Assembly: GCF_002831625.1 (NCBI RefSeq)
Contig: NZ_CP025116.1
Coordinates: 186,001-250,000, forward strand
DNA length: 64,000 bases
DNA from: Nonlabens sp. MB-3u-79
Lineage (GTDB): Bacteria > Bacteroidota > Bacteroidia > Flavobacteriales > Flavobacteriaceae
Direction of reading: 5' to 3'
Shown one piece after another: positions 1-64,000 of this stretch. Both the position numbers and the translations under genes were made by a program. Under the pieces are notes generated by a model. That model had not been told where the DNA came from. It ran no database searches and saw only the letters and a program-made list of their open reading frames with translations. Every line of letters begins with the position of its first letter. The first letter of the stretch is position 1.

Positions 1-1899
1 CCTAAACGTAAAAAGATTCTTACTCCTGATGAAGAAAAACTGGCTTTGCGCAATGCTTTAAGGTATTTTGATCCCAAACATCATGAGTTATTATTAGCAG
101 AATTCAAAGAAGAACTAGATACTTACGGCCGTATTTACATGTATCGTTTTATGCCGGAGTATGAGATTAAAGCAAGAAATATAGCAGATTATCCAGCGCA
201 GTCACAACAAGCCGCTGGAATCATGTTGATGATACAAAACAACCTCGATCATGCCGTTGCACAGCACCCGCACGAGTTGATCACCTATGGTGGTAATGGA
301 GCTGTTTTCTCTAACTGGGCGCAGTACCTTCTTACCATGAAGTACCTCAGTGAGATGACTGACGAGCAAACCTTAGTCATGTACTCTGGACATCCTATGG
401 GATTATTTCCTTCTCATAAAATGGCGCCACGTTGTGTAGTAACTAATGGAATGATGATTCCTAACTACTCAAAACCAGACGACTGGGAAAAGTTCAATGC
501 GCTAGGGGTTACACAATACGGACAGATGACCGCAGGTTCTTTTATGTATATAGGACCACAAGGAATTGTTCATGGTACTACCATCACCGTTCTCAATGCC
601 TTTAGAAAAATTAAAAAAGAACCTACAGGAAATATATTTGTTACTTCAGGATTAGGCGGCATGAGCGGGGCTCAACCCAAAGCTGGAAATATAGCTGGTT
701 GTATTACTATTTGTGCAGAGGTAAATCCTAAAGCCGTTCATACCAGACATTCACAAGGATGGGTGGACGTAGTGGTACGCAATACGGCAGATTTAATCTC
801 AAGAATAAGAGAGGCGCAAGAACATATGGAAACCGTATCCATTGCTTTTGAAGGAAACGTAATTCACGTTTGGGAAGCGCTTTATGATGCGCAAATTCAT
901 ATCGCTATAGGCAGCGACCAGACCAGTTTACACAACCCTTGGGCTGGAGGTTACTATCCCGTAGACCTTTCTTTTGAGGAGTCTAACCATATGATGAGTA
1001 ATCAACCCGACCAATTTAAAATAGAAGTGCAAAAGTCGCTACGACGTCATGTTGATGCCATCAATAAACACACAGAAAAAGGAACCTATTTCTTTGACTA
1101 CGGGAATGCATTCTTGCTAGAGTCAAGCCGTGCTCATGCTGATATTGAAGGGGTAGGCAAAGAATTCCGTTATTCTTCTTATGTCCAAGACATCATGGGA
1201 CCCATGTGTTTTGATTATGGTTTTGGACCCTTTAGATGGGTTTGTGCCTCCAATGATCCAGAAGATCTTAAGAAAACAGATCAAATCGCGACTACGGTAC
1301 TAGAACAATTATCTAAAGAAGCGCCAAAACGTACCCAGCAACAAATGCAGGATAACATTAAATGGATCAAAGGAGCGCAAGAAAACAAATTAGTAGTAGG
1401 CTCACAAGCACGTATTCTTTATGCAGATACCACGGGGAGGATTGAAATTGCCCGAGCGTTTAACAAAGCTATTGCTGACGGAAAAATAGGACCTGTTGTT
1501 TTGGGACGTGACCATCACGATGTTTCTGGAACGGACTCACCTTATCGAGAAACCTCTAATATCTATGACGGCTCTCGTTTTACTGCAGACATGGCGATTC
1601 AGAATGTCATAGGGGACAGTTTTAGAGGTGCTACTTGGGTTTCTATTCATAATGGCGGCGGCGTAGGCTGGGGTGAAGTGATCAATGGTGGTTTTGGAAT
1701 GGTAATTGATGGGAGTAAAGAGTCAGAAAATAAATTGGAATCCATGCTGTTTTGGGATGTGAATAATGGTATCGCTCGGAGAAACTGGGCACGAAATGAA
1801 AATGCTGTTTTTACTATAAAAAAAGCTATGGAAACAAATCCAAATTTAAAAGTCACGATTCCTAATTTGGTCAGTGATGATTTGATAAACAAGGTCTAA
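1..1899 (+). CDS. hutU: Urocanate hydratase (urocanase), 5' end cut by the window
   Basis: Catalyses the second step of histidine degradation, urocanate to 4-imidazolone-5-propionate, using tightly bound NAD+ in the cytoplasm. The frame is open from base 1 (it begins PKRKKILTPDEEK), so the true start lies upstream and the TTG at 46 is internal. Family signatures are clear: GGNGAVFSNW near residue 97 of the visible frame, SGHPMGLFPS, TSGLGGMSGAQPKA, and CFDYGFGPFRWVCAS, which carries the family's active-site cysteine region. The C-terminal HNGGGVGWGEVINGGFG is also typical. The visible 632 codons approach the usual Bacteroidota length of about 660-680. The other hut genes would be expected to the left, outside the window. 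Confidence 0.96.
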   Translation, partial: PKRKKILTPDEEKLALRNALRYFDPKHHELLLAEFKEELDTYGRIYMYRFMPEYEIKARNIADYPAQSQQAAGIMLMIQNNLDHAVAQHPHELITYGGNGAVFSNWAQYLLTMKYLSEMTDEQTLVMYSGHPMGLFPSHKMAPRCVVTNGMMIPNYSKPDDWEKFNALGVTQYGQMTAGSFMYIGPQGIVHGTTITVLNAFRKIKKEPTGNIFVTSGLGGMSGAQPKAGNIAGCITICAEVNPKAVHTRHSQGWVDVVVRNTADLISRIREAQEHMETVSIAFEGNVIHVWEALYDAQIHIAIGSDQTSLHNPWAGGYYPVDLSFEESNHMMSNQPDQFKIEVQKSLRRHVDAINKHTEKGTYFFDYGNAFLLESSRAHADIEGVGKEFRYSSYVQDIMGPMCFDYGFGPFRWVCASNDPEDLKKTDQIATTVLEQLSKEAPKRTQQQMQDNIKWIKGAQENKLVVGSQARILYADTTGRIEIARAFNKAIADGKIGPVVLGRDHHDVSGTDSPYRETSNIYDGSRFTADMAIQNVIGDSFRGATWVSIHNGGGVGWGEVINGGFGMVIDGSKESENKLESMLFWDVNNGIARRNWARNENAVFTIKKAMETNPNLKVTIPNLVSDDLINKV

Positions 1900-2011
1900 C
1901 CTGTTGGTGTTAACAGTCTAACTATTTATTAGTTCAACACTTTGAAGAACTCAGTACTAGAAAACTTAGTTCAAGAAGCTCCATACAAACTCCAGCATAA
2001 CAAAAAAAGTA

Positions 2012-2551
2012 ATGAAAAAACTATTTACTCTTCTCGCAGTAATTGCCTTATTAGCAAGCTGTCAAACCGTGCGTGTCTCACAAGATTATGCCTTAGGTAC
2101 TCCATTCAACAACTATCAAACATATGCCTATTACAAAAAAGGCGTGGATGAGGCAAAAATTTCAGAATTAGATAAGAAACGAATCTTAAGAGCTATCGAT
2201 ACAGAAATGGCAGCAAAAGGATTTACAAAATCTGAAAACCCAGACCTATTGGTCAGTATTTTCACAGACTCTAAAGAACGTGTTGATGTATACAACAACA
2301 ACTGGGGTTGGGGCTTTGGTTACGGCTGGGGCTGGGGCGGCGGCTTCTGGGGTAATAACATGAGAAACAATGTCACTAGAACTACCGAAGGTATTCTCTA
2401 CATAGATTTAATAGACGCTCAGAAAAAAGAATTGATCTGGCAAGGAGTTGGAAAAGCACCGCTGAAATCTACTCCAGAAAAGAAGGTAGAACGAACTAAT
2501 GAAATCGTAAAAGAAATCTTACAACAGTTTCCACCAATGCCTAGAAACTAG
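2012..2551 (+). CDS. DUF4136 lipoprotein
   Basis: A 179-residue exported lipoprotein. The signal peptide MKKLFTLLAVIALLASC ends in a lipobox with the lipidated Cys at residue 17. The body fits the DUF4136 family: an early YALGTPFNNYQTYAYY segment, a basic helical region, a Gly/Trp-rich stretch (WGWGFGYGWGWGGGFWG, about residues 93-109), and a late YIDLIDAQKKELIWQG strand. Function is unknown; relatives are envelope lipoproteins. It stands alone and is followed at once by a strong terminator. The Gly-Trp segment is unusually rich for the family. Confidence 0.85.
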   Translation: MKKLFTLLAVIALLASCQTVRVSQDYALGTPFNNYQTYAYYKKGVDEAKISELDKKRILRAIDTEMAAKGFTKSENPDLLVSIFTDSKERVDVYNNNWGWGFGYGWGWGGGFWGNNMRNNVTRTTEGILYIDLIDAQKKELIWQGVGKAPLKSTPEKKVERTNEIVKEILQQFPPMPRN

Positions 2552-2566
2552 GATCGCATCAACTAT

Positions 2567-2605
2567 AAAAAGTCCCATTTCATTAAGTTGAAATGGGACT
2601 TTTTT
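2567..2605 (+). terminator. Rho-independent terminator after the DUF4136 gene
   Basis: A perfect stem AAGTCCCATTTC / GAAATGGGACTT with an 8-nt loop, followed by six T, begins 16 bases after the stop codon. Confidence 0.9.
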
Positions 2606-2748
2606 GTTTAAACTGATGTTATCATGATGTACGATCTTACCCTTAAAGACAAAAAGGGATAGTTTCTTACCTTATCTTTTTTGTTCGATCGAAGTCTCCT
2701 TTTATTTAAGTATGCTATCTTTTTATTTAGAAGAATATTATTTTAGAA

Positions 2749-5151
2749 TTACTCCACATAATTCTTAAACCAAGAACATTCCTTCAGCACCTCTTTATAA
2801 TATGCGGTATCAGAATAGCCGTCTTTCAATTGATTGAAATAAGCTTTGTGCTCCCCACAAATATGAAGCTTATAGGTATTCCTATCATTATCATAACCTC
2901 CATCTTCACAGCTATTGGTTTTGGCGAGCATAAACAGTACAGCCGCTTTTGTTTCCTTAGAGCCTCTCTCTGAGTTCAGTCCTTTTAAGAGGTACTTATT
3001 TGCTTGTTCCAAAATGAAACTATCATCTGGAACTTCTTCTTCAGCGTCTTCATCACCATAGCTAGAGGTGTTCAACGTATTGCGATGGTCATTGGTGATG
3101 TAATAAGCACTGTTCATAAACCAGCCTTTATGACTCATATTGTACCAAGCGTTACCTATCATATAATAGTAATCAGCGGCTTTATCTGGATCGATCTGTG
3201 CAAGCTGTTTTAGTCGCATCAGTGTTTGCGCTAATTGAATCTTGTTGTCCTTATAAGATTCGCGTTTTGTTTTGGAATTAATATCTTTTGCATTTTCTCC
3301 CAGAATATTGGAATAGGTAACATGAAGGTCATTTGAAATGGAAGTAAAAGGCACATTCATATACTCTTTAATCGAGGCAGAAAACAACTCTGTACGCACC
3401 GATTCTTCCCAAAAAACTTCTGGCTTTTTTACTTGCTTGAATTCGATAATTGCCTCTTCTAGCTGGTCTCTTCTCAAGTAATATGTGCCTCGTAGATCGT
3501 GAACATAATCTTTAGGCTGCGTTTTCATTCGTTGTTTAACCGTCTTTTCAAATGATGTGGGATAAGGCAGTCCAACAAATACGTCAAAATTATTGATGTA
3601 CTCCTCTTTCAGGTAAAAATGTTTAGCATCGTACTCCCAACTACTCCCGTGTAAGTTCCCTACTCCAGTCCAATCATATGGTTGATCATTTGAATAAGAG
3701 TTATAATCTACAGAGGCCAATACGCTCGTGATCGGATTTCCAGCATCTTTATACAACGCACTGATATGATTGAAAAAAGCTGCTACCGTAGGCTTATGAG
3801 TTCGCAATTCTTCATCAAGAGCGATACGTTCATAAATTTGATTGATTTTTTTTCTATCCAAAGATTTAATGCTCATAAATTGAACCGCTGTTTTTAACCT
3901 TTTAAAATGCTTTTTATATGCAGGCCCAGGACTTAATGCAGCTATATAGCTTAAGGCTGATTTACTTTCATTTTGATACAAATAAGTGGTAGCTAATACC
4001 AGTGACCATACCTCTTTATTTTTAAGCTTTTCATCGTTGAGAATGGCTGTTGTAAAAAGTTGCAATTGGTTTGCATAGCCCTCGACAGGTTCACTTTCAT
4101 CGTAATAACCCGACTCGTTATGTTCAAAAATACTGGATTGCATTTGATCTAAATACCGTACAGCAAGCACTTCTAAATAAGGCGAATTCACATTATTGCG
4201 AGCGATGTTTTCCATTTCACGTAGAACAGAACCACGACCGTGAAAGGCTTTGAAAAAACTCTTCACATCCATATTTTTATTTGCAGCAACAAATTCTGGG
4301 TTGTTCTCTAATAATTCCCAATTCAAAAACCTTAAACTGATACCGCAGGTGCTGCGTCTATCTGGTAATTGATCATAAACTTCTAAGTAGGAAGTCGCTG
4401 CTAAAACCTGAAGGTTTTGATGATAGGCTGCACCAGCCATTTCTTCCATAGCACGATAGTAAATGTATTTATAATCGCTTGTTTTTTTAAGGATGGTGTA
4501 GAAATACCTGATCGCTGCTTCATTCTCCTGAAGGTAATGTGCCATTTTTACAGCTTGAAACCCTGCTCTATTGCGCATAAAGTCGTCAGGAGCCTTGGCA
4601 GCAAGCTCTAGTGCCTGAGAAAGTAATTCCCTTTTATCTGCTGTTTTTTGTTGCTCTTGATACTCAGATCGCTCCCCTTGATACCAGCCGCTACCGCCAG
4701 AGGTGTCACTAGACGTATGTTGCGTCTGTTTAGCAAGGACTAGATATTCTTTAAAAAACTGGAATTTTTTATTAGTAAGTTTTCGTCCTAAATCATCATC
4801 ATAGGTTTCAAAACCTTTTTCTCCTAAAAACCATTCTAAAGGTCTTGTATAAATAATACCTCGCAGTTCTGCTTCAGTAAATTCGCCATCAAAGTAGGTG
4901 ACCCATTCTTGTATATTGATCGATGGTAGGCTACTGTATATATTATCGCAAAATGGGTTGTCTGGACAATTTAAAAAAGCGTGAAAATCTTTATTGACCA
5001 AAGAAAATTGGTCGATAATGGGATAGTAACTATCCTCCCAAGCTGGGTCCCAACCACAAAAAGCTCCTGTGGTATTATTCATAGTGCTACCAAAGCCTAA
5101 GACAGGAAATAAAAACAACCATATTTTACTGAGCAAAAGACGATAGTTCAT
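2749..5151 (-). CDS. Large exported protein with helical repeats, unknown function
   Basis: 800 residues, not assignable to a named family by eye. A hydrophobic signal segment (about residues 5-22) suggests export. The rest is rich in helical segments such as LSQALELAAKAP and AIRYFYTILKK, suggesting a TPR-like solenoid; late segments (DPDKAADYYYMIGNAWYNMS) look like degenerate tetratricopeptides. Its start overlaps the 3' end of the upstream lipoprotein gene (stop at 5126) by 26 bases in another frame, which implies translational coupling and a shared function. It is the last gene of a two-gene unit. Confidence 0.75.
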   Translation of the reverse strand: MNYRLLLSKIWLFLFPVLGFGSTMNNTTGAFCGWDPAWEDSYYPIIDQFSLVNKDFHAFLNCPDNPFCDNIYSSLPSINIQEWVTYFDGEFTEAELRGIIYTRPLEWFLGEKGFETYDDDLGRKLTNKKFQFFKEYLVLAKQTQHTSSDTSGGSGWYQGERSEYQEQQKTADKRELLSQALELAAKAPDDFMRNRAGFQAVKMAHYLQENEAAIRYFYTILKKTSDYKYIYYRAMEEMAGAAYHQNLQVLAATSYLEVYDQLPDRRSTCGISLRFLNWELLENNPEFVAANKNMDVKSFFKAFHGRGSVLREMENIARNNVNSPYLEVLAVRYLDQMQSSIFEHNESGYYDESEPVEGYANQLQLFTTAILNDEKLKNKEVWSLVLATTYLYQNESKSALSYIAALSPGPAYKKHFKRLKTAVQFMSIKSLDRKKINQIYERIALDEELRTHKPTVAAFFNHISALYKDAGNPITSVLASVDYNSYSNDQPYDWTGVGNLHGSSWEYDAKHFYLKEEYINNFDVFVGLPYPTSFEKTVKQRMKTQPKDYVHDLRGTYYLRRDQLEEAIIEFKQVKKPEVFWEESVRTELFSASIKEYMNVPFTSISNDLHVTYSNILGENAKDINSKTKRESYKDNKIQLAQTLMRLKQLAQIDPDKAADYYYMIGNAWYNMSHKGWFMNSAYYITNDHRNTLNTSSYGDEDAEEEVPDDSFILEQANKYLLKGLNSERGSKETKAAVLFMLAKTNSCEDGGYDNDRNTYKLHICGEHKAYFNQLKDGYSDTAYYKEVLKECSWFKNYVE

Positions 5152-6160
5152 CAGAAGAGAATTTTAAAGTTAATGGGGAATTGATATGATAGAAAATAGT
5201 CTCATAATCAGCGTTTGATCCAGAGGCTTTTTTGATCAGGGAAGAGAGTTCTTGAAGTTTTTCTTTGTTCACCGTTTCTACCCTTAAGTCGTCGCCTTTA
5301 TAAATAAATATGCCGTTGATATAAGAGTCTGATGTGGCTTTATAGCTGTTTTCTTTTCCCGCTTTCGCGAAAGCGGACTCCATCAAACTAGGAGTAAGAT
5401 CTCTAATAAGCCCTTTGAGTTTTCCATCTCTGTAAAGAACCCCCCATTCAAAAAGCGGTAGTGCCACATCGTAAGGCAACGGGTAGTCTTCTAGCTGCTC
5501 TAGATATTGAGCGGTAACCTCATTGCTTATTATGGAATTAACTTCTTCTACATCACCCAAATCGCCTACATTATACACCATTAAAACCACTCGATCCACA
5601 GGAGGCACACCAGTGCGCTCCTTAAATTTTACTTGATGAAGCCTCAAAGTAGAACTGATGACATAACCTGGCATTTCTTTTTTTAAGATTCTTAAAAAGT
5701 TAAAAAAATTGGTCTTGGTACGATCGGTCCAATCACAATCAATCTGTATTTGTTTCACCGCGACTTTACCCGTCAAATGTTTATTTTGAATGCGTTTGAT
5801 CTTCTCTGCCGTGTTTTTAGCTAGTTTATTTAAGTTCTTTCTACCTGCATCTTTATGTAGAAAAACCTCGTTGCGTATATAAACTACAGGGATAATTTCT
5901 TGAGCTATAATTTGTAACTCCTCATCAAACTGAATGGTTGCTATTGGAAATACACTATTGGCTCTTTGGTCCACTACTAAATCAAAAAAGCGCACATATT
6001 CTTTATAAGTACCACCATCTTTGATCAACTGATCTGTTTTCTCTGTAGGATGATAGGTGGTACTCCAGTGGTAAAAGGAGTAGTTGTCGCCTGTTTTTAT
6101 ATCTTTTTTACAAGAAATAAAAACCGCTGCAAAAAGAAAAAGTGGAATAATATGACGCAT
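5126..6160 (-). CDS. Lipoprotein, possibly TIM-barrel-like, unknown function
   Basis: 344 residues with signal peptide and lipobox (FLFAAVFISC, Cys 17). The middle part has a QIDCDWT motif followed by KTNFFNFLRILKKEMPG and an STLRLHQ strand, then VVLMVYNVGD. This order recalls DUF3142-type putative sugar-active TIM barrels, a tentative resemblance made without a search. It overlaps the following 800-residue gene and probably works with it at the envelope. A copy of the 16-bp palindrome (5360-5375) lies inside the frame and encodes SAFAKAG. Confidence 0.72.
   Translation of the reverse strand: MRHIIPLFLFAAVFISCKKDIKTGDNYSFYHWSTTYHPTEKTDQLIKDGGTYKEYVRFFDLVVDQRANSVFPIATIQFDEELQIIAQEIIPVVYIRNEVFLHKDAGRKNLNKLAKNTAEKIKRIQNKHLTGKVAVKQIQIDCDWTDRTKTNFFNFLRILKKEMPGYVISSTLRLHQVKFKERTGVPPVDRVVLMVYNVGDLGDVEEVNSIISNEVTAQYLEQLEDYPLPYDVALPLFEWGVLYRDGKLKGLIRDLTPSLMESAFAKAGKENSYKATSDSYINGIFIYKGDDLRVETVNKEKLQELSSLIKKASGSNADYETIFYHINSPLTLKFSSDELSSFAQ
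5360..5375. repeat. Iterated 16-bp palindrome, perfect copy in lipoprotein gene
   Basis: CGCTTTCGCGAAAGCG inside the coding frame of the 344-residue lipoprotein, read as AFAKA. Confidence 0.9.
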
Positions 6161-6284
6161 GTAGTAACCTTCAAAAGAAGGTATAAAGATACTATATTGA
6201 TCCTATCACCACTCATTTATTATGAGGAGTCTGAGAATTATGAATCTGCAATTATCAACTGGTTTTCAACTGGTTTCCCTCTAC

Positions 6285-6698
6285 TTAGCTAGCATTTACA
6301 AATACTTTGTACTGTATAGCAACCATTTTATCAAAGGTTTTAGAAACCGAACAATACTTTTCAAAGCTTAAGTCAGCAGCCCTTTGGGCTTTGTCTGGAT
6401 CGATAGCTCCTTCCAAAAATACTTTTACATGCATTTCTTTAAAAGGTCTGGAGTCATCTAGTAAATAACGTTCTCCTTCTACTTCTACTTTATAACTGGT
6501 AATTTCTTGGCGTTGTTTTTTAAGGATGGAAATCATATCAATCGCACTACAAGAACCTACACCCATAAGCAATAATTCCATAGGACTTACTCCTTGAACG
6601 ACCTCCATACCACTGTGGTCTATCATTACTTTATTACCTGACTTGCCTGTGGCTTCCATCAGGTAATCCTTGTTTTTTCTTTCTATGGTGATTTTCAT
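6285..6698 (-). CDS. OsmC/Ohr family protein
   Basis: A 137-residue OsmC-fold protein. The two conserved peroxidatic-type cysteines sit in GVGSCSAIDMISILKKQRQ (about residue 49) and FEKYCSVSKT (about residue 112), and the SPMELLLMGVGSC turn is typical. Members reduce organic hydroperoxides or act as thiol-dependent redox proteins; this one resembles the YhfA-like branch more than Ohr. Its start codon is two bases from the stop of the upstream HTTM gene, so it is the distal gene of that operon. Confidence 0.9.
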   Translation of the reverse strand: MKITIERKNKDYLMEATGKSGNKVMIDHSGMEVVQGVSPMELLLMGVGSCSAIDMISILKKQRQEITSYKVEVEGERYLLDDSRPFKEMHVKVFLEGAIDPDKAQRAADLSFEKYCSVSKTFDKMVAIQYKVFVNAS

Positions 6699-6700
6699 AT

Positions 6701-8197
6701 TTACTTATTTTCTAATTTCTTCAAGTTCAACTCATACAAGCAATCCAGTTTATAATCATACTCATAAAACAAACCAGTAAGTTTTGACTTTTTTGATAAG
6801 TAGCAAAGATATAGATTAGACAAGGTCTTTTGTTTCTTTTGACTCCCCTCCAGTTGGTGATCCATCAGCAACTCTTTGTAAACAGAATCTGGAAACACAT
6901 CAGAAACTCCTTTTAAACTTACCATGTAATTAAAATCAGCATACTGCAAATCATGCTCAAAGCCATTCTTGAATTTTGATTGATCTAAAATAAAAGTGTC
7001 TTTTGAATTTTTCTTGATTTGGGTCCCTTTTAAGGTAAATACACCGCTTTTATCTTCTTCGACTATTACAAATAAACCCAAGTCGTCTTGAGCATCCATT
7101 TGAAAAAACACCCAAGGCTGGTCTTTAAAACCATAGAGAAAATAGGAGGGTATATATCTTTTATAGAATAAATCATAACTATTAGGAACAGCTTGCATCA
7201 AAGAACTAACATAACTTCCAGTATACCAGTACCGTAAATTACCTTTTACCATCATTAGGATCAATACTAATAATACAAAGGTTTTTATGTGATTTGTCGT
7301 TTTACGAATGCTTACTAATGGCAACTCCAGCACCTTCTTAATCTTTAAAAACTCTAAACGCTCCCAAAACTGTCTGGGTAAAAGAGCTGCGCTAAATGCA
7401 GTTCCTATAATTAAAAACGGACCTACTTGCACTAGCATACCTATTCCTATATGATACAGTACGATCATAATGGCTGCAATAAGCCTTAAATTCCTTTTAA
7501 AAGGCCATAGAATAAATATCGGAATTAAAAACTCCCACATCAAGGAGGCGTAAGTCAGCATTTGCGATATTTCCGGAAAGTCTCTAAGGATAAAGGCAAA
7601 GTTGGAAGCATAATATTCATCCTGCACAATCAATTCAATGGCACTACCTTCTGTCCATATAGGACCATTTTTAAGCATTGCACCTGTCAAGTAAATGAAA
7701 GCAATTTGTAAATAAAAACCATAAACTGCTAGTGGATGTATAGCTACTTCTTTGGTTTTACTTAAACTCCAAACGATTCCTGTAGGTAAAAAAATACTCC
7801 AAAAAACAGACACCAGTATCATAAAATGAAACCCGTTGAGCATGTAAAGGCTATTTATTACAATAAGACTGTAGCACAAAAACAATACTGGTTTAACCAG
7901 TTTATCAAAAAGACCAACGGTATAAAAAAGGGTGAGTAAAACGGATAAATAAACAAAAACAGTGAAGCCAGTTGTTCCCAAAGCCTCGATTAAACCAAAT
8001 CCGTTACCAAAAAAAGAATTCAAGGTAGACTCTGGTCGCAAAGCGTCAGAAAAATAATATTTTTCTAAAAACAAAAGTTTGTAGAAAATTAGATCATATA
8101 GAACAGCAATACCAGTAAGTATCCTCCATAAAGCTAGTGACCTAAAGTCATAGGAAACTGTTCTGCTTTTTATATATTCCAACAGCTTTATAGGCAT
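6701..8197 (-). CDS. HTTM-domain (gamma-carboxylase-like) membrane protein
   Basis: 498 residues with an N-terminal SYDFRSLALWRILTGIAVLYDLIFY segment and about eight hydrophobic segments up to residue 320, the layout of the HTTM domain related to vitamin K-dependent gamma-carboxylase. The soluble C-terminal third is of unknown function. It is a paralogue of the next gene upstream: same length, same opening motif and same position of the FRSL segment. Bacterial HTTM proteins are mostly uncharacterised. It sits 61 bases downstream of the paralogue and 2 bases upstream of the OsmC gene. Confidence 0.85.
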   Translation of the reverse strand: MPIKLLEYIKSRTVSYDFRSLALWRILTGIAVLYDLIFYKLLFLEKYYFSDALRPESTLNSFFGNGFGLIEALGTTGFTVFVYLSVLLTLFYTVGLFDKLVKPVLFLCYSLIVINSLYMLNGFHFMILVSVFWSIFLPTGIVWSLSKTKEVAIHPLAVYGFYLQIAFIYLTGAMLKNGPIWTEGSAIELIVQDEYYASNFAFILRDFPEISQMLTYASLMWEFLIPIFILWPFKRNLRLIAAIMIVLYHIGIGMLVQVGPFLIIGTAFSAALLPRQFWERLEFLKIKKVLELPLVSIRKTTNHIKTFVLLVLILMMVKGNLRYWYTGSYVSSLMQAVPNSYDLFYKRYIPSYFLYGFKDQPWVFFQMDAQDDLGLFVIVEEDKSGVFTLKGTQIKKNSKDTFILDQSKFKNGFEHDLQYADFNYMVSLKGVSDVFPDSVYKELLMDHQLEGSQKKQKTLSNLYLCYLSKKSKLTGLFYEYDYKLDCLYELNLKKLENK

Positions 8198-8258
8198 TTC
8201 ATCTTTTAAAAAATTATAGAAATCATCATATCAAATCTACTCAACTCTAATTTTTATT

Positions 8259-9761
8259 TCAATAATCGAAATTATTCTTAGTTACTAATTTAAAAACAGT
8301 ATCAGTTAAAATAAGTTGACCCCCTTCATAAGTATGAAATCGTTGTACTTTCCATAATTCTGCTTTTGAAATAATTTTATCAGGGTGCGCTTGCTTGTAT
8401 TTATTTAGTTGTAATTCTAGCCATCCTTTTTGCGTGGAGACTGGAAAACGATCTTGATAGAATTTATAATAAACCCCAAAGGTAAACTCAGCTCCAAAAT
8501 AAGAGGCAGTAGGTAGTGGTTCTATATGATAAGAACCATTAGTACTGCTCATATATAGCTTTTCTGATGTTCTTAATTCGAAAGGAGTTTTATTCTCATC
8601 ATAACCGATAAACAAAAAATCACCCAAATCATCGTATATATTATTCGGAAAAAATTTCCAGGATTGATGCCAGAAACCAGTGAAAATACCAGGATCTGCT
8701 AACTGCTTTCCTATGGTGTATTTATATAAAGGAAGACTAGATAAAAAAGGACTCAAATAACTATTTTTACTCAAGTGGTATAAGTTACCGTGCAAGATAA
8801 ATAGCATGGTTACTAAAATAAAAAACCTTTTAAAATTTTTCCAGCGAACCGAAAGTATGTCCAAACCTATAGAGTTTTGATACCTCCAACGATCAGGAAA
8901 CACCTTCCAACTCCAGAAACTTTGAGGTAGTAAAAGCACTCCAAAAGCTAATCCTATAAGAAAAAAGGTGCCTACGTGCAGGAATAGGGCCATAATACCA
9001 TGCAATAAAATAATAGATACTGCCGACCAGTATCTTGCTCTTTGAAAAAAGAAAGAGAGCAATAGCAATATAGAAACCAGCACTTCTAAATAAAAACCTG
9101 CGTAAGTAAAGGATTGAGCCAATTCTGGATAGGTACCCAATTGTTGTAACAATGGTCTGGCGTGAATCAAATCATTGGAAACTACCTCGAGCAATTGCCC
9201 CTTACGCCATAATTCTCCGTTTTTAAAAATCCAACTAGAAAAATATATTAAGAACAATTGAAATTGAAAACCCAACTGAGCCAACTTCCCAAAATTAAAA
9301 AAGCTTGCCTTTTGATTCTGGAAAAATTGAAATCTACGATTCAAAGGCAAAAACATCGCCCAGAATAAGGCCGTTTCCTCTAGGTGTTCCACGCCATGAG
9401 AGAGATAAGGGTTGGTAGTTATCAAACTAGCGAAAGTTATGAAAAGCACTGGTGTGATCCATTTTGTCTTATAGCCTATCACAAACAAAATGCTGAGCAA
9501 CAACATTAAAGACAGCAAAAAATAGTACCAAAGATTAGAATCTGACCAATTAAATAAGGGAAAACTCTTTCCGTAATAATCGCTCGCACTTGCTTCTGGA
9601 AGCCACTGGTTATTATTGTAATAAACACCTACAGCTGGAAAACGATAAACAATTAAATTATAGATAAGAGCAAAACCTAATGCAATTCTGAAAAGTCCTA
9701 GAGACCTTAGGTCAAAAGAAATGGTGTTGCGTTCTAAATAACCCAATAGCTTTTCAAACAT
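8259..9761 (-). CDS. HTTM-domain (gamma-carboxylase-like) membrane protein
   Basis: 500 residues, paralogue of the following gene. It opens with a short amphipathic segment and SFDLRSLGLFRIALGFALIYN, followed by clusters of hydrophobic segments and HGVEHLEETALFWAMFLPL, the kind of His/Glu-containing loop found in HTTM proteins. The C-terminal region (from about residue 330) is soluble. It begins 17 bases from the stop of the E1 gene and may be read from the same transcript as the 2-oxoacid dehydrogenase genes. Substrate unknown. Confidence 0.85.
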   Translation of the reverse strand: MFEKLLGYLERNTISFDLRSLGLFRIALGFALIYNLIVYRFPAVGVYYNNNQWLPEASASDYYGKSFPLFNWSDSNLWYYFLLSLMLLLSILFVIGYKTKWITPVLFITFASLITTNPYLSHGVEHLEETALFWAMFLPLNRRFQFFQNQKASFFNFGKLAQLGFQFQLFLIYFSSWIFKNGELWRKGQLLEVVSNDLIHARPLLQQLGTYPELAQSFTYAGFYLEVLVSILLLLSFFFQRARYWSAVSIILLHGIMALFLHVGTFFLIGLAFGVLLLPQSFWSWKVFPDRWRYQNSIGLDILSVRWKNFKRFFILVTMLFILHGNLYHLSKNSYLSPFLSSLPLYKYTIGKQLADPGIFTGFWHQSWKFFPNNIYDDLGDFLFIGYDENKTPFELRTSEKLYMSSTNGSYHIEPLPTASYFGAEFTFGVYYKFYQDRFPVSTQKGWLELQLNKYKQAHPDKIISKAELWKVQRFHTYEGGQLILTDTVFKLVTKNNFDY

Positions 9762-9778
9762 TTAATAAAAGTATGCAT

Positions 9779-11857
9779 TTAATAATTCAAAAGCTCCTCA
9801 ATCTTGTCCTTCACTTTCTGTGTACTAGGAATCATGGTTTCTTCTAAAATAGAATTCAGTGGTATGGCAGGCATATTTTCAGAACCTATGACCATTACTG
9901 GTGCATCTATGTATTTAAAACACTCTTCTTGTATACGACCTTGCAAGGCACGAGAGAAACTATTATCACTAGGCTCTTCAGTTACCACCAAACATTTACC
10001 ACATTTCTTGACACTAGTAAAAACCGTCTCATAATCCAGCGGATGCAAGGATCTTAAATCCACAATTTCTACTCTATCTTGTAAACCAAGCTCTGCAGTG
10101 GCATTCATTGCCCAATGCACACCCATTCCATAGGTAATGATACTCAGCGTTTCCTCTTCTTCTTTTTTCCAGATTTCTTGTAGTACCCAAGCTTTTCCAA
10201 AAGGCAATACATAATCCTCACTAGGCTCCACACTCGTGGCCCCTTTAGTTCCTTTAACTTTAGACCAATACAATCCTTTATGTTCAAAAATCACTACCGG
10301 ATTCGGGTCGTAATAGGCCGCTTTCATCAGTCCTTTTAAGTCGGCGCCGTTTGATGGATAAGCAATTTTTAAACCTCTTATATTAGAAACTACACTTTCC
10401 ATAGAACTGGAATGGTAAGGCCCACCAGAACCATATGCACCTATAGGTACTCGTAATATCATGGATACTGGCCATTTTCCATTACTTAAATAGCAAGAAC
10501 GTGACACCTCTGTAAACAGCTGATTCAACCCAGGCCAGATGTAATCTGCAAATTGTACTTCTACAATCGGTTTTAATCCTGCGGCACTCATTCCTACCGT
10601 ACTTCCTACGATAAAGGCTTCTTGTATAGGCGTGTTGAATACTCTATTGTCACCAAATTTTTGAGCCAAGGTTGCTGCTTCTCTAAAAACACCGCCCAAT
10701 CTTCCTCCTACATCTTGTCCGTAGAGCAAGCATTCTGGGTGTTTTCTCATCAATTCCTCGATGGCAAATAAGGCACAATCTACCATGACCACCTTCTCTG
10801 CACCTTCTGGAGAACGCTCTCCTTTTTCTTCTGTAATTGGTGTTGGTGCAAAATCGTTGGTAAATAAATCGGCTGGTTCTGGGTCAGGTTGTTGTAAAGC
10901 GAGGTCTAGTGCTTTTTTTACTTCCGCTTTCGCGAAAGCGTCATAAGCATCCACATCCTGCTCACTAAAATCATTATCGAAAAGTAACTTTCTCATACGC
11001 GGGTATGGGTCACGGCTTCTCGCCTCTTCCAAATCATCACGGTAAAACTCCATGCGCACACCACTCGTGTGGTGATTTAACAATGGCACGGTGGCATGAA
11101 CCAAAAATGGCCTGCGCTCGGTTCTTATTTTTTCAATCACCTCATTTAAGGTGTTGTAACTTTCTTCAAAATCAGTCCCATCTATAGAAATAGCTTCTAT
11201 ACCGTGAAACCCTGCAGCATATTCAGCAGCGTTTTGAGCACGTGTTTCGGCCGCACTAGCACTAATATCCCAACCGTTATCTTGTACTAAATAAAGAATA
11301 GGCAATTGTTTGAGCGCTGCCATTTGAAAAGCCTCAGCAATTTCTCCTTCGGTCACACTGGCGTCACCTAAGGAACAGACTACTATAGAATCTGAAGTCA
11401 CACTGGAATCTGAACTAGCATCTACGGCTGCTCTTTGCTCTTCACTTAAGCTCTCTCGGTAATGAAATCCAAGAGCTACACCTGTAGCAGGAATAGCCTG
11501 CATTCCAGTAGCACTGGACTGATGCGGGATTTTTGGCTTGTCATCATCCCTTAAAGAGGGATGCGAGTAATAGGTGCGTCCACCAGAAAACGGATCGTCC
11601 TTTTTTGCCAAGAGTTGCAACATCAAGTCATAAGGCTTCATTCCTATAGACAGTAACATCGCGTCGTCTCGGTAATAGGGAAATGCATAATCCTGCGGCA
11701 ATAGTTGCATCCCTAACGCAGTCTGTATCACCTCATGACCGCGACTGGTCGCGTGAACATACTTAGAAACAGTTTTGAAGTTTGCTTCATAGAGTTCCGT
11801 CATGGACTTAGCAGTAACTAGGTTTTTGTATGCTTGTTCTAATAATGACTTTTCCAA
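9779..11857 (-). CDS. 2-oxoacid dehydrogenase E1, fused alpha and beta subunits
   Basis: 692 residues. Residues about 1-330 are an E1 alpha domain with the thiamine-diphosphate motif GDASVTEGEIAEAFQMAAL...QDNGW. Residues about 350-692 are an E1 beta domain (ECLLYGQDVGG, NTPIQEAFIVGSTVGM, EVQFADYIWPGLNQLFTE). The fused form and the partner E2 downstream point to the branched-chain 2-oxoacid dehydrogenase class, giving branched acyl-CoA from Val/Leu/Ile oxoacids; pyruvate specificity cannot be excluded. The E3 could be the Lpd at 43264. A copy of the iterated palindrome near residue 307 encodes AFAKA in the inter-domain linker. Confidence 0.92.
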   Translation of the reverse strand: MEKSLLEQAYKNLVTAKSMTELYEANFKTVSKYVHATSRGHEVIQTALGMQLLPQDYAFPYYRDDAMLLSIGMKPYDLMLQLLAKKDDPFSGGRTYYSHPSLRDDDKPKIPHQSSATGMQAIPATGVALGFHYRESLSEEQRAAVDASSDSSVTSDSIVVCSLGDASVTEGEIAEAFQMAALKQLPILYLVQDNGWDISASAAETRAQNAAEYAAGFHGIEAISIDGTDFEESYNTLNEVIEKIRTERRPFLVHATVPLLNHHTSGVRMEFYRDDLEEARSRDPYPRMRKLLFDNDFSEQDVDAYDAFAKAEVKKALDLALQQPDPEPADLFTNDFAPTPITEEKGERSPEGAEKVVMVDCALFAIEELMRKHPECLLYGQDVGGRLGGVFREAATLAQKFGDNRVFNTPIQEAFIVGSTVGMSAAGLKPIVEVQFADYIWPGLNQLFTEVSRSCYLSNGKWPVSMILRVPIGAYGSGGPYHSSSMESVVSNIRGLKIAYPSNGADLKGLMKAAYYDPNPVVIFEHKGLYWSKVKGTKGATSVEPSEDYVLPFGKAWVLQEIWKKEEEETLSIITYGMGVHWAMNATAELGLQDRVEIVDLRSLHPLDYETVFTSVKKCGKCLVVTEEPSDNSFSRALQGRIQEECFKYIDAPVMVIGSENMPAIPLNSILEETMIPSTQKVKDKIEELLNY
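10925..10940. repeat. Iterated 16-bp palindrome in the E1 linker
   Basis: Perfect CGCTTTCGCGAAAGCG, read as YDAFAKAEVKK between the alpha and beta domains. Confidence 0.9.
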
Positions 11858-11870
11858 TTGTTTATTTTTA

Positions 11871-11950
11871 TGTCAAGCCGTTGAAGAACGGCTTCGCTTA
11901 ATAATTAATTCAATAGACTTTTAAATCGTCTTCGACAAGCTCAGACTGAT
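11871..11950. repeat. Hairpin repeat of the AAGCCG type plus a CTTCGACAAGCTCAG-type repeat
   Basis: TGTCAAGCCGTTGAAGAACG continuing into GCTTCGCTTA (11871-11900) forms a stem AAGCCGTT/AACGGCTT. Its relatives are at 15393, 15781 and 32511. It is followed at 11928 by GTCTTCGACAAGCTCAGACT, resembling a dispersed repeat common in flavobacterial genomes. The two fill the 109-base gap between the E2 and E1 genes. Confidence 0.7.
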
Positions 11951-11966
11951 ATCTGTCTTCTGTATT

Positions 11967-13280
11967 TTAAAAATCTTTATCCGGCGCTTGTTCTAAATTT
12001 AAAGCCACTTGCTTTAAAAAACTTCCTCCTAAAAATCCATCTACTACTCTGTGGTCAAAAGATAAGGATAACATCATCATACTGCGTATTTCTATAGCAT
12101 CCACACCATCTTTTGTCATTACCTCAGCGCGTTTTTTGATGATTCCTGTCGCGAGAATAGCTACTTCTGGCTGATTGATAATAGGGGTTCCCATAAGGGA
12201 CCCAAAAGTTCCGACATTAGAAATGGTAAAAGTACCTCCTTTGATATCATCCCCTCCTAGTTTGTTTTCTCTCGCTAGGTTTGCCATCCGATTCACATCG
12301 GCTGCGATTTCTGGTAGGGATTTTTGATCGGCATTTTGCACTACTGGAACAATTAAATTTCCAGAGGGCAACGCCGTTGCCATTCCTACATTAATGTTTT
12401 CTTTAACGATAATGTTTTTACCGTCTACACTTGCATTGATATTGGGATATTCCTTAATCGCTCGTGCCACAGCAGCTACAAATAACGGTGTAAAGGTCAA
12501 TCGCTCCCCATGTTTTTCTTGAAAAGGAGCTTTATTCTTATTACGCCAGTTGACTAAATCGGTTAAATCTGCTTCTACATAAGCCGTCACATGCGGACTA
12601 GTATGCTTGCTGTAGACCATGCGGTCAGCAATCATCCTGCGCATGCGGTCCATTTCAACAATCTTACCAGTTCCTTTATCAAATTTTAATTGAGGTATGC
12701 GGTAAGCGGTTGGGTCTGGTTCATTGCTCACGGCTTGTGCAAACTGGAATGGCCTTCCCTCATTGATGTAATTCACCACATCACTCTTGCGCAACCTACC
12801 TTCGTTTCCTGTTGCTGGAATGCGTGCTAGCTCTTCATAGGACATATGATTTTTTCGAGCTATAGCATCTATCAATGGACTAACAAAAAGATCTTGGTTG
12901 ATGTATGAACTCGAAATTGAACTTGAATTCGAACTTGAAACTTTTAGTTTCTTGTCATTCAGCACTTGATGCGGAATCTCTTCTTTCTTATCGATAGATT
13001 TATTCGGAGCTTCAGATTCTGTAGTAGAAGCCCCATCAGTCGCTTCAAATTGAGCGAGCACACTTCCTATTTCCACTACATCATTTGCAGCGTATAAGTG
13101 CTTAGACATGATTCCAGCGGCTGGCGCTGGAACTTCATTATCTACTTTATCAGTTCCCACTTCTACTAGAATATCGCCTTCTTCAAAGGATTCCCCTTCT
13201 TGAACAAGCCAGTTTAAGATGGTTCCTTCGGTAATTGATTCTCCCATTTTTGGGAGTATAAAATCCATAGTCTTTGCCAT
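11967..13280 (-). CDS. Dihydrolipoyl acyltransferase, E2 of the 2-oxoacid dehydrogenase
   Basis: 437 residues. The lipoyl domain (1-80) has the lipoyl-lysine motif EVGTDKVDNEVPAP (Lys 45). A peripheral-subunit-binding domain follows (SPLIDAIARKNHMSYEELARIPATGNEGRLRKSDVVNYI, about 132-170). The catalytic acyltransferase domain ends with the active-site LSFDHRVVDGFLGG near residue 410. An odd linker, about residues 117-128, is almost all Ser (SSSNSSSISSS). It is encoded by a GAACTTGAATTC-type hexamer array like that flanking the cassette at 27.1 kb. The gene is the first of the minus-strand E2-E1 unit, with a candidate operator just upstream. Confidence 0.94.
   Translation of the reverse strand: MAKTMDFILPKMGESITEGTILNWLVQEGESFEEGDILVEVGTDKVDNEVPAPAAGIMSKHLYAANDVVEIGSVLAQFEATDGASTTESEAPNKSIDKKEEIPHQVLNDKKLKVSSSNSSSISSSYINQDLFVSPLIDAIARKNHMSYEELARIPATGNEGRLRKSDVVNYINEGRPFQFAQAVSNEPDPTAYRIPQLKFDKGTGKIVEMDRMRRMIADRMVYSKHTSPHVTAYVEADLTDLVNWRNKNKAPFQEKHGERLTFTPLFVAAVARAIKEYPNINASVDGKNIIVKENINVGMATALPSGNLIVPVVQNADQKSLPEIAADVNRMANLARENKLGGDDIKGGTFTISNVGTFGSLMGTPIINQPEVAILATGIIKKRAEVMTKDGVDAIEIRSMMMLSLSFDHRVVDGFLGGSFLKQVALNLEQAPDKDF
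12906..12945. repeat. Hexamer-like microsatellite inside the E2 linker
   Basis: A run of GAACTYGAAnTT-type hexamers encoding the Ser-rich linker on the minus strand. It has the same composition as the inverted arrays at 27119-27156 and 27527-27560. Confidence 0.75.
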
Positions 13281-13297
13281 GGGATAAAAATAAGAAA

Positions 13298-13313
13298 ACT
13301 AACGCTCGTTAGT
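13298..13313. promoter_or_regulatory. Candidate TetR-type operator upstream of the E2 gene
   Basis: ACTAACGCTCGTTAGT, a perfect 16-bp dyad, 18 bases before the E2 start. The same ACTAAC-N4-GTTAGT frame occurs before paaZ (18434) and paaE (31758). On the minus strand it runs into TAGTTTTC, a near match to the -7 box TAnnTTTG, as at paaE. Confidence 0.72.
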
Positions 13314-13335
13314 ATGTAAAATTATGTTGTAATTC

Positions 13336-13351
13336 CGCTTTCGCGAAAGCG
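13336..13351. repeat. Iterated 16-bp palindrome, intergenic
   Basis: Perfect CGCTTTCGCGAAAGCG between the paaY stop and the E2 operator. Confidence 0.9.
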
Positions 13352-13368
13352 AGATGCCTTCAACCCCT

Positions 13369-13965
13369 TTATTTCTTCTTCATTTCTTGAAGTGTCTTAT
13401 AAAAATCTTCCTGAACTGGACGGTTTTTAGGGATCTCTCTAAGCGGTTCCACCTCTGTCATCGTCTCGTGGCAATCGGTAGGTAGTTGTTGGTACAATTG
13501 AGTCCCAGCGGTTTTCCAGGCCATCATTTCATCAGAGACCTCTTTGATTTTTTGAGCAGGATTTCCTACTATAAGAGAACGAGGTTCAAAAACAGCTTCG
13601 GCTTTTACAAATGCCATGGCGCCTACAATACATTCATCTCCTATTGTAGCGTCATCCATGATCACGCTGTTCATTCCTATCATGCAATTGCGACCTAAGT
13701 TGGCGCCATGAATAATTGCTCCATGACCTACGTGAGCACTTTCTTTAAGTGTGATGCTTTTACCAGGAAACATATGGATCGTGCAATTTTCTTGAACATT
13801 AACTCCGTCTTCCAGAATAATCTCTCCCCAATCGCCACGTATGACCGCACTAGGACCTACATAGCAATTTTTACCTATAATTACATTACCTATGACCGTA
13901 GCTTGCGGATGTACAAAACTAGACTCGTGGATGACTGGGATATGGGATTTGAAGGAGTAGATCAT
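13369..13965 (-). CDS. paaY: PaaY-type hexapeptide-repeat thioesterase/gamma carbonic anhydrase
   Basis: 198 residues, matching the usual PaaY length of about 196-200. The left-handed beta helix is built from hexapeptides (VIGNVIIGKNCYVGPSAVIRGDWGEI, then IHMFPGKSITLKESAHVGHGAIIHGANLGRNCMIGMNSVIMDDATIG). The metal-binding histidines of the gamma-class fold are visible in the CTIHMF and HVGHGAIIH segments. In phenylacetate catabolism PaaY removes dead-end CoA thioesters; the location supports that over a plain carbonic anhydrase. It is the distal gene of the paaZ-F-Y unit. Confidence 0.88.
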   Translation of the reverse strand: MIYSFKSHIPVIHESSFVHPQATVIGNVIIGKNCYVGPSAVIRGDWGEIILEDGVNVQENCTIHMFPGKSITLKESAHVGHGAIIHGANLGRNCMIGMNSVIMDDATIGDECIVGAMAFVKAEAVFEPRSLIVGNPAQKIKEVSDEMMAWKTAGTQLYQQLPTDCHETMTEVEPLREIPKNRPVQEDFYKTLQEMKKK

Positions 13966-13978
13966 GTGTTGTGAGTGA

Positions 13979-14081
13979 TGAGCTTTGAGCTTTGAGCTTT
14001 GAGCTTTGAGCTTTGAGCTTTGAGCTTTGAGCTTTGAGCTTTGAGCTTTGAGCTTTGAGCTTTGAGCTTTGAGCTTTGAGC
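13979..14081. repeat. Left flank array of four-helix cassette 1 (GAGCTTT units)
   Basis: About 14.5 near-perfect copies of the 7-bp unit GAGCTTT, beginning 14 bases before the paaY start codon. The reverse complement, AAAGCTC, recurs on the other side of the cassette at 14530-14577. Confidence 0.95.
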
Positions 14082-14110
14082 GAAAAATAAAAATATCGTT
14101 CTGAAATTTA

Positions 14111-14484
14111 CTATTTTGTTCTAAGTTTTTTCCGCAATGCTGAAATCATTTTACCTATTTCTGTAAGTGCAGCTCTATTTTTTTCAAACTGTTGTTGTGA
14201 AATATAAGCACGTAAATATGCCTTAGTATTCCAAGTGACACATTCATGACTGCTATCCCATGCCATTTTCAAGTATCGGTTAAAATTAGGATCAGTACTT
14301 CCTGATCCTTCAGAAATATTTGCTGCTATGGAATCTGCGGCGCGGGAAAATTGAGATGACAGCCTATATATTCTTTTTTAGGAAATTGCTCTACTAACTC
14401 ATTTACAACTTCTCCAAAATCCATCGCTTTCTGATAAACTTTCAGATTCTCAAAACTAAAATGATATTCGCTTTCAAATTGCAT
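14111..14484 (-). pseudogene. Four-helix-bundle (23S rRNA IVP family) gene, frameshifted
   Basis: Reads MQFESEYHFSFENLKVYQKA and on to LVEQFPKKEY, then loses frame by one missing base near 14375. It resumes as RLSSQFSRAADSIAANISEG and continues through YLKMAWDSSHECVTWNTKAYLRAYI to IGKMISALRKKLRTK and a stop. Repairing one base gives a complete protein of about 124 residues. It belongs to the same sub-branch as the intact gene at 19712. It lies between paaF and paaY, inside inverted repeat arrays. Confidence 0.9.
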
Positions 14485-14529
14485 TTATACTTTTTAATAA
14501 AATTAATTGCATTTACCAAAAAACAATCC

Positions 14530-14577
14530 ACTCAAAGCTCACGGCTCAAAGCTCATGCCTCATGCCTCATGCCTAAA
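14530..14577. repeat. Right flank of four-helix cassette 1
   Basis: CTCAAAGCTCACGGCTCAAA followed by GCTCA and three ATGCCTC-type units. The AAAGCTC units are the reverse complement of the array at 13979-14081, so the cassette has terminal inverted repeats. It ends two bases before the paaF stop. Confidence 0.85.
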
Positions 14578-14578
14578 T

Positions 14579-15331
14579 CTACTTAAATCTCTTCAAGGTT
14601 TCCTTTGTAAATTCGCTTAAGACTAATCTCCCGGAGATCTTAGCTCTTTCAAAAAGCAATTGGTCCCAATTTTCACAGCCGGTCCAAAACATCTTTTTCA
14701 TTTCGGCCATAGCATCTGGATTATAGGTGCACAAATTTTCAGCAAACGCCTGAATTCCCGCATCCATTTCTTCTGTAGAATCATAAACCTCAGCAAAAAG
14801 CCCGTTGTTCTTAGCCCATTCTGGGGAATAGAATTCGTTTGCATTGATAGCAATCTGGCTCATGCCCGTCAATCCTAATTTGCGTTCTACTGCTGGGCCC
14901 ACCACAAATGGACCTATTCCTATATTGAGTTCACTCAGTTTGATACTGGCAAATTGAGTTGCAAAACAATAATCTGTCGCACTGGCAACTCCTACTCCAC
15001 CTCCAACGGTTTTTCCTTGGACACGACCTAAAATGAACTTAGGACATTTGCGCATCGCATTGATCACATTTGCAAAACCTGAAAAGAATACTTCGCCAGT
15101 TTTTTCATCATTTATGGCTATCAATTCTTTAAAACTTGCTCCAGCACAAAAAGTGCGTTCTCCTCCAGATTTTAATACGATCACTTTTGTAGCCTCATCA
15201 TTCCCTGCATCGGTAATCGCTTGTGCTAGTTCTGCTAGAATAGCACCAGGCAATGAATTGTGTGCCGGGTGAAAGAATTCTATGGTTGTTATTGCGTTTT
15301 CTGTTTGTTTTTTTACGTAGGGATCACTCAT
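14579..15331 (-). CDS. paaF: Enoyl-CoA hydratase/isomerase family, probable PaaF
   Basis: 250 residues of the crotonase fold. It has the oxyanion-hole segments RTFCAGASFKEL (about residue 60) and QGKTVGGGVGVASATDYCF (about residue 107). The catalytic region SELNIGIGPFVVGPAVERKLG lacks the classic second Glu pattern of strong hydratases. Being one of two crotonase genes in the cluster, and distinct from the clear PaaG at 22425, it is best read as the 2,3-dehydroadipyl-CoA hydratase PaaF. It follows paaZ, from which a GIY-YIG cassette separates it. Confidence 0.78.
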   Translation of the reverse strand: MSDPYVKKQTENAITTIEFFHPAHNSLPGAILAELAQAITDAGNDEATKVIVLKSGGERTFCAGASFKELIAINDEKTGEVFFSGFANVINAMRKCPKFILGRVQGKTVGGGVGVASATDYCFATQFASIKLSELNIGIGPFVVGPAVERKLGLTGMSQIAINANEFYSPEWAKNNGLFAEVYDSTEEMDAGIQAFAENLCTYNPDAMAEMKKMFWTGCENWDQLLFERAKISGRLVLSEFTKETLKRFK

Positions 15332-15392
15332 ATTTATAGGCTTTTAAGTTTGTATGAAGCGAACGCACCCTTCAGCGCATTGACGTCCTAGA

Positions 15393-15425
15393 TGTCAAGC
15401 CGCTGCAGAGCGGTTTCGCGTAATA
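15393..15425. repeat. Hairpin repeat left of the GIY-YIG gene
   Basis: TGTCAAGCCGCTGCAGAGCG continuing GTTTCGCGTAATA. The stem is AAGCCGCT/AGCGGTTT, in the same orientation as 11871 and inverted relative to the copy at 15781. Confidence 0.8.
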
Positions 15426-15438
15426 ATTGTCTCAGTGT

Positions 15439-15762
15439 TTATTCAAATCTCTCTTTACTCGTTACATATCCTGTAAAATCCCAATCCGCTGCTAAATCGT
15501 TCCACTCAGGATTCCTGCTTTCAATCAAATTTATTTTATATACTCTTTTCCATTTTTTAATCAACTTTTCTCTATTGATCGCCTCTAGTGGCGTATCATG
15601 ATGCTCATACCACACCAGCTGTTTGATATTGTACTTGCCAACATGCGTTTCAAAAGTGGCTTGCTTATGGTCAAAAGTACGTTGCTTTATATTGTTTGTA
15701 ACGCCTACATAAAATAGTTTGTTCTTCATATGAGCCATGATGTAGGTGTACATTGATTTCAT
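15439..15762 (-). CDS. GIY-YIG domain nuclease family protein
   Basis: 107 residues, single-domain GIY-YIG of the UPF0213/YhbQ-like kind. TYIMAHMKNKLFYVGVTNNIKQR gives the YIM and YVG halves of the signature, followed by the conserved Arg. EYHDTP-like WYEHHDTPLEAINREKLIKKWKR carries the family's Glu/Lys helix. Such small proteins are predicted single-strand or structure-specific nucleases; function in vivo is unknown. It sits between paaF and paaZ and is unrelated to phenylacetate chemistry. Inverted hairpin repeats on both sides suggest it arrived as a small cassette. Confidence 0.88.
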   Translation of the reverse strand: MKSMYTYIMAHMKNKLFYVGVTNNIKQRTFDHKQATFETHVGKYNIKQLVWYEHHDTPLEAINREKLIKKWKRVYKINLIESRNPEWNDLAADWDFTGYVTSKERFE

Positions 15763-15780
15763 AATCTTCTCGTTAGTGAT

Positions 15781-15812
15781 GTAGCGAAGCCGTCCTGCGA
15801 CGGCTTGACATT
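15781..15812. repeat. Hairpin repeat right of the GIY-YIG gene
   Basis: GTAGCGAAGCCGTCCTGCGA continuing CGGCTTGACATT. Stem AAGCCGTC/GACGGCTT. It is the reverse complement of the type at 15393 and overlaps the paaZ stop codon by two bases. Confidence 0.85.
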
Positions 15813-18348
15813 AGTCTACTATACCAAACTGTTCAAAATGATGACTTAAATGCTTTCTCTCCAACAAGGTCCATTCATATTTACTCAAAGCTCCAAAAAC
15901 AGCATTCTTAGTTGTTGCTTTTGGATTTCTTTTGTAAAAATCTAAGTATTTATTTCTTGCTTCCAGCAATTGCGTTTTCGCAGTTTCTAAGTCGGCATGC
16001 TTTAAATCTTCCAGTGCACCATCTTTCATAAATGGCATTTTATGGTTTTGAGGCATTTTATCAAAGTTCCACAAGGTTGCAGCTACTTTTTCTAGATATT
16101 CATCTGGAGTAGCTACTTCAAAGTCTTGGATCTCTCCACTGGCAATACGGTAACTCATTTCTAGATGTTCTACCATGTGCTGTGGGGTCAACGTTCCCCA
16201 ATGAGGTGTTGCATCTTCTTTTAATTTTGACAAGGAAGATTTAATATAGCTCTCTGTAATTTCTGAAAAAACAGTTTGCTTTTTCTCTACCATGGTTAAG
16301 ATAGTGGCAACGGCAACAAGTGCCGTAGCTTCCTCATCCGTCTTGCCGTTTTCATAATCTACTGGCTCTGCGTCAAAAACTTCTACATACCATTTTACGA
16401 TCCCAGATGGATGCTCTCGACCAGCTACATCTCGTTCTCTTTTTTCTTTACAAGTAAGTCGTACATAAATTGTATCATTATGATACAAAGGTCTTAAAAA
16501 GCGAATGTCTTCTAGACCGTAGTTGGCACTTACGGGTCCTTTATTAGGATACACAAAAAGTCCTGCTGCAGCACTAATAATAAAGTAACCGTGAGCTGTG
16601 CGCTTCTTAAAAATACTTCCTTCTAAACTGGTAATATCGGTATGGGCATAAAAATGATCCCAAGTAAGATTGGCAAAACTCTGAATGTCGCTATCTGTGA
16701 GAGTTCTTTTATGAGTCTCCAGACTCATGCCTGGTTGGATATCTTCATAATGGTAAGAAAACGGATGGTTCTCCGTCTTTTTGTAAGCTCCATTAGGCTG
16801 GTAAATCCCAGTGATTTCAGTTAACGAAGTTGGACTTCCTTGCACCGCACAACGTTGCATATAATGTTTGATACCGCGCAAACCGCCCATTTCCTCACCA
16901 CCACCAGCTCTTCCCGGACCTCCGTGTACCAGTAATGGTAATGGCGATCCATGACCTGTGGATTGTGGCGCGCTGTCTCTATTTAAAGTTAATATTCTCC
17001 CATGAGATGATGCGGCGTTGATGGTGTACGCTTTCGCGAAAGCGTCATCATTAGTAACCACACTGCTCACCAAAGAACCTTTACCCATATGAGCCAGTTC
17101 TATCGCTTCATCTATATTTTTATAAGGCATCAACGTGCTCACAGGACCAAAGCATTCAATCTCGTGAACCGATGTGTTTTTAAAGGGCTGGTCTTCTCGC
17201 ATTAAAATAGGGGACATAAACGCCCCTTTTTGAGCGCGGTCTCCCAAAACCTCTACCTCATCCATGCTTCCATAGACTAATTTTGCGGTTTTTGCTATTT
17301 TACTAATTTGATCTTTTACCGCAGTTTTTTGATTCTCATTGATCAAGGCACCCATACGAGTTTCTCTTAACAACGGATCTCCTATTACCGTTTTAGAAAG
17401 TTGTTTTCCAAGAGCAATTTGCACATCTTCCATCAGGTTTTCTGGAACCAAGATTCTCCTTATCGCTGTACATTTCTGACCGGCTTTAGAAGTCATTTCT
17501 TTGCGGACTTCCTTGATAAATATGTCAAACTCTGGAGTCCCTGGAACCGCATCTAGCCCTAGTACTGAGGAGTTCAATGAATCTGCTTCCATAGTAAATG
17601 GAACAGACTCCTCCAGCAAACGAGGATGTGATTTTAATTTTCTTCCTGTTAGTGCACTACCTGTAAATGTGACCACATCTTGAGAGTTGACCGTATCTAA
17701 TATGTTTGTTGTTAAACCGCTTAATAACTGTAAAGATCCTTCTGGTAATATTCCAGAATTGATAATTTCACGTACTACGGCCTCTGTTAAAAAAGCTGTT
17801 TGTGGTGCTGGCAATACAACTGCTGGCATTCCAGCCATCCAGTTGACCGCACATTTTTCTAACATTCCCCAAACTGGGAAGTTAAAGGCATTGATATGTA
17901 CCGCAACTCCTTTGCGAGGCACCAAAATATGATGCGCCATAAAACGTCCTCCTTTAGATAGGTCTATAGGGTCGCCTTCTACGGCATATGACTGATCTGG
18001 AAATAACTTTCTCAAGCTCGCATTGGCAAACAAGTTACCAAATCCTCCTTCTATATCTACCCAACTATCTGCTCGAGTGGCTCCTGTTCGGTAACTTATT
18101 TCATAAAAAGCAGCTTTTCTCTTATTTAAATAAAGTGCCAGCTTTTTAATCATGTTCCCACGTTGCTGGAAGGTCATGTCTCGCAAGACTTTTCCGTGAT
18201 CACGCCCGTATTCTAACGCAGACTTTATATCCAGTCCTTCGGTGCTGGTAAGTCCTATTACTTCACCAGTAATTGCGTCGTACATGTTGCTTGCAGACTT
18301 CTCTTCACCAGCTTGCCACTGGCCATTGATGTAACTTTCTAAGATCAT
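15811..18348 (-). CDS. paaZ: PaaZ with an added C-terminal DinB-like domain
   Basis: 845 residues against about 681 for E. coli PaaZ. Residues 1-520 are an aldehyde dehydrogenase domain (AFNFPVWGMLEKCAVNWMAG; catalytic Cys in SKAGQKCTAIRR, about 296). Residues about 535-685 are a MaoC-like hotdog domain (SFANLTWDHFYAHTD; GYFIISAAAGLFV). Residues about 695-845 are an extra domain ending in LSKYEWTLLERKHLSHHFEQF, the HxxxH pattern of the DUF1569/DinB superfamily. PaaZ opens the oxepin-CoA ring and oxidises the aldehyde. The third domain is an unusual fusion. It starts the Z-F-Y unit behind the operator at 18434. Confidence 0.92.
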   Translation of the reverse strand: MILESYINGQWQAGEEKSASNMYDAITGEVIGLTSTEGLDIKSALEYGRDHGKVLRDMTFQQRGNMIKKLALYLNKRKAAFYEISYRTGATRADSWVDIEGGFGNLFANASLRKLFPDQSYAVEGDPIDLSKGGRFMAHHILVPRKGVAVHINAFNFPVWGMLEKCAVNWMAGMPAVVLPAPQTAFLTEAVVREIINSGILPEGSLQLLSGLTTNILDTVNSQDVVTFTGSALTGRKLKSHPRLLEESVPFTMEADSLNSSVLGLDAVPGTPEFDIFIKEVRKEMTSKAGQKCTAIRRILVPENLMEDVQIALGKQLSKTVIGDPLLRETRMGALINENQKTAVKDQISKIAKTAKLVYGSMDEVEVLGDRAQKGAFMSPILMREDQPFKNTSVHEIECFGPVSTLMPYKNIDEAIELAHMGKGSLVSSVVTNDDAFAKAYTINAASSHGRILTLNRDSAPQSTGHGSPLPLLVHGGPGRAGGGEEMGGLRGIKHYMQRCAVQGSPTSLTEITGIYQPNGAYKKTENHPFSYHYEDIQPGMSLETHKRTLTDSDIQSFANLTWDHFYAHTDITSLEGSIFKKRTAHGYFIISAAAGLFVYPNKGPVSANYGLEDIRFLRPLYHNDTIYVRLTCKEKRERDVAGREHPSGIVKWYVEVFDAEPVDYENGKTDEEATALVAVATILTMVEKKQTVFSEITESYIKSSLSKLKEDATPHWGTLTPQHMVEHLEMSYRIASGEIQDFEVATPDEYLEKVAATLWNFDKMPQNHKMPFMKDGALEDLKHADLETAKTQLLEARNKYLDFYKRNPKATTKNAVFGALSKYEWTLLERKHLSHHFEQFGIVD
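17029..17044. repeat. Iterated 16-bp palindrome in paaZ
   Basis: Perfect CGCTTTCGCGAAAGCG, read as DDAFAKAYTIN in the aldehyde dehydrogenase domain. Confidence 0.9.
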
Positions 18349-18376
18349 AATTTTTTTATAAAAATTGTCTTTTTAT

Positions 18377-18392
18377 CGCTTTCGCGGAAGCG
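18377..18392. repeat. Iterated palindrome variant upstream of paaZ
   Basis: CGCTTTCGCGGAAGCG, one mismatch from the perfect palindrome, in the paaZ leader region. Confidence 0.8.
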
Positions 18393-18433
18393 GAATCCAA
18401 ACCTTTCCACGAAAATACAAAACAACTGGCAAA

Positions 18434-18451
18434 AACTAACAAGTGTTAGTT
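18434..18451. promoter_or_regulatory. Candidate TetR-type operator upstream of paaZ
   Basis: AACTAACAAGTGTTAGTT, a perfect dyad of the ACTAAC-N4-GTTAGT type, 86 bases before the paaZ start and 9 bases after the paaJ stop. With the copies at 13298 and 31758 it marks three transcription units. Confidence 0.78.
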
Positions 18452-18459
18452 AGTTCCAT

Positions 18460-19668
18460 CTAACTCACATTTTCAATTACCATCGCATAACCCTGTCCAA
18501 CTCCCACACACATGGTGATCAATGCGTATTTTTTACCAGTCAGTTGAAGCTCTAATGCTGCGCTGTAAGCAAGACGTGTTCCTGTAACACCTAATGGATG
18601 ACCTATAGCAATAGAACCCCCATTAGGATTGATGCGTTGATCATCATCAGCCAGTCCCCATGCTCTGGTGCAAGCAAGTGCTTGCGATGCAAAAGCCTCG
18701 TTCAATTCAATCACATCCATATCATCCATAGAAAGGCCTGCCTTCTCTAGTGCTTTATTACTAGCTGCAACAGGTCCTATTCCCATGATCCTAGGTTCTA
18801 CACCTACTACGGCACTACTCACCACTCTTGCGATAGGTTTTAAGTTGTATTTCTTAACGGCATCTTCACTGGCAATAATAGTCGCCGCCGCACCGTCGTT
18901 TAACCCACTTGAGTTTCCTGCAGTAACAGAGCCACCTTCTTTTTTAAAAGCTGGACGCAGTTTTGCAAGAACTTCTTTGGTCGTACCTGGACGTATAAAT
19001 TCGTCATCCTTAAAGATAATCGGATCTTTTTTGCGTTGTGGGATTTCTACTGCTACAATTTCTTTAGCAAATCTTCCTGATTTTTGTGCAGCAGCTGCTT
19101 TTTGTTGTGACCAAGCAGCAAAGGCATCCTGATCTTCTCTAGAAATAGTATGTTTTTCTACTAGATTTTCAGCGGTATTCCCCATACCGTCTACACCGTA
19201 CATTTCGGCCATTTTGTGATTGACAAATCGCCAGCCAAAACTAGAATCATACATCTTAGAGTCGGTACCAAAAGCGCTACTAGGCTTTGCTATGACCAGT
19301 GGCCCTCGAGTCATGTTCTCTACTCCACCAGAAATAAACACCTCTCCATCTCCTGTTTGTATGGCTCTGTGCGCATGAACTATAGCACTCAATCCAGAGC
19401 TACACAATCTATTCACTGTTTCTCCAGGAACCGAAACTGGTAATCCTGCCAGCAATCCAGCCATACGCGCTACGTTGCGGTTGTCTTCTCCAGCCTGATT
19501 GGCACAACCCATGATCACGTCTGCATAGGCGTCTTTTGGTATGTTGGGATTTCTTTCTACGACAGTTTTTATAACGTGTGCTGCAAGGTCATCTGGCCGT
19601 ATGGTCGATAAAGTTCCTTTGTAGCTTCCTATTGGAGTTCTTACTCCGTCGATGATGTATGTGTTCAT
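18460..19668 (-). CDS. paaJ: 3-oxoadipyl-CoA/3-oxo-5,6-dehydrosuberyl-CoA thiolase
   Basis: 402-residue thiolase. The acylated cysteine is in TVNRLCSSGLSAI (about residue 88), the GHPLGVTGTR histidine near residue 355, and the second catalytic cysteine in LITMCVGVGQGYAM near the end. Length and the NPNGGSIAIGHP segment match degradative thiolases. In this cluster it would cleave the two C8/C6 oxoacyl-CoA intermediates to acetyl-CoA and succinyl-CoA. It is the last gene of the G-H-I-J run, with a four-helix cassette just upstream. Confidence 0.93.
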   Translation of the reverse strand: MNTYIIDGVRTPIGSYKGTLSTIRPDDLAAHVIKTVVERNPNIPKDAYADVIMGCANQAGEDNRNVARMAGLLAGLPVSVPGETVNRLCSSGLSAIVHAHRAIQTGDGEVFISGGVENMTRGPLVIAKPSSAFGTDSKMYDSSFGWRFVNHKMAEMYGVDGMGNTAENLVEKHTISREDQDAFAAWSQQKAAAAQKSGRFAKEIVAVEIPQRKKDPIIFKDDEFIRPGTTKEVLAKLRPAFKKEGGSVTAGNSSGLNDGAAATIIASEDAVKKYNLKPIARVVSSAVVGVEPRIMGIGPVAASNKALEKAGLSMDDMDVIELNEAFASQALACTRAWGLADDDQRINPNGGSIAIGHPLGVTGTRLAYSAALELQLTGKKYALITMCVGVGQGYAMVIENVS

Positions 19669-19670
19669 TT

Positions 19671-19714
19671 ATTAGTGGATTAGTGGATTAGTGGATTAGT
19701 GGATTAGTGGATTA
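19671..19714. repeat. Left flank of four-helix cassette 2 (ATTAGTGG units)
   Basis: Five and a half copies of the 8-bp unit ATTAGTGG, starting 2 bases after the paaJ start codon and ending at the stop of the four-helix gene. A degenerate inverted counterpart (CTAATCATCACATCAACCAA) may lie at 20115-20134. Confidence 0.85.
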
Positions 19715-20086
19715 AGGTGTTTTATTTCTTATATATTTTCTAAAAGAAGATAACATTTTTGTTAATTCACTTATTAACATACGATTTTCTTCATCTTCCT
19801 GATCAGATATGTATAATCGCAGTCTAGCTTTTGTACTACAAACTACACATTCATTTGCGCTATAAATTGCGATGTTCAAGTGTTTAATAAATTGAGCATC
19901 ACTTCCTGGATAACCTTCTGCTATATTAAGTGCTATGGAATCAGCAGCGCGTCTATATTGACTTGACAATGCATATAATTCTTCTTTAGGGAATTGCTTT
20001 ATTTGAACTTGAACATGTTCACCAAAATCGATAGACTTAGTATAAACATCTAGTTTTTCAAAAGCAAAATGATATTTACTACTCAT
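19712..20086 (-). CDS. Four-helix-bundle protein, 23S rRNA intervening-sequence-protein family
   Basis: About 124 residues from the ATG at 20086; an upstream TTG would add six residues and is less likely. Typical family pattern: [46 protein letters not shown] (about 35-60), a middle ANECVVC helix and a C-terminal ISELTKMLSSFRKYI. The family was first found as ORFs in 23S rRNA intervening sequences; members form pentameric basic four-helix bundles of unknown role. Here it sits between paaI and paaJ, not in rRNA. It is the intact member of the sub-branch also represented by the broken copies at 14111, 20618 and 30262. Confidence 0.9.
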   Translation of the reverse strand: MSSKYHFAFEKLDVYTKSIDFGEHVQVQIKQFPKEELYALSSQYRRAADSIALNIAEGYPGSDAQFIKHLNIAIYSANECVVCSTKARLRLYISDQEDEENRMLISELTKMLSSFRKYIRNKTP

Positions 20087-20141
20087 TTTACGAAAATAAG
20101 ACAACTATTCTTCTAATCATCACATCAACCAATCTTCTAGA

Positions 20142-20558
20142 TTATTCCCAATCCTTATTCGTCCTAAAAACAACTCCCTTAAAAAGCGCCACCAGCTCGT
20201 CGCCTTTTTTTACCTCAACGATGTTGAAACCTACTTTGGTTTTGGTTTTATCAAGGGTGCATTCGGCGGTGATGTAATCGCCTTCTTCTAGTGCTTCGAT
20301 ATGGTTGATACTGGTCTCAATTGAAACGGCAAATTTACCATGTGTGTTGGACGAAAAACCAAAAGCCGTATCTGCCAACGCGTAAGTAATGCCGCCATGT
20401 GCTTTCCCCATGCTATTGAGCATTTCTGGTCGTATGCTCATTCCCAGTTTTACACATCCTATTTCTACCGATAAAATCTCCATCCCTAACCAAGTAGAAT
20501 AAGGATCTAACGAAAGCATTTTTGCAGGTATCTTTTTTCCGTCTAGTTTTTGAGTCAT
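20142..20558 (-). CDS. paaI: PaaI hotdog thioesterase
   Basis: 138 residues of the 4HBT hotdog fold. The motif GKAHGGITYALADTAFGFSSNTHG (about residues 52-75) contains the family's HGG and the Asp of the active site. PaaI hydrolyses ring-hydroxylated phenylacetyl-CoA and relieves CoA trapping in the pathway. Length matches the E. coli protein (about 140). The upstream gap to paaH holds repeats and the remnant of a four-helix gene. Confidence 0.9.
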   Translation of the reverse strand: MTQKLDGKKIPAKMLSLDPYSTWLGMEILSVEIGCVKLGMSIRPEMLNSMGKAHGGITYALADTAFGFSSNTHGKFAVSIETSINHIEALEEGDYITAECTLDKTKTKVGFNIVEVKKGDELVALFKGVVFRTNKDWE

Positions 20559-20560
20559 GG

Positions 20561-20619
20561 TTTTGGTGAGTTGATGAGTTGGTGATTTGGTGATTTGGTG
20601 ATTTGGTGATTTGGTGATT
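20561..20619. repeat. TTTGGTGA tandem array, left flank of deleted cassette 3
   Basis: Five exact TTTGGTGA-type 8-bp units preceded by degenerate ones (GGTGAGTTGATGAGTTGG), immediately next to the paaI start codon. Confidence 0.85.
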
Positions 20620-20726
20620 AAAAGTGTTCTTTATTTTTAGGACTTTGTATCGAGGCTGAGATCATTTTTCCAATTTCTGTCAACAATTAAATCTTCCAAC
20701 TTAAAATGATACTCACTTTTAAACAT
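20618..20726 (-). pseudogene. Four-helix-bundle gene remnant with large internal deletion
   Basis: Begins MFKSEYHFKLEDL, matching the N-terminus of the copy at 14484. It then jumps directly to LLTEIGKMISASIQSPKNKEHF, matching the C-terminal helix. About 85 codons are missing and the two parts are in different frames. It lies between paaH and paaI. Units ACTCAAAG/ACTCAGAG at 20751-20780 mark the right side and reach into the end of paaH. Confidence 0.85.
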
Positions 20727-20754
20727 ATTTAATTTAATTTTTCCTTTTAGGGAC

Positions 20755-21978
20755 TCAAAGACTCAGAGACTCAAAGACCAATCCGCTTTGCTTCATTTTC
20801 CTTAATAAAGGTGAGCATCTATAGCGATCTTCTCTATATACATCATACAAAGCGTCCAGTCCATTCACGCACCAGTCGATTCCTTTTTCGTTTGCCCAAG
20901 CCAGCAATCCTTTAGGGTAATTTACGCCTTTGGTCATGGCACTGTCTATTCCATGAGCAGTGGCAATATTTAAGAATAAGGCGTCTGCAGCCTCATTGAT
21001 GAGCATTACCAATACGCGATCTTGGATTTCTTTAAGCAGTTCAGGTGATTTTTCTGGTTCCGCTTTCGCGAAAGCCTGCTCGCTATCTGCATTCACATAA
21101 TCATAAAATCCGCGTCCTGATTTGCGACCTAGCCAGCCTGCCTCGACCAATCTCTTTTGAGTCAAGGACGGCTTGTAACGGGGATCAAAATAGAAAGCTG
21201 TGAAGACCGTCTCTGTCACCACATAATTTACATCATGACCTATATAATCCATGAGTTCAAAAGGTCCCATCTTAAAACCTAATGACTTTAATGCGTAATC
21301 TATAGTGGCAAAACTGGCCATTCCTTCCTCATAAATACGCAGGGATTCACTATAAAAAGGTCGCGCCACTCGATTTACGATAAAACCTGGCGTATCCTTA
21401 GCCACAGCCACTACTTTCTTCCAGTTTTCAACGGTAGCAACACAAGTATCTATGACATTTTGAGCGGTTTGCACTGCTGGAATTACCTCCACCAACTTCA
21501 TTAAAGGAGCTGGATTAAAAAAGTGAATTCCTATACAACGTTCTGGTTTAACCAAAGATGCGGCAATGCTCGCAATACTTAAACTAGAGGTATTAGAAGC
21601 AATAATGCAATCTTGAGAAACATGTGATTCTAACTCCTGAAATACTTTTTTCTTGATATCGAGATTCTCTACAATCGCCTCGATGGTTAAATCAGCATCT
21701 GATAAATCCTTGATCGCACTCACATAAGAAATATTAGACTGTATGCGGTTTTTCTCGTCAAGGTCAATTCTTCCTTTCTCAATAAGCCGATTCATTATTT
21801 TTTCAAGAGCCGCTTCTGCTTTATCCAATTGTTCTTGATTGACATCAAATAGTTTTACTTGACAACCTGCTGTGGCAGCTACTTGAGCGATACCACTTCC
21901 CATGGTTCCAGCGCCTATGACTCCTACTTTGGAGATATATGAATCTTGATTTTTGATTTTTGATTTTTGATTTTCCAT
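20755..21978 (-). CDS. paaH: 3-hydroxyadipyl-CoA dehydrogenase
   Basis: 407 residues. The Rossmann motif VGVIGAGTMGSGIAQVAATAG starts at residue 18. The catalytic His lies in CIGIHFFNPAPLMKLVEVIP, and GPFELMDYIGHDVNYVV and a second C-terminal domain follow. It oxidises 3-hydroxyadipyl-CoA. The first 14 residues (MENQKSKIKNQDSY) are extra: they are encoded by the TGATTTT array of the neighbouring cassette, so the start codon lies in the repeat. A perfect iterated palindrome at 21061 encodes QAFAKAEPEK between domains. The C-terminal SLSL is likewise encoded by the 20751-20780 repeat. Confidence 0.93.
   Translation of the reverse strand: MENQKSKIKNQDSYISKVGVIGAGTMGSGIAQVAATAGCQVKLFDVNQEQLDKAEAALEKIMNRLIEKGRIDLDEKNRIQSNISYVSAIKDLSDADLTIEAIVENLDIKKKVFQELESHVSQDCIIASNTSSLSIASIAASLVKPERCIGIHFFNPAPLMKLVEVIPAVQTAQNVIDTCVATVENWKKVVAVAKDTPGFIVNRVARPFYSESLRIYEEGMASFATIDYALKSLGFKMGPFELMDYIGHDVNYVVTETVFTAFYFDPRYKPSLTQKRLVEAGWLGRKSGRGFYDYVNADSEQAFAKAEPEKSPELLKEIQDRVLVMLINEAADALFLNIATAHGIDSAMTKGVNYPKGLLAWANEKGIDWCVNGLDALYDVYREDRYRCSPLLRKMKQSGLVFESLSL
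21061..21076. repeat. Iterated palindrome in paaH
   Basis: CGCTTTCGCGAAAGCC (perfect 14-bp core) in the inter-domain region of paaH, read as AFAKA. Confidence 0.9.
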
Positions 21979-22016
21979 CTAAAGATTTTTGATTCTAGAG
22001 TTTAGAATTTTGATTT
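21941..22016. repeat. Left flank of four-helix cassette 4 (TTGATTTT units)
   Basis: TTGATTT TTGATTT TTGATTT units running through the first codons of paaH and on to the stop of the four-helix gene. The complementary AAATCAAAAATCGCAAATCA lies at 22383-22402. Confidence 0.88.
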
Positions 22017-22368
22017 ACTGAGTCTTGGTATTTTTGATACTCACGACAAAAATTGATATTAATTGATTATTTTCATCAATCAATTGATCTAAAGTTTCAA
22101 TTTTACTCATTAATTCAGCACCCTTAATAATTTTAAGATTGATATAACTTTCTCTCAGTTCTTTGAGAGAAATTTTCATTTTATGAAGATAATCTCTTGT
22201 AGATTCGCCGCCGCGCGCTTCTCCATAATTAAGAGCTATGGAAGTTGAAGAGCGTATTAATTGTTTTGATAAATGTTCTGAAGCAAAGCTTTTATCTACA
22301 TACTTACAGCCCTTGATAATTGAAACTGCAAAATTTATTAATCTGTTTTCTAAATCCTGAGCTTTCAT
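22015..22368 (-). CDS. Four-helix-bundle protein, IVP family, second sub-branch
   Basis: 117 residues, intact. Pattern LENRLINFAVSIIKGCKYV, then HLSKQLIRSSTSIALNYGEARGGES (about 31-56), DYLHKMKISLKELRES and LKIIKGAEL helices. It differs from the copy at 19712 (RSSTSIALNYGEA instead of [13 protein letters not shown]) but shares the fold and size. It lies between paaG and paaH within inverted TGATTTT arrays and is apparently co-transcribed with them. Function unknown. Confidence 0.9.
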   Translation of the reverse strand: MKAQDLENRLINFAVSIIKGCKYVDKSFASEHLSKQLIRSSTSIALNYGEARGGESTRDYLHKMKISLKELRESYINLKIIKGAELMSKIETLDQLIDENNQLISIFVVSIKNTKTQ

Positions 22369-22376
22369 ATTTCCAT

Positions 22377-22413
22377 TTTTTAAATCAAAAATCGCAAATC
22401 AAATATCCAATAT
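22377..22413. repeat. Right flank of four-helix cassette 4
   Basis: AAATCAAAAATCGCAAATCA continuing AATATCC, the imperfect reverse complement of the TGATTTT array at 21941-21976. Confidence 0.85.
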
Positions 22414-22424
22414 CGTAAATCCCT

Positions 22425-23207
22425 TTACTTGCCTTTAAAAACTGGCTTGCGTTTTTCCATAAAACTGGCGACACCTTCGGCGTAATCTTCAGTGGCGGCA
22501 CTTTCAATTTGAAGTTTGGATTCCAGTGCGAGTTGCTCTTCTACGGTATTAGAAAAGGACTGGTTTAAGGCTTTTTTTGTGTTGGCTAACGCAACTGTAG
22601 GTAGATCTGCTAGTTTTTGTGAGGTCGCTTTCGCGAAAGCGAAAAACTCATCATCCTTTACGACTTTGTAAATCATTCCCATTTGGTCTGCTTCGGTTGC
22701 TGAAATTTTATCGGCTAACATCATAGCAGCACTTGCTTTACCAAATCCTATCAATCGAGGTAAAAAGAAAGTCCCGGCACTATCTGGAATCAATCCTATT
22801 TTAGAAAAAGCTTGAATAAAAGCGGCACTTTCTGTGGCGATAACTACGTCACAACACAATGCCAGGTTTGCGCCTGCTCCAGCAGCAACTCCATTAACAG
22901 CAGCTATTACCGGTTTTTCTAGATTTCTAATCTTCAAAACTATAGGATTGTAATGATCATCGAGGATGGCTTTAAAACCTGGGTGCAACTCTGGATTAGT
23001 TATTTCTTGAATGTCTTGTCCTGCGCAGAATGCTTTTCCTTCACCTGTAATCAAAACTGCTCTTACTTCCTCATCTGTAGCGCATTGATCTAGTGCGTCT
23101 TGCATAGCAAAAGCCATTTCACGGTTGAACGAGTTAAATACTTTTGGTCTGTTTAGAGTTATGGTAGCAACGCCGTTTTCGACTTGCAAGAGGATGGAAT
23201 CTGACAT
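22425..23207 (-). CDS. paaG: 1,2-epoxyphenylacetyl-CoA isomerase
   Basis: 260 residues, closely resembling E. coli PaaG in motif order: NRPKVFNSFNREM, GKAFCAGQDIQEI (about residue 62), AVNGVAAGAGANLALCCDVVIA (about 103), and AFSKIGLIPDSAGTFFLPRLIG with the catalytic Asp in IPDSAGT. It converts the ring epoxide to oxepin-CoA. It is the first gene of the G-H-I-J run. A palindrome copy at 22626 encodes FFAFAKATSQ. Confidence 0.94.
   Translation of the reverse strand: MSDSILLQVENGVATITLNRPKVFNSFNREMAFAMQDALDQCATDEEVRAVLITGEGKAFCAGQDIQEITNPELHPGFKAILDDHYNPIVLKIRNLEKPVIAAVNGVAAGAGANLALCCDVVIATESAAFIQAFSKIGLIPDSAGTFFLPRLIGFGKASAAMMLADKISATEADQMGMIYKVVKDDEFFAFAKATSQKLADLPTVALANTKKALNQSFSNTVEEQLALESKLQIESAATEDYAEGVASFMEKRKPVFKGK
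22626..22641. repeat. Iterated 16-bp palindrome in paaG
   Basis: Perfect CGCTTTCGCGAAAGCG, read as AFAKA. Confidence 0.9.
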
Positions 23208-23243
23208 GGATCTTTTTAATTTTTATAAAGATAATGGTTGTTA

Positions 23244-23259
23244 GGCTTTCGCGAAAGCG
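23244..23259. repeat. Iterated palindrome upstream of paaG
   Basis: GGCTTTCGCGAAAGCG (perfect 14-bp core) in the 140-base divergent gap between paaG and the secreted-protein gene. No ACTAAC-N4-GTTAGT dyad is present here. Confidence 0.88.
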
Positions 23260-23347
23260 AGAACACCGCCATATTTTTAATAATAAATCAACCTGATGAT
23301 TGCCAAGGTTGTATTAGGATTGATTAATTTCATAGCAAATAACCACC

Positions 23348-25471
23348 ATGAAAATAGGTAATTTTTTAATTGCTGTTCTTTTTACACTATTTGCTACTGC
23401 TCAAAACGAACTTGATTTTGATATGGATGCTACATCTGCTCGTCTAGGAGGCTATAGCGATATTACATATATCATTACAAACAACTCCTCAAGTGATATA
23501 ACCAACATAACGATTAATCATCCAGATGCAGTAGTAAATAGTTTTGTTTTAAACCCTTCTACTCTTTCTCCGAGTGCCAGTGCAACAGCTACTGGGAGAA
23601 TTGCCATCTCAGGCAATCGAGTAAATGGTATGATACCATTTTTAGGCGGTACGCAGGCAACGGTAACCGGGACAATGAATAGTACTACCATAACAGAACT
23701 ATCAGATGGAAATGATACGCAAGGAAATCGAGTAGATGATGGGTATTCTAATTATTTTATTTCAGAACCTCAAAACTATGGGGTCATCTATGTAGATGAC
23801 AATCTTAATAGTAGTTATGACCCAGATTCTGATAGAATTATTCCAGGAGTAACTATCAACGTGGCAGATGATATAGGTAACCAAGCCATTCTTCAAACAA
23901 ACGAGACTGGATGGTGGTATTTACCAGACGGAATTTTGTTTACTGAAAACTTAGCCGTAATCGACAGATCATCACTTCCTGCTGCTTTTGTAAACTATCA
24001 ACCTATCGATGGAGGCGTTCCTTTTAGTTTAGAACTTACTCTAGCTTCTCAATTTGTGTATGAAAATGGATTTGTGCCTAATAGCAATATTGGAACTCTA
24101 CAAGCTGGAGCCTTTCTTGACACAAATAACAACGGAACCAGAGAATCAAATGAAATAAACGTACCTCATGTAGATTTTGAATTTATATCTAACAATGATC
24201 CTACAACTAGTGCTGTAATAAATAATGGAACTGGCAATGCAGTTTTTAAACTTGACTTTTCTCCAGGTAACCAACTTAATGATATTACCGCAACTATGGG
24301 TAACAACAATGGATTCTTCACTGTAAACACAGCGTTTTTTGATGATATTACCACAACCAGCGGTTCCACTACCGTGCTTGATTTTGCAGTATCAGAAGTT
24401 TCTTCTTCAAATAGAGATACTTCTGTATATTTAGCTAACTTCATATCACCTAATCCTGGTTTTGAAAGTGTTGTTTCTATTATTATTGACAACATCAATA
24501 CAGGCACGGCTTCTGGTACTTTTCAGTTTAACTACGACCCACGAGCTGGTATTGTCTCATTATTTGATTCAAACGGTACAGACTTACTATTAAATGGAAC
24601 GGCTACTTTAAATGCTAGTGCTAGCAGTTTGAGTATGTCATACTCTTTAAATGATTTTGATCAAAATCGTTTCTATGTATTACTGTCTACACCTATAAAT
24701 GGAGTCCAAATAGGAGATACATTTACTCATACAGCTGCTATAAACCCAACTTCTATCGATAACGATGTATCAAATAATACAGCCACTTTAAATGTAGATG
24801 TAGTGGCCTCCTATGATCCTAATGATGTGGCCGAGGCTAGAGGCGAGATAATACCAATTAATACTTTTTCAAATACGGATTACTTAGAATACACGATCCG
24901 TTTCCAAAACCTAGGAACAGCCAGCGCGCAATTTGTGAGAGTGCTTTCTACACTAGATCCACAACTTGATCCAGCGACTTTTGAGATGATTACAGCCAGT
25001 CATAATTTTACCTATACTAAAAATGCTAGTGACCTAGATTGGTTTTTTGATCATATTCAACTTGCTCCAGAGGTAAATAATCCTGAGGCCAGCAATGGAT
25101 TCATAAGATATAGAATTAAACCTTTGCCTGGATATGCGGTAGGTGATGTTATCGCTGCGAGTGCCAGTATCTTTTTTGATTACAATGCTCCAGTAATTAC
25201 AGAAACTTGGCTCACTAGCTTTGACGTACCTGCATCTTTAAGTGATGTACGTTTAGGAGCTGTTTACCCTATTCCACTTAAAGGAAACACCTTATTCTTT
25301 GAAAATATAGCTACTGGAAAAGCACAATTGTATTCCCTAGATGGTAAAGAAGTATGGAGCGGACACATTTCAAATAGCCAACTTACTCTAAACGCTATTA
25401 ATTCTGGATTTTATATTTTGAAGGTAAACTTTGAAGGAAAAGTAGCCAGCATTAAGTTGCTAAAAGAGTAA
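23348..25471 (+). CDS. Secreted repeat-domain protein with T9SS sorting domain
   Basis: 707 residues. The signal peptide ends at ATAQ (about residue 19). The body is a chain of Ig/DUF11-like beta domains rich in Asn, Thr and Ser. One contains DDNLNSSYDPDSDRIIPGV, an SdrD-B-like motif, and another DTNNNGTRESNEI. A conserved segment from DPNDVAEARGEIIP to FFDYNAPVITETW is common in flavobacterial secreted proteins. The last 75 residues (LGAVYPIPLKG to FYILKVNFEGKVASIKLLKE) form a type A C-terminal domain for type IX secretion. Its cargo function is unknown. It is in opposite orientation to the paa genes around it. Confidence 0.87.
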   Translation: MKIGNFLIAVLFTLFATAQNELDFDMDATSARLGGYSDITYIITNNSSSDITNITINHPDAVVNSFVLNPSTLSPSASATATGRIAISGNRVNGMIPFLGGTQATVTGTMNSTTITELSDGNDTQGNRVDDGYSNYFISEPQNYGVIYVDDNLNSSYDPDSDRIIPGVTINVADDIGNQAILQTNETGWWYLPDGILFTENLAVIDRSSLPAAFVNYQPIDGGVPFSLELTLASQFVYENGFVPNSNIGTLQAGAFLDTNNNGTRESNEINVPHVDFEFISNNDPTTSAVINNGTGNAVFKLDFSPGNQLNDITATMGNNNGFFTVNTAFFDDITTTSGSTTVLDFAVSEVSSSNRDTSVYLANFISPNPGFESVVSIIIDNINTGTASGTFQFNYDPRAGIVSLFDSNGTDLLLNGTATLNASASSLSMSYSLNDFDQNRFYVLLSTPINGVQIGDTFTHTAAINPTSIDNDVSNNTATLNVDVVASYDPNDVAEARGEIIPINTFSNTDYLEYTIRFQNLGTASAQFVRVLSTLDPQLDPATFEMITASHNFTYTKNASDLDWFFDHIQLAPEVNNPEASNGFIRYRIKPLPGYAVGDVIAASASIFFDYNAPVITETWLTSFDVPASLSDVRLGAVYPIPLKGNTLFFENIATGKAQLYSLDGKEVWSGHISNSQLTLNAINSGFYILKVNFEGKVASIKLLKE

Positions 25472-25504
25472 TGTTTTAATCTCTATAGTTATCATAGAAG
25501 TTTT

Positions 25505-25518
25505 GCTTTCGCAAAAGC
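25505..25518. repeat. Iterated palindrome variant, intergenic
   Basis: GCTTTCGCAAAAGC, one mismatch, between the convergent secreted-protein genes. Confidence 0.75.
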
Positions 25519-25612
25519 ATAACAAGCATTACCAAAAGATCCATATTAGATTTTTTAGAGGCTCTTTAAACCTAAGATCCAAATAGCTCCTATCTATTGG
25601 TAAATTTAAAAA

Positions 25613-26347
25613 CTACAGCTTAGTAATTTTTAGATAAGATAAATCAGGATTTACATCTATAAAACCATTTATATCTTCCCCAGAAGAATCAGTTGCAATA
25701 AAGTCAACCGTAGAAGTTTCGGTAGTTGTAAATACGGCAATTTGTTTTTGTTGAACTATTTCAATTTGAGTCTTTACAGAAGCCATAGTCCCTATTAATC
25801 CATTTTGAACAGTGTTTATTCTTAATATATAATCAAAACTACCTGACGCTATATAAACTGATGATTCTACAATATAGTCGCCTGGCGGCAATGTTAAATC
25901 GTTACCGGATAAAGAAGCTCCTTCAATAGTATTATACCTATTGGTTGAGGCGTAATTAAAAACAATGGGACCATTTAAAATATCCGTCTGCACCTGCGTC
26001 TTAGTACTTACAAAAGTTGCGAAAAGGGTGCCAAACTTAGTTGATTGATCTTGCTGATCAATTATTTTAATCCATTTAGAAAGAGGGGTGCTCCAATAAT
26101 AATAACCAACACTAACATCATTAACAGCAACTAGATTGAAAACAAGTAAACTATTAGCAGGGTCTACTATGCTTGTTACATCAGTTGTACTTTGCAGTTC
26201 CAATCTGGGTATTAAAATTCCTTTATCAAAAGAACTAATATCTAACATACTGGAAGTATCAGGAACAGCGGTATTTATACCTACCTGTGCATTTAATGCT
26301 ATTGATAATAACAACAAAAAAGTCGTAATAAGTAATCGTTCTTTCAT
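25613..26347 (-). CDS. Secreted protein, flavobacterial QVGINT-type
   Basis: 244 residues with a signal peptide ending at LNAQ (about residue 21), then VGINTAVPDTSSMLDISSFDKGILIPRLEL. This N-terminal module recurs in many flavobacterial surface proteins and resembles tail-fibre-like proteins. A YYYWSTPLSKWIKI turn follows. The C-terminal 130 residues look like an all-beta, C1q/TNF-like jelly roll (LPPGDYIVESSVYI). No sorting domain is visible. With its convergent neighbour it forms an insert between paaD and paaG. Confidence 0.75.
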   Translation of the reverse strand: MKERLLITTFLLLLSIALNAQVGINTAVPDTSSMLDISSFDKGILIPRLELQSTTDVTSIVDPANSLLVFNLVAVNDVSVGYYYWSTPLSKWIKIIDQQDQSTKFGTLFATFVSTKTQVQTDILNGPIVFNYASTNRYNTIEGASLSGNDLTLPPGDYIVESSVYIASGSFDYILRINTVQNGLIGTMASVKTQIEIVQQKQIAVFTTTETSTVDFIATDSSGEDINGFIDVNPDLSYLKITKL

Positions 26348-26610
26348 CTTTATGTTCTTAGGGGAAAGCCAAATTTATTCTGCAAACAAAACTAGGTTCT
26401 TAAAATAATGTTAATGATGTTCTGTTTTCGCTAAAAGAACAATTACAACGATTAAAGATCATACTTAGCTCTTAGAGCATTCGATTAAAAACACGTATTA
26501 AAAAAATATCCTACGCCATTAATGGAAAAAGAAGTTGGTTGGTTGGTTGGTTAAAGACTAACAATTGAACTGATAATTATGTTAGATATTAGGCTTTCGC
26601 GAAAGCCTAA
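26348..26610. other. Gap between secreted gene and paaD with TTGG tandem and palindrome
   Basis: No gene. It holds four and a half TTGG units at 26535-26552, possibly the trace of another cassette flank. A perfect iterated palindrome with extended arms (AGGCTTTCGCGAAAGCCT, 26591-26608) lies 3 bases past the paaD stop, where it could also act as a transcript-end hairpin. Confidence 0.6.
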
Positions 26611-27165
26611 TTACTTCAAGCATTTAAAATAATCAAAAGGCTCTAAGCAATCCTCACATTGAAACATGGCTTTACATGCTGTAGAACCAAACTGGCTTAC
26701 GAGCTTGGTATTCTTAGAGCCGCAATTGGTGCACTTCACCATCTTTTTTTCATTGAGCAGGACATCCTTGTCTGCAGACTCTTCTAGTGGTGCAGCGATG
26801 CCATAATCTTCCAGTGCCTTGCGACCGCGATCTGTGATCCAGTCCGTCGTCCATGGCGGGCTCATGATCAACTGTATATGTGTTGTGTATCCAAGAGCCG
26901 TAAATGCGCTCTCTAAATCGTCGCCTATTACGTCCATTGCTGGACAACCGCTATAAGTAGGGGTGAGCTTTATGGTGATTTCTTTTCCGTCTACTACCAC
27001 ATCTCTAATCACTCCAAGATCTACCACGTTTAAAACAGGTATTTCTGGATCCATGACGGATTCTAGAATGGATACTATAGATGGAGGTAAGTCTGAATAA
27101 ATGGATTTCGCTATTTTAGACGAACTTGAATTCGAACTCGAACTTGAACTTGAATCTTTAGTCAT
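26611..27165 (-). CDS. paaD: PaaD, phenylacetyl-CoA epoxidase maturation protein
   Basis: 184 residues. A MIP18/DUF59 domain (ILESVMDPEIPVLNVVDLG, about 30-48; TPTYSGCPAMDVIGDDLE with the conserved Cys) precedes a C-terminal zinc-ribbon-like segment (KCTNCGSKNTK and CKAMFQCEDCLEPF, four or more Cys). PaaD assists Fe/S or diiron maturation of the PaaABC(E) system. The first 20 residues (MTKDSSSSSSSNSSSSK) are Ser-rich and encoded by the GAACTTGAA array of the cassette upstream. The start codon overlaps the four-helix gene by 8 bases. Confidence 0.93.
   Translation of the reverse strand: MTKDSSSSSSSNSSSSKIAKSIYSDLPPSIVSILESVMDPEIPVLNVVDLGVIRDVVVDGKEITIKLTPTYSGCPAMDVIGDDLESAFTALGYTTHIQLIMSPPWTTDWITDRGRKALEDYGIAAPLEESADKDVLLNEKKMVKCTNCGSKNTKLVSQFGSTACKAMFQCEDCLEPFDYFKCLK
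27119..27156. repeat. Left flank of four-helix cassette 5 (GAACTTGAA units)
   Basis: GAACTTGAATTCGAACTCGA continuing with more six-base units. It lies inside the first codons of paaD and is complementary to the TTCGAG array at 27527-27560. Confidence 0.9.
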
Positions 27166-27505
27166 TTGTCTTTTTAATTAAGGTTACTACTATTCTAATA
27201 AGCTCATCATTTTCAGATTGTAAAGGTTCACACCTATCGGTCGCTAAAAGATTTGCCTTATTTTGAATCCTTAAGTTTCTCAAGCTTTCTCGAAGTTCTT
27301 TTAGGGTAATTCGCAGTTTATTTATTCGGTCTTTTGTTGTTCCAGCTCCCAGTGCTTCTCCGTAATTTAAAGCTGAAGAACATGCTGAACGAATCAATTG
27401 TTGAGCAAGATATTGCGCGGCATAAGAGTTAGGCATTTTGATATAAAGCTTGATGATATCAGCAGCAAAATCTTCTAAACGCTCTGCAAGATCTTTATAA
27501 ACCAT
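27158..27505 (-). CDS. Four-helix-bundle protein, IVP family, second sub-branch
   Basis: 115 residues, intact. LAERLEDFAADIIKLYIKM, AQYLAQQLIRSACSSALNYGEALGAG (about 29-54), DRINKLRITLKELRESLRNLRI and a C-terminal ELIRIVVTLIKK helix. It is close to the copy at 22015. It lies between paaC and paaD; its last codons overlap the paaD start by 8 bases, so the two are translationally linked. Both ends are bounded by inverted hexamer arrays. Confidence 0.9.
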   Translation of the reverse strand: MVYKDLAERLEDFAADIIKLYIKMPNSYAAQYLAQQLIRSACSSALNYGEALGAGTTKDRINKLRITLKELRESLRNLRIQNKANLLATDRCEPLQSENDELIRIVVTLIKKTND

Positions 27506-27526
27506 ATTATCTTTTTATTCTTTTAT

Positions 27527-27560
27527 TTCGAGTTCGAGTTCAGGTTCGAGTTCGAGTTTA
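27527..27560. repeat. Right flank of four-helix cassette 5
   Basis: TTCGAGTTCGAGTTCAGGTT continuing CGAGTTCGAGTTTA, the reverse complement in kind of the array at 27119-27156. It ends 5 bases before the paaC stop. Confidence 0.9.
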
Positions 27561-27565
27561 TTCAC

Positions 27566-28369
27566 TTACCATTTCGAATCTGGATACGTCCTTTGCATAT
27601 ACTGCATCTCGGTAAGTATAAATCCAAGGTGCTCGCTGTGTAATCCTTCTTTACCTCCTTTTTGGAAGTACTCTACTTCTGGGATATCTAGTGTTGCTAG
27701 AGTGAGTAAGTCTTTTATCTTTTCATAGTAGGTATCCCGAAATGCTGACATATCTGGCGCTACTCCCGCAGCAATCATGGCATCATCTGCAGTGGTGGTT
27801 TGAAAGAGTTCATCGGTATAAACCCAAAGGTCATTTACAGCTTCTTGAACTCGTTTCTTGCTTTGTTCTGTTCCGTCTCCTAAACGTTTTAACCAGTCTC
27901 CTGAAAAACGCTCGTGATAACTCGCTTCTTTAATTCCTTTAAAAGCAAAGGCTCGCAAGGTTTCGTCGGCACTTTGTTGCAAAGCGTTTAGAAATAATTT
28001 ATTGTACACATCAAAGAAAAACTGACGTACAATCACATAACCGAAATCTGTGTTGGGTTGTTCTAATAACAATACGTTTTTATATTCTCTTTCTTTCCTT
28101 AGAAATGCGATATCGTCCTCTGTTGATTTATCTCCTCTTAACTGGGCGATGTATTGATAAAAATTACGCACTTGTCCCAACATATCTAGGGAAATGTTAG
28201 TCAATGCAATATCTGGCTCTAGGTTAGGACCATGACCACAAAGCTCTCCTAATCGCTGACCTATAATCAGATAGTTATCTGCAACTCCTAGCAGGTAGTT
28301 GATTAAGTGTTCCTTGTTTTGTGTTGATTCCAAAAATTTTGGATTCAACTCTTTTATCGGTTGTTTCAT
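27566..28369 (-). CDS. paaC: PaaC, structural subunit of phenylacetyl-CoA epoxidase
   Basis: 267 residues of the ferritin-like fold, near the usual 250-270. LLGVADNYLIIGQRLGELCGHGPNLEPDIALTNISLDMLGQVRNFYQY covers the first two helices, and EASYHERFSGDWLKRLGDGTEQ lies in the second half. PaaC pairs with PaaA to form the catalytic core but lacks a functional diiron site in characterised systems. It lies between two four-helix cassettes. Confidence 0.94.
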   Translation of the reverse strand: MKQPIKELNPKFLESTQNKEHLINYLLGVADNYLIIGQRLGELCGHGPNLEPDIALTNISLDMLGQVRNFYQYIAQLRGDKSTEDDIAFLRKEREYKNVLLLEQPNTDFGYVIVRQFFFDVYNKLFLNALQQSADETLRAFAFKGIKEASYHERFSGDWLKRLGDGTEQSKKRVQEAVNDLWVYTDELFQTTTADDAMIAAGVAPDMSAFRDTYYEKIKDLLTLATLDIPEVEYFQKGGKEGLHSEHLGFILTEMQYMQRTYPDSKW

Positions 28370-28380
28370 ATCAATGAAAT

Positions 28381-28424
28381 GATTAAAAAATCAAAACGAA
28401 AATCAAAATCAAAATCAATTTTGA
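28381..28424. repeat. Left flank of four-helix cassette 6 (AAAATC units)
   Basis: AAAATCAAAATCAAAATCAA and neighbours, complementary over about 20 bases to 28781-28811. Confidence 0.9.
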
Positions 28425-28430
28425 GCACGC

Positions 28431-28777
28431 TTATTTTTGGTTCTTAATAATTGTTGCAACTATTTTACTGAGCTGTAAAGATTCATCTACTAGATTTGTT
28501 TGGTCGTTTTTTAAAAGATTGGCTTTAAGTTGTATCCTTAAGTTATTCTTACATTCTTTTAATTCCTTTAAACAAATCCTAAGCTTATTAATCTTGTCTT
28601 TACTACTTCCTGCACCAGCAAACTCTCCGTAATTTAAAGCAGCACTTCCGGAGGAACGGATAAGTTGTTCCGCATAATATTTTGATGCATATGTTTTATC
28701 GGAAAATCAAATTCTCTAACCACATCTGCTGCAAATAGTATCAATCTATCTTCTACATCATAAGGTTTTTCAATCAT
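28431..28777 (-). pseudogene. Four-helix-bundle gene, single-base frameshift
   Basis: Reads MIEKPYDVEDRLILFAADVV then shifts frame near 28700. In the next frame it continues FSDKTYASKYYAEQLIRSSG, SAALNYGEFAGAGSSKDKIN and LRICLKELKECKNNLRIQLK to IVATIIKNQK and a stop. One base restores a protein of about 115 residues of the second sub-branch (like 22015 and 27158). It lies between paaB and paaC. Confidence 0.9.
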
Positions 28778-28780
28778 TAT

Positions 28781-28811
28781 GGTTTGATTTTAGTTTTGAT
28801 TTTGATTTTCC
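28781..28811. repeat. Right flank of four-helix cassette 6
   Basis: TTGATTTTAGTTTTGATTTT continuing GATTTTCC, the reverse complement of the AAAATC array at 28399-28420. Confidence 0.9.
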
Positions 28812-28819
28812 TTTTAAAA

Positions 28820-29104
28820 CTACATATGTTTTAGTTCATCAGGCAGCTCATAAAAAGTAGGATGTCTATATACTTTATCTGTTGCTGGTTCAAAAAGCTC
28901 ACCACTAGATTCTGGGCTACTAGCGGTGATATTAGTGGACTCTACTACCCAAATGCTGACCCCTTCATTTCTACGGGTGTATACATCTCGGGCATTGTTC
29001 ATGGCCATCTCTGCATCTTCAGCATGTAGACTGCCGCAATGTCTGTGTTCTAGTCCGTTTTTAGATCGTATAAAAACTTCCCAAAGTGGCGTTTCTTGAC
29101 TCAT
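28820..29104 (-). CDS. paaB: PaaB, phenylacetyl-CoA epoxidase subunit
   Basis: 94 residues, the usual length. WEVFIRSKNGLEHRHCGSLHAEDAEMAMNNARDVYTRRNEGVSIWVV is diagnostic. PaaB bridges PaaAC heterodimers in the multicomponent epoxidase. The gap to paaA is 160 bases. Confidence 0.95.
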   Translation of the reverse strand: MSQETPLWEVFIRSKNGLEHRHCGSLHAEDAEMAMNNARDVYTRRNEGVSIWVVESTNITASSPESSGELFEPATDKVYRHPTFYELPDELKHM

Positions 29105-29264
29105 ATTCTTTTAAATTTAAGTTTAAACTTAAGTTTAAGTTTAAAGGTTTACTCATGCACTAGCCCCATTGTCCTTCAGACATTTCCCAAAAGGGAAAAA
29201 TTAAATTGCCCTTAATAGGTAACAATGAAAGGTCCCTTCCGCTGGAAGGGATTTAAGGTAATCT
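29105..29264. other. paaA-paaB gap with AAGTTTAAACTT-type array
   Basis: TTTAAGTTTAAACTTAAGTT and more units at 29109-29146 look like a cassette flank without a gene. A short inverted repeat TCCCTTCC/GGAAGGGA (29232-29251) follows. No four-helix sequence remains. Confidence 0.5.
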
Positions 29265-30227
29265 TTAAACCGCTTTAGCGATTTCTTCTTTCCTATCTTT
29301 CTGTTTGGACGCATAAGCACTTGCTGCTTCACGTACCCAAGATCCATTCTCCCAAGCATCACGACGGTCGTCCAGTCGCTTTTTATTCATAGGTCCGTGG
29401 CCTTTTACCACTTGCCAGAATTCATCCCAATTGATCTCTCCAAAATCATAATTTCCTTTCTCGTCATTCCATTTTAAATCTGCATCTGGAATGGTCAATC
29501 CTAAGAGTTCTGCTTGTGGAACTGTCTGGTCTATAAACTGCTGGCGCAACTCATCATTAGTCTTGCGCTTTAACTTCCACTTCATAGATTGCTCGGTATG
29601 TGTGCTTGCCGCATCTGTAGGACCTAACATCATTAATGATGGCCACCACCAGCGGTTCAGTGCATCTTGAGCCATTTCTTTTTGTTCTTCAGTACCGTTA
29701 CACAGCGATAACATGATTTCATATCCTTGTCTCTGGTGAAAACTTTCTTCCTTACACACACGTACCATCGCACGAGCATAAGGTCCAAAAGAAGTGCTAC
29801 ACAAGGGCACTTGATTGATAATCGCAGCACCATCTACTAGCCAGCCTATGGCTCCCATGTCTGCCCAGCTCATCGTTGGGTAATTGAAAATCGAAGAGTA
29901 TTTTGCCTTTCCAGAATGTAAATCTTCATACAATTGCTCCCGAGTAATGCCTAAAGTTTCGCAAGCACTGTACAAGTAAAGACCGTGCCCAGCTTCATCT
30001 TGCACCTTTGCCAGTAAGGCTACTTTGCGTCGCAGTGATGGCGCACGAGTGATCCAGTTTGCTTCTGGCAACATCCCTACAATTTCAGAATGTGCATGTT
30101 GAGAGATCTGTCTGATATGTGTCTTGCGATACTTTTCAGGCATCCAGTCTTTAGGCTCGATCTTTTCATCTCTTGCAATTTTAGCGTCAAATTGCGTTTC
30201 TAAACTTTTGATTTCTGCTTCACTCAT
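29265..30227 (-). CDS. paaA: PaaA, catalytic subunit of phenylacetyl-CoA epoxidase
   Basis: 320 residues of the ferritin-like diiron fold. [42 protein letters not shown] and [16 protein letters not shown] contain the Glu/ExxH ligand helices. [28 protein letters not shown] is a diagnostic C-terminal segment. It epoxidises the phenylacetyl-CoA ring with O2, with electrons from PaaE. It is the second gene of the E-A-B-C-D unit. Confidence 0.96.
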
Positions 30228-30231
30228 GGTT

Positions 30232-30270
30232 TATTTGCTTTTGGCTTTTAGCAATTTGCTATTAGCTTAT
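30232..30270. repeat. Left flank of four-helix cassette 7 (TTGGCTTTTAGC type)
   Basis: TTTGCTTTTGGCTTTTAGCA continuing ATTTGCTATTAGCTTA. Its inverted counterpart is at 30630-30653. Confidence 0.82.
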
Positions 30271-30603
30271 ATCCAACTTCTTTTTAAAACTAGTAATCAT
30301 CTTACCGATTTCTATTAATTTGATTCTATACTACTGTTCTTTTTGTTTAGTAATGTAAGCTTGCGATGCCGCAATAGATAAACACACTACACATTCTCTG
30401 ACACTACCTTGTGCAATATTTAGAAACTTATTCAATTATTTATCGCTATCGCCATGTCCTTCTGCAATGTTCAGAGCTATTGAAACTGCCGCTCTTCTTA
30501 ACTGCGAAGTAAGTCCATAAATTTCTGTTTTAGGAAATACAGTGGTTAACTCGTAAACGAACTTTGATAAACTCTTAAATTTTCAAATCTAAATTCTATT
30601 ATC
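30262..30603 (-). pseudogene. Four-helix-bundle gene, decayed
   Basis: No start codon (ATA where ATG is expected before [11 protein letters not shown]), one frameshift early on, then [20 protein letters not shown] and [22 protein letters not shown] followed by an in-frame TAA. LNKFLNIAQGSVRECVVC, a second in-frame stop, and IEIGKMITSFKKKLDIS complete it. It is of the same sub-branch as 19712 and lies between paaE and paaA. It is the most degraded near-full-length copy. Confidence 0.88.
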
Positions 30604-30615
30604 TTGTGTTATTAG

Positions 30616-30656
30616 GCTTTCGCGAAAGCGAAAAGCTAATTGCCAAAAGCCAATTT
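30616..30656. repeat. Iterated palindrome fused to the right flank of cassette 7
   Basis: GCTTTCGCGAAAGC followed directly by GAAAAGCTAATTGCCAAAAG and CCAATTTA. The second part is the reverse complement of 30234-30264 and includes the paaE stop codon. Confidence 0.82.
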
Positions 30657-31731
30657 ACACATCATAATTCACGACTAGTTTCTTACTAGTGGGAACACTT
30701 ACACAACTCAACACAAATCCCTTTTCTACTTCTTCATCGGTCAACGCATAGTTGACTTTCATCTCCACAGAGCCTTCTACCAATTTACACTTACAAGTAC
30801 TACACACACCTCCTTTACAAGCGTAAGGCAAATCTGCTCCAGCATTGATAGCTCCATCGAGCAGGTTATCAAAATCTTTACCTAATACAAAATGGAACTC
30901 TTTACTTCCATCTATAATAGTCACATCTACTCCATCCACTTTTTTCTCAAGCGCTGCAGCTGCTCTAGCTTTATCGGCATCACTCAAACCGCTAACAAAA
31001 AGTTCAAAATGAACGTTCTCTTTTTTCATTCCAGCGGCAACAAGCTCATCTCTAATCAAAAAGATCATCTCTTCTGGACCACAAATAAAAGCGTGATCTG
31101 TATGTGGTGCATTGATTAAGGTTTGAGTAAGTGCTTGCATCTTCTCTTGATCAAAACGTCCATTGAACAATGGGATATCGCGACGCTCTCTGCTTAAGAA
31201 ATAAAACACCTCAAAACGACTTAAATACATGTTTTTAAGCGCTTCTATTTCTTCCTTAAAGATAATTGATTTTACCGTTCTATTGAGGTAGAATAACTTG
31301 AATTTAGCATTTGGCTCGCTAGCGAGATGCGTTTTAATAATGCTCAACATTGGAGTAATTCCACTACCCGCAGCAAATGCTATATAGTTCTTAGCTTCAT
31401 TTTTATCATCAGCCTCAATTCCAAAATCACCACTAGGCGCAGCAACTTGTAGTACATCACCAGTTTTTAATTTGCGATTAACGTAGGTAGAAAATTTACC
31501 TTCAAAGATTTCTTTAACGGCTACTTTCCATTCATCATCCAGCGGACTGCTGCATAACGAGTAACTGCGTCGTAAATCTTCACCATTGATTATGGCTCGC
31601 AACGTCAAGAACTGTCCTGGCCGGTAATTAAATTCCTCTTTCAATTCCTGAGGAACGTCAAAAGCGATGACCGTAGTATCCTCCGTCTCTTTATAGACTT
31701 GGGACAATGTTATGTTATGAAATGTGTTCAC
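30655..31731 (-). CDS. paaE: PaaE, epoxidase reductase component
   Basis: About 358 residues from the GTG at 31731 (VNTFHNITL). An upstream GTG at 31767 would lie inside the operator and before the predicted transcription start, so it is rejected. FAD-binding RRSYSLCSSP, NAD-binding AAGSGITPMLSIIKT and CGPEEMI, and a C-terminal plant-type [2Fe-2S] domain with YACKGGVCSTCKCKL and a later FVLSCVS. It passes electrons from NADPH to PaaA. It is the first gene of the E-A-B-C-D unit. Confidence 0.94.
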   Translation of the reverse strand: MNTFHNITLSQVYKETEDTTVIAFDVPQELKEEFNYRPGQFLTLRAIINGEDLRRSYSLCSSPLDDEWKVAVKEIFEGKFSTYVNRKLKTGDVLQVAAPSGDFGIEADDKNEAKNYIAFAAGSGITPMLSIIKTHLASEPNAKFKLFYLNRTVKSIIFKEEIEALKNMYLSRFEVFYFLSRERRDIPLFNGRFDQEKMQALTQTLINAPHTDHAFICGPEEMIFLIRDELVAAGMKKENVHFELFVSGLSDADKARAAAALEKKVDGVDVTIIDGSKEFHFVLGKDFDNLLDGAINAGADLPYACKGGVCSTCKCKLVEGSVEMKVNYALTDEEVEKGFVLSCVSVPTSKKLVVNYDV

Positions 31732-31755
31732 TGTATATAGGTCGTTAAGTTGATA

Positions 31756-31787
31756 CAAAACTAACACTTGTTAGTTTGAGAAACAAG
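31756..31787 (-). promoter_or_regulatory. paaE promoter overlapping a TetR-type operator
   Basis: On the minus strand: TTG, 20 bases, TAGTTTTG, a match to the Bacteroidota TTG-N20-TAnnTTTG promoter. The dyad AAACTAACAAGTGTTAGTTT (31758-31777) covers the spacer and runs into the -7 box, so a bound repressor would block initiation. The dyad is shared with 18434 and 13298. Confidence 0.85.
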
Positions 31788-31879
31788 TACCTTGTTTCTC
31801 AAACTGAAATAAATTTAAAAATGCACCTTTAACTTGAATTTCACGACCCTAATTGGAACTGCATCGTATCTTGTTACCT

Positions 31880-32482
31880 ATGAAGTATCCTAATATTACA
31901 GCATCTGAATCTATTTTAAAAGAGGCAGACGAAGCCATGTCTTTTTATCCTTTATTAAAAGATACCCCCATCGAATTTAGATTCAGTGATAAGGTGCGTA
32001 AAAACTTCATGCAAGCACAACCTACTTACAGTAGCATATTCAAATCTCGAAGCAATCGCAGTTATATCATCTTGATAAGTAAAGTCTTTAAGGTAGAAAA
32101 CAAAGTCTTTACTATTGATGAAATTCCTCATGAGGTTCTTATAGGATGGTTAGGTCATGAGCTGGGACACGTGATGGATTATCGAGCACGAAGCAGTATA
32201 GGAATGATTTTTTTCGGATTAAAATACCTGTATTCACACGCTCACATTCAAAAAGTAGAGCGAGCCGCAGACGATTATGCCGTGCGTCATGGAATGGGAG
32301 CATTCCTTTTAAAAACTAAAAAATTTATCCTTAATCACAGCAGTCTGTCAGAAAAATACAAGCGACACATGCGCAAGTTTTACCTATCCCCTGAAGAGAT
32401 CCTAGAACTCATTAATAGGTATGGAGCAACAGGTGAAAAACCTAGTGAGGACGAACTAGCGCCGCAGGCACATAGTCATTAA
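31880..32482 (+). CDS. Putative HExxH zinc metallopeptidase-like protein
   Basis: About 200 residues from the ATG at 31880; the more upstream TTG is unlikely. A zinc-site motif WLGHELGHVMDYRAR lies near residue 99, followed by a hydrophobic segment (IGMIFFGLKYLYSH) and VERAADDYAVRHG, which could supply the third ligand as in M48-type peptidases. There is no signal peptide. Family assignment is uncertain. It stands alone, divergent from paaE. Confidence 0.75.
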   Translation: MKYPNITASESILKEADEAMSFYPLLKDTPIEFRFSDKVRKNFMQAQPTYSSIFKSRSNRSYIILISKVFKVENKVFTIDEIPHEVLIGWLGHELGHVMDYRARSSIGMIFFGLKYLYSHAHIQKVERAADDYAVRHGMGAFLLKTKKFILNHSSLSEKYKRHMRKFYLSPEEILELINRYGATGEKPSEDELAPQAHSH

Positions 32483-32510
32483 TCTTCTTACTAAACATTT
32501 AAAACTATAA

Positions 32511-32540
32511 TAAGCGAAGCCGTCCTGCGACGGCTTGACT
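32511..32540. repeat. Hairpin repeat of the AAGCCG type
   Basis: TAAGCGAAGCCGTCCTGCGA continuing CGGCTTGACT, nearly identical to the copy at 15781. It lies between convergent genes and may serve as a transcript end. Confidence 0.85.
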
Positions 32541-32568
32541 TTTTAAGTTACTTCTGGTGATAAAGTTT

Positions 32569-34089
32569 TTAAAGACTTTTTACAAAGGCTTCCCAGTCTT
32601 TAAATTTTTCTTCATCCATTACTTTTTCCATCTTTACTTGACCCCCTTTTTTATTATTGTGGTTGTTCCATTTGGTAAATGTTTCTGGGTGTATTTTATT
32701 TACTTGAACTCCTTTTAATGCTTTAGATCGAGCTACTTTGTAATTCTTGTTAGCTTCCTGAAGTAACTGATCTAGAGCCTCAGCGAGTTGTTTTTCTGAA
32801 GTTTGTGTTTCTGTACCTAAATACCAAACATGATAAAAATCACCATTTATCTTCTTAGCAGAAACGGTGAACTCTTTTATGGTAGTATCAAACTTAGATT
32901 GCAGCTCAATAATGGCTGTTTCCATTTTTAAAACGGAGAGCTGGCTTCCTACCACATTGAGAAAAAACTTGGTTCTGCCTGTTATTTTTATTTCAGCTTT
33001 TTCAACGTCCGTGAATTTGATGGTATCCCCTATCAGGTAACGCCATGCGCCAGAAACAGTAGAAATAATAAGTACATAATCTACTTCTGGCTCTACTTCG
33101 GCCATAGTAACTATGGGGGCATTTGCAGCAATACTTCCGTCTTGCTCTATATTCTCTGGTCGGAAGGGTACAAATTCAAAATAAATCCCCCCATCTGTAA
33201 TAAGTTGCATGGCATCAGTTTCTGGACGTTGCTGGCAAGCGATAAACCCTTCACTGGCAAGATAGGTATCTACAACTTGAACTGGTTTACTAAATAGTTT
33301 TTCAAAACTCGTCCTGTAGGGCTCAAAAGCAACTCCACCAGAAGTATAGACACATAAGTTGGGCCATATATCGTGAATGGAGTCTACATTGTTGTATTCC
33401 ATAACTTCCTTCAACATCATTTCCAACCATGATGGAATACCACTCAACATTCCTATATCCCAACTTTTGGCTTCCTCTGCAATTTTTTGAACGCGTTCAT
33501 CCCAATCATCAATGGAGGAAATTTCTTTACCCGGTCTGTAAAATGAGTCTAAAAATTCAGGAATCTGACTGGCTGAAATACCACTGATTTCCCCGATGAT
33601 AAATCCATTCTCTTCTGTTAAATCTGTTGAACTCCCTAAAGCAAGTACCTCACTTTCAAAAATACCTGAGGGCAAATCAAAATTAGTTAATGCGCTTACT
33701 TGTCTGGTACCAGCAGCTTTTATAGCTGCAATCATCTCATCAGAGACTGGGATAGTTTTGGACTTTTTACCTGTTGTACCGCTGGATCTTGCCAAAAACC
33801 TTGGAGTGCCTGGCCAACTGATATTGGGCTTTCCTTCTTTGGTGCGCGACCACCATTGCTCCTCCATTTTATGATAGTCGAAAAAAGGTACCGCTTCCGC
33901 GAAAGCGTGCTCTAAATCATCATCTTTTAAAAAGCTGTCAAAACCGTAATAAAGACCAAAAGAAGTTTTTTTAGCTTTTTTCAATAAGTTTTTGAGCACT
34001 TCCCTTTGTAGCTCCACATGACTGGACGTGGACCTAATCGAATCGTGTATGTTTAAAGCGGTTTTAATGATAGGCCCTAAAAGCATCAT
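32569..34089 (-). CDS. GH3 auxin-responsive-promoter family protein
   Basis: 506 residues of the acyl-adenylate-forming GH3 fold. The P-loop-like motif FLARSSGTTGKKSKTIPVS is near residue 107, LASEGFIACQQ (about 284) and VSGAWRYLIGDTIKFTDVEKAEIKITGRTKFFLNVVG (about 345-380) are the later adenylation motifs. Plant GH3 enzymes conjugate amino acids to hormones; bacterial substrates are unknown. A palindrome variant at 33892 encodes HAFAEAVPF near the N-terminus. Confidence 0.9.
   Translation of the reverse strand: MMLLGPIIKTALNIHDSIRSTSSHVELQREVLKNLLKKAKKTSFGLYYGFDSFLKDDDLEHAFAEAVPFFDYHKMEEQWWSRTKEGKPNISWPGTPRFLARSSGTTGKKSKTIPVSDEMIAAIKAAGTRQVSALTNFDLPSGIFESEVLALGSSTDLTEENGFIIGEISGISASQIPEFLDSFYRPGKEISSIDDWDERVQKIAEEAKSWDIGMLSGIPSWLEMMLKEVMEYNNVDSIHDIWPNLCVYTSGGVAFEPYRTSFEKLFSKPVQVVDTYLASEGFIACQQRPETDAMQLITDGGIYFEFVPFRPENIEQDGSIAANAPIVTMAEVEPEVDYVLIISTVSGAWRYLIGDTIKFTDVEKAEIKITGRTKFFLNVVGSQLSVLKMETAIIELQSKFDTTIKEFTVSAKKINGDFYHVWYLGTETQTSEKQLAEALDQLLQEANKNYKVARSKALKGVQVNKIHPETFTKWNNHNNKKGGQVKMEKVMDEEKFKDWEAFVKSL
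33892..33907. repeat. Iterated palindrome variant in the GH3 gene
   Basis: CGCTTCCGCGAAAGCG, one mismatch, encoding AFAEA. Confidence 0.75.
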
Positions 34090-34162
34090 GAGGTTTTGAT
34101 TTTTATCAAAAATAAGCGGAAGCTTGCTTAGTTTAGGTTAAGGCTGTTGTAAGATTTGAAAA

Positions 34163-34281
34163 ATGAGGGATGAGGGATGAGGGATGAGGGATGAGGGATG
34201 AGGGATGAGGGATGAGGGATGAGGGATGAGGGATGAGGGATGAGGGATGAGGGATGAGGGATGAGGGATGAGGGATGAGGG
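34163..34281. repeat. GATGAGG heptamer array, 17 copies
   Basis: A near-perfect tandem of the 7-bp unit GATGAGG between the GH3 and HMG-CoA lyase genes. A short degenerate inverted counterpart (ACTCATAACTCATCATTC) lies at 34351-34368. This matches the cassette flanks of the paa region, but no four-helix gene is present. Confidence 0.92.
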
Positions 34282-34373
34282 AAAATTAAATTTTCTGAGA
34301 CACGAAACAATTTAAAAGTAAAAATTAAATTCAAATTTTAAACGCTGCACTCATAACTCATCATTCTAGACTG

Positions 34374-35237
34374 TTAATGATATTTTGTAAAAATCTTAGT
34401 TGCCTCGTTATAACTGCTTTCAAAAGACATGGCACTTATATTAGAGTCTGCCTTTGTCGTATTGAAATAGCTGACCATTTTTTCTGTAGGCATGTTACCA
34501 GTGAGTTCGTCTTTTGCCATAGGGCAACCACCGAAGCCTTGTATGGCCCCATCAAAACGACGGCATCCCGCTTTATAAGCAGCATCTACCTTTTCATGCC
34601 ATTTTGTGGGAGTGGTGTGTAAATGTGCGCCAAATTCGATCTCCGGATATTTAGGGATGAGGTTGGAGAATAGATAAGAAATGGTTTCTGGATCTGAAGT
34701 TCCTACGGTATCTGAAAGCGATAGAATCTTAATCCCCATATCGTAAAGCTTTTGCGTCCACTCCCCTACGATCTCCACATTCCAGGGATCTCCATAAGGG
34801 TTACCAAAGCCCATAGAAATATAAACGACTAATTCTTTATTGTTCTTTTGAGCGAGATCGATGATCTCCTGCAACAATTCCACACTTTGAGCAATAGTTT
34901 TATGGGTGTTGCGCATTTGGAAATTCTCAGATATAGAGAATGGATACCCTAAATACTGAATTTCTGGATGCTCGCAAGCTGCTTGAGCGCCGCGTAAATT
35001 AGCAACAATAGCAAGAAGCTTGGAATCGGTTTTAGAAAGATCTAGTTGAGAAAGCACCTCAGCAGTATCGACCATTTGCGGTATGGCTTTAGGAGAAACA
35101 AAGCTCCCAAAATCAATCGTATCAAAACCACATCTCAATAAAGACTGAATGTACTGCACCTTCAAATGAGTTGGGATAAACTCCTTAATTCCTTGCATGG
35201 CGTCACGCGGACATTCGATAATTTTTACATGTTCCAT
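34374..35237 (-). CDS. Hydroxymethylglutaryl-CoA lyase
   Basis: 287 residues from the ATG at 35237 (MEHVKIIECPRDAMQ); upstream in-frame codons look non-coding. DREG-like ECPRDAMQGIKEFIPTHLK is the metal/acyl-CoA segment of HMG-CoA lyases, LSLSDTVGTSDPETI carries the catalytic Asp region, and FGGCPMAKDELTGNMPTEKMVSYF is the diagnostic C-terminal loop with the catalytic Cys. It cleaves HMG-CoA to acetyl-CoA and acetoacetate in leucine degradation, fitting the branched-chain dehydrogenase of this window. Confidence 0.9.
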   Translation of the reverse strand: MEHVKIIECPRDAMQGIKEFIPTHLKVQYIQSLLRCGFDTIDFGSFVSPKAIPQMVDTAEVLSQLDLSKTDSKLLAIVANLRGAQAACEHPEIQYLGYPFSISENFQMRNTHKTIAQSVELLQEIIDLAQKNNKELVVYISMGFGNPYGDPWNVEIVGEWTQKLYDMGIKILSLSDTVGTSDPETISYLFSNLIPKYPEIEFGAHLHTTPTKWHEKVDAAYKAGCRRFDGAIQGFGGCPMAKDELTGNMPTEKMVSYFNTTKADSNISAMSFESSYNEATKIFTKYH

Positions 35238-35790
35238 TGCGGTAAAGATACCAAACAATATCGTTTGCGAAAATGAAAAAACCGATTTTCGGTTTACTTT
35301 CAATGCTTCTTTGAGGTGGTGAGCATTAACATGAACTTCCTGTTTTATGTCAATAGAATTTAACCCAATATCTAGAAGTGTTTTAAAAAAAGAGAAGCTT
35401 GTAAAATAGACTTAAGAGAAACCTCTTTAGTTTACACAACCCCAGTAAGTTGAACTATTTTCATGGAATAAAAATGTTTTTTAAAGGTCTTTTTTTTACG
35501 TGTTCCGGAGTGATATAAAACATTGGTATTATTCTTCTTTACTAATGTCCGAAAAAAGATCATAGATCGCTTCGCTCTAAGATCATAGCATATAGACGAC
35601 ACTATAACTAACTGAAAAACAGTAATCATCATTTGATTTATTCCTATTCTAAGCGCATTCATTTCATAAATAATGAAGAACGACAAAAGCATGGTGGTTG
35701 TATAAATGTTTCTTTTGAAACTCTTCAATGGCAGCATGTTTAACGGTATTGGAAAACTTTATCGGACACTAATGATTCTTTTTAAAATCA
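35238..35790. other. Gap with no supported gene
   Basis: AT-rich. A 101-codon minus-strand frame at 35432-35737 has no recognisable domain and poor composition. GATCATAG occurs twice around CGCTTCGCTCTAA (35559-35589), possibly a degraded dispersed repeat. Confidence 0.5.
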
Positions 35791-37998
35791 CTAGCTCAAA
35801 AAGATATTCAATAGATCCCTTACCTGATCTGTGTCATCCACATAATACCTAGCCGCAGTATTAGCTACTCCCACTTTTACCGTAACCGCTTCTTCTGGCA
35901 AGTCTTGAAACATAAATTCATCGGTCCAATCATCCCCTATGCAAAATATAAAGTCGTACTTCTGATTCAGAATATGGTTGTTTGCCGCTTTTCCTTTATG
36001 GACATTACTACTCTTTATTTCCAGCACTTTATTTCCAGAAAGCACACTTAAACCATGGTTACTAGTTAGTTCTCTGATCACGCTGGAGAGTTCATTAGCT
36101 CGCTTTTCTCCAAGTTCTGGATCTGCCTTGCGGTAATGCCATGCCAGAGAATATTTTTTCTCCTCAATAAAAGTTCCTGGGGTGCGGTCCACAAAAGTTT
36201 GTAAAACCGGTTGAATAGTTGGTACCCAATCGGTATTCATAGTTTCTGTGAGTTCCCAATCAGCACCATATATTTTCTTAAGAACACCATGCTCTGCAAT
36301 CAAAGTTACAGGCACGTCTTTAAACCACTCTCCTAGTGTTACAGAATCACGACCACTAATAATCACTACTTCACTTTTGTCATCAGCTTGTAGTTTTGAA
36401 ACCATCTCTAGTAATTGTGCATCTGGTTTTGCATCACCTGGATTATTGACAAAGCCTCGTAAGGTACCGTCATAATCTAGGAAGAACATACGCTTTTTAG
36501 CATTCTTAAAACGCTGGAGTATTTCATCCTGTCGCTTTTCATTAATATGTTTTGCTTTAACCACACTTCTATTTCCTTCTACTGCATGGAGTTTAACCAT
36601 AAAATCACTGGCCCACTTTTCTACATTATAGCGTTTCAAGCGACTTTGCATGTACTTGTTTCGTTTTTTCTGTTCTTCCTCAGGCATTTCTAGCGCTACT
36701 TTAATAGTGTCTGCGATAAGGTCTATATTGTTTGGGTTAATGAGCAAAGCTTCATTCATCTCCTTTGCAGCGCCTGCCATTTCAGAAAGGATCAATACTC
36801 CAGTTTGATCGGTTCTTGTGGCGATATACTCTTTGGCAACCAAATTCATTCCATCCCTAATAGGAGTGATCAACGCCACATCACAAGACGTATACAGGTC
36901 GATTAAATTATTAAACGGCATCGAACGGTAAAAGTACCAAACCGGCGTCCAACTTACCGTTGAGAACTTACCGTTGATACGTCCTACCAATTCGTCTATT
37001 TCTTTCTTAAGGACTTGGTATTGAGGAACATTAGAGCGGCTAGGAACGGCCAGCATGACCAGTCTTACCTTTTCAGTGTATTCTGGGTATTTCTCTAGGA
37101 AATGTTCAAATGCCTTAAGTCTGTTAGCAATCCCTTTTGTATAATCCAGGCGGTCTATAGACAGGATCATTTTGGCATCTGGTGAGGCCGTTGCATGCAT
37201 GTCAAGGCGTCGCTGTAACTCACTTTGTGTTTTATTGGTCTGTTCTTGATTCGCTTTCGCGAAAGCGTGAAATTTATCATAATCAATACCCATAGGAAAA
37301 CTGTCGACCTTGATCATTCGATCTTTATAGGTAATGTCATTAAAACTAACCTCGTAGCCCAAAATCCTACTTACCGATCTCAAAAAATGACGCTCGTAAT
37401 CATAGGTATGAAAACCCAATAAATCTGAACCCAGCAAACCCTTAAGAATTTCTTCCCGCCATGGCAGCGTTCTAAACACCTCAAAGGAAGGAAACGGGAT
37501 GTGAAGAAAGAATCCTATGGAAACATCAGGTCGTTGTTCCTTAATCATTTGTGGCAATAACATCAACTGATAATCATGCACCCAGACATTATCTCCGTCT
37601 TCAATATTTTCCAAAACTACCTGTGCAAACTTGCAGTTCACACTTTTATAAATTTCCCAATTGTCATTATCAAACTCTACATACTCCATAAAATAATGGA
37701 ACAATGGCCATATAGTTCTATTGCTAAAACCGTAATAAAACCCATCCAGATCAGATTGAGTCAATTCAACAGCGGCACATTGCTGGTCTGCAACAGCTTT
37801 GTGTATTTCAGACTCCAACTCTTGCGGAGTCTCCTCTTGGGTCAGTCCCGTCCAGCCTATCCACAATCCGTTGCTATCCCTGTGTACCGACTTCATACCA
37901 GTAGCTAGCCCACCCACACTAGGCGAAGAACTCACGACACCCTCATCTATGGAAAGTTGCAAAGGCAGGCGGTTGGAAACGATTATTGTTTTACTCAT
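35791..37998 (-). CDS. otsAB: Fused trehalose-6-phosphate synthase/phosphatase
   Basis: 735 residues. Residues 1-470 form the GT20 synthase (SNRLPLQL; VGGLATGMKS; VWVHDYQLMLLPQM; SIDRLDYTKGI; REG-like PIRDGMNLVAKEY). Residues about 490-735 form the HAD phosphatase (FLDYDGTLRGF with the nucleophile Asp, SGRDSVTL, FCIGDDWTDEFMF). It makes trehalose from UDP-glucose and glucose-6-phosphate. It is divergent from a GH15 gene that may break trehalose down. A clear promoter lies upstream. A palindrome at 37252 encodes HAFAKANQEQ. Confidence 0.95.
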   Translation of the reverse strand: MSKTIIVSNRLPLQLSIDEGVVSSSPSVGGLATGMKSVHRDSNGLWIGWTGLTQEETPQELESEIHKAVADQQCAAVELTQSDLDGFYYGFSNRTIWPLFHYFMEYVEFDNDNWEIYKSVNCKFAQVVLENIEDGDNVWVHDYQLMLLPQMIKEQRPDVSIGFFLHIPFPSFEVFRTLPWREEILKGLLGSDLLGFHTYDYERHFLRSVSRILGYEVSFNDITYKDRMIKVDSFPMGIDYDKFHAFAKANQEQTNKTQSELQRRLDMHATASPDAKMILSIDRLDYTKGIANRLKAFEHFLEKYPEYTEKVRLVMLAVPSRSNVPQYQVLKKEIDELVGRINGKFSTVSWTPVWYFYRSMPFNNLIDLYTSCDVALITPIRDGMNLVAKEYIATRTDQTGVLILSEMAGAAKEMNEALLINPNNIDLIADTIKVALEMPEEEQKKRNKYMQSRLKRYNVEKWASDFMVKLHAVEGNRSVVKAKHINEKRQDEILQRFKNAKKRMFFLDYDGTLRGFVNNPGDAKPDAQLLEMVSKLQADDKSEVVIISGRDSVTLGEWFKDVPVTLIAEHGVLKKIYGADWELTETMNTDWVPTIQPVLQTFVDRTPGTFIEEKKYSLAWHYRKADPELGEKRANELSSVIRELTSNHGLSVLSGNKVLEIKSSNVHKGKAANNHILNQKYDFIFCIGDDWTDEFMFQDLPEEAVTVKVGVANTAARYYVDDTDQVRDLLNIFLS
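37252..37267. repeat. Iterated 16-bp palindrome in otsAB
   Basis: Perfect CGCTTTCGCGAAAGCG, read as AFAKA in the synthase domain. Confidence 0.9.
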
Positions 37999-38065
37999 AA
38001 AATGGAAGCTGTACTCAAATCACTACGCTGCGACTTGACATAAGTTAATAAAAAAAGTTGTTACA

Positions 38066-38096
38066 CAAATATAGGATTTTCATTGGCACTTATCAA
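38066..38096 (-). promoter_or_regulatory. otsAB promoter
   Basis: On the minus strand TTG (38094-38096), 20 bases, TATATTTG (38066-38073): an exact match to the Bacteroidota consensus, 68 bases before the otsAB start. The rest of the 301-base divergent gap shows no other feature. Confidence 0.8.
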
Positions 38097-38299
38097 TTCA
38101 CAGTAGTTATTACACTCATTTTCAATCTACTTACTATGGTTAGCTTATTTTCGTGAGTTCTCCACTTCGAGTAATTGGAGTGTTAAGGAAGCCATTATTA
38201 GTTTAATGTAAAGAAGTGATTTTATGTAGATGCCACTTTACTCCTTAATTTAGACATTTAAAAAAAGACTTACAGGGAATAGTAATTAATAGAATATTT

Positions 38300-40090
38300 A
38301 TGGAGAATTTAAATTACGGAATTATAGGGAATTGTAGGAGTGCTGCTCTAGTATCTGATAAAGGCTCTATCGACTGGTGCTGTCTTCCCATATTTGATTC
38401 GGCTTCTGTATTTGGTAAAATATTGGATGATAAAAAAGGGGGGAATCTTTCCTTTGAAGTAACAGAAGATTACGAGATTCTTCAAGAATACTTATGGCAA
38501 ACCAATATTCTGAGCACCACCTTTGACAATGGAGAGCATGCCTTTCAAGTTATTGATTTTATGCCTCGTTATCCAAAAAATGACGGTAGTTTTTATTCTC
38601 CGCCAGACATCGTTCGTTTTTTACGATTGATCAAAGGACAACCAACGTTTAAAGTCATCTACGATCCTAAATTGAAATATGCAATAGGCACTACAAAAAC
38701 TATAAACGAAGGAGAGTACATTCATAGCTATACCACAGAAGGTGAATACGAATCTGTATTTCTATACAGCGATATAGATCTAGACGCGATACTTTCTCAA
38801 AAGACCGTCACTCTGAAGTCCAACTCCTTTTTATTGCTTTCCTATCACGAGAAACTTGTTGAACAGACGCTAGACAGATCCTACCTAAAGTTTCAACGCA
38901 CCAAGACCTACTGGATGAACTGGAGTGCACGTACCACCACCTATCCGTTGTATCAAAAAGAAATTGTACGAAGTGCCTTAACACTTAAGGCGCTCACGTT
39001 TGAAAGAACAGGGGCTGTACTTGCAGCAGCTACCACTAGCTTACCAGAAACTATAGGAGAAGTGCGCAACTGGGATTACCGTTTTTGTTGGGTGCGCGAT
39101 GCCTCTATGGTGATTAGAGTGATCACCGGTTTAGGACATGTAAAATCAGCCAAAAAATTTCTGCAATTTATTATCCATACCATTCCAGATAAAGATGAAA
39201 AAATCCAAATCATGTATGGGATTAATGGAGAAAAAGATTTGACCGAAGAGTTTCTCGACCATCTATCTGGATATGAAAATTCAAGTCCAGTGCGTATAGG
39301 AAACGCAGCTTACGCGCAAAAGCAAAACGATATATATGGTATATTGATGGAAGTCCTTTTTCAACAGTTTGACCAGTTTGAAACCAGCATTGAAAATAGC
39401 GAGGAACTCTGGACCATTATTAAAAGTATTACGGCCATAGTTAAAAAACACTGGCAAGAAGCAGATAAAGGTATTTGGGAATTACGTACTGAAGAGCGTC
39501 ATTTTGTTTTCTCAAAACTCTTGTGTTGGGTAGCCATTGATCGGGCAATAAAGATCAGCAAGATCTTGAAGCGTTCTAAATACTTAGAAGAATGGCACGA
39601 ACTACGAAATGACATCTACCAAGATATTTATGTAAACGGCTGGAACGAAGAAGTTCAAGCCTACACACAATCTTATGGCTCCAAAGACCTGGATGCCTCT
39701 ACCCTTCTTATGCAACAATATGGTTTTGTAAAAGCTACAGACCCTAGATTCATCAGTACAGTTCAAGCTACCGAAAGGGAGTTGTGTACCGATGGCTTGA
39801 TGTACCGTTATAAAAACAACGATGACTTTGGAGAGCCTAGCTCTTCCTTTACCATTTGTACGTTTTGGCTGATTGACAGTTTGCATAAAATAGGAGAAAC
39901 CGATAAAGCCCGTGCCTATTTTGATCAGCTGCTGTCGTATAGCAATCACTTGGGATTATTCAGTGAAGACATTGATTTTAAGACCAAACGACTGTTAGGG
40001 AATTTCCCTCAAGCCTACTCACATCTAGCCTTAATTGAAACAGCGGTTAATTTTAGTAAGGAATTCGCTTCCGCGAAAACGGAGTATTAA
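38300..40090 (+). CDS. Glycoside hydrolase family 15 enzyme (trehalase/glucoamylase-like)
   Basis: 596 residues. An N-terminal beta domain (LNYGIIGNCRSAALVSDKGSIDWCCLPIFDSASVF) precedes an (alpha/alpha)6 barrel with LPETIGEVRNWDYRFCWVRDASM (about residues 250-272), a signature of the bacterial GH15 trehalase-like group. KGIWELRTEERHFVFSKLLCWVAIDRA and DFGEPSSSFTICTFWLIDSL carry conserved acidic segments. Divergent pairing with otsAB favours trehalose turnover over starch. The extreme C-terminus reads FASAKTEY from a palindrome variant. Confidence 0.88.
   Translation: MENLNYGIIGNCRSAALVSDKGSIDWCCLPIFDSASVFGKILDDKKGGNLSFEVTEDYEILQEYLWQTNILSTTFDNGEHAFQVIDFMPRYPKNDGSFYSPPDIVRFLRLIKGQPTFKVIYDPKLKYAIGTTKTINEGEYIHSYTTEGEYESVFLYSDIDLDAILSQKTVTLKSNSFLLLSYHEKLVEQTLDRSYLKFQRTKTYWMNWSARTTTYPLYQKEIVRSALTLKALTFERTGAVLAAATTSLPETIGEVRNWDYRFCWVRDASMVIRVITGLGHVKSAKKFLQFIIHTIPDKDEKIQIMYGINGEKDLTEEFLDHLSGYENSSPVRIGNAAYAQKQNDIYGILMEVLFQQFDQFETSIENSEELWTIIKSITAIVKKHWQEADKGIWELRTEERHFVFSKLLCWVAIDRAIKISKILKRSKYLEEWHELRNDIYQDIYVNGWNEEVQAYTQSYGSKDLDASTLLMQQYGFVKATDPRFISTVQATERELCTDGLMYRYKNNDDFGEPSSSFTICTFWLIDSLHKIGETDKARAYFDQLLSYSNHLGLFSEDIDFKTKRLLGNFPQAYSHLALIETAVNFSKEFASAKTEY
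40065..40080. repeat. Iterated palindrome variant at the end of the GH15 gene
   Basis: CGCTTCCGCGAAAACG, two mismatches, forming the last codons of the GH15 protein. Confidence 0.65.
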
Positions 40091-40150
40091 AGCAACACTG
40101 CAGTAAATTACGAATAGCTGATTTGCGAATGAAGTTGGAGTTTAAAAAAA

Positions 40151-41580
40151 ACGAAACCTTTTCCCCAGCCCTAAAGGGTGAGGTTTCTAGGGTATTCATA
40201 TTGCAACAGCTATCCCGATAAAAATAACAATTTGTGTCCATTTACAACGAAACCTTTTCCTCAGCCCTAAAGGCTGAGATTTCTATGGTATCAAAATGGC
40301 CACAGCTATCCCGATAAAAACAACAATTTGCGTCCATTTACAACGAAAGCTTTTCCCCAGCCTTGAAGGGTGAGGTTTTTATGGTATCAAAATGGCCACA
40401 GCTATCCCGATAAAAACAACAATTTGCGTCCATTTACAGCGAAACCTTTTCCCCAGCCCTAAAGGGTGAGGTTTCTAGGATATTCATATGGCAACAGCTA
40501 TCCCGATAAAAACAACAATTTGCGTCCATTTACAACGAAACCTTTTCCCAAACCCTAGAGGGTGAGGTTTCTAGGATATTCATATAGCCACAGCTATCCC
40601 GATAAAAACAATGATTTGCGTCCATTTACAACGATACCTTTTCCCAGCCCTAAAGGCTGAGAGCACTATGGTATCAAAATGGCCACAGCTATCCCGATAA
40701 AAACAACAATTTGCGTCCATTTACAGCGAAACCTTTTCCCCAGCCCTGAAGGCTGAGGTTTCTATGGTATTCATATGGCCACAGCTATCCCGATAAAAAC
40801 GACAATCTGCGTCCATTTACAGCGAAACCTTTTCCCCAGCCCTAAATGGTGAGGTTTCTAGGGTATTAATATGGCAACAGCTATCCCGATAAAAACAATG
40901 ATTTGCGTCCATTTACAACGATACCTTTTCCCAGCCCTAAAGGCTGAGAGCACTATGGTATCAAAATGGCCACAGCTATCCCGATAAAAACGACAATTTG
41001 TGTCCATTTACAGCGAAAGCTTTTCCCCAGCCCTAAAGGGTGAGGTTTCTAGGGTATTCATATGGCAACAGCTATCCCGATAAAAACAACAATTTGCGTC
41101 CATTTACAGCGAAACCTTTTCCCCAGCCTTGAAGGCTGAGGTTTCTATGGTATTCATATGGCCACAGCTATCCCGATAAAAACGACAATCTGCGTCCATT
41201 TACAGCGAAACCTTTTCCCCAGCCCTAAATGGTGAGGTTTCTAGGGTATTAATATGGCAACAGCTATCCCGATAAAAACAACAATTTGCGTCCATTTACA
41301 ACGAAACCTATCCCCTGCCCTGAAGGGTGAGGTTTCTATGGTATTAATATGGCAACAGCTATCCCGATAAAAACAACAATTTGTGTCCATTTACAACGAA
41401 AGCTTTTCCCCAGCCTTGAAGGCTGAGGTTTTTATGGTATCAATATGGCCACAGCTATCCCGATAAAAACAACAATTTGCGTCCATTTACAGCGAAACCT
41501 TTTCCCCAGCCCTAAAGGGTGAGGTTTTTATGGTATTAATATGGCAACAGCTATCCCGATAAAAACAACAATTTGTGTCC
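40151..41580. repeat. Tandem array of fifteen ~96-bp units repeating the lysE 3' end
   Basis: CAGCTATCCCGATAAAAA recurs at about 40206, 40303, 40398, 40495, 40591, 40685, 40782, 40878, 40973, 41068, 41164, 41260, 41354, 41452 and 41548, spaced 94-98 bases. About half of each unit is the reverse complement of the last 17 codons of lysE ([15 protein letters not shown]), and the fifteenth copy is the real gene end. The other half is an imperfect hairpin (GAAACC.. CCAGCCCTAAAGGGTGAGG ..GTTTC). Variant units recur as blocks about 287 and 382 bases apart, a sign of multi-unit duplication. Confidence 0.95.
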
Positions 41581-42148
41581 ATTTCATGGCTGGTGCAAAC
41601 CAAATGGATGATTTTATAAAACTTGCTGCTTTTCCTGCGACTAAGGCTAGTGCGTAAAAAACTAGCAAAGAAACTAACATGAAAACACCGCCTAACATAT
41701 AAATCTGTATCCAATCTGGAAAAGAGTCTGTTATAATAAACTGGGGTAATAAGGCAAGAAAGAACAAAGTGACTTTAGGATTCAACAAATTCATAGTGAT
41801 TCCTATTTTGTAGAGTTTCCATAAACTTTGAGAAGAAGTCTTTGAGTCGCCAAATTCAATAGAAGGATCTGACTTAAAGATTTTATAAGCGAGATAGAGC
41901 AAATAAACGGCTCCGGCAATTTTGATGGCATACAACAACCATTCATTATCTCTTATAATTACCGCAAAGCCCAATGCCACAACAGAAGTGTGAACGATGC
42001 AGCCCGTAATTAAACCACTGGCAATAGCAATTCCATATTTAGAACCACGTGCCACAGACTGAGTTAACACAAAAATATTATCTGGTCCAGGAGATAGTGC
42101 GAGAATCAAGGTTGCGAAGGCAAAAGAGATCAAGGATTCTAGCATCAT
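41528..42148 (-). CDS. LysE/RhtB family amino-acid exporter
   Basis: 206 residues with six hydrophobic segments and the family N-terminal motif [34 protein letters not shown]. It exports amino acids or homoserine lactone-like compounds across the inner membrane; the substrate is not predictable. ATG overlaps the pyrD stop (ATGA), so the two are co-translated. The final exon-like 54 bases, coding the last helix, are the founder of the 14-copy array downstream. Confidence 0.93.
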
Positions 42149-43188
42149 CCTTGAGCAATAATCGCCTTGTTAATTTCCTTTATCAATGTTGGCCCTTCAT
42201 AAACAAAGCCGGTATACAACTGCAACAGACTTGCACCAGCATTTATTTTATCGATCGCGTCTTGAGCCGTCATGATACCACCTACTCCGATAATAGGAAA
42301 AGCACCCTTGCTTTTTTGATGTAAAAAAGCAATCACTTCTGTCGCTCTATGCGTTAATGGTGCCCCACTGAGTCCGCCGGCTTGCTCAACTAATTCTTCT
42401 GTGGATTGCAATCCTTCTCTAGAGATGGTGGTATTAGATGCGATCACTCCATCTATTTTAGTGTCTTCTACTATTCCTATGATATCCAGTAGTTGATCAT
42501 CAGTTAAGTCTGGAGCTATTTTTAGAAGAATAGGCTTTCTATTTTCTTTTGCATTGTTCAAGTCTTGAAGTGTTTGCAAAATATGGGTCAGTGGTTTTCT
42601 ATCCTGCAACTCACGCAATCCTGGTGTGTTAGGCGAGCTTACGTTTACCGTAAAATAATCGACGTGATCAAAGAGTTTTTCAAAACAAATGATGTAATCG
42701 TTTACCGCTTCCTCATTAGGAGTGACTTTGTTCTTACCTATGTTACCGCCTATCAACACATGATTGGGTTGACCTAATTTAGGGTTTTTCTTTAAGCGTT
42801 CCACAGCAGCATCAACTCCACCATTGTTAAACCCCATTCTATTGACAATCGCCTGATCTTTTTTTAATCTAAAAAGACGTTTCTTAGGATTTCCATCTTG
42901 TGGCAATGGTGTGAGCGTTCCTATTTCTATAAATCCGAAGCCTAGATTTGAAAATTCTTTGAAGGCTTTGGCGTCTTTATCAAATCCCGCAGCCATTCCC
43001 ACAGGGTTTTCAAAGCTTAAACCGAAGAGTTCCCTTTTAAGAGCAGGGTGATTTTTTTTAAAAAGCTTTCGCGAAAGCGCACTAAGACCAGGCACTTTAT
43101 TTAAAATTTTAATACTGCTGAATGAAAAGTAATGTACTGCCTCTGGATCAAAAGCAAATAACAAGGGTCTAATAAGTGATTTATACAT
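42145..43188 (-). CDS. pyrD: Dihydroorotate dehydrogenase (quinone), class 2
   Basis: 347 residues from the ATG at 43188 ([21 protein letters not shown]), the class 2 N-terminal membrane-binding helices; codons upstream are unlikely. [59 protein letters not shown] with the catalytic Ser region, and a late [30 protein letters not shown] complete the flavin barrel. It oxidises dihydroorotate to orotate in pyrimidine synthesis. A palindrome copy at 43064 is read in another frame (ALSRKLF). Confidence 0.95.
43064..43079. repeat. Iterated palindrome in pyrD, different frame
   Basis: AGCTTTCGCGAAAGCG (perfect 14-bp core), encoding LSRKL instead of AFAKA. Confidence 0.88.
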
Positions 43189-43233
43189 AATAATAAGGTT
43201 GTGCAAATTTACAATCCATTGGACTTTATTCCA

Positions 43234-43241
43234 TATTTTTG
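43234..43241 (+). promoter_or_regulatory. Candidate -7 element for lpd
   Basis: TATTTTTG matches TAnnTTTG, but no well-spaced TTG is seen. Transcription would begin near 43248, favouring the ATG at 43264 over 43255. Confidence 0.45.
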
Positions 43242-43263
43242 TCACTCTTAAAAAATGACTGAT

Positions 43264-44655
43264 ATGAGTAAATATGATGTGATCGTTTTAGGTAGTGGGC
43301 CTGGCGGATATGTAACGGCAATACGTGCGTCTCAACTAGGGTTAAAAACGGCAATAATTGAAAAAGAATCTCTAGGTGGCGTTTGTTTGAACTGGGGTTG
43401 TATTCCTACCAAAGCACTGATAAAAAGTGCTGATGTGTTCAATTACCTTAACCATGCTGCAGATTACGGTCTTAAAGCAGATAATGTAGATAAAGATTTT
43501 ACTGCTGTTGTAAAGCGCAGTCGCGATGTGGCTGACGGAATGAGTAAAGGGGTGCAGTTTCTTCTTAAAAAGAATAAAATTGACGTAATCATGGGTTACG
43601 GTACGATAAAAAAAGGAAAGAAAATCGAAGTGAAAGCTGAAGACGGATCCACCTCAACCGTAGAAGCAAATCATATTATTATTGCTACGGGATCAAAATC
43701 TCGCATACTTCCTAACTTACCCCAAGACGGTAAAAAAGTAATAGGATATCGTGAAGCAATGACTTTAAAGGAGCAGCCTAAAAAACTAGTTGTTGTAGGG
43801 TCTGGAGCGATAGGTGTAGAGTTTGCCTATTTCTATAATGCTATGGGAACTGAAGTTACTCTTATTGAGTATCTAGACCGTATTGTTCCTGTGGAAGATA
43901 TTGATATTTCTAAGCAAATGGAACGCAGCTTCAAGAAATCCGGAATTAAAGTAATGACTTCTAGCGAAGTGACTAGCGTTGATACTTCTGGAGATGGCGT
44001 AAAAGTAAAGGTGAAAACCAAAAAAGGAGAAGAAGTAATCGAAGCAGACGTAGTTCTTAGTGCTGTAGGTATTGAAACTAATCTTGCTAACATAGGTCTT
44101 GAAGAAGTAGGAATCTCTACAGATCGCGGTAAAGTACTGGTGAATCAATGGTACCAAACCAATCTGCCTGGATATTATGCTATAGGTGATATTACTGCTG
44201 GTCCAGCATTAGCTCACGTCGCTAGTGCCGAAGGTATTCTTTGTGTTGAAAAAATAGCTAACATGCACGTGGAGCCATTAGATTATGGTAACATCCCTGG
44301 ATGTACCTATTCCAATCCAGAAATTGCTAGTGTAGGAATGACTGAAGCACAAGCTAAAGAAGCTGGATACGAAATTAAAGTTGGTAAATTCCCGTTTAGT
44401 GCCTCTGGAAAAGCAAGTGCCTCCGGAACTAAAGAAGGATTTGTAAAAGTAATTTTTGACGCTAAGTATGGCGAGTGGTTAGGTTGTCATATGATAGGTG
44501 CAGGAGTTACCGACATGATCGCTGAAGCGGTTATCGCAAGAAAACTAGAAACTACAGGACATGAAGTTCTAAAAACAGTTCATCCACACCCAACGATGAG
44601 TGAAGCGGTAATGGAAGCTGTTGCAGATGCTTATGGTGAGGTGATTCACTTGTAG
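43264..44655 (+). CDS. lpdA: Dihydrolipoyl dehydrogenase (E3)
   Basis: 463 residues from [10 protein letters not shown]; an in-frame ATG nine bases upstream is the alternative. FAD motif [19 protein letters not shown], redox-active pair in [21 protein letters not shown] motif [20 protein letters not shown], and the C-terminal base [13 protein letters not shown]. It reoxidises lipoamide on E2 components, likely including the E2 at 11967, although no E1/E2 genes are next to it here. Confidence 0.96.
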
Positions 44656-44735
44656 CATAAAGCATGAGGTATGTGGCATAAGGCAATAGGTTTTGTGCGC
44701 TATTTCAAAGAAAAGTGAACCTTAAGTAAAATTAT

Positions 44736-44771
44736 AAATCCCCTTTGAAAGAAATTTTCAAAGGGGATTTT
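44736..44771 (+). terminator. Terminator hairpin after lpd
   Basis: AAATCCCCTTTGAAA / TTTCAAAGGGGATTT with a 6-nt loop and a short T-rich tail. Symmetric, so it may also end the convergent 44816 gene. Confidence 0.85.
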
Positions 44772-44815
44772 ATTTGGCCTGATTAAAAGTTATTTCCAAT
44801 AATTAGCCCTCTTAA

Positions 44816-45709
44816 TTAGAACTTTTTAACCTTTGGCTTTTCCTTATAAAACACAAAAGTCACTTCCTCCCCTAACTGAAGGTTAGAGGCCAGATCAATG
44901 ATTTCGCCATTTTTTTTCATCAATTGTATTTTGGCCGTGTTAGGTGGTTTTCTACCTAAACTTACCGCCTTAAGTGAAATGGTATTTACAGCATCTATTA
45001 AAGTCAGCTCCAATTCTTTCTTTTTTGCTACAGGGCTGTAAGCGCTTAATATCTTGTTTCCGTTAATGGTCAGGTCTATTTGATCACCGTCCACTTCTCC
45101 ATCATCCCAAATAATTAATTTTAAATATTCTTCTTTCCAGAAAATGTTTAATCGCTCCCCACCTTTCAAATCGTTTTTCGCATACCTATTGAACATTTTA
45201 TCCATATTGATTTTTTGCTTGACACTATCTGCAATGCGGTCCATACGGTTCACCCGTTTTTGAAATTTATCGGTGCGTTTCTGTATTTTCTCTGCTGCTG
45301 TCATGACCAACTGCCCATCAATACAGCTCGTCAAATCGTCGTAATAGCCTTTAAAGGTTCCTTCTATTTCTGAGCGCCCATTTAGTCTTCTCATATTACC
45401 GGTAAAATAAACATTGCAAAAATCCAACTGTTTGATATCTGACTTGGTATAGATGATATCCACCTCTCTAAATTCCATTAGGTTCTCTTTATCATCATAC
45501 CTACCTACTATAGCAGCCTTAGTTTCATGTTGACCATTAAGGTCTGTATAAGAATAACCTTTGATCATTCCGTTCGTCTCTTTAAAGTCTAGTCTATAAG
45601 GGATCAAAGAACTATCTGGTAGTTTTAAAAGTCCTAAATATTCATAGGTCTGACCGTAAAGATTAGTCGCACAGAACATTAAATACACGACAAGTAGTTT
45701 ATATTTCAT
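44816..45709 (-). CDS. Exported protein of unknown function
   Basis: 297 residues from MKYKLLVVYLMFCATNLYGQ, a signal peptide; in-frame codons upstream are not needed. QTYEYLGLLKLPDSSLIPYRLDF to KGYSYTD is a beta-rich N-terminal half, followed by a basic coiled segment (EKIQKRTDKFQKRVNRMDRIADSVKQKINMDKMF, about 150-183) and a C-terminal beta region. No named family recognised. Divergent from a TM2 gene. Confidence 0.75.
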   Translation of the reverse strand: MKYKLLVVYLMFCATNLYGQTYEYLGLLKLPDSSLIPYRLDFKETNGMIKGYSYTDLNGQHETKAAIVGRYDDKENLMEFREVDIIYTKSDIKQLDFCNVYFTGNMRRLNGRSEIEGTFKGYYDDLTSCIDGQLVMTAAEKIQKRTDKFQKRVNRMDRIADSVKQKINMDKMFNRYAKNDLKGGERLNIFWKEEYLKLIIWDDGEVDGDQIDLTINGNKILSAYSPVAKKKELELTLIDAVNTISLKAVSLGRKPPNTAKIQLMKKNGEIIDLASNLQLGEEVTFVFYKEKPKVKKF

Positions 45710-45718
45710 AAAATAATA

Positions 45719-45726
45719 TATATTTG
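45719..45726 (+). promoter_or_regulatory. Candidate -7 element for the TM2 gene
   Basis: TATATTTG, an exact TAnnTTTG match, 26 bases before the start codon; no clear -33 TTG. Confidence 0.5.
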
Positions 45727-45752
45727 GTTCAAATATAAACAACTAACTTCTT

Positions 45753-46109
45753 ATGAAAACAAAATTAACTCTAGCTCTTATGAGCGTATTTATGATGGTA
45801 AGCAGCTTTGCTTTTGCATCATTTCCTGTAGAAAGACAAGTAACAACTCAAGTGGTCACACTAGAGAACGGTACGAGTATAGAAGAATCTACAGCTACAT
45901 TAACTTCTCCGGCGGCTGTTGCTTGGTCAGAGGATCAGACTGTTGCTCTACTTTTATGGTTTTTCCTAGGAGGATTTGCAGCACACCGTTGGTTCCTAGG
46001 GAGTCCATGGTACTGGAATGTATTGTTCATTTTAACTTTCGGTTTCTTTTTTGTAGGATATGTCATCGATGGAATTGAAATTATAACAGGAAGTTACCCT
46101 GGTCTATAA
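45753..46109 (+). CDS. TM2 domain protein
   Basis: 118 residues. The signal peptide ends near FAFA (residue 22). A Thr/Ser-rich segment follows, then a TM2 domain: ALLLWFFLGGFAAHRWFLGS, PWYWNVLFILTFGFFFVGYVIDGIEII. TM2 proteins are small two-helix membrane proteins of unknown function. Followed by a strong terminator. Confidence 0.9.
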   Translation: MKTKLTLALMSVFMMVSSFAFASFPVERQVTTQVVTLENGTSIEESTATLTSPAAVAWSEDQTVALLLWFFLGGFAAHRWFLGSPWYWNVLFILTFGFFFVGYVIDGIEIITGSYPGL

Positions 46110-46128
46110 TTTTTAAACCATTAAAATT

Positions 46129-46167
46129 AAAAGCTCGTTTAGAATTTATTCTAAACGAGCTTTTTTT
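46129..46167 (+). terminator. Terminator after the TM2 gene
   Basis: AAAAGCTCGTTTAGAAT / TTCTAAACGAGCTTTT with seven T. Confidence 0.92.
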
Positions 46168-46186
46168 ATGATCTCTCATCTGCGGA

Positions 46187-46603
46187 TTAAATAAAACTCT
46201 TCAATGCTAGTTCATAACTCTTCAGTCCAAAACCACTGATCACACCCACAGCATGTTTAGAGATATAAGATAGGTGTCTAAATTCCTCTCTATCCATCAC
46301 GTTAGAAATATGCACTTCTACCACAGGCGTCTTAATTCCAGCTACAGCATCTCCTATACCTACAGACGTATGCGTATAGGCACCGGCATTTAAGATCACA
46401 GCCTCAAAACCATCTTCCTCTGCTTGCTGAAGTTTATCGATGATCTCTCCTTCTATATTGGACTGGAAGTAACCCAGCTCTACCTCTTTAAATTGAAATT
46501 GTAGTTCTGTAAAATGATCTTCAAAAGTTTTAGAACCGTAAATTTCAGGTTCGCGCTTGCCCAGTAAATTTAAATTAGGACCGTTAAGGAGGAGTATTTT
46601 CAT
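46187..46603 (-). CDS. aroQ: 3-dehydroquinate dehydratase, type II
   Basis: 138 residues, somewhat short of the usual 145. LLNGPNLNLLGKREPEIYG with the active-site Tyr, LNAGAYTHTSVGI, and VEVHISNVMDREEFRHLSYI with the catalytic His are all present. Third step of the shikimate pathway. It is convergent with the TM2 gene and followed by a palindrome copy upstream of its start. Confidence 0.95.
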   Translation of the reverse strand: MKILLLNGPNLNLLGKREPEIYGSKTFEDHFTELQFQFKEVELGYFQSNIEGEIIDKLQQAEEDGFEAVILNAGAYTHTSVGIGDAVAGIKTPVVEVHISNVMDREEFRHLSYISKHAVGVISGFGLKSYELALKSFI

Positions 46604-46625
46604 GGGTTAAAGATATTGGTTATTC

Positions 46626-46641
46626 CGCTTTCGCGAAAGCG
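46626..46641. repeat. Iterated 16-bp palindrome, intergenic
   Basis: Perfect CGCTTTCGCGAAAGCG between aroQ and the terminator of the outer-membrane protein gene. Confidence 0.9.
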
Positions 46642-46646
46642 AGACT

Positions 46647-46679
46647 TAAAAAAAGCAGCTCCGTTAAGAACTGCTTTTG
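46647..46679 (-). terminator. Terminator of the outer-membrane protein gene
   Basis: On the minus strand AAAAGCAG / CTGCTTTT with a 12-nt loop followed by further T, 22 bases after the stop. Confidence 0.8.
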
Positions 46680-46700
46680 TGTTATTGAATAAGAGTAGCC

Positions 46701-47249
46701 TTAGAAGTAAAGAGCAAATCCTACGTTAAATTGAAAAACACCTTGATCAGTGAAATCTTCATTTAATGAATAATTGTATCTTAAACCTGGCTCTATAGAA
46801 ATAGTATCGCTAACAAACCATGCATAGCCAGCTCCTAAACCTAACCAAAGAGGAGTCTCTCCAATAAAATTCTCAGCACCATCACCAGAAGCTCCTGTGA
46901 TGTCTAATGTTAATGGAATCAAACTTTTAATGTAATACTTGGCCCCTAAACGGTAAGAAAAAGAACTTGTAGCATCTCCTTGATCTGGACTAAAACCTCC
47001 ATATCCTAAACCTGCTTTGATTGCAAGATCATCCATTATAAAGTAACCACCATCTAATCCAATATTGTAAGAAGAGCTTCCATCACTTGAAGCAAAATAC
47101 AAGCCTGTAGTACCCAACATTGCATTTCCAGTGTTAGCTTCTATAAGCCATTTACCCTCACTAGTCGGCCCTCCTGTAGAGTCATCCTGAGCGTTAGACA
47201 TTCCCAATCCAAAAGCTACAAATGCAGCACTTAATAATAATTTTTTCAT
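46701..47249 (-). CDS. Outer-membrane beta-barrel protein
   Basis: 182 residues. Signal peptide ending at SNAQ (about residue 20), then alternating beta strands (YNIGLDGGYFIMDDLAIKAGLGYG, FSYRLGAKYYIKSLIPLTLDI, TISIEPGLRYNYSLNEDF) and a terminal aromatic FQFNVGFALYF. This is the OmpA-like/porin-family barrel with about eight strands. Function unknown. Confidence 0.87.
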   Translation of the reverse strand: MKKLLLSAAFVAFGLGMSNAQDDSTGGPTSEGKWLIEANTGNAMLGTTGLYFASSDGSSSYNIGLDGGYFIMDDLAIKAGLGYGGFSPDQGDATSSFSYRLGAKYYIKSLIPLTLDITGASGDGAENFIGETPLWLGLGAGYAWFVSDTISIEPGLRYNYSLNEDFTDQGVFQFNVGFALYF

Positions 47250-47431
47250 AATAAGTTAAATTAGTTCAAAGTAAATTTAGAAAAGCTGTAGGACAATAAA
47301 TGTTAATTATATCTTAATTTTGTTCCTGTTTATTATACAATCTACTCGTAAACAGCATATTGTATAAGACTTGACTTTTAATAAGAACTCAAGAGCCAAA
47401 AGTCTTACTTTATAAATTCTACCTTTACCTC

Positions 47432-48328
47432 ATGAAGTGGAATCAAGCCATAAAAGACTTTGCTATCTATTCTCAGTTAGAAAGAGGATTATCTATCAAT
47501 ACGATAAAAGCTTATAAGAGGGATTTAAAAAAACTCTCCCTATGGCTGGAAGAAAATCAGATGGATGACCTTCCTATTTCTATTTCTCAAGACAGCCTGC
47601 GGACTTATATTTATGAATTGGCTAAAAGCGTACAACCCCGTTCTCAAGCCAGAGCTATCAGTAGCTTAAAAGTATTCTTTGAATACCTCATTTTAGAGCG
47701 TTACAGAGAAGATCAACCTATGGCGCTCATAGAATCTCCTAAAACAGGTCGCAAACTACCAGACACTCTAAGCACTACAGAAATAGACCTGTTGATCAAC
47801 AGCATCGATCGCTCTACACCGGAAGGAGAACGCAATCGTGCCATGCTAGAAACTCTTTATGCCTGTGGTTTGCGCGTCAGCGAATTGATCACCCTTAAAA
47901 TAAGCGATCTATTCTTTAACGAAGGCTTTTTAAAAGTGACGGGTAAAGGAGACAAGCAACGATTTGTTCCTATAGGGACCTACACGATTGAAATTATCGA
48001 ACTCTACAAAAACGAAGTTCGTAATCATGTTCCCATAAAACCAGAGCATAGCGACACCCTTTTTCTCAATAGAAGAGGCGCTGGACTTACCAGGGCCATG
48101 ATTTTTCATATCATCAAACAGCAAGCAATCCAAGCTGGAATCAAGAAATCCATAAGCCCGCATACGTTTAGACATAGTTTTGCGACCCATTTGTTAGAAA
48201 ACGGTGCCGATTTAAGATCCATTCAAATGATGCTAGGTCACGAGAGCATCACTACAACAGAAATTTATATGCATGTGGATCGCGCACATCTTTCTAAAGT
48301 GATGCAAAAACACCACCCTAGAGCTTGA
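47432..48328 (+). CDS. xerD: Site-specific tyrosine recombinase XerD
   Basis: 298 residues, the usual Xer length. N-terminal SAM-like core-binding domain, then the catalytic set: Arg in YACGLRVSELITL, Lys in VTGKGDKQRFVPIG, HTFRHSFATHLLENGADLR, and the Tyr nucleophile in ITTTEIYMHVD. It resolves chromosome dimers at dif with XerC. No flanking direct repeats or element genes suggest that it is a mobile integrase. Confidence 0.93.
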   Translation: MKWNQAIKDFAIYSQLERGLSINTIKAYKRDLKKLSLWLEENQMDDLPISISQDSLRTYIYELAKSVQPRSQARAISSLKVFFEYLILERYREDQPMALIESPKTGRKLPDTLSTTEIDLLINSIDRSTPEGERNRAMLETLYACGLRVSELITLKISDLFFNEGFLKVTGKGDKQRFVPIGTYTIEIIELYKNEVRNHVPIKPEHSDTLFLNRRGAGLTRAMIFHIIKQQAIQAGIKKSISPHTFRHSFATHLLENGADLRSIQMMLGHESITTTEIYMHVDRAHLSKVMQKHHPRA

Positions 48329-48428
48329 TCATTGTAAATAGCTTTGTTGCTCGTTAAGAACTGGACACGCACTACTGCCTATTGATTCTACTAAAATTTT
48401 GATAAAAGGAGGGCTGTTTTTTGGTATC

Positions 48429-48444
48429 CGCTTTCGCGAAAGCT
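48429..48444. repeat. Iterated palindrome before the aldo/keto reductase
   Basis: CGCTTTCGCGAAAGCT (perfect 14-bp core), 28 bases upstream of the ATG at 48472. Confidence 0.88.
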
Positions 48445-48471
48445 AACTTTAACACAAACAAATACGACAGC

Positions 48472-49419
48472 ATGAAAACTTTAAAGTTTAAAAATGGCGA
48501 CCAAATGGCCGCAATAGGATTAGGAACTTGGAAATCAAAGCCAGGCGAGGTGAAAGCAGCGGTCATCACAGCACTAGAATCTGGATACCGACATATAGAC
48601 TGCGCAGCCGTCTACGGAAACGAAAAAGAAATAGGAGAAGCCTTTAATGAAGTGTTTTCTAAAGGAACCATCAAAAGAGAAGACGTCTGGATCACTTCTA
48701 AGCTTTGGAACAATGCGCATTTAAAACAAGACGTTGCCCCTGCTTTAGAACAGACACTGAATGACCTGCAATTGGATTATCTGGACTTATACCTCATCCA
48801 CTGGCCAGTAGCTTTTAAACCTGAGGTATCTATGCCAGAAAAACCGGTAGATTATCTTTCTCCAGAAGAGGCGCCTGTTCATGAAACTTGGAATGCTATG
48901 CTAGCTCTTAAAAAGGAAGGCAAATCAAAACACATAGGAGTTTCTAATTTTTCTATTAAAAAACTAGACGACCTTCTTTCAAAAACAGATGAAGTTCCTG
49001 AAATGAATCAGGTAGAATTGCATCCGTTGTTGCAACAAAACGAACTTTTAGCATATTGCTCTAAAAAAGGAATTCACTTAACGGCTTATTCTCCTTTGGG
49101 AAGTGGTGACCGCAGTGAAGGTATGAAGCAAGAAAATGAACCTAATATGCTAGAAAATGACAGCATCAAGTCTATAGCAAACAAGCACAACGCCAGTCCC
49201 GGACAAGTATTGATCAACTGGAGTGTCAGCCGTGGCACAGCGGTTATTCCTAAGTCCACTAATGAAGGCCGCATCAAGGAAAACCTGGCATCAGATTCTA
49301 TAGATTTTGACAAAGAAGATCTCAAACAATTAGCTGACATGGATCAACAGTACCGTTATGTGACTGGAAAGTTTTTTGAAGTTCCAGAAAAAGGCTATGA
49401 TAATATATATGATGAATAA
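48472..49419 (+). CDS. Aldo/keto reductase
   Basis: 315 residues from [20 protein letters not shown]. An in-frame upstream start (48421) would translate the palindrome and is less likely. The TIM-barrel signatures are [20 protein letters not shown] with the Asp/Tyr of the catalytic tetrad, a Lys in WITSKLWN, and a His in [21 protein letters not shown] and [15 protein letters not shown] bind NADPH. It reduces aldehydes or ketones; substrate unknown. It is closely followed by a heptamer array and a terminator. Confidence 0.93.
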
Positions 49420-49422
49420 ATG

Positions 49423-49525
<103 letters not shown>

Positions 49526-49905
49526 AATAGTTATATTGAGGTTAATAGGTGTGGTGTGAGACCTTTCTCAAGAACACTTCGGCAGACTTAGCTCAGCGCA
49601 TTCTACAGTCATCTCCAAGTACCACATACCTACTTAAATTGTTTAAAAAGATATATCAACAATAGGCTATGAACAGTTGAAAGCACCGCTTTCAATGAGC
49701 TAACAATAGTTTGGTATTCTTGGGTTGTTGATTTAATACTTTCACGTTACCACAACACCTCTTAACAATGATCTTCATTCTTATAGAAAAAGGTCTCGAC
49801 TGCCGCTCGACCAAGCATTGTGAATGAGCTTTTTTAAATTAAAACTCTATATGAAAAATAAGTATTCCACATTCAAAGACTTAGAATTGATTAAAAAATA
49901 GGCCA
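49526..49905. other. Gap with no gene
   Basis: CTTCGGCAGACTTAGCTCAG (49578-49597) and CTCGACTGCCGCTCGACCAA look like decayed copies of the dispersed CTTCGACTGCGCTCAG-type repeat. No frame or RNA gene is supported. Confidence 0.5.
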
Positions 49906-49943
49906 TAAAAAACTCCCAATAACTAAAGTTATTGGGAGTTTTT
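49906..49943 (-). terminator. Terminator of rny
   Basis: AAAAACTCCCAATAACT / AGTTATTGGGAGTTTTT, perfect stem, 18 bases after the rny stop. Confidence 0.92.
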
Positions 49944-49961
49944 ATATACAATTCCTTAAAG

Positions 49962-51533
49962 TTACTTAGCGATATTCACCGCTCTAGTTTCTCTAATTAC
50001 CGTCACTTTCACTTGACCTGGATAGGTCATATCAGTTTGGATCTTTTGTGATATTTCAAAGGATAGTTGTGCAGCACGATCGTCGTTGATCTTTTCACTT
50101 TCTACCATCACTCTTAATTCACGACCTGCTTGAATCGCATAAGCTTTTTCAACACCTTTAAATCCAAAGGCGATGTCTTCTAGGTCTTTTAATCTTTGGA
50201 TGTAAGAATCCAACACTTGTCTTCTTGCTCCTGGACGTGCACCACTTATGGCATCACATACTTGAACTATAGGAGAAAGTAAAGAAGTCATCTCGATCTC
50301 GTCGTGGTGAGCTCCTATTGCGTTGCAAACTTCTGGCTTTTCACCATGCTTTTCAGCCAGTTTCATACCTAGAATAGCGTGAGGAGTTTCATCTTCTGTT
50401 TCTGGCACTTTTCCTATATCATGCAACAATCCAGCTCTTTTGGCAAGTTTTGCGTTTAAACCTAGCTCTGCAGCCATAGTTCCACACAATTTTGCTACTT
50501 CCCTACTGTGTTGTAATAAGTTCTGACCGTAAGAAGAACGGTATTTCATACGTCCTACCATTTTGATCAATTCTGGATGCAATCCATGAATCCCCAAGTC
50601 GATTACCGTACGTTTTCCTACATCAGCAATTTCTTCATCGATTTGCTTTCTGGTTTTTGCAACCACTTCTTCAATACGTGCTGGGTGGATACGACCATCA
50701 GTTACTAACTTATGAAGCGATAAACGTGCTACCTCTCTACGTACCGAATCAAAACAAGAAAGAATAATGGCGTCTGGAGTATCGTCTACAATGATCTCCA
50801 CACCAGTTGCCGCTTCTATCGCACGTATGTTACGTCCTTCACGACCTATGATACGTCCTTTTACATCATCACTTTCTAAGTTAAAAACAGATACACAGTT
50901 TTCTACTGCTTCCTCTGTCCCTATGCGTTGAATAGTGTTGATAATTATTTTACGAGCTTCCTGTTGAGCCGTTAATTTTGCCTCTTCAATGGTGGACTGA
51001 ACGATACCCATGGCTTCGGTCTTTGCTTTGTCTTTTAAAGACTCGACCAGTTGCATTTTTGCATCTTCTCCAGACATCCCGCTGATTACTTCCAGCTGTT
51101 TGATTTGAGATTCATGCATCTTATCCACCTCTTCCATGCGCTTGTAAACGGACTCCCGCTTTCCTTCCACGTCATTAAGCTTGCTTTCTAGCGACTGGTT
51201 TAACTTTTTACTTTTAGAAAGTTCATTAGAAACGGTAGACTCTTTATCTTTTGTGCGTTTCTCAGCATCTTTCATTTTTTGCTCTCTAGACATGATTTCT
51301 TTTTCATGTTTAGACTTCAATTCCATGAATTTCTCTTTACCTCTAAAAAGTTTTTCACTTGAAATTTTTTCTCCTTTTATCTCTGCGTCTTTAAGAATAG
51401 ACTCTGCATCTTTTTTTGCTGTTGCGATAAGGCTCGATGCCTTCCCTTTTTCAACTATTGATTTTGCTATAAAGAAGCCTATTGCTAGACCTACTACCAG
51501 CGCCACTACGGCGTATATAATTGTTTCTGTCAT
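49962..51533 (-). CDS. rny: Ribonuclease Y
   Basis: 523 residues from [21 protein letters not shown]; longer in-frame codons upstream would run into the 6S RNA gene. It has a transmembrane N-terminus, a long charged coiled coil (about 30-190), a KH domain ([26 protein letters not shown]) and an HD phosphodiesterase domain ([13 protein letters not shown]). It is the membrane-anchored endoribonuclease that initiates mRNA decay. The order zapA - 6S RNA - rny fits Flavobacteriia. Confidence 0.95.
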
Positions 51534-51546
51534 TGGTTTTTGTGTA

Positions 51547-51718
51547 TAAAAAAAACCTGCACAAGTTTGGGTTTTGAATGAACTCCTTATATAAAGTATA
51601 AGGTTAACTGGCTGATCAAGGATCCGGCGCATAGGTCCGGCTTGCTTTTACAACCACGACTCACCTTTTTTAAAGAAATACGTGTTGAGTTCACCAAAAA
51701 ATGTAAACAAGTGCAGGT
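51547..51718 (-). ncRNA. ssrS: 6S RNA, flavobacterial type
   Basis: About 170 bases between zapA and rny. The ends pair (ACCTGCAC at 51555-51562 with GTGCAGGT at 51711-51718), and an inner pair TGAACTC/GAGTTCA (51579 and 51686) continues a long rod-like hairpin. On the minus strand the 3' arm ends GTGCAGG followed by eight T, a terminator. The 6S-Flavo family is known; the rod shape and location next to zapA support the call. It would mimic an open promoter and bind RNA polymerase. Confidence 0.82.
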
Positions 51719-51744
51719 AGTAACTGTTTGTTATTAAAGAACGG

Positions 51745-52035
51745 CTATGACAACTGCTTATCTAGCAACAAGTTAAGAACATTTAATTGTTCTTTAGCTT
51801 GTTCCACATCGGCACTATCATCTATGGTAATTTGCTCAGATTTTGCAGCAAACTGTAACGCGCACATAGCGAGAAGATCTTGTTTATCTCTCACGGCATA
51901 GCTTTGTTCCAGTTGCTTCATCATGACTTCTATACTTTTTGCTGCTTTACGCAAACCTTCTTCTCGAGAAGGATCTATAGTTAGTGGATAAACCCTATCA
52001 GCTATTGAAATTTTTATTTTGAGTTTATCTGCCAA
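51745..52035 (-). CDS. zapA: Cell division protein ZapA
   Basis: About 97 residues. LKIKISIADRVYPLTIDPSREEGLRKAAKSIEVMM and a C-terminal helix for dimerisation match ZapA, which bundles FtsZ at the Z ring. The likely start is TTG at 52035, two bases after the stop of the upstream coiled-coil gene, indicating coupling; upstream in-frame GTG at 52059 would overlap that gene. 6S RNA follows directly. Confidence 0.9.
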   Translation of the reverse strand: MADKLKIKISIADRVYPLTIDPSREEGLRKAAKSIEVMMKQLEQSYAVRDKQDLLAMCALQFAAKSEQITIDDSADVEQAKEQLNVLNLLLDKQLS

Positions 52036-52037
52036 TG

Positions 52038-52331
52038 TTATGTCAATTGTGCAATACACTGATCGATCTCTCTAATCAATGCATTTATTTTGAGCTTTGT
52101 TTTTGTTTTATATTCATCACTACCCAGCATTGCATTAGCAGTTTTAAGCGCTACATTTCTATCTTCACTTTCCTTAAACGAATTGACAAGCGCATTATTT
52201 TCCTTTTCAAGTTCATAAACACGTTGTTCCTTATCACTCATTTGAGCTTTTAATCTAGTATTCTCTGATAGTAAAGACTTGATCTTTAGCTCTATTTCAG
52301 TAATTTGAGAAGATAATGTAGGCATACTCAC
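52038..52331 (-). CDS. Coiled-coil protein preceding ZapA, ZapB-like
   Basis: 97 residues, almost entirely a coiled coil (LKIKSLLSENTRLKAQMSDKEQRVYELEKENNALVNSFKE). Size and position next to zapA are like those of a ZapB-type Z-ring partner, but homology cannot be shown by eye. The start may be the second Met at 52325. Confidence 0.72.
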   Translation of the reverse strand: MSMPTLSSQITEIELKIKSLLSENTRLKAQMSDKEQRVYELEKENNALVNSFKESEDRNVALKTANAMLGSDEYKTKTKLKINALIREIDQCIAQLT

Positions 52332-52443
52332 TAATTAATACTGTAGATACAAATCTAGGATTACCATCGGACAAATCAAATAATAATGGAACAAAGTTTG
52401 AAAAGCTTTACGTTAATCGATTATCTCATTATATCTTTAACTC

Positions 52444-54153
52444 ATGATTAGACTATTTTTTTACTTTCTGGCTGTTTTTTTATGTGTATTTCGCTTTGGC
52501 GAAAGCCAAACCATGAACAATCTACCTCAAAATTATTTTGCAAATCCTCTTGATCTGAACCTGAAACTTAGCGGCACTTTTGGCGAACTGAGATCTAATC
52601 ATTTTCACAGTGGTCTCGATATCAAAACAAATCAACGCACCGGTGCAAACGTACTTGCGACCGCTTCTGGTTATGTGAGTCGTATTAAAATCGAACGTTA
52701 TGGTTATGGAAAAGCGCTCTACATCACGCATCCTAATGGATACACCAGCGTTTATGCACATCTTGAAAAATTCTCGCCTCGCATAGAAAACTATGTAAAG
52801 AAAAAGCAATACCAAAACGAGTCCTACAGCATACAGTTATTTCCTAAAGATCTCGAATTGAGAGTTGACCAAGGTGAACAGGTTGCTTATAGTGGTAATT
52901 CTGGCGGTAGCGGTGGGCCACACCTGCATTTTGAAATTAGAGATAGTGCAGCCAGGCCCATCAACCCTTTGCTGATGGGAATAGAGATTCCAGACACAAA
53001 AAGACCTCTTGTAAAACAAATTAAAGCTTATCCTTTAAAGGAAACCTCTACTATAAACGGAAAACACGAAGCTCAACTTTTAAGGTTAATTCCTTTAAAA
53101 GGAGGCAAATTTAAAGTAGAGCCTTTTAGTGCTTATGGAGAAATAGGAATAGGTGTCAACACCATCGATCAACAAAATGGAGCAAATAACCAAAACGGAA
53201 TTTTTCATATGGTAACTCATTGGAACGGTACCCAAATTTTTGAAATCACCTTTGATCGATATGCCTTTAACGAGTCCAGATACATCAATCAAATGATCGA
53301 TTACGAACATTTTAAAACTACTAAAAGCCGCATCGCTAGATTGTATATTCCTGAGGGAAGCCCGCTTAGTTTATATCAAAACGACGTCAATAAAGGCGTC
53401 TTACAACTCTTTGACGCAGGAACTACTCATTCTTACCGCATCGCCATAGAAGACTATAAAAAGAACGCCGTAGAAATAAATATGAGTATTAAAAATGATG
53501 CCGGACCAGGCGCCCTGATATCTCCTACTAATGGCCAACTCACCTATGTAGATCACAACATTACTTACAAGGAACAAAAAGGTGCCTTTTCTTTAGTGAT
53601 TCCCAAAGGAGCACTTTATAAAAGTCTTCTTATGGACATTTCACAAAATGCAGACACCCTTCAGGTTCACAGCGACATTATTCCTCTTCATAAGAACATA
53701 GTCATTAGTTATAATATCAGTGCTAAAGAAAACGACAACCTCAAACAGTACTACATAGGTAGAGTAACGGATTGGGGTGCTGTTTATCATGTCAACACAA
53801 AAAGAAGAGGAAATATCCTAAGCGCGGCTACCAGAACTCTTGGGACCTACGCTATAAGTAAAGATGACGTACCTCCTACCATCATACCCGTCAACTTTAA
53901 AGACAAGCAATGGATTACTAACAATAAAATATTAAGCTTAAAAATAGACGATGCAGAGACTGGAGTAGATGCATATCGAGCCACGGTTAATGGAAAGTTC
54001 ATTTTAATGGAGTACGATTATAAAACTGGAGTGCTCACACACGATTTTGAAGATGGAGTCGTTACTGATACAGAAAATGAGCTCAAAGTTATCGTTACTG
54101 ATAATGTAGGAAATAGCACTACATTTGAAGCTACATTTTATCGTAAAAGCTAA
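52444..54153 (+). CDS. M23 family peptidase (LytM-type), secreted
   Basis: 569 residues. Signal peptide (about 1-22). The LytM domain (about 40-175) has zinc ligands in NHFHSGLDIKT and GPHLHFEIRD, a complete HxxxD/HxH set. The C-terminal 390 residues are beta-rich with no recognised domain. It probably cleaves peptidoglycan cross-links or regulates such enzymes. It is 9 bases upstream of a TonB receptor, a likely operon. The signal peptide carries a palindrome variant (FRFGES). Confidence 0.88.
   Translation: MIRLFFYFLAVFLCVFRFGESQTMNNLPQNYFANPLDLNLKLSGTFGELRSNHFHSGLDIKTNQRTGANVLATASGYVSRIKIERYGYGKALYITHPNGYTSVYAHLEKFSPRIENYVKKKQYQNESYSIQLFPKDLELRVDQGEQVAYSGNSGGSGGPHLHFEIRDSAARPINPLLMGIEIPDTKRPLVKQIKAYPLKETSTINGKHEAQLLRLIPLKGGKFKVEPFSAYGEIGIGVNTIDQQNGANNQNGIFHMVTHWNGTQIFEITFDRYAFNESRYINQMIDYEHFKTTKSRIARLYIPEGSPLSLYQNDVNKGVLQLFDAGTTHSYRIAIEDYKKNAVEINMSIKNDAGPGALISPTNGQLTYVDHNITYKEQKGAFSLVIPKGALYKSLLMDISQNADTLQVHSDIIPLHKNIVISYNISAKENDNLKQYYIGRVTDWGAVYHVNTKRRGNILSAATRTLGTYAISKDDVPPTIIPVNFKDKQWITNNKILSLKIDDAETGVDAYRATVNGKFILMEYDYKTGVLTHDFEDGVVTDTENELKVIVTDNVGNSTTFEATFYRKS
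52492..52507. repeat. Iterated palindrome variant in the M23 signal peptide
   Basis: CGCTTTGGCGAAAGCC, one core mismatch, read in a third frame (RFGES). Confidence 0.65.
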
Positions 54154-54162
54154 ACCGACAAT

Positions 54163-56655
54163 TTGAAGAATTTCTTACTATTTATTGCGTTACTCTCGAC
54201 CTGTTTGCTGTATGCCCAAGAGGCCATCATTCAAGGAATTATCTTAGATGAAAACAACAAGCCCATCGCAGATGTTAACGTAAATGTTTTAGGAACAACT
54301 CTAGGAACCGCAAGCGACAATACCGGTTTTTACAGACTCGTTGTCCCCGCAAATCAGAAGATCACTATTGTATTCACTTCCATTTCTTTTAAGTCTGCTA
54401 CTCAAAATTTTGAATTGGATGGAAAGGCACCGTTTGAATTTAATCCTGTACTAAAAACGGCCATTGAACAAATGGGTACCGTAACTATTAAAAACACCAG
54501 AACTAAAGAATTTGCTGGAATTACAAATGTAGACCCTAGGGTAGTGAGGGCAATTCCCGGCGTACAACCTGGTGTAGAAAACCTATTAAAATCACTTCCA
54601 GGGGTTTCCTCTAACAATGAATTAAGCACGCAATATGCCGTACGAGGTGGGAATTTTGACGAAAACCTCGTATACATCAATGAAATCGAAGTATACCGAC
54701 CGTTTTTAATACGCAGTGGCCAGCAAGAAGGATTGAGCATTGTGAATGCTGATTTAGTGCGCAATGTAGATTTCAGTGCGGGTGGTTTTCAATCAAAATA
54801 CGGTGACAAGTTGAGCTCTGTTCTTGACATTGAATACCGACGCCCAACAGAATTTGGCGCAGGAATAGACGCCAGCTTTTTAGGTGTGAATGCTTATATG
54901 GAAGGTACCGCTTTCGCGAAAGCGGCCACCGGAATACTGGGATTGCGGTATAGAAACAACAGTCTATTTGTGAATTCTAGAGAAACAGAGGCTATCACTA
55001 GACCCGTTTTTATAGACGCACAAACCTATTTTACTTATCAGGTGAACCCAAAATTTGAGCTGAGCTTTTTAGGAAATATTGCGATCAATAGTTACGAATT
55101 TGAACCGCTTACCTCGCAAACTAATTTTGGAACTGTAGATGATGCACAAGCCTTGATCATCAATTACGACGGAAGAGAAAACGATCAGTACGAGACCTAT
55201 TTTGGCGCAATGAAAGCCAGTTATGATGTCAATAAACTATTGAATTTACGTTTTATAACCAGCCTTTACCACACCCAAGAGCAGGAACATTTTGATATTT
55301 TAGGACGCTATCGCATCGGTCGACCCAACACAGATATAGGTGGTGATGACCTAGGAGAAGTTGATTTTACAAGAGCAATAGGTAGTGAGTTGGATCACGG
55401 ACGTAATGACTTGGATGCGCTTATCCTAAGTCTAGAACACAAAGGAACATTAGTACTTGACAGTGGTAAAAAAGAAAATGACCAGCTGGATTGGGGATTG
55501 AAATTTAATACGGAAGACATAAGAGATCGCGTAAGAGAATACACCGTAATTGACAGTGCTGGTTTTAATATCAGGCCACCTTCAGTTCCCGCAAATGACC
55601 AGCCTTATTTCTCCTACGTGGCTCCACTAGATGCCTTTGAGGCCGTAAGCGCAGATAATGATGTTCAAGTAACCCGATTACAAGCGTTTGCTCAATACAG
55701 CAGTCGTGGGTACTTAGGAGATCATGAGGTTTACTGGAATGCTGGTATGCGTTCGCACACTTGGAACGTCAGTGGAAGCGGTATTACAAGTACGACCCAA
55801 ACTGTTTTTTCTCCTCGCGGGCAAGTAGCTATAAAGCCTTATTGGACCAACACCAATATGCTTTTTAGATTCTCTTCTGGCCTGTATTACCAACCGCCAT
55901 TTTACAGAGAATTACGAGACCAACAAGGAGTGGTAAATCCAAGCGTAAAAGCTCAAAAATCAGTACATTTTGTAATGGGAAATGATTGGAGTTTTAACTG
56001 GACTCCAGAAGACGGAGAAAAAAGACCTTTTAAATTGACTAGTGAAGCGTATTACAAGAACTTAACTGATGTCAACACCTACACCTTAGAAAATGTAAGG
56101 ATACGCTACCGCGCAAACAACGATGCAACTGCTTATGCTTACGGTCTGGATGTAAGACTGGCCGGTGAGTTTATCAAAGGAACTGAAAGTTGGATTTCCC
56201 TAGGCTATTTAAAAACAGAGGAAAATCTAAATGGACGTGGTTTTATAGCCAGACCTACAGATCAACGACTTAAGGTTGCCTTTCTCTTCCAAGATTACGT
56301 CCCTAACATCCCTAATCTCAAAGCATATATCAATATGGTCTATAGCTCTGGGCTCCCTGGTGGATCCCCTAGCTATGCAGATCCTTATGATTTCCAATTC
56401 CGTTTAAAAGACTATTTTAGAGCAGATCTAGGTGTTCAATTTGTATTGGTAGACGATAAGAAGAAAGCCAAAGAAGGTAGTTGGTTAGAAAACTTTGATG
56501 AACTTTCTATAGGTGCTCAAATCTTTAATATTTTTGATTATGAAAACAATATTTCTAATCTTTGGGTAAGAGATGTAGCTACTAGTGCGCAATATGCCGT
56601 TCCTGTAAGACTGACTCCTAGAGTGTTTAATTTAAGGTTGATTGCTAAGTTGTAG
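54163..56655 (+). CDS. TonB-dependent receptor with carboxypeptidase-like N-terminal domain
   Basis: 830 residues; starts with TTG at 54163 (KNFLLFIALLSTCLLYAQ signal peptide), 9 bases after the M23 gene. A CarboxypepD_reg-like domain (GIILDENNKPIADVNVNVLGTTLGTASDNTGFYRL, about 25-60) precedes the plug (RVVRAIPGVQPGVENLLKSLPGVSSNNELSTQYAVRGGNFDENLVYINEIEV) and a 22-strand type barrel ending in FNLRLIAKL. Imports an unknown ligand. A perfect palindrome at 54909 encodes GTAFAKAATG in a barrel loop. Confidence 0.92.
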   Translation: MKNFLLFIALLSTCLLYAQEAIIQGIILDENNKPIADVNVNVLGTTLGTASDNTGFYRLVVPANQKITIVFTSISFKSATQNFELDGKAPFEFNPVLKTAIEQMGTVTIKNTRTKEFAGITNVDPRVVRAIPGVQPGVENLLKSLPGVSSNNELSTQYAVRGGNFDENLVYINEIEVYRPFLIRSGQQEGLSIVNADLVRNVDFSAGGFQSKYGDKLSSVLDIEYRRPTEFGAGIDASFLGVNAYMEGTAFAKAATGILGLRYRNNSLFVNSRETEAITRPVFIDAQTYFTYQVNPKFELSFLGNIAINSYEFEPLTSQTNFGTVDDAQALIINYDGRENDQYETYFGAMKASYDVNKLLNLRFITSLYHTQEQEHFDILGRYRIGRPNTDIGGDDLGEVDFTRAIGSELDHGRNDLDALILSLEHKGTLVLDSGKKENDQLDWGLKFNTEDIRDRVREYTVIDSAGFNIRPPSVPANDQPYFSYVAPLDAFEAVSADNDVQVTRLQAFAQYSSRGYLGDHEVYWNAGMRSHTWNVSGSGITSTTQTVFSPRGQVAIKPYWTNTNMLFRFSSGLYYQPPFYRELRDQQGVVNPSVKAQKSVHFVMGNDWSFNWTPEDGEKRPFKLTSEAYYKNLTDVNTYTLENVRIRYRANNDATAYAYGLDVRLAGEFIKGTESWISLGYLKTEENLNGRGFIARPTDQRLKVAFLFQDYVPNIPNLKAYINMVYSSGLPGGSPSYADPYDFQFRLKDYFRADLGVQFVLVDDKKKAKEGSWLENFDELSIGAQIFNIFDYENNISNLWVRDVATSAQYAVPVRLTPRVFNLRLIAKL
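54909..54924. repeat. Iterated 16-bp palindrome in the TonB receptor
   Basis: Perfect CGCTTTCGCGAAAGCG, read as AFAKA. Confidence 0.9.
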
Positions 56656-56664
56656 GATTAGGTA

Positions 56665-56758
56665 TGTGGTGAAATTAAAAAATCAGATGAGAAAATTGCC
56701 TTTTTATTTGTTGATCTTTTTGAGTTGTGTTGTTTAAAAAGGGCCATCTGATTTCACC
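56665..56758. other. Long-range inverted repeat downstream of the TonB receptor
   Basis: GGTGAAAT...AATCAGATG at 56667-56690 pairs with CATCTGATTTCACC at 56745-56758, and GCCTTTTT pairs with AAAAAGGGC inside. It may end the M23-TonB transcript. The rest of the 279-base gap is plain. Confidence 0.5.
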
Positions 56759-56934
56759 AAACTAGCTTGTAAGGTTGTGAAAATTGCATTCTTTCTAAAA
56801 CATAAAATCGCAAGAAGAATTTCTGTAATCTTAAAAACAGACTTACAAAAAACTATAGCGGTTCTTAGTTGGGTCACTGAAAACATCAGTTAAGCCCATG
56901 CGATGATAGAAAATGAAAGGTTCCTTAGATAACC

Positions 56935-58092
56935 TTAGACCACCATTGCTTGCAAATACTCCTTCAACACCCCTACTACATAATCCAGCTCTTCTTTTGT
57001 ATTGTAAATTGAAAAGCTAAAACGCAAACTAGGCTTGTTCAAATCTTCTTCTGAAAGTACACTGGTCAATACATGAGAACCTTTTTGAGAACCACTCTGG
57101 CATGCACTTCCCTTAGAACAGGCAATACCTTTTAAATCCATAGTAAATAAAAGCATCGCCGCTTTATCTGCTGGACATGGTAAACACACGTTCAATAGCG
57201 TATAGGTGCTATTTTCATGATCGCTGCAATTCCCATTAAATTTGACTCCTGGTACATGAGCTTCTAGTTGGTTCTTGAAATAGTTTTTAAGATCTAGAAC
57301 ATAAGCGCGATCTTCTTCCAAGTTATCATAAGCCATTTTCATAGCCAGATCCATACCTACAATATTGTGGACACTTTCAGTCCCCGCTCTAATACCTCGT
57401 TCTTGAGATCCACCTAAAATAATAGGTTTCAGACCGGTTCCTTTTCTTATAAAAGCAAAGCCTACTCCTTTAGGTCCATGGAATTTATGAGCAGATACCG
57501 CAGTAAAATCTACTGGCAACTTAGCCAAATCCATTTCATAATGCCCAACCGATTGTACACAATCGCTATGAAACAGAGCATTGTATTTTTTGCACAACGT
57601 CCCTACTCGATCGATGTCTAACTTATTACCGATCTCGTTATTGATGTGCATCAAAGAAACAAGTGTTTTCTTATCGCTAGAAGAAAGTAAGTGTTCCAAA
57701 TCTATATAATTGGGCGTACCGCACTCTTTTAATTTCACGTGAGCGACTTCAGTTCCGTATTTTTCTGCACAGTAATCTACAATGTAAATGACGGCATGAT
57801 GTTCTATAGAAGTAGTAATAATACGTTCTACGCCTAGGTCGCGTACACAACTATGAATAGCTAGGTTATCTGCCTCTGTACCACCAGAGGTGAAAATAAT
57901 TTCAGCTGCGGTGACGTTGAGTTGAGCAGCAATATTTTTACGGGCAGTTTCTACAAGCGACTTTGCACTGCGCCCAAACTTGTGTGTGGAGCTGGGGTTC
58001 CCATGCACTTCACTCATTACTTCAGTCATTCTCGTGATGACTTCTGGCCTCATTTGTGTGGTCGCTGCGCTATCTAGATAAACATGTTTCAT
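56935..58092 (-). CDS. Cysteine desulfurase, IscS/NifS family
   Basis: 385 residues of PLP fold-type I. LDSAATTQMRPEV, GNPSSTHKFGR, TSGGTEADNLAI, HSDCVQSVGHYE, SAHKFHGPKGVGF with the PLP-lysine, and GIACSKGSACQSGSQKGSHVL with the catalytic cysteine. It mobilises sulfur for Fe-S clusters, thiolation or other uses. No iscU, iscA or mnmA is adjacent, so the client pathway is open. Confidence 0.93.
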   Translation of the reverse strand: MKHVYLDSAATTQMRPEVITRMTEVMSEVHGNPSSTHKFGRSAKSLVETARKNIAAQLNVTAAEIIFTSGGTEADNLAIHSCVRDLGVERIITTSIEHHAVIYIVDYCAEKYGTEVAHVKLKECGTPNYIDLEHLLSSSDKKTLVSLMHINNEIGNKLDIDRVGTLCKKYNALFHSDCVQSVGHYEMDLAKLPVDFTAVSAHKFHGPKGVGFAFIRKGTGLKPIILGGSQERGIRAGTESVHNIVGMDLAMKMAYDNLEEDRAYVLDLKNYFKNQLEAHVPGVKFNGNCSDHENSTYTLLNVCLPCPADKAAMLLFTMDLKGIACSKGSACQSGSQKGSHVLTSVLSEEDLNKPSLRFSFSIYNTKEELDYVVGVLKEYLQAMVV

Positions 58093-58165
58093 AAAGGCAA
58101 AAGTAAATTATTTACAATAAAAATGAGACTTTAGCGCTTTAATATGATTGACTACTTTTGTAAAC

Positions 58166-59140
58166 ATGAAAAAACTGCTGTACCTTATTTTTCCTATAGT
58201 TTTAATAGGCTGTGATGATGGAGATATCATTACTAATGACTTTGATTTTGAAGATTCTAGTGTAGAAGCCTGTGACCCTACTCTTGTCTCGGGTAGTGTG
58301 AATAATTACGTTTTTTATAAAAACGAAAATACCAACTTTGAAAGCTTGGTACTACAGTTTACTACTGCTGAAGACATCTTAAACGCAGATGGGGAATACG
58401 GGCCATTCCAAATAACGTTTAACGGAGCCAACACATTTGAATACCGCAAATTCGATGCTGCCCCAGGATCTAATTATTACTGCAACAGCATACCGCCTAG
58501 TTCTCCAAGAGTTACAGAAGTCTACACCGCTATGGCTGGAGATCTTTATATAAATACTGAACCCCGCACTGATGATGACGATGATGGCATTCCAGCCGCT
58601 GCAGAAGGAGCAGAATTTATAGATGGTATAATTGACCCGGCGTCCAGTCAAGATAGTGACGGTGACGGAATTCCAGATTACCTGGACATTGATGATGACG
58701 GGGATAATGTGCCAACTGATCAAGAAGGTGTTGTTTTAGGAACTAATGGGAGTGTAAATGTCGCCGCTAGTAGGGATACTGACGCAGACGGGACACCAGA
58801 CTACTTAGATACTGATGATGACGGAGATGGGGTGCTTACGATTAATGAAGATACCAACCGCGATCTAGACCCTACTAATGACATTGCTCTTGGCTCTACC
58901 GTACCTAATTACAGAGACCTTTCAATAAATTCACAAGCAAATCCAGTTATTGTGCAATACAGAGAGCACACCATACAACGCATCACCCAATTACGCATCA
59001 GTATTACTAATTTGAGTTTACAAAATGACCGAGAAGAAATTGTTTTTGAATCGTACCCATTTGGAGATTTTCTAAAAGAAGCGGTTCAATTGAGTTGCAC
59101 ACCACCCTTTACGGGTTCTGGTGGATGTATATTTCAGTAG
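58166..59140 (+). CDS. Lipoprotein with thrombospondin type 3-like calcium repeats
   Basis: 324 residues from MKKLLYLIFPIVLIGC, a lipobox (Cys 16); an upstream in-frame ATG is less suitable. After a 100-residue beta region come three acidic repeats (DDDDDGIPAAAEG, DSDGDGIPDYLDIDDDGDNV, DTDADGTPDYLDTDDDGDGV), typical Ca2+-binding TSP3-like modules. The C-terminus is unassigned. The end overlaps the convergent Smr gene by 32 bases. Confidence 0.83.
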   Translation: MKKLLYLIFPIVLIGCDDGDIITNDFDFEDSSVEACDPTLVSGSVNNYVFYKNENTNFESLVLQFTTAEDILNADGEYGPFQITFNGANTFEYRKFDAAPGSNYYCNSIPPSSPRVTEVYTAMAGDLYINTEPRTDDDDDGIPAAAEGAEFIDGIIDPASSQDSDGDGIPDYLDIDDDGDNVPTDQEGVVLGTNGSVNVAASRDTDADGTPDYLDTDDDGDGVLTINEDTNRDLDPTNDIALGSTVPNYRDLSINSQANPVIVQYREHTIQRITQLRISITNLSLQNDREEIVFESYPFGDFLKEAVQLSCTPPFTGSGGCIFQ

Positions 59141-59639
59141 CACCGCGACCGTACTTCTGGTAATCGGCATCATAAAACTTAATTTGTCCGTAGCGCTGGA
59201 AGAGGTAATTCAACTCTTCTTTGAGCACGCCTTGACCTACTCCATGAATAAATACTAGTTTTGGAATACGGCTTTGTATGGCCCATTCTATTTTATGCCT
59301 TGCCGTATCAATTTGAAGATTGAGTTTATCATAAGCGTCCATTCCACGTTCTGACTTTACGAGTTGGTGAATATGTAAATCAACTTCTACTGCTGGAATA
59401 AAAGCAGCTTTTTTTCTAGAAACAAATCTTGTTTTTGATTTTTTAGGCGCTGGTTCTTCCTTGCGCACGACATTAGTCACTTTGAAAGACCTGTCTAAAA
59501 TCAACTCGCTTTGGTGGTAAGTTATTTCAATGCCTTCATCTGTTAAAATGGTTATTTGTTCCGCTTTCGCGAAAGCGACCACTCCACCAAATTCATCATC
59601 CAAAACCAACACCCGTTCACCTACATTAAATCCAGACAT
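59109..59639 (-). CDS. Smr-domain protein (MutS2 C-terminal-like)
   Basis: 176 residues. The C-terminal Smr domain (about 90-176) has VDLHIHQLV, LKFIHG-like LVFIHGVGQGVLKEELNYLF and GRGATEIYIH, matching stand-alone Smr nucleases. The N-terminal 60 residues include a KOW-like GERVLVLDDEFGGVV segment as in flavobacterial DUF2027-type proteins. A palindrome copy at 59562 encodes VAFAKAEQ. Confidence 0.88.
   Translation of the reverse strand: MSGFNVGERVLVLDDEFGGVVAFAKAEQITILTDEGIEITYHQSELILDRSFKVTNVVRKEEPAPKKSKTRFVSRKKAAFIPAVEVDLHIHQLVKSERGMDAYDKLNLQIDTARHKIEWAIQSRIPKLVFIHGVGQGVLKEELNYLFQRYGQIKFYDADYQKYGRGATEIYIHQNP
59562..59577. repeat. Iterated 16-bp palindrome in the Smr gene
   Basis: Perfect CGCTTTCGCGAAAGCG, read as AFAKA. 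Confidence 0.9.
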
Positions 59640-59642
59640 GTG

Positions 59643-59858
59643 TTATTCTTCTTCTTCATTTTCTTCATTCAAATGATCGTCTCGATGCTCCGCCCAATGA
59701 TTGCTCGCCCGGTAAGCGCCAAACATGAGAAACAGGAGCCCAAAAATCTTAAAATAGACGTTTACAGACTCCATAATAACCGAATACCATAAAAATATAG
59801 CACCCACTAGTATAAAAAATGCATTTATAAATTGTAATTTGTTGTTCTTAATCGGCAT
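59643..59858 (-). CDS. Small membrane protein
   Basis: 71 residues, two transmembrane helices (INAFFILVGAIFLWYSVIM and VYFKIFGLLFLMFGAYRA) and a very acidic tail (HLNEENEEEE). Three bases upstream of the Smr gene, so co-transcribed with it. Function unknown. Confidence 0.8.
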   Translation of the reverse strand: MPIKNNKLQFINAFFILVGAIFLWYSVIMESVNVYFKIFGLLFLMFGAYRASNHWAEHRDDHLNEENEEEE

Positions 59859-59935
59859 TATATTTATTTGATCTAATTAATGCAGCAAATCTAAAAACTT
59901 ATCTAAAAATATTAAGGTTTAGCATCGTAAAATTA

Positions 59936-59943
59936 TATTTTTG
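59936..59943 (+). promoter_or_regulatory. Candidate -7 element for the T9SS protein gene
   Basis: TATTTTTG, exact TAnnTTTG, 19 bases before the start codon. Confidence 0.5.
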
Positions 59944-59962
59944 CAGTGTTAAAGTTCTTACT

Positions 59963-61969
59963 ATGAAGAAAATATTATGTTTATTTTTAGTCGTGTTCGC
60001 TATTCAAATGGCAACAGCTCAGCTTTGGGTAGTCGGAGATAATTTTGTTTATTCAAAAGGTACAGATATCTTCGTGAAAGATAAGATTAACCTGGATAGC
60101 GATTCCAAAATATATTTAAGAGAGGAAGCTCAATTAATACAAGATAATGATGTAGAAAATGAAGGAGATGGTATTATTTCTGTATTCCAAGAAGGAACCT
60201 CTAATGCATTTACTTACAATTACTGGTCTGCACCAGTAGGAAAAACATTAACAACATCTGGTAATGAAGGTTTTTTAAATTCCCAAATCAAATATCCTAC
60301 TGTAGATACTTCAACCATTACCTCTACTGATTTAACAACCACCGCAGGAATTTCTACAATACTTCCCTACGGCTCAAGCAACGGTGTTACTGATGATGGT
60401 AATATAGGTGGTACTCCACTGCGCATTGCTGGAAGATGGTTATGGACATATGATAGTGGTGGCAACCCTCTTACTGGTTATGCAGGATGGACTATTTTTA
60501 ATGGTAATCAGACTACTCGTACTGGTTATGGTTTTACTATGAAAGGTGTTCAAGGTATGGGGACGTCCCCTAACAATGGCACTTTTAATGGAGCAACTGG
60601 TCAACGATATGATTTTAGAGGTCGTCCTAACAATGGTACGATTCTAGTAGGCGTTGGTAATGATAACGGTACTCTTGCTGGTAACCCGTATCCAAGCGCT
60701 TTGGATATGAAAAAGTTTATTAAAGAGAATGCTACAGACACAGGACTTAACTCCGTAAAAATGGATCCATGGGTAGAGTTTTGGGAATCACAAGTAGAGA
60801 CCTCTCACTCCTTAACAAGTTATTTAGGTGGATATTCCAGATACGTACCTATGGGGTTTGATCCTGGAGTATTGAGTGGTTTTGCTACTGAAGGAGTTTA
60901 TTTAGAAGCTATTTTTAGAAGAACAGATAACAATGGTAACATCATGACCAGCACAGCAACTTCGAGTAGTGGATCTGGACCTCCTCCCCCAATAGGATTT
61001 GGAATTGACGGTAAAAGAAGGTTTGCTCCTGTAGGTCAAGGGTTTTTTATATCTAGAACCAACTCTGAAATGGTTTTAACACCGTCCTCTTTTGCACAAG
61101 ACGAAACACCAAACATTACTAATGGTGTGGCCTTACCAAGTGGTATCATAGGAGAAGAAATTGAGTTTAATAATACTATGCGTGTATTTGAAAAAGAGAA
61201 TGGGACTAATTCTATTTTCAAATCTGCTCCTGGAAACGCTAGCTCTAATCCGCAGGATGCTTTAATTGCACGTCAAATACCTAAGATGATTTTAAACGTT
61301 GTCCCTAACGGGTTATACGCAAGACCACTTACTTTTGCTTTTCACGATAGTACTTCACAAGCATATGATTTTGCTTGGGAAGGACCTATTTCTGGAAGAA
61401 TAAATACAGATGCTTATATCAAAATAGGTGCTTCTGGTGAGTATGCTCTTTCTTCACAAGCATTTGATGAAGATATGACTTTACCTATAGGAGTTCAGGT
61501 AGCTAGCAGCTTTACCGCTCCGATTGATGTGGAATTTGAACTTGCTTTTATGATCAATTTTGATCCTACCAATGTCTATTTACACGATATTCAAACTGGC
61601 GTATATCACGACATCAAATCTGGAAACAAAACTTTACTCATTGCACCAGGCCACTACACCAACCGTTTTGAAATAACATTTAAAAACACTTCTGGCACGT
61701 TAAGCAATAACAGTCTTGAAGCTACTAACTTTGATGTTTTCCAAAACAATAGAAATAAAGAATTGACTGTTTTAAATCCAGCCTTAGAAGAGATAGCAAA
61801 TATTTCTTTATACGATCTTGCTGGAAGACAAATATTCTCTAGCCAGCCGTCATCAAATGAGGCTAGTTACAGTTTTGATACTGCCACTTTATCAAGCGCT
61901 ATTTACATTGCAAGAGTAACTACAACTAATAATAAAGAAACTGCTGTCAAAGTAAGCGTTTCTAACTAA
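59963..61969 (+). CDS. Large secreted protein with T9SS sorting domain
   Basis: 668 residues. Signal peptide ending at ATAQ (about residue 19). The body is Asn/Thr/Gly-rich and beta-type, with NYWSAPVG and AGNPYPSALDM motifs seen in many flavobacterial surface proteins. The last 75 residues (FDVFQNNRNKELTVLN, ISLYDLAGRQIFSS, SAIYIARVTT) are a type A sorting domain for type IX secretion. Cargo function unknown. The next gene starts 4 bases after its stop. Confidence 0.87.
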   Translation: MKKILCLFLVVFAIQMATAQLWVVGDNFVYSKGTDIFVKDKINLDSDSKIYLREEAQLIQDNDVENEGDGIISVFQEGTSNAFTYNYWSAPVGKTLTTSGNEGFLNSQIKYPTVDTSTITSTDLTTTAGISTILPYGSSNGVTDDGNIGGTPLRIAGRWLWTYDSGGNPLTGYAGWTIFNGNQTTRTGYGFTMKGVQGMGTSPNNGTFNGATGQRYDFRGRPNNGTILVGVGNDNGTLAGNPYPSALDMKKFIKENATDTGLNSVKMDPWVEFWESQVETSHSLTSYLGGYSRYVPMGFDPGVLSGFATEGVYLEAIFRRTDNNGNIMTSTATSSSGSGPPPPIGFGIDGKRRFAPVGQGFFISRTNSEMVLTPSSFAQDETPNITNGVALPSGIIGEEIEFNNTMRVFEKENGTNSIFKSAPGNASSNPQDALIARQIPKMILNVVPNGLYARPLTFAFHDSTSQAYDFAWEGPISGRINTDAYIKIGASGEYALSSQAFDEDMTLPIGVQVASSFTAPIDVEFELAFMINFDPTNVYLHDIQTGVYHDIKSGNKTLLIAPGHYTNRFEITFKNTSGTLSNNSLEATNFDVFQNNRNKELTVLNPALEEIANISLYDLAGRQIFSSQPSSNEASYSFDTATLSSAIYIARVTTTNNKETAVKVSVSN

Positions 61970-61973
61970 TACA

Positions 61974-62267
61974 ATGACAGTGCTCATGACTGATAGCTGG
62001 ATGCTACCGTGTATGAGTAAACAATTAACGGGAATGGACTGTCCTGGATGTGGAATCCAGCGGTCCATTTCTTTTTTATTACAAGGACATCTATCAGACT
62101 CTTTTCTTATGTACCCTGGATTATTTCCTGGTATTTTTTTATTCTTTTTTCTTATATTTGATTGGTTTACAGATGTGAAACATGGTGAACAAATTAAACT
62201 CTGGGCCACCATCATCACCATAGGTACTATTCTAACGAGTTTTATAGTTAAAATGCTAATACATTAA
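61974..62267 (+). CDS. DUF2752 membrane protein
   Basis: 97 residues. LTGMDCPGCGIQRSISFLLQG is the DUF2752 signature (CPGCGxxR), with two hydrophobic segments following. It is 4 bases downstream of the T9SS protein. A shorter start (MTDSWMLPCM) is possible. A paralogue lies at 63216. Confidence 0.88.
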   Translation: MTVLMTDSWMLPCMSKQLTGMDCPGCGIQRSISFLLQGHLSDSFLMYPGLFPGIFLFFFLIFDWFTDVKHGEQIKLWATIITIGTILTSFIVKMLIH

Positions 62268-62327
62268 AAAATATTGTAACATTGTATACCTATTGTCAAC
62301 TAACTTAATAATTAAAACCAACCCACC

Positions 62328-62690
62328 ATGCAAAAATTAAACACCACCTTAGTGTACATCTTATCTGTTATCGGATTCTTATGCTGTTGTGTCTACGGTA
62401 TAGGAACTATTTCAGCTATTATAGCTCTTGTAGTAGCAAACAAAGAACTTGCTAAATACAATGCCAACCCAGATGAGTATATAAACGGTAACGCGATGAA
62501 AACAGCAAGGACTGTTGCTATTGTTTCCTTATTTATTTCATTCATTGGTCTTGCATTTGTGATATGGTCATTAGTTAATCCATGTCTGTTTTTTGATTGG
62601 TACATAGGTGTATTTGAAGGAATGGAAGGAATGCCAGCAGAATCTATGGAACAAATTTATCAAGCAGCTGAAGAAGCTGGATGTAGATAA
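62328..62690 (+). CDS. CCC-motif membrane protein
   Basis: 120 residues, with LSVIGFLCCCVYGIGTISAIIALVVANKELAKYNANPDEY near the start. This CCC-motif plus NKEL layout defines a small Bacteroidota membrane-protein family (DUF4190-like). A second helix (VAIVSLFISFIGLAFVIWSLV) follows and an acidic C-terminus. Function unknown. Ends with a terminator. Confidence 0.85.
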   Translation: MQKLNTTLVYILSVIGFLCCCVYGIGTISAIIALVVANKELAKYNANPDEYINGNAMKTARTVAIVSLFISFIGLAFVIWSLVNPCLFFDWYIGVFEGMEGMPAESMEQIYQAAEEAGCR

Positions 62691-62710
62691 ATCCTATAAA
62701 ATCATAATTA

Positions 62711-62746
62711 AAAAAAAGGGAAAGCTCACGCTTTCCCTTTTTTTTT
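62711..62746 (+). terminator. Terminator after the CCC-motif gene
   Basis: AAAAGGGAAAGC / GCTTTCCCTTTT with a short loop and a long T run. Confidence 0.93.
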
Positions 62747-63215
62747 GTTGATATCCCGAGCTTAATTTGCTTTTAAACACAACTTCAAATTGATGAGAAC
62801 ATCTAGAAACAAAACGCTCCCCAGCTGAGCAAACCCCAGCCCCTATAAACAGAAAACCTAGCCTTGTGTTTTCTCGCACCGAAATCGATTAAAAAACAGC
62901 TACAGATTCATAACAGCTTTAGAAAACCTTAATCGCAACGGGGTCATCTAAGGTGTGTTCTGAAAGTCCTACAGAGATAAGTTGAAGTTTTCCTTTCACT
63001 GAGTTATTTTACACTGAGAGGAGCTTTCAAGGACTTACATGGGTTAAGTTTACAACTAAGTATACATATCGATACTTTAAGTTACTTACGCAGCGCCAAT
63101 AAGAATAAGATATAAAGCCACTACATTTAGAAAAGGTCTATTATAGATCAGGAAGAACAGTTAATGACAACTCCTTTATTATAAATAACACTAAGCTTTA
63201 CAGAGCCCCAACAAC
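62747..63215. other. Gap with no supported gene
   Basis: About 470 bases of low-GC sequence between convergent units. Short frames have no family features and no RNA fold was recognised. Confidence 0.5.
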
Positions 63216-63602
63216 TTATAGATTACGCAAAATAGTAAAAACTATAATGACTGCAAATACAGAGAGTACCAGATACTTATTATTAATTACACGTCTAAAA
63301 GAATGACCCCTCAAAGAAGGAATCCATTCAAAGACACCTACCAAAATTCCAAAAGGCAGTAAAAAAAACAACAGCGGATTATAATTAAAAGCTTTTTCCA
63401 ACTCTCCGTTCAATAAAGAATGAACCGCTCGCTGCGATCCACAACCTGGACAGTCATAACCCATTACGTATTTACTGGGACATTGTGGAAAAAAAACCGA
63501 CTCTTCTGGGTGGTAATTTTTAAACAAAAAAAATGCGGCAGCTGTAAAAATCACAGCGCCGCAAATTAGTAGTATTTTATGATAACTTTTAAAACGAACC
63601 AT
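63216..63602 (-). CDS. DUF2752 membrane protein
   Basis: 128 residues from the ATG at 63602. VMGYDCPGCGSQRAVHSLLNG is the DUF2752 signature, with hydrophobic segments before (ILLICGAVIFTAAAFFLF) and after. It overlaps the end of the CD225 gene by 14 bases, so is translationally coupled to it. The paralogue at 61974 lies next to a CCC-motif gene. Confidence 0.88.
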   Translation of the reverse strand: MVRFKSYHKILLICGAVIFTAAAFFLFKNYHPEESVFFPQCPSKYVMGYDCPGCGSQRAVHSLLNGELEKAFNYNPLLFFLLPFGILVGVFEWIPSLRGHSFRRVINNKYLVLSVFAVIIVFTILRNL

Positions 63603-63900
63603 TAGCAAGTGCAGCAAGGATTCCTGTAAAGAAAAAGACTGCAATAACGGCAACACCTGTCGCAACAGCTGCAATCACCCAGTTTTTAGCTTTTCTACTA
63701 GAATCTAAAGCACCTTGTATATCTCCCATTCTATGCTTGCTCTCTACTTGCGAACTGTAAATAATAGCAATGATTCCAAAAATCTGGCAACATAATATGG
63801 TCACTATAATAGATTCGGCCAACCATGTTTTAGGTGCTGGACCATTATTATTACCTGGATTAAATTGTTGCGAGTGCTGAGGTTGGTTTTGATCTTCCAT
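63589..63900 (-). CDS. CD225/dispanin-family membrane protein
   Basis: 103 residues. After a Gln/Asn-rich soluble N-terminus, TWLAESIIVTILCCQIFGIIAIIYSSQVESKHRMGDIQGALDSSRKAKNW is the CD225 domain: a helix with double cysteine, a conserved AIIYS, and a basic loop. A second helix (WVIAAVATGVAVIAVFFFTG) follows. Function in bacteria is unknown; in animals the family includes IFITM proteins. Confidence 0.88.
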   Translation of the reverse strand: MEDQNQPQHSQQFNPGNNNGPAPKTWLAESIIVTILCCQIFGIIAIIYSSQVESKHRMGDIQGALDSSRKAKNWVIAAVATGVAVIAVFFFTGILAALANGSF

Positions 63901-64000
63901 TTATTCGAATTCTTTAAGTGTTTTAATAATTATTGAAATACACTCATCTAGTTGATCTTTAGTCATCACGAGTGGTGGTGCAAATCTAATAATATTTCCA
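63901..64000 (-). CDS. rocD: Ornithine aminotransferase, C-terminal part
   Basis: The frame read from the window's right edge is GNIIRFAPPLVMTKDQLDEC continuing ISIIIKTLKEFE and a stop at 63901. RFAPPLV is the conserved C-terminal segment of class III aminotransferases, and the order matches ornithine-oxo-acid transaminase. Only 33 codons are visible, so the exact family member is uncertain. Confidence 0.8.
   Translation of the reverse strand, partial: GNIIRFAPPLVMTKDQLDECISIIIKTLKEFE

Follow-up and report, generated by a model that had tools for sequence, protein, structure and literature searches.

Mirrored short-unit repeat arrays flank intervening-sequence-protein genes in the junctions of a Nonlabens phenylacetate cluster

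The phenylacetate (paa) cluster of Nonlabens sp. MB-3u-79 lies in a window of 64,000 nucleotides (the whole stretch analysed; contig NZ_CP025116.1, positions 186,001 to 250,000), and its junctions carry seven genes or relics of the 23S rRNA intervening-sequence-protein (IVP) family, as an earlier note made from the sequence alone had proposed (Table 1). The three intact genes match both PF05635 and TIGR02436 in profile searches, and a six-frame search of the genome places the F/Y, B/C and E/A relics above the Pfam cut-off, bringing the recognized copies to six of seven. The H/I relic is not among the PF05635 matches over cut-off in that search and was recognized by DNA alignment only: 207 of 241 aligned bases match the H/I cassette of the related genome G010, with a score of 127 compared with at most 26 in 200 shuffles, which identifies it as a genuine internal deletion. 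Four of the seven window copies are broken. The whole genome contains ten PF05635 matches at E <= 0.01, six of which fall in the 17 kb of the paa cluster.

The IVP gene is the only open reading frame (ORF) of at least 50 residues in the gaps of the three intact cassettes, PF05635 is the sole Pfam match over cut-off for these ORFs, and no transposase was found in the cassettes. At Rfam gathering thresholds, the only match in the window is 6S-Flavo at 51580-51690, and the paa cassettes do not lie in an rRNA gene. The earlier statement that only the gap with the paaZ operator lacks an IVP cassette proved incorrect, since the Z/F gap holds a GIY-YIG ORF, the D-G gap two other ORFs and the A/B gap a palindrome without a gene. 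The 17-copy array outside the cluster is perhaps a gene-less cassette relic; the inverted-repeat listing contains no pair joining it to its putative arm remnant.

Table 1. Cassettes, arms and related features of the window (positions from its first nucleotide).
Feature	Position	Strand	Evidence or remark
E/A upstream arm, 7-nt class	30634..30653	-	18/20 pairing with 30241-30260
E/A decayed IVP gene, one TAG and one TAA inside	30292..30582	-	PF05635 95.4 bits
E/A downstream arm	30241..30260	-	pairs with 30634-30653
A/B gap, palindromic 6-nt array without gene	29110..29145	.	similar palindrome by eye in A/B gap of G001, G003, G010
B/C upstream arm, 6-nt class	28794..28815	-	21/22 complementary to 28393-28414
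B/C frameshifted IVP gene	28431..28783	-	PF05635 36.9 bits over 28470-28676
B/C downstream arm	28393..28414	-	complementary to 28794-28815
C/D upstream arm, 6-nt class	27533..27558	-	23/26 complementary to 27129-27154
C/D intact IVP gene, 115 aa; end overlaps paaD start	27158..27505	-	PF05635 E 3.5e-13, TIGR02436
C/D downstream arm, within paaD 5' end (Ser-rich N-terminus)	27129..27154	-	complementary to 27533-27558
G/H upstream arm, 7-nt class	22382..22407	-	23/26 complementary to 21948-21973
G/H intact IVP gene, 117 aa	22015..22368	-	PF05635 E 4.4e-13
G/H downstream arm, within paaH 5' end (N-terminus MENQKSKIKNQ)	21948..21973	-	complementary to 22382-22407
H/I upstream 8-nt array, overlaps paaH 3' end	20752..20778	-	TRF period 8; alignment to G010
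H/I IVP relic, internal deletion	20650..20726	-	DNA alignment to G010
H/I downstream 8-nt array, 7.2 copies	20562..20619	-	TRF period 8
I/J upstream arm, degenerate	20105..20134	-	21/30 pairing, weak
I/J intact IVP gene, 130 aa	19712..20104	-	PF05635 E 7.5e-25
I/J downstream 8-nt array, 5.5 perfect copies	19671..19714	-	TRF
F/Y upstream arm, 7-nt class	14531..14574	-	14531-14562 28/32 complementary to 13972-14003; TRF
F/Y frameshifted IVP gene, two frames	14111..14484	-	PF05635 69.5 bits over 14141-14410
F/Y downstream 7-nt array, 14.7 perfect copies	13979..14081	-	TRF
Z/F gap, GIY-YIG ORF 15439-15762, non-IVP cassette	15393..15810	-	inverted palindromes 15784-15810 / 15393-15419, 22/27
Outside paa, 17-copy 7-nt array without gene	34163..34366	-	possible upstream-arm remnant ~34346-34366, by eye

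In most window cassettes, the gene lies between two repeat arrays, with units of 6, 7 or 8 nt, that are mutual reverse complements, and the array sequence differs at each paa junction. The earlier description of repeat-bounded cassettes is confirmed and can be sharpened: the flanks are not just repeats, as the arrays are inverted partners with pair scores of 44 (F/Y), 39 (B/C), 37 (G/H), 37 (C/D) and 30 (E/A). Five of seven cassettes have terminal inverted repeats with a score of at least 30; I/J is weak (15), and H/I scores 12 in a searched gap that excluded the upstream array overlapping paaH. Arm identity amounts to 0.84-0.87 in register and to 0.50-0.65 when the arms are shifted by 7 or 14 nt, a difference that disfavors the two sides being independent arrays of a common binding motif. 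At 81 of 99 genus and order loci, the own left and right arms score above the 95th percentile for mismatched pairs, and a score of at least 24 is seen for 84 of 99 IVPs compared with 44 of 1400 positions drawn at random from the paa regions of the genus; these flank controls rule out chance repeats beside an ordinary gene family. The mean score of own arm pairs is above that of cross pairs at five of the six junctions, H/I being the exception (28.8 vs 29.4). In the junction matrices, the advantage is often absent within a single IVP lineage, and we do not claim strict coevolution of the arms.

Phased 7-nt repeats could also be the sites of an RNA- or DNA-binding regulator, with a ring-shaped IVP oligomer binding one site per subunit and controlling itself and the downstream paa gene. 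TRAP binds NAG repeats with one site per subunit. Such a role would agree with the five chains per entry of both solved relatives that we found, with the purifying selection under which the intact IVPs are (median dN/dS 0.05-0.20, from 1-7 usable pairs of unbroken copies at each junction) and with the occurrence, outside the paa set, of AG once per 7-mer in 0.52-0.55 of upstream-arm units compared with 0.28-0.30 after shuffling. The AG core is missing, however, from the paa arms (0.24 vs 0.24 shuffled), and a regulator would require neither mirrored arms that match in register nor the carriage of arms between junctions described below. We consider this explanation distinctly unlikely.

The arms are found far beyond the paa cluster. 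Among 156 non-redundant IVP loci outside it (kept from 179 at no more than 80% protein identity; mostly Bacteroidota, with many phyla represented, and with L142 and L190 looking like one genome), 111 score above the 95th percentile for mismatched flank pairs where about 8 are expected, and 77 exceed the 99th percentile; a direct-orientation control gives 26 and 16, respectively. The remaining 45 loci do not pass the 95th percentile. The named loci are the best 80 of a longer list, less four with short flanks. Within the window's phylum, 213 of 296 sampled genomes have PF05635 matches. PaaA is present in 8 of 20 other genomes picked for having IVPs, and among the IVP matches listed, G071 is the sole genome in which one lies 2 kb or less from paaA. 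The intercistronic placement described earlier is borne out: the cassettes sit sense-oriented between co-directional genes, all 65 IVP matches at paa junctions are co-oriented with the operon, and in 112 of the 126 loci examined, the genes on both sides share the strand of the IVP, a count that drew on 63 of 76 named loci and, from the 69 phylum loci, on the 29 numbered L098-L126. With this placement, the host operon should express the IVP. Our data suggest that the same arm-gene-arm design around many sampled family genes represents a widespread, little-noticed type of genetic element.

The unit period is 7 in 66 and 8 in 17 of the 96 non-redundant loci with measurable arms. An early binary classing into 6- or 7-nt units was replaced because it hid the 8-nt class. 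On the IVP tree, unit length changes three times among 53 paa cassettes (21.0 when shuffled) and nine times among 83 broad loci (15.5 when shuffled, with 0 of 500 shuffles as low). Prediction of the arm sequence itself from protein identity is weak: the two are hardly linked across different paa junctions (rho 0.27), and the broad pool gives a rho of 0.18, equaled by 0 of 300 permutations, with most of the increase at identities above 0.7. Unit length could track lineage simply by joint inheritance of gene and arms.

Under a neutral origin, slippage would create short-unit arrays beside short genes, and quasi-palindrome correction, acting as the DNA replicates, would make the two sides complementary, with no function involved. 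Quasi-palindrome correction is an established mutational route, and both the strand symmetry of the arm mismatches and the perfect one-sided array expansions detected by TRF fit this account. Left unexplained, though, are the arms of this one protein family across phyla and a unit length that follows the protein tree; moreover, GIY-YIG genus loci whose flanks pair lack a period of 7 (0.20; 4 of 30 loci dropped, two with long frames and two on short contigs). We give this origin only a slim chance.

Junctions were compared in 23 genus genomes minus G012 (no PaaA match) and G021 (fragmented). They differ in occupancy and in IVP lineage, with 30 occupancy changes on the species tree over seven junctions. 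Empty junctions, anticipated by the earlier note, are present in G015 and G017, which have paa genes but lack any PF05635 match at E <= 0.001; gap variation and the tandem nature of the arms make the edges of the empty alleles hard to place. The IVP tree, built from few columns and with many weak forks, groups by junction (8 changes; minimum possible 7, shuffled 51.9), and most junction lineages therefore look old, having undergone loss, local replacement and a single clear move. The proposed invasion of the cluster is not supported as it was stated. An origin other than one local duplication is supported, and the two protein sub-branches are real but form blocks (B/C, C/D and G/H versus E/A, H/I, I/J and F/Y) instead of alternating.

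The only clear inter-junction move found among the genus paa junctions is that of FY_G010, which lies within the I/J clade as the sister of IJ_G008 (SH-aLRT 97). Its whole-cassette alignment scores 227 against IJ_G008 and at most 90 against the other eight F/Y cassettes. Both ends of the 493 aligned nucleotides fall within arms; beyond the aligned segment, a right arm of F/Y type is still visible by eye. In this one case, gene and terminal inverted repeats are common to two cassettes at different junctions. The FY_G010 arms score 42 with IJ_G008 and 40 with FY_G011, the latter because the measured right arm extends, by eye, into the old F/Y remnant. Were the IVP genes ordinary members of the paa operon, passed on vertically with occasional loss and adjoined by chance microsatellites, they would likewise group by junction, with low dN/dS of the intact copies, but would not show the empty, replaced and moved alleles or inverted arms far above controls. 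Given the arms and the FY_G010 cassette, we regard this explanation as already disfavored and very improbable.

The earlier note took the cassettes to be mRNA-level counterparts of rRNA intervening sequences. The arms would then form a stem in the operon mRNA and be cut by RNase III, the IVP segment being removed or insulated. The arms can pair as RNA: of 65 paa cassettes, the 47 that passed score 28 were folded, and 45 of these have a pairing probability above 0.5, with a mean of 0.76 in sense RNA compared with 0.14 when the right arm is shuffled. The sense orientation between co-directional genes is consistent with this reading, as are the rRNA intervening sequences with an IVP ORF, which have inverted-repeat stems cut by RNase III; according to PMC4990558, that of Coxiella burnetii 23S rRNA is a unit of ~430 nt with terminal inverted repeats, two or three tandem heptamers (depending on the strain) upstream of an IVP-type ORF, and an ORF undergoing reductive evolution. 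However, the antisense strand pairs equally well (0.80), and the window F/Y arms pair poorly in sense RNA (0.08). G-U-type mismatches between arms do not exceed A-C-type mismatches (161 vs 184 in non-redundant loci; 67 vs 101 in paa), and because the expected G-U excess is absent, maintenance of an RNA stem by selection on the sense transcript is not supported. The A-C excess (p 0.011 in paa; 135 vs 173, p 0.035, elsewhere at a higher threshold) vanishes outside paa when counted by locus (41 vs 47, p 0.59). The 3' arms of C/D and G/H also encode the starts of PaaD and PaaH, which RNA excision would remove. The stem reading is thus borne out only in part, and we view an mRNA intervening sequence as unlikely.

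We favor a unit comprising an inverted array arm, an IVP gene and a complementary arm, which would act as a DNA-level element with the IVP binding the arms and host enzymes moving it; from the sequence comparisons above, we put this at about an even chance. The arms would be the ends of the element. The IVP, a four-helix bundle, may bind the phased arms and bring the ends together as a hairpin or cruciform, cutting and joining could be performed by host replication or recombination enzymes, and copying between paired arms would maintain their complementarity. We read the paa cassettes as probably slow-moving, operon-resident, DNA-level elements whose protein would recognize or shape the arms.

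We also read them as relatives of rRNA intervening sequences. Both have an IVP ORF bounded by inverted repeats, whereas the paa cassettes lie between protein genes, each junction with its own array, and not in rRNA. Their intact copies are under purifying selection (four of seven window copies being broken), in contrast to the reductive evolution described for the Coxiella ORF, and their arms show no G-U bias. Insertions in CPR rRNA genes contain IVP and GIY-YIG ORFs (PMC11270868), both of which occur in the paa gaps, here between protein genes. PF05635 is said to resemble Avd in sequence and structure, and Avd, from diversity-generating retroelements, acts with a reverse transcriptase and TR/VR repeats (PMC10053308). 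The Xanthomonas heptamer GGGAATC, which forms 70 (Xcc) and 75 (Xac) nearby array pairs in convergent (inverted) orientation (PMC4692102), and the Beggiatoaceae heptamer TAACTGA (PMC4679880) resemble the cassette arms in their 7-nt units and mostly intergenic location. No word beginning with "intervening" occurs in the available text of these two papers, and no link to IVPs seems to be drawn there; the link is proposed here, as a possible origin of the repeats.

More tentatively, and as a possibility short of a probable one, PF05635 genes across bacteria may lie at the heart of a single class of minimal DNA elements that dwell in operons, in which a ring protein would read, and perhaps build, inverted arrays with a unit length (6, 7 or 8 nt) set by the protein lineage; heptameric repeats would be arms or their remnants, and rRNA intervening sequences one special landing site. 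Three papers describe PF05635 proteins as uncharacterized or of unknown function, and the abundance of heptamers in bacteria has been noted without much study (PMC4692102). Mirrored arrays of 6-8-nt units, with a unit length tied to protein lineage, provide a concrete candidate nucleic-acid substrate for the PF05635 family and a candidate origin for heptamer repeats, and would bring operon cassettes, short-unit repeats and rRNA intervening sequences under a single explanation.

Profile searches and DNA alignment place a PF05635 (TIGR02436) gene or relic in seven junctions of the paa cluster, whose gene names follow the earlier note. Matches to PF05635 and, at H/I, DNA alignment bear out that note's claim of seven genes or relics for the 23S rRNA intervening-sequence protein (IVP); four of the seven copies are broken. 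PF05635 has ten matches at E ≤ 0.01 in the 3.18-Mb genome, six of them within the cluster. Each cassette consists of an IVP gene between two repeat arrays (arms) that are reverse complements of each other. The A/B gap holds a bare repeat array, as previously described. The Z/F gap holds a GIY-YIG ORF flanked by inverted palindromes, so the note's view of the paaZ-operator gap as the sole one without a cassette has to be corrected.

Features of the window, with complementary bases between arms, occupancy in the genus and occupancy changes on the paa protein tree (junctions named by neighbouring genes)
Feature	Window position	Content	Arms	Occupied	Changes
paa cluster	31767 (paaE) through to 13369 (paaY)	minus strand			
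E/A		IVP decayed	18/20	2/21	2
A/B	29110-29145	gene-less palindromic array			
B/C		IVP frameshifted	21/22	18/21	3
C/D		IVP intact	23/26	11/21	5
PaaD N-terminal extension	27100-27165	translated array arm, Ser-rich stretch MTKDSSSSSSSNSSSS			
G/H		IVP intact	23/26	10/19	5
PaaH N-terminal extension	21934-21978	translated array arm, MENQKSKIKNQ			
H/I		IVP with internal deletion		6/19, window relic counted	4
I/J		IVP intact	21/30, weak	10/17	5
F/Y		IVP frameshifted	28/32	9/18	6
GIY-YIG palindrome examples	15332-15810 (and sampled loci L247-L276)	inverted, GTCAAGCCG..., TTTCCGCG...CGCGGAAA			
Palindrome GCTTTCGCGAAAGC and variants	13334-30634	nine copies, in cluster gaps and within genes			
ATGAGGG array	34163-34366 (TRF array 34163-34282)	17 copies, gene-less, between two co-oriented genes; possible upstream-arm remnant ~65-80 nt from the array			
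TAGGCAG array	49424-49485	nine perfect heptamers, directly past a stop codon, ahead of a terminator-like hairpin			
Large tandem array	40150-41584	96-nt unit, 15 copies, higher-order periods 287 and 383			
6S-Flavo RNA	51580-51690	sole Rfam match above gathering score in the window			

At H/I, the gap used in the inverted-flank search excluded the upstream array, which overlaps paaH, and TRF detected both 8-nt arrays. The H/I array runs into the region coding for the PaaH C-terminus. With a score of 40, TRF found arrays of 6-8-nt units at most arm positions and in the A/B palindrome, and two further such arrays in the 64-kb window, those of ATGAGGG and TAGGCAG. The former stretch may be a gene-less relic of an IVP cassette; for the latter, the repeat search found no inverted partner and there was no IVP match.

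To measure arm complementarity, the left flank of each locus was locally aligned to the right flank of that locus after reverse complementation, with the flanks of other loci as control. The first set held 99 loci, of which 65 are IVPs at paa junctions in the genus and 34 are others from the order; own pairs exceeded the 95th percentile of mismatched pairs at 81, and the direct-orientation control did so at 7. A score of at least 24 was reached by 84 of these 99 IVPs; of 1400 positions drawn at random from the paa regions of the genus, 44 did so, and the four scoring highest fall at GIY-YIG cassettes. The 95th percentile was exceeded at 22/34 loci of the order sample without paa, at 44/69 of a phylum sample and at 54/76 usable loci of an all-phyla named sample taken from the best 80 matches listed (direct control, 13). 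Pooling these three samples, the last again limited to the best 80 matches listed, gave 156 non-redundant loci, with 111 over the 95th and 77 over the 99th percentile, as compared with 26 and 16 in the direct-orientation control. Arm pairs in register have an identity of 0.84-0.87, far above the values after a 7- or 14-nt shift (0.57-0.65 for loci outside paa, 0.50-0.59 for paa loci), and irregular unit variants are therefore mirrored between arms. On these alignments, the mirroring points to pairing or copying, as against a single motif arrayed independently on each side.

Small GIY-YIG loci from the same genus served as a control family: the 95th percentile of their own cross pairs was 32.1 and was exceeded at 10 of 26, mostly where REP-like palindromes form the paired flanks, and those scoring at least 28 showed no 7-nt period (0.20). 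Small GIY-YIG ORFs, which in this genus often lie between inverted REP-like palindromes, are possibly a second palindrome-bounded cassette family.

We counted unit lengths at 96 non-redundant loci with an arm score of at least 26: the period is 7 nt in 66, 8 nt in 17, and 9, 10 or 11 nt in 6, with none in 7, whereas shuffled left arms gave no period in 72/96 and a period of 7 in 4/96. Lag-7 autocorrelation is 0.54-0.60 versus 0.20-0.36 at other lags across the three broad samples. Within paa, 6-nt units characterize B/C and C/D lineage 1 (23/23 measured), 8-nt units H/I (4/4) and one I/J lineage (1 measured), and 7-nt units 25 other cassettes, two having no period. Unit length changes 3 times on the IVP tree of 53 paa cassettes (shuffled, 21.0); for the 83 loci of classes 7 and 8 in the broad pool, 9 changes are required (shuffled, 15.5; 0/500 as low). 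Joint inheritance of gene and arms would suffice to explain this; a bolder reading would have unit length set through recognition of the arms by the IVP protein. Arm sequence relates weakly to IVP protein identity.

The earlier note had proposed that the cassettes invade intercistronic sites, and called for a comparison of occupied and empty junctions in relatives. Both kinds of allele occur among the 21 of 23 genus genomes whose paa regions were compared (denominators count junctions within one fetched stretch). In G015 and G017, PF05635 has no match at E ≤ 0.001. All 65 junction matches are oriented with the operon. In six genomes (G003, G007, G011, G013, G015, G018), a ~540-nt paaH/paaI gap without an IVP apparently holds another small gene, perhaps DUF1697-like; its starts resemble MRYVALLRGINVGGKNKLP, and in G016 it adjoins an IVP.

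The IVP tree (78 rows, 106 columns, quick method; 25/74 forks weak) groups by junction, with 8 changes against a minimum of 7 (shuffled, 51.9), so that the lineages appear to be old and, for the most part, inherited or exchanged without leaving their junction, which tells against invasion as the general rule. An exception is the F/Y cassette of genus relative G010 (FY_G010), which lies inside the I/J clade as sister to the I/J cassette of G008 (SH-aLRT 97). Over 493 aligned nt the two share 73% identity, both alignment ends lying within the arms, and their long (ACCACAT)n right arm is identical save one base. This pair scores 227; none of the other eight F/Y cassettes scores above 90 with FY_G010. 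By eye, an older F/Y-type right arm persists beyond the new cassette. Three IVP lineages occur at C/D, where inspection by eye revealed putative other-lineage arm remnants, beside the current cassette in G010, G013, G018 and G002 and at the empty sites of G001 and G007. The F/Y cassettes of G009 and G018 are sisters with (ACTAACC)n arms in common. These sequence comparisons show movement together with the arms in one clear case, further indicated by turnover; the moving mechanism and the role of the IVP protein we infer.

Unbroken IVPs have median dN/dS values of 0.05-0.20 (six junctions, 1-7 usable pairs each), compared with 0.041 for paaI (92 pairs). Judged from a simple calling of ORFs at least 100 aa long, both neighbours lie on the IVP strand at 112/126 loci in three samples (52/63, 26/29, 34/34). 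Background rates are 111/142 for same-strand neighbouring ORF pairs beside named loci and 21/51 for window triplets; the excess of co-orientation is therefore clear but partly reflects ordinary operon structure.

The cassettes had also been proposed to be mRNA-level counterparts of rRNA intervening sequences (IVSs), the arms forming a stem that is cut. The arms do pair in sense RNA. Of the 65 paa cassettes, 47 passed a score of 28; in these, mean pairing probability is 0.76 in sense, 0.80 in antisense and 0.14 with a shuffled right arm, and sense pairing exceeds 0.5 in 45, the window F/Y cassette being an exception at 0.08. In RNA helices under selection, mismatches are expected to favour G-U over A-C. 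We counted 161 G-U-type versus 184 A-C-type mismatches in 119 non-redundant arms (p 0.24), and 67 versus 101 in the paa arms (p 0.011), opposite to that expectation. This paa A-C-type excess corresponds to G-T pairs on the antisense strand, in related sequences whose counts are non-independent. Moreover, in the window the 3' arm forms the start of paaD at C/D and of paaH at G/H. With no G-U excess and 3' arms forming gene starts, the mRNA model is a possibility that these results do not favour; a G-U excess would be missing from young arms as well.

Related elements are described in several reports. In Coxiella, the IVS is excised by RNase III, its stem measures 28 bp and, depending on the strain, two or three tandem heptamers lie ahead of its ORF; the same paper describes Xanthomonas campestris S23p as a homopentamer (PMC4990558). 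The IVP protein XCC0516 (PDB 2gsc) has 5 chains, as does 2rld. Other reports describe 186 G-rich heptamer arrays in X. campestris, with 70 instances of two arrays lying near each other in convergent orientation (PMC4692102), 169 sets of TAACTGA in the genome of one of the Beggiatoaceae (PMC4679880), the likeness of Avd and PF05635 (PMC10053308) and IVP ORFs in CPR rRNA insertions (PMC11270868). A link between PF05635 genes and inverted 6-8-nt arrays was not found in the open-licence literature searched. As far as our searches show, the mirrored-array architecture around IVP genes is apparently undescribed within that literature; around this common protein family, it is real and widespread.
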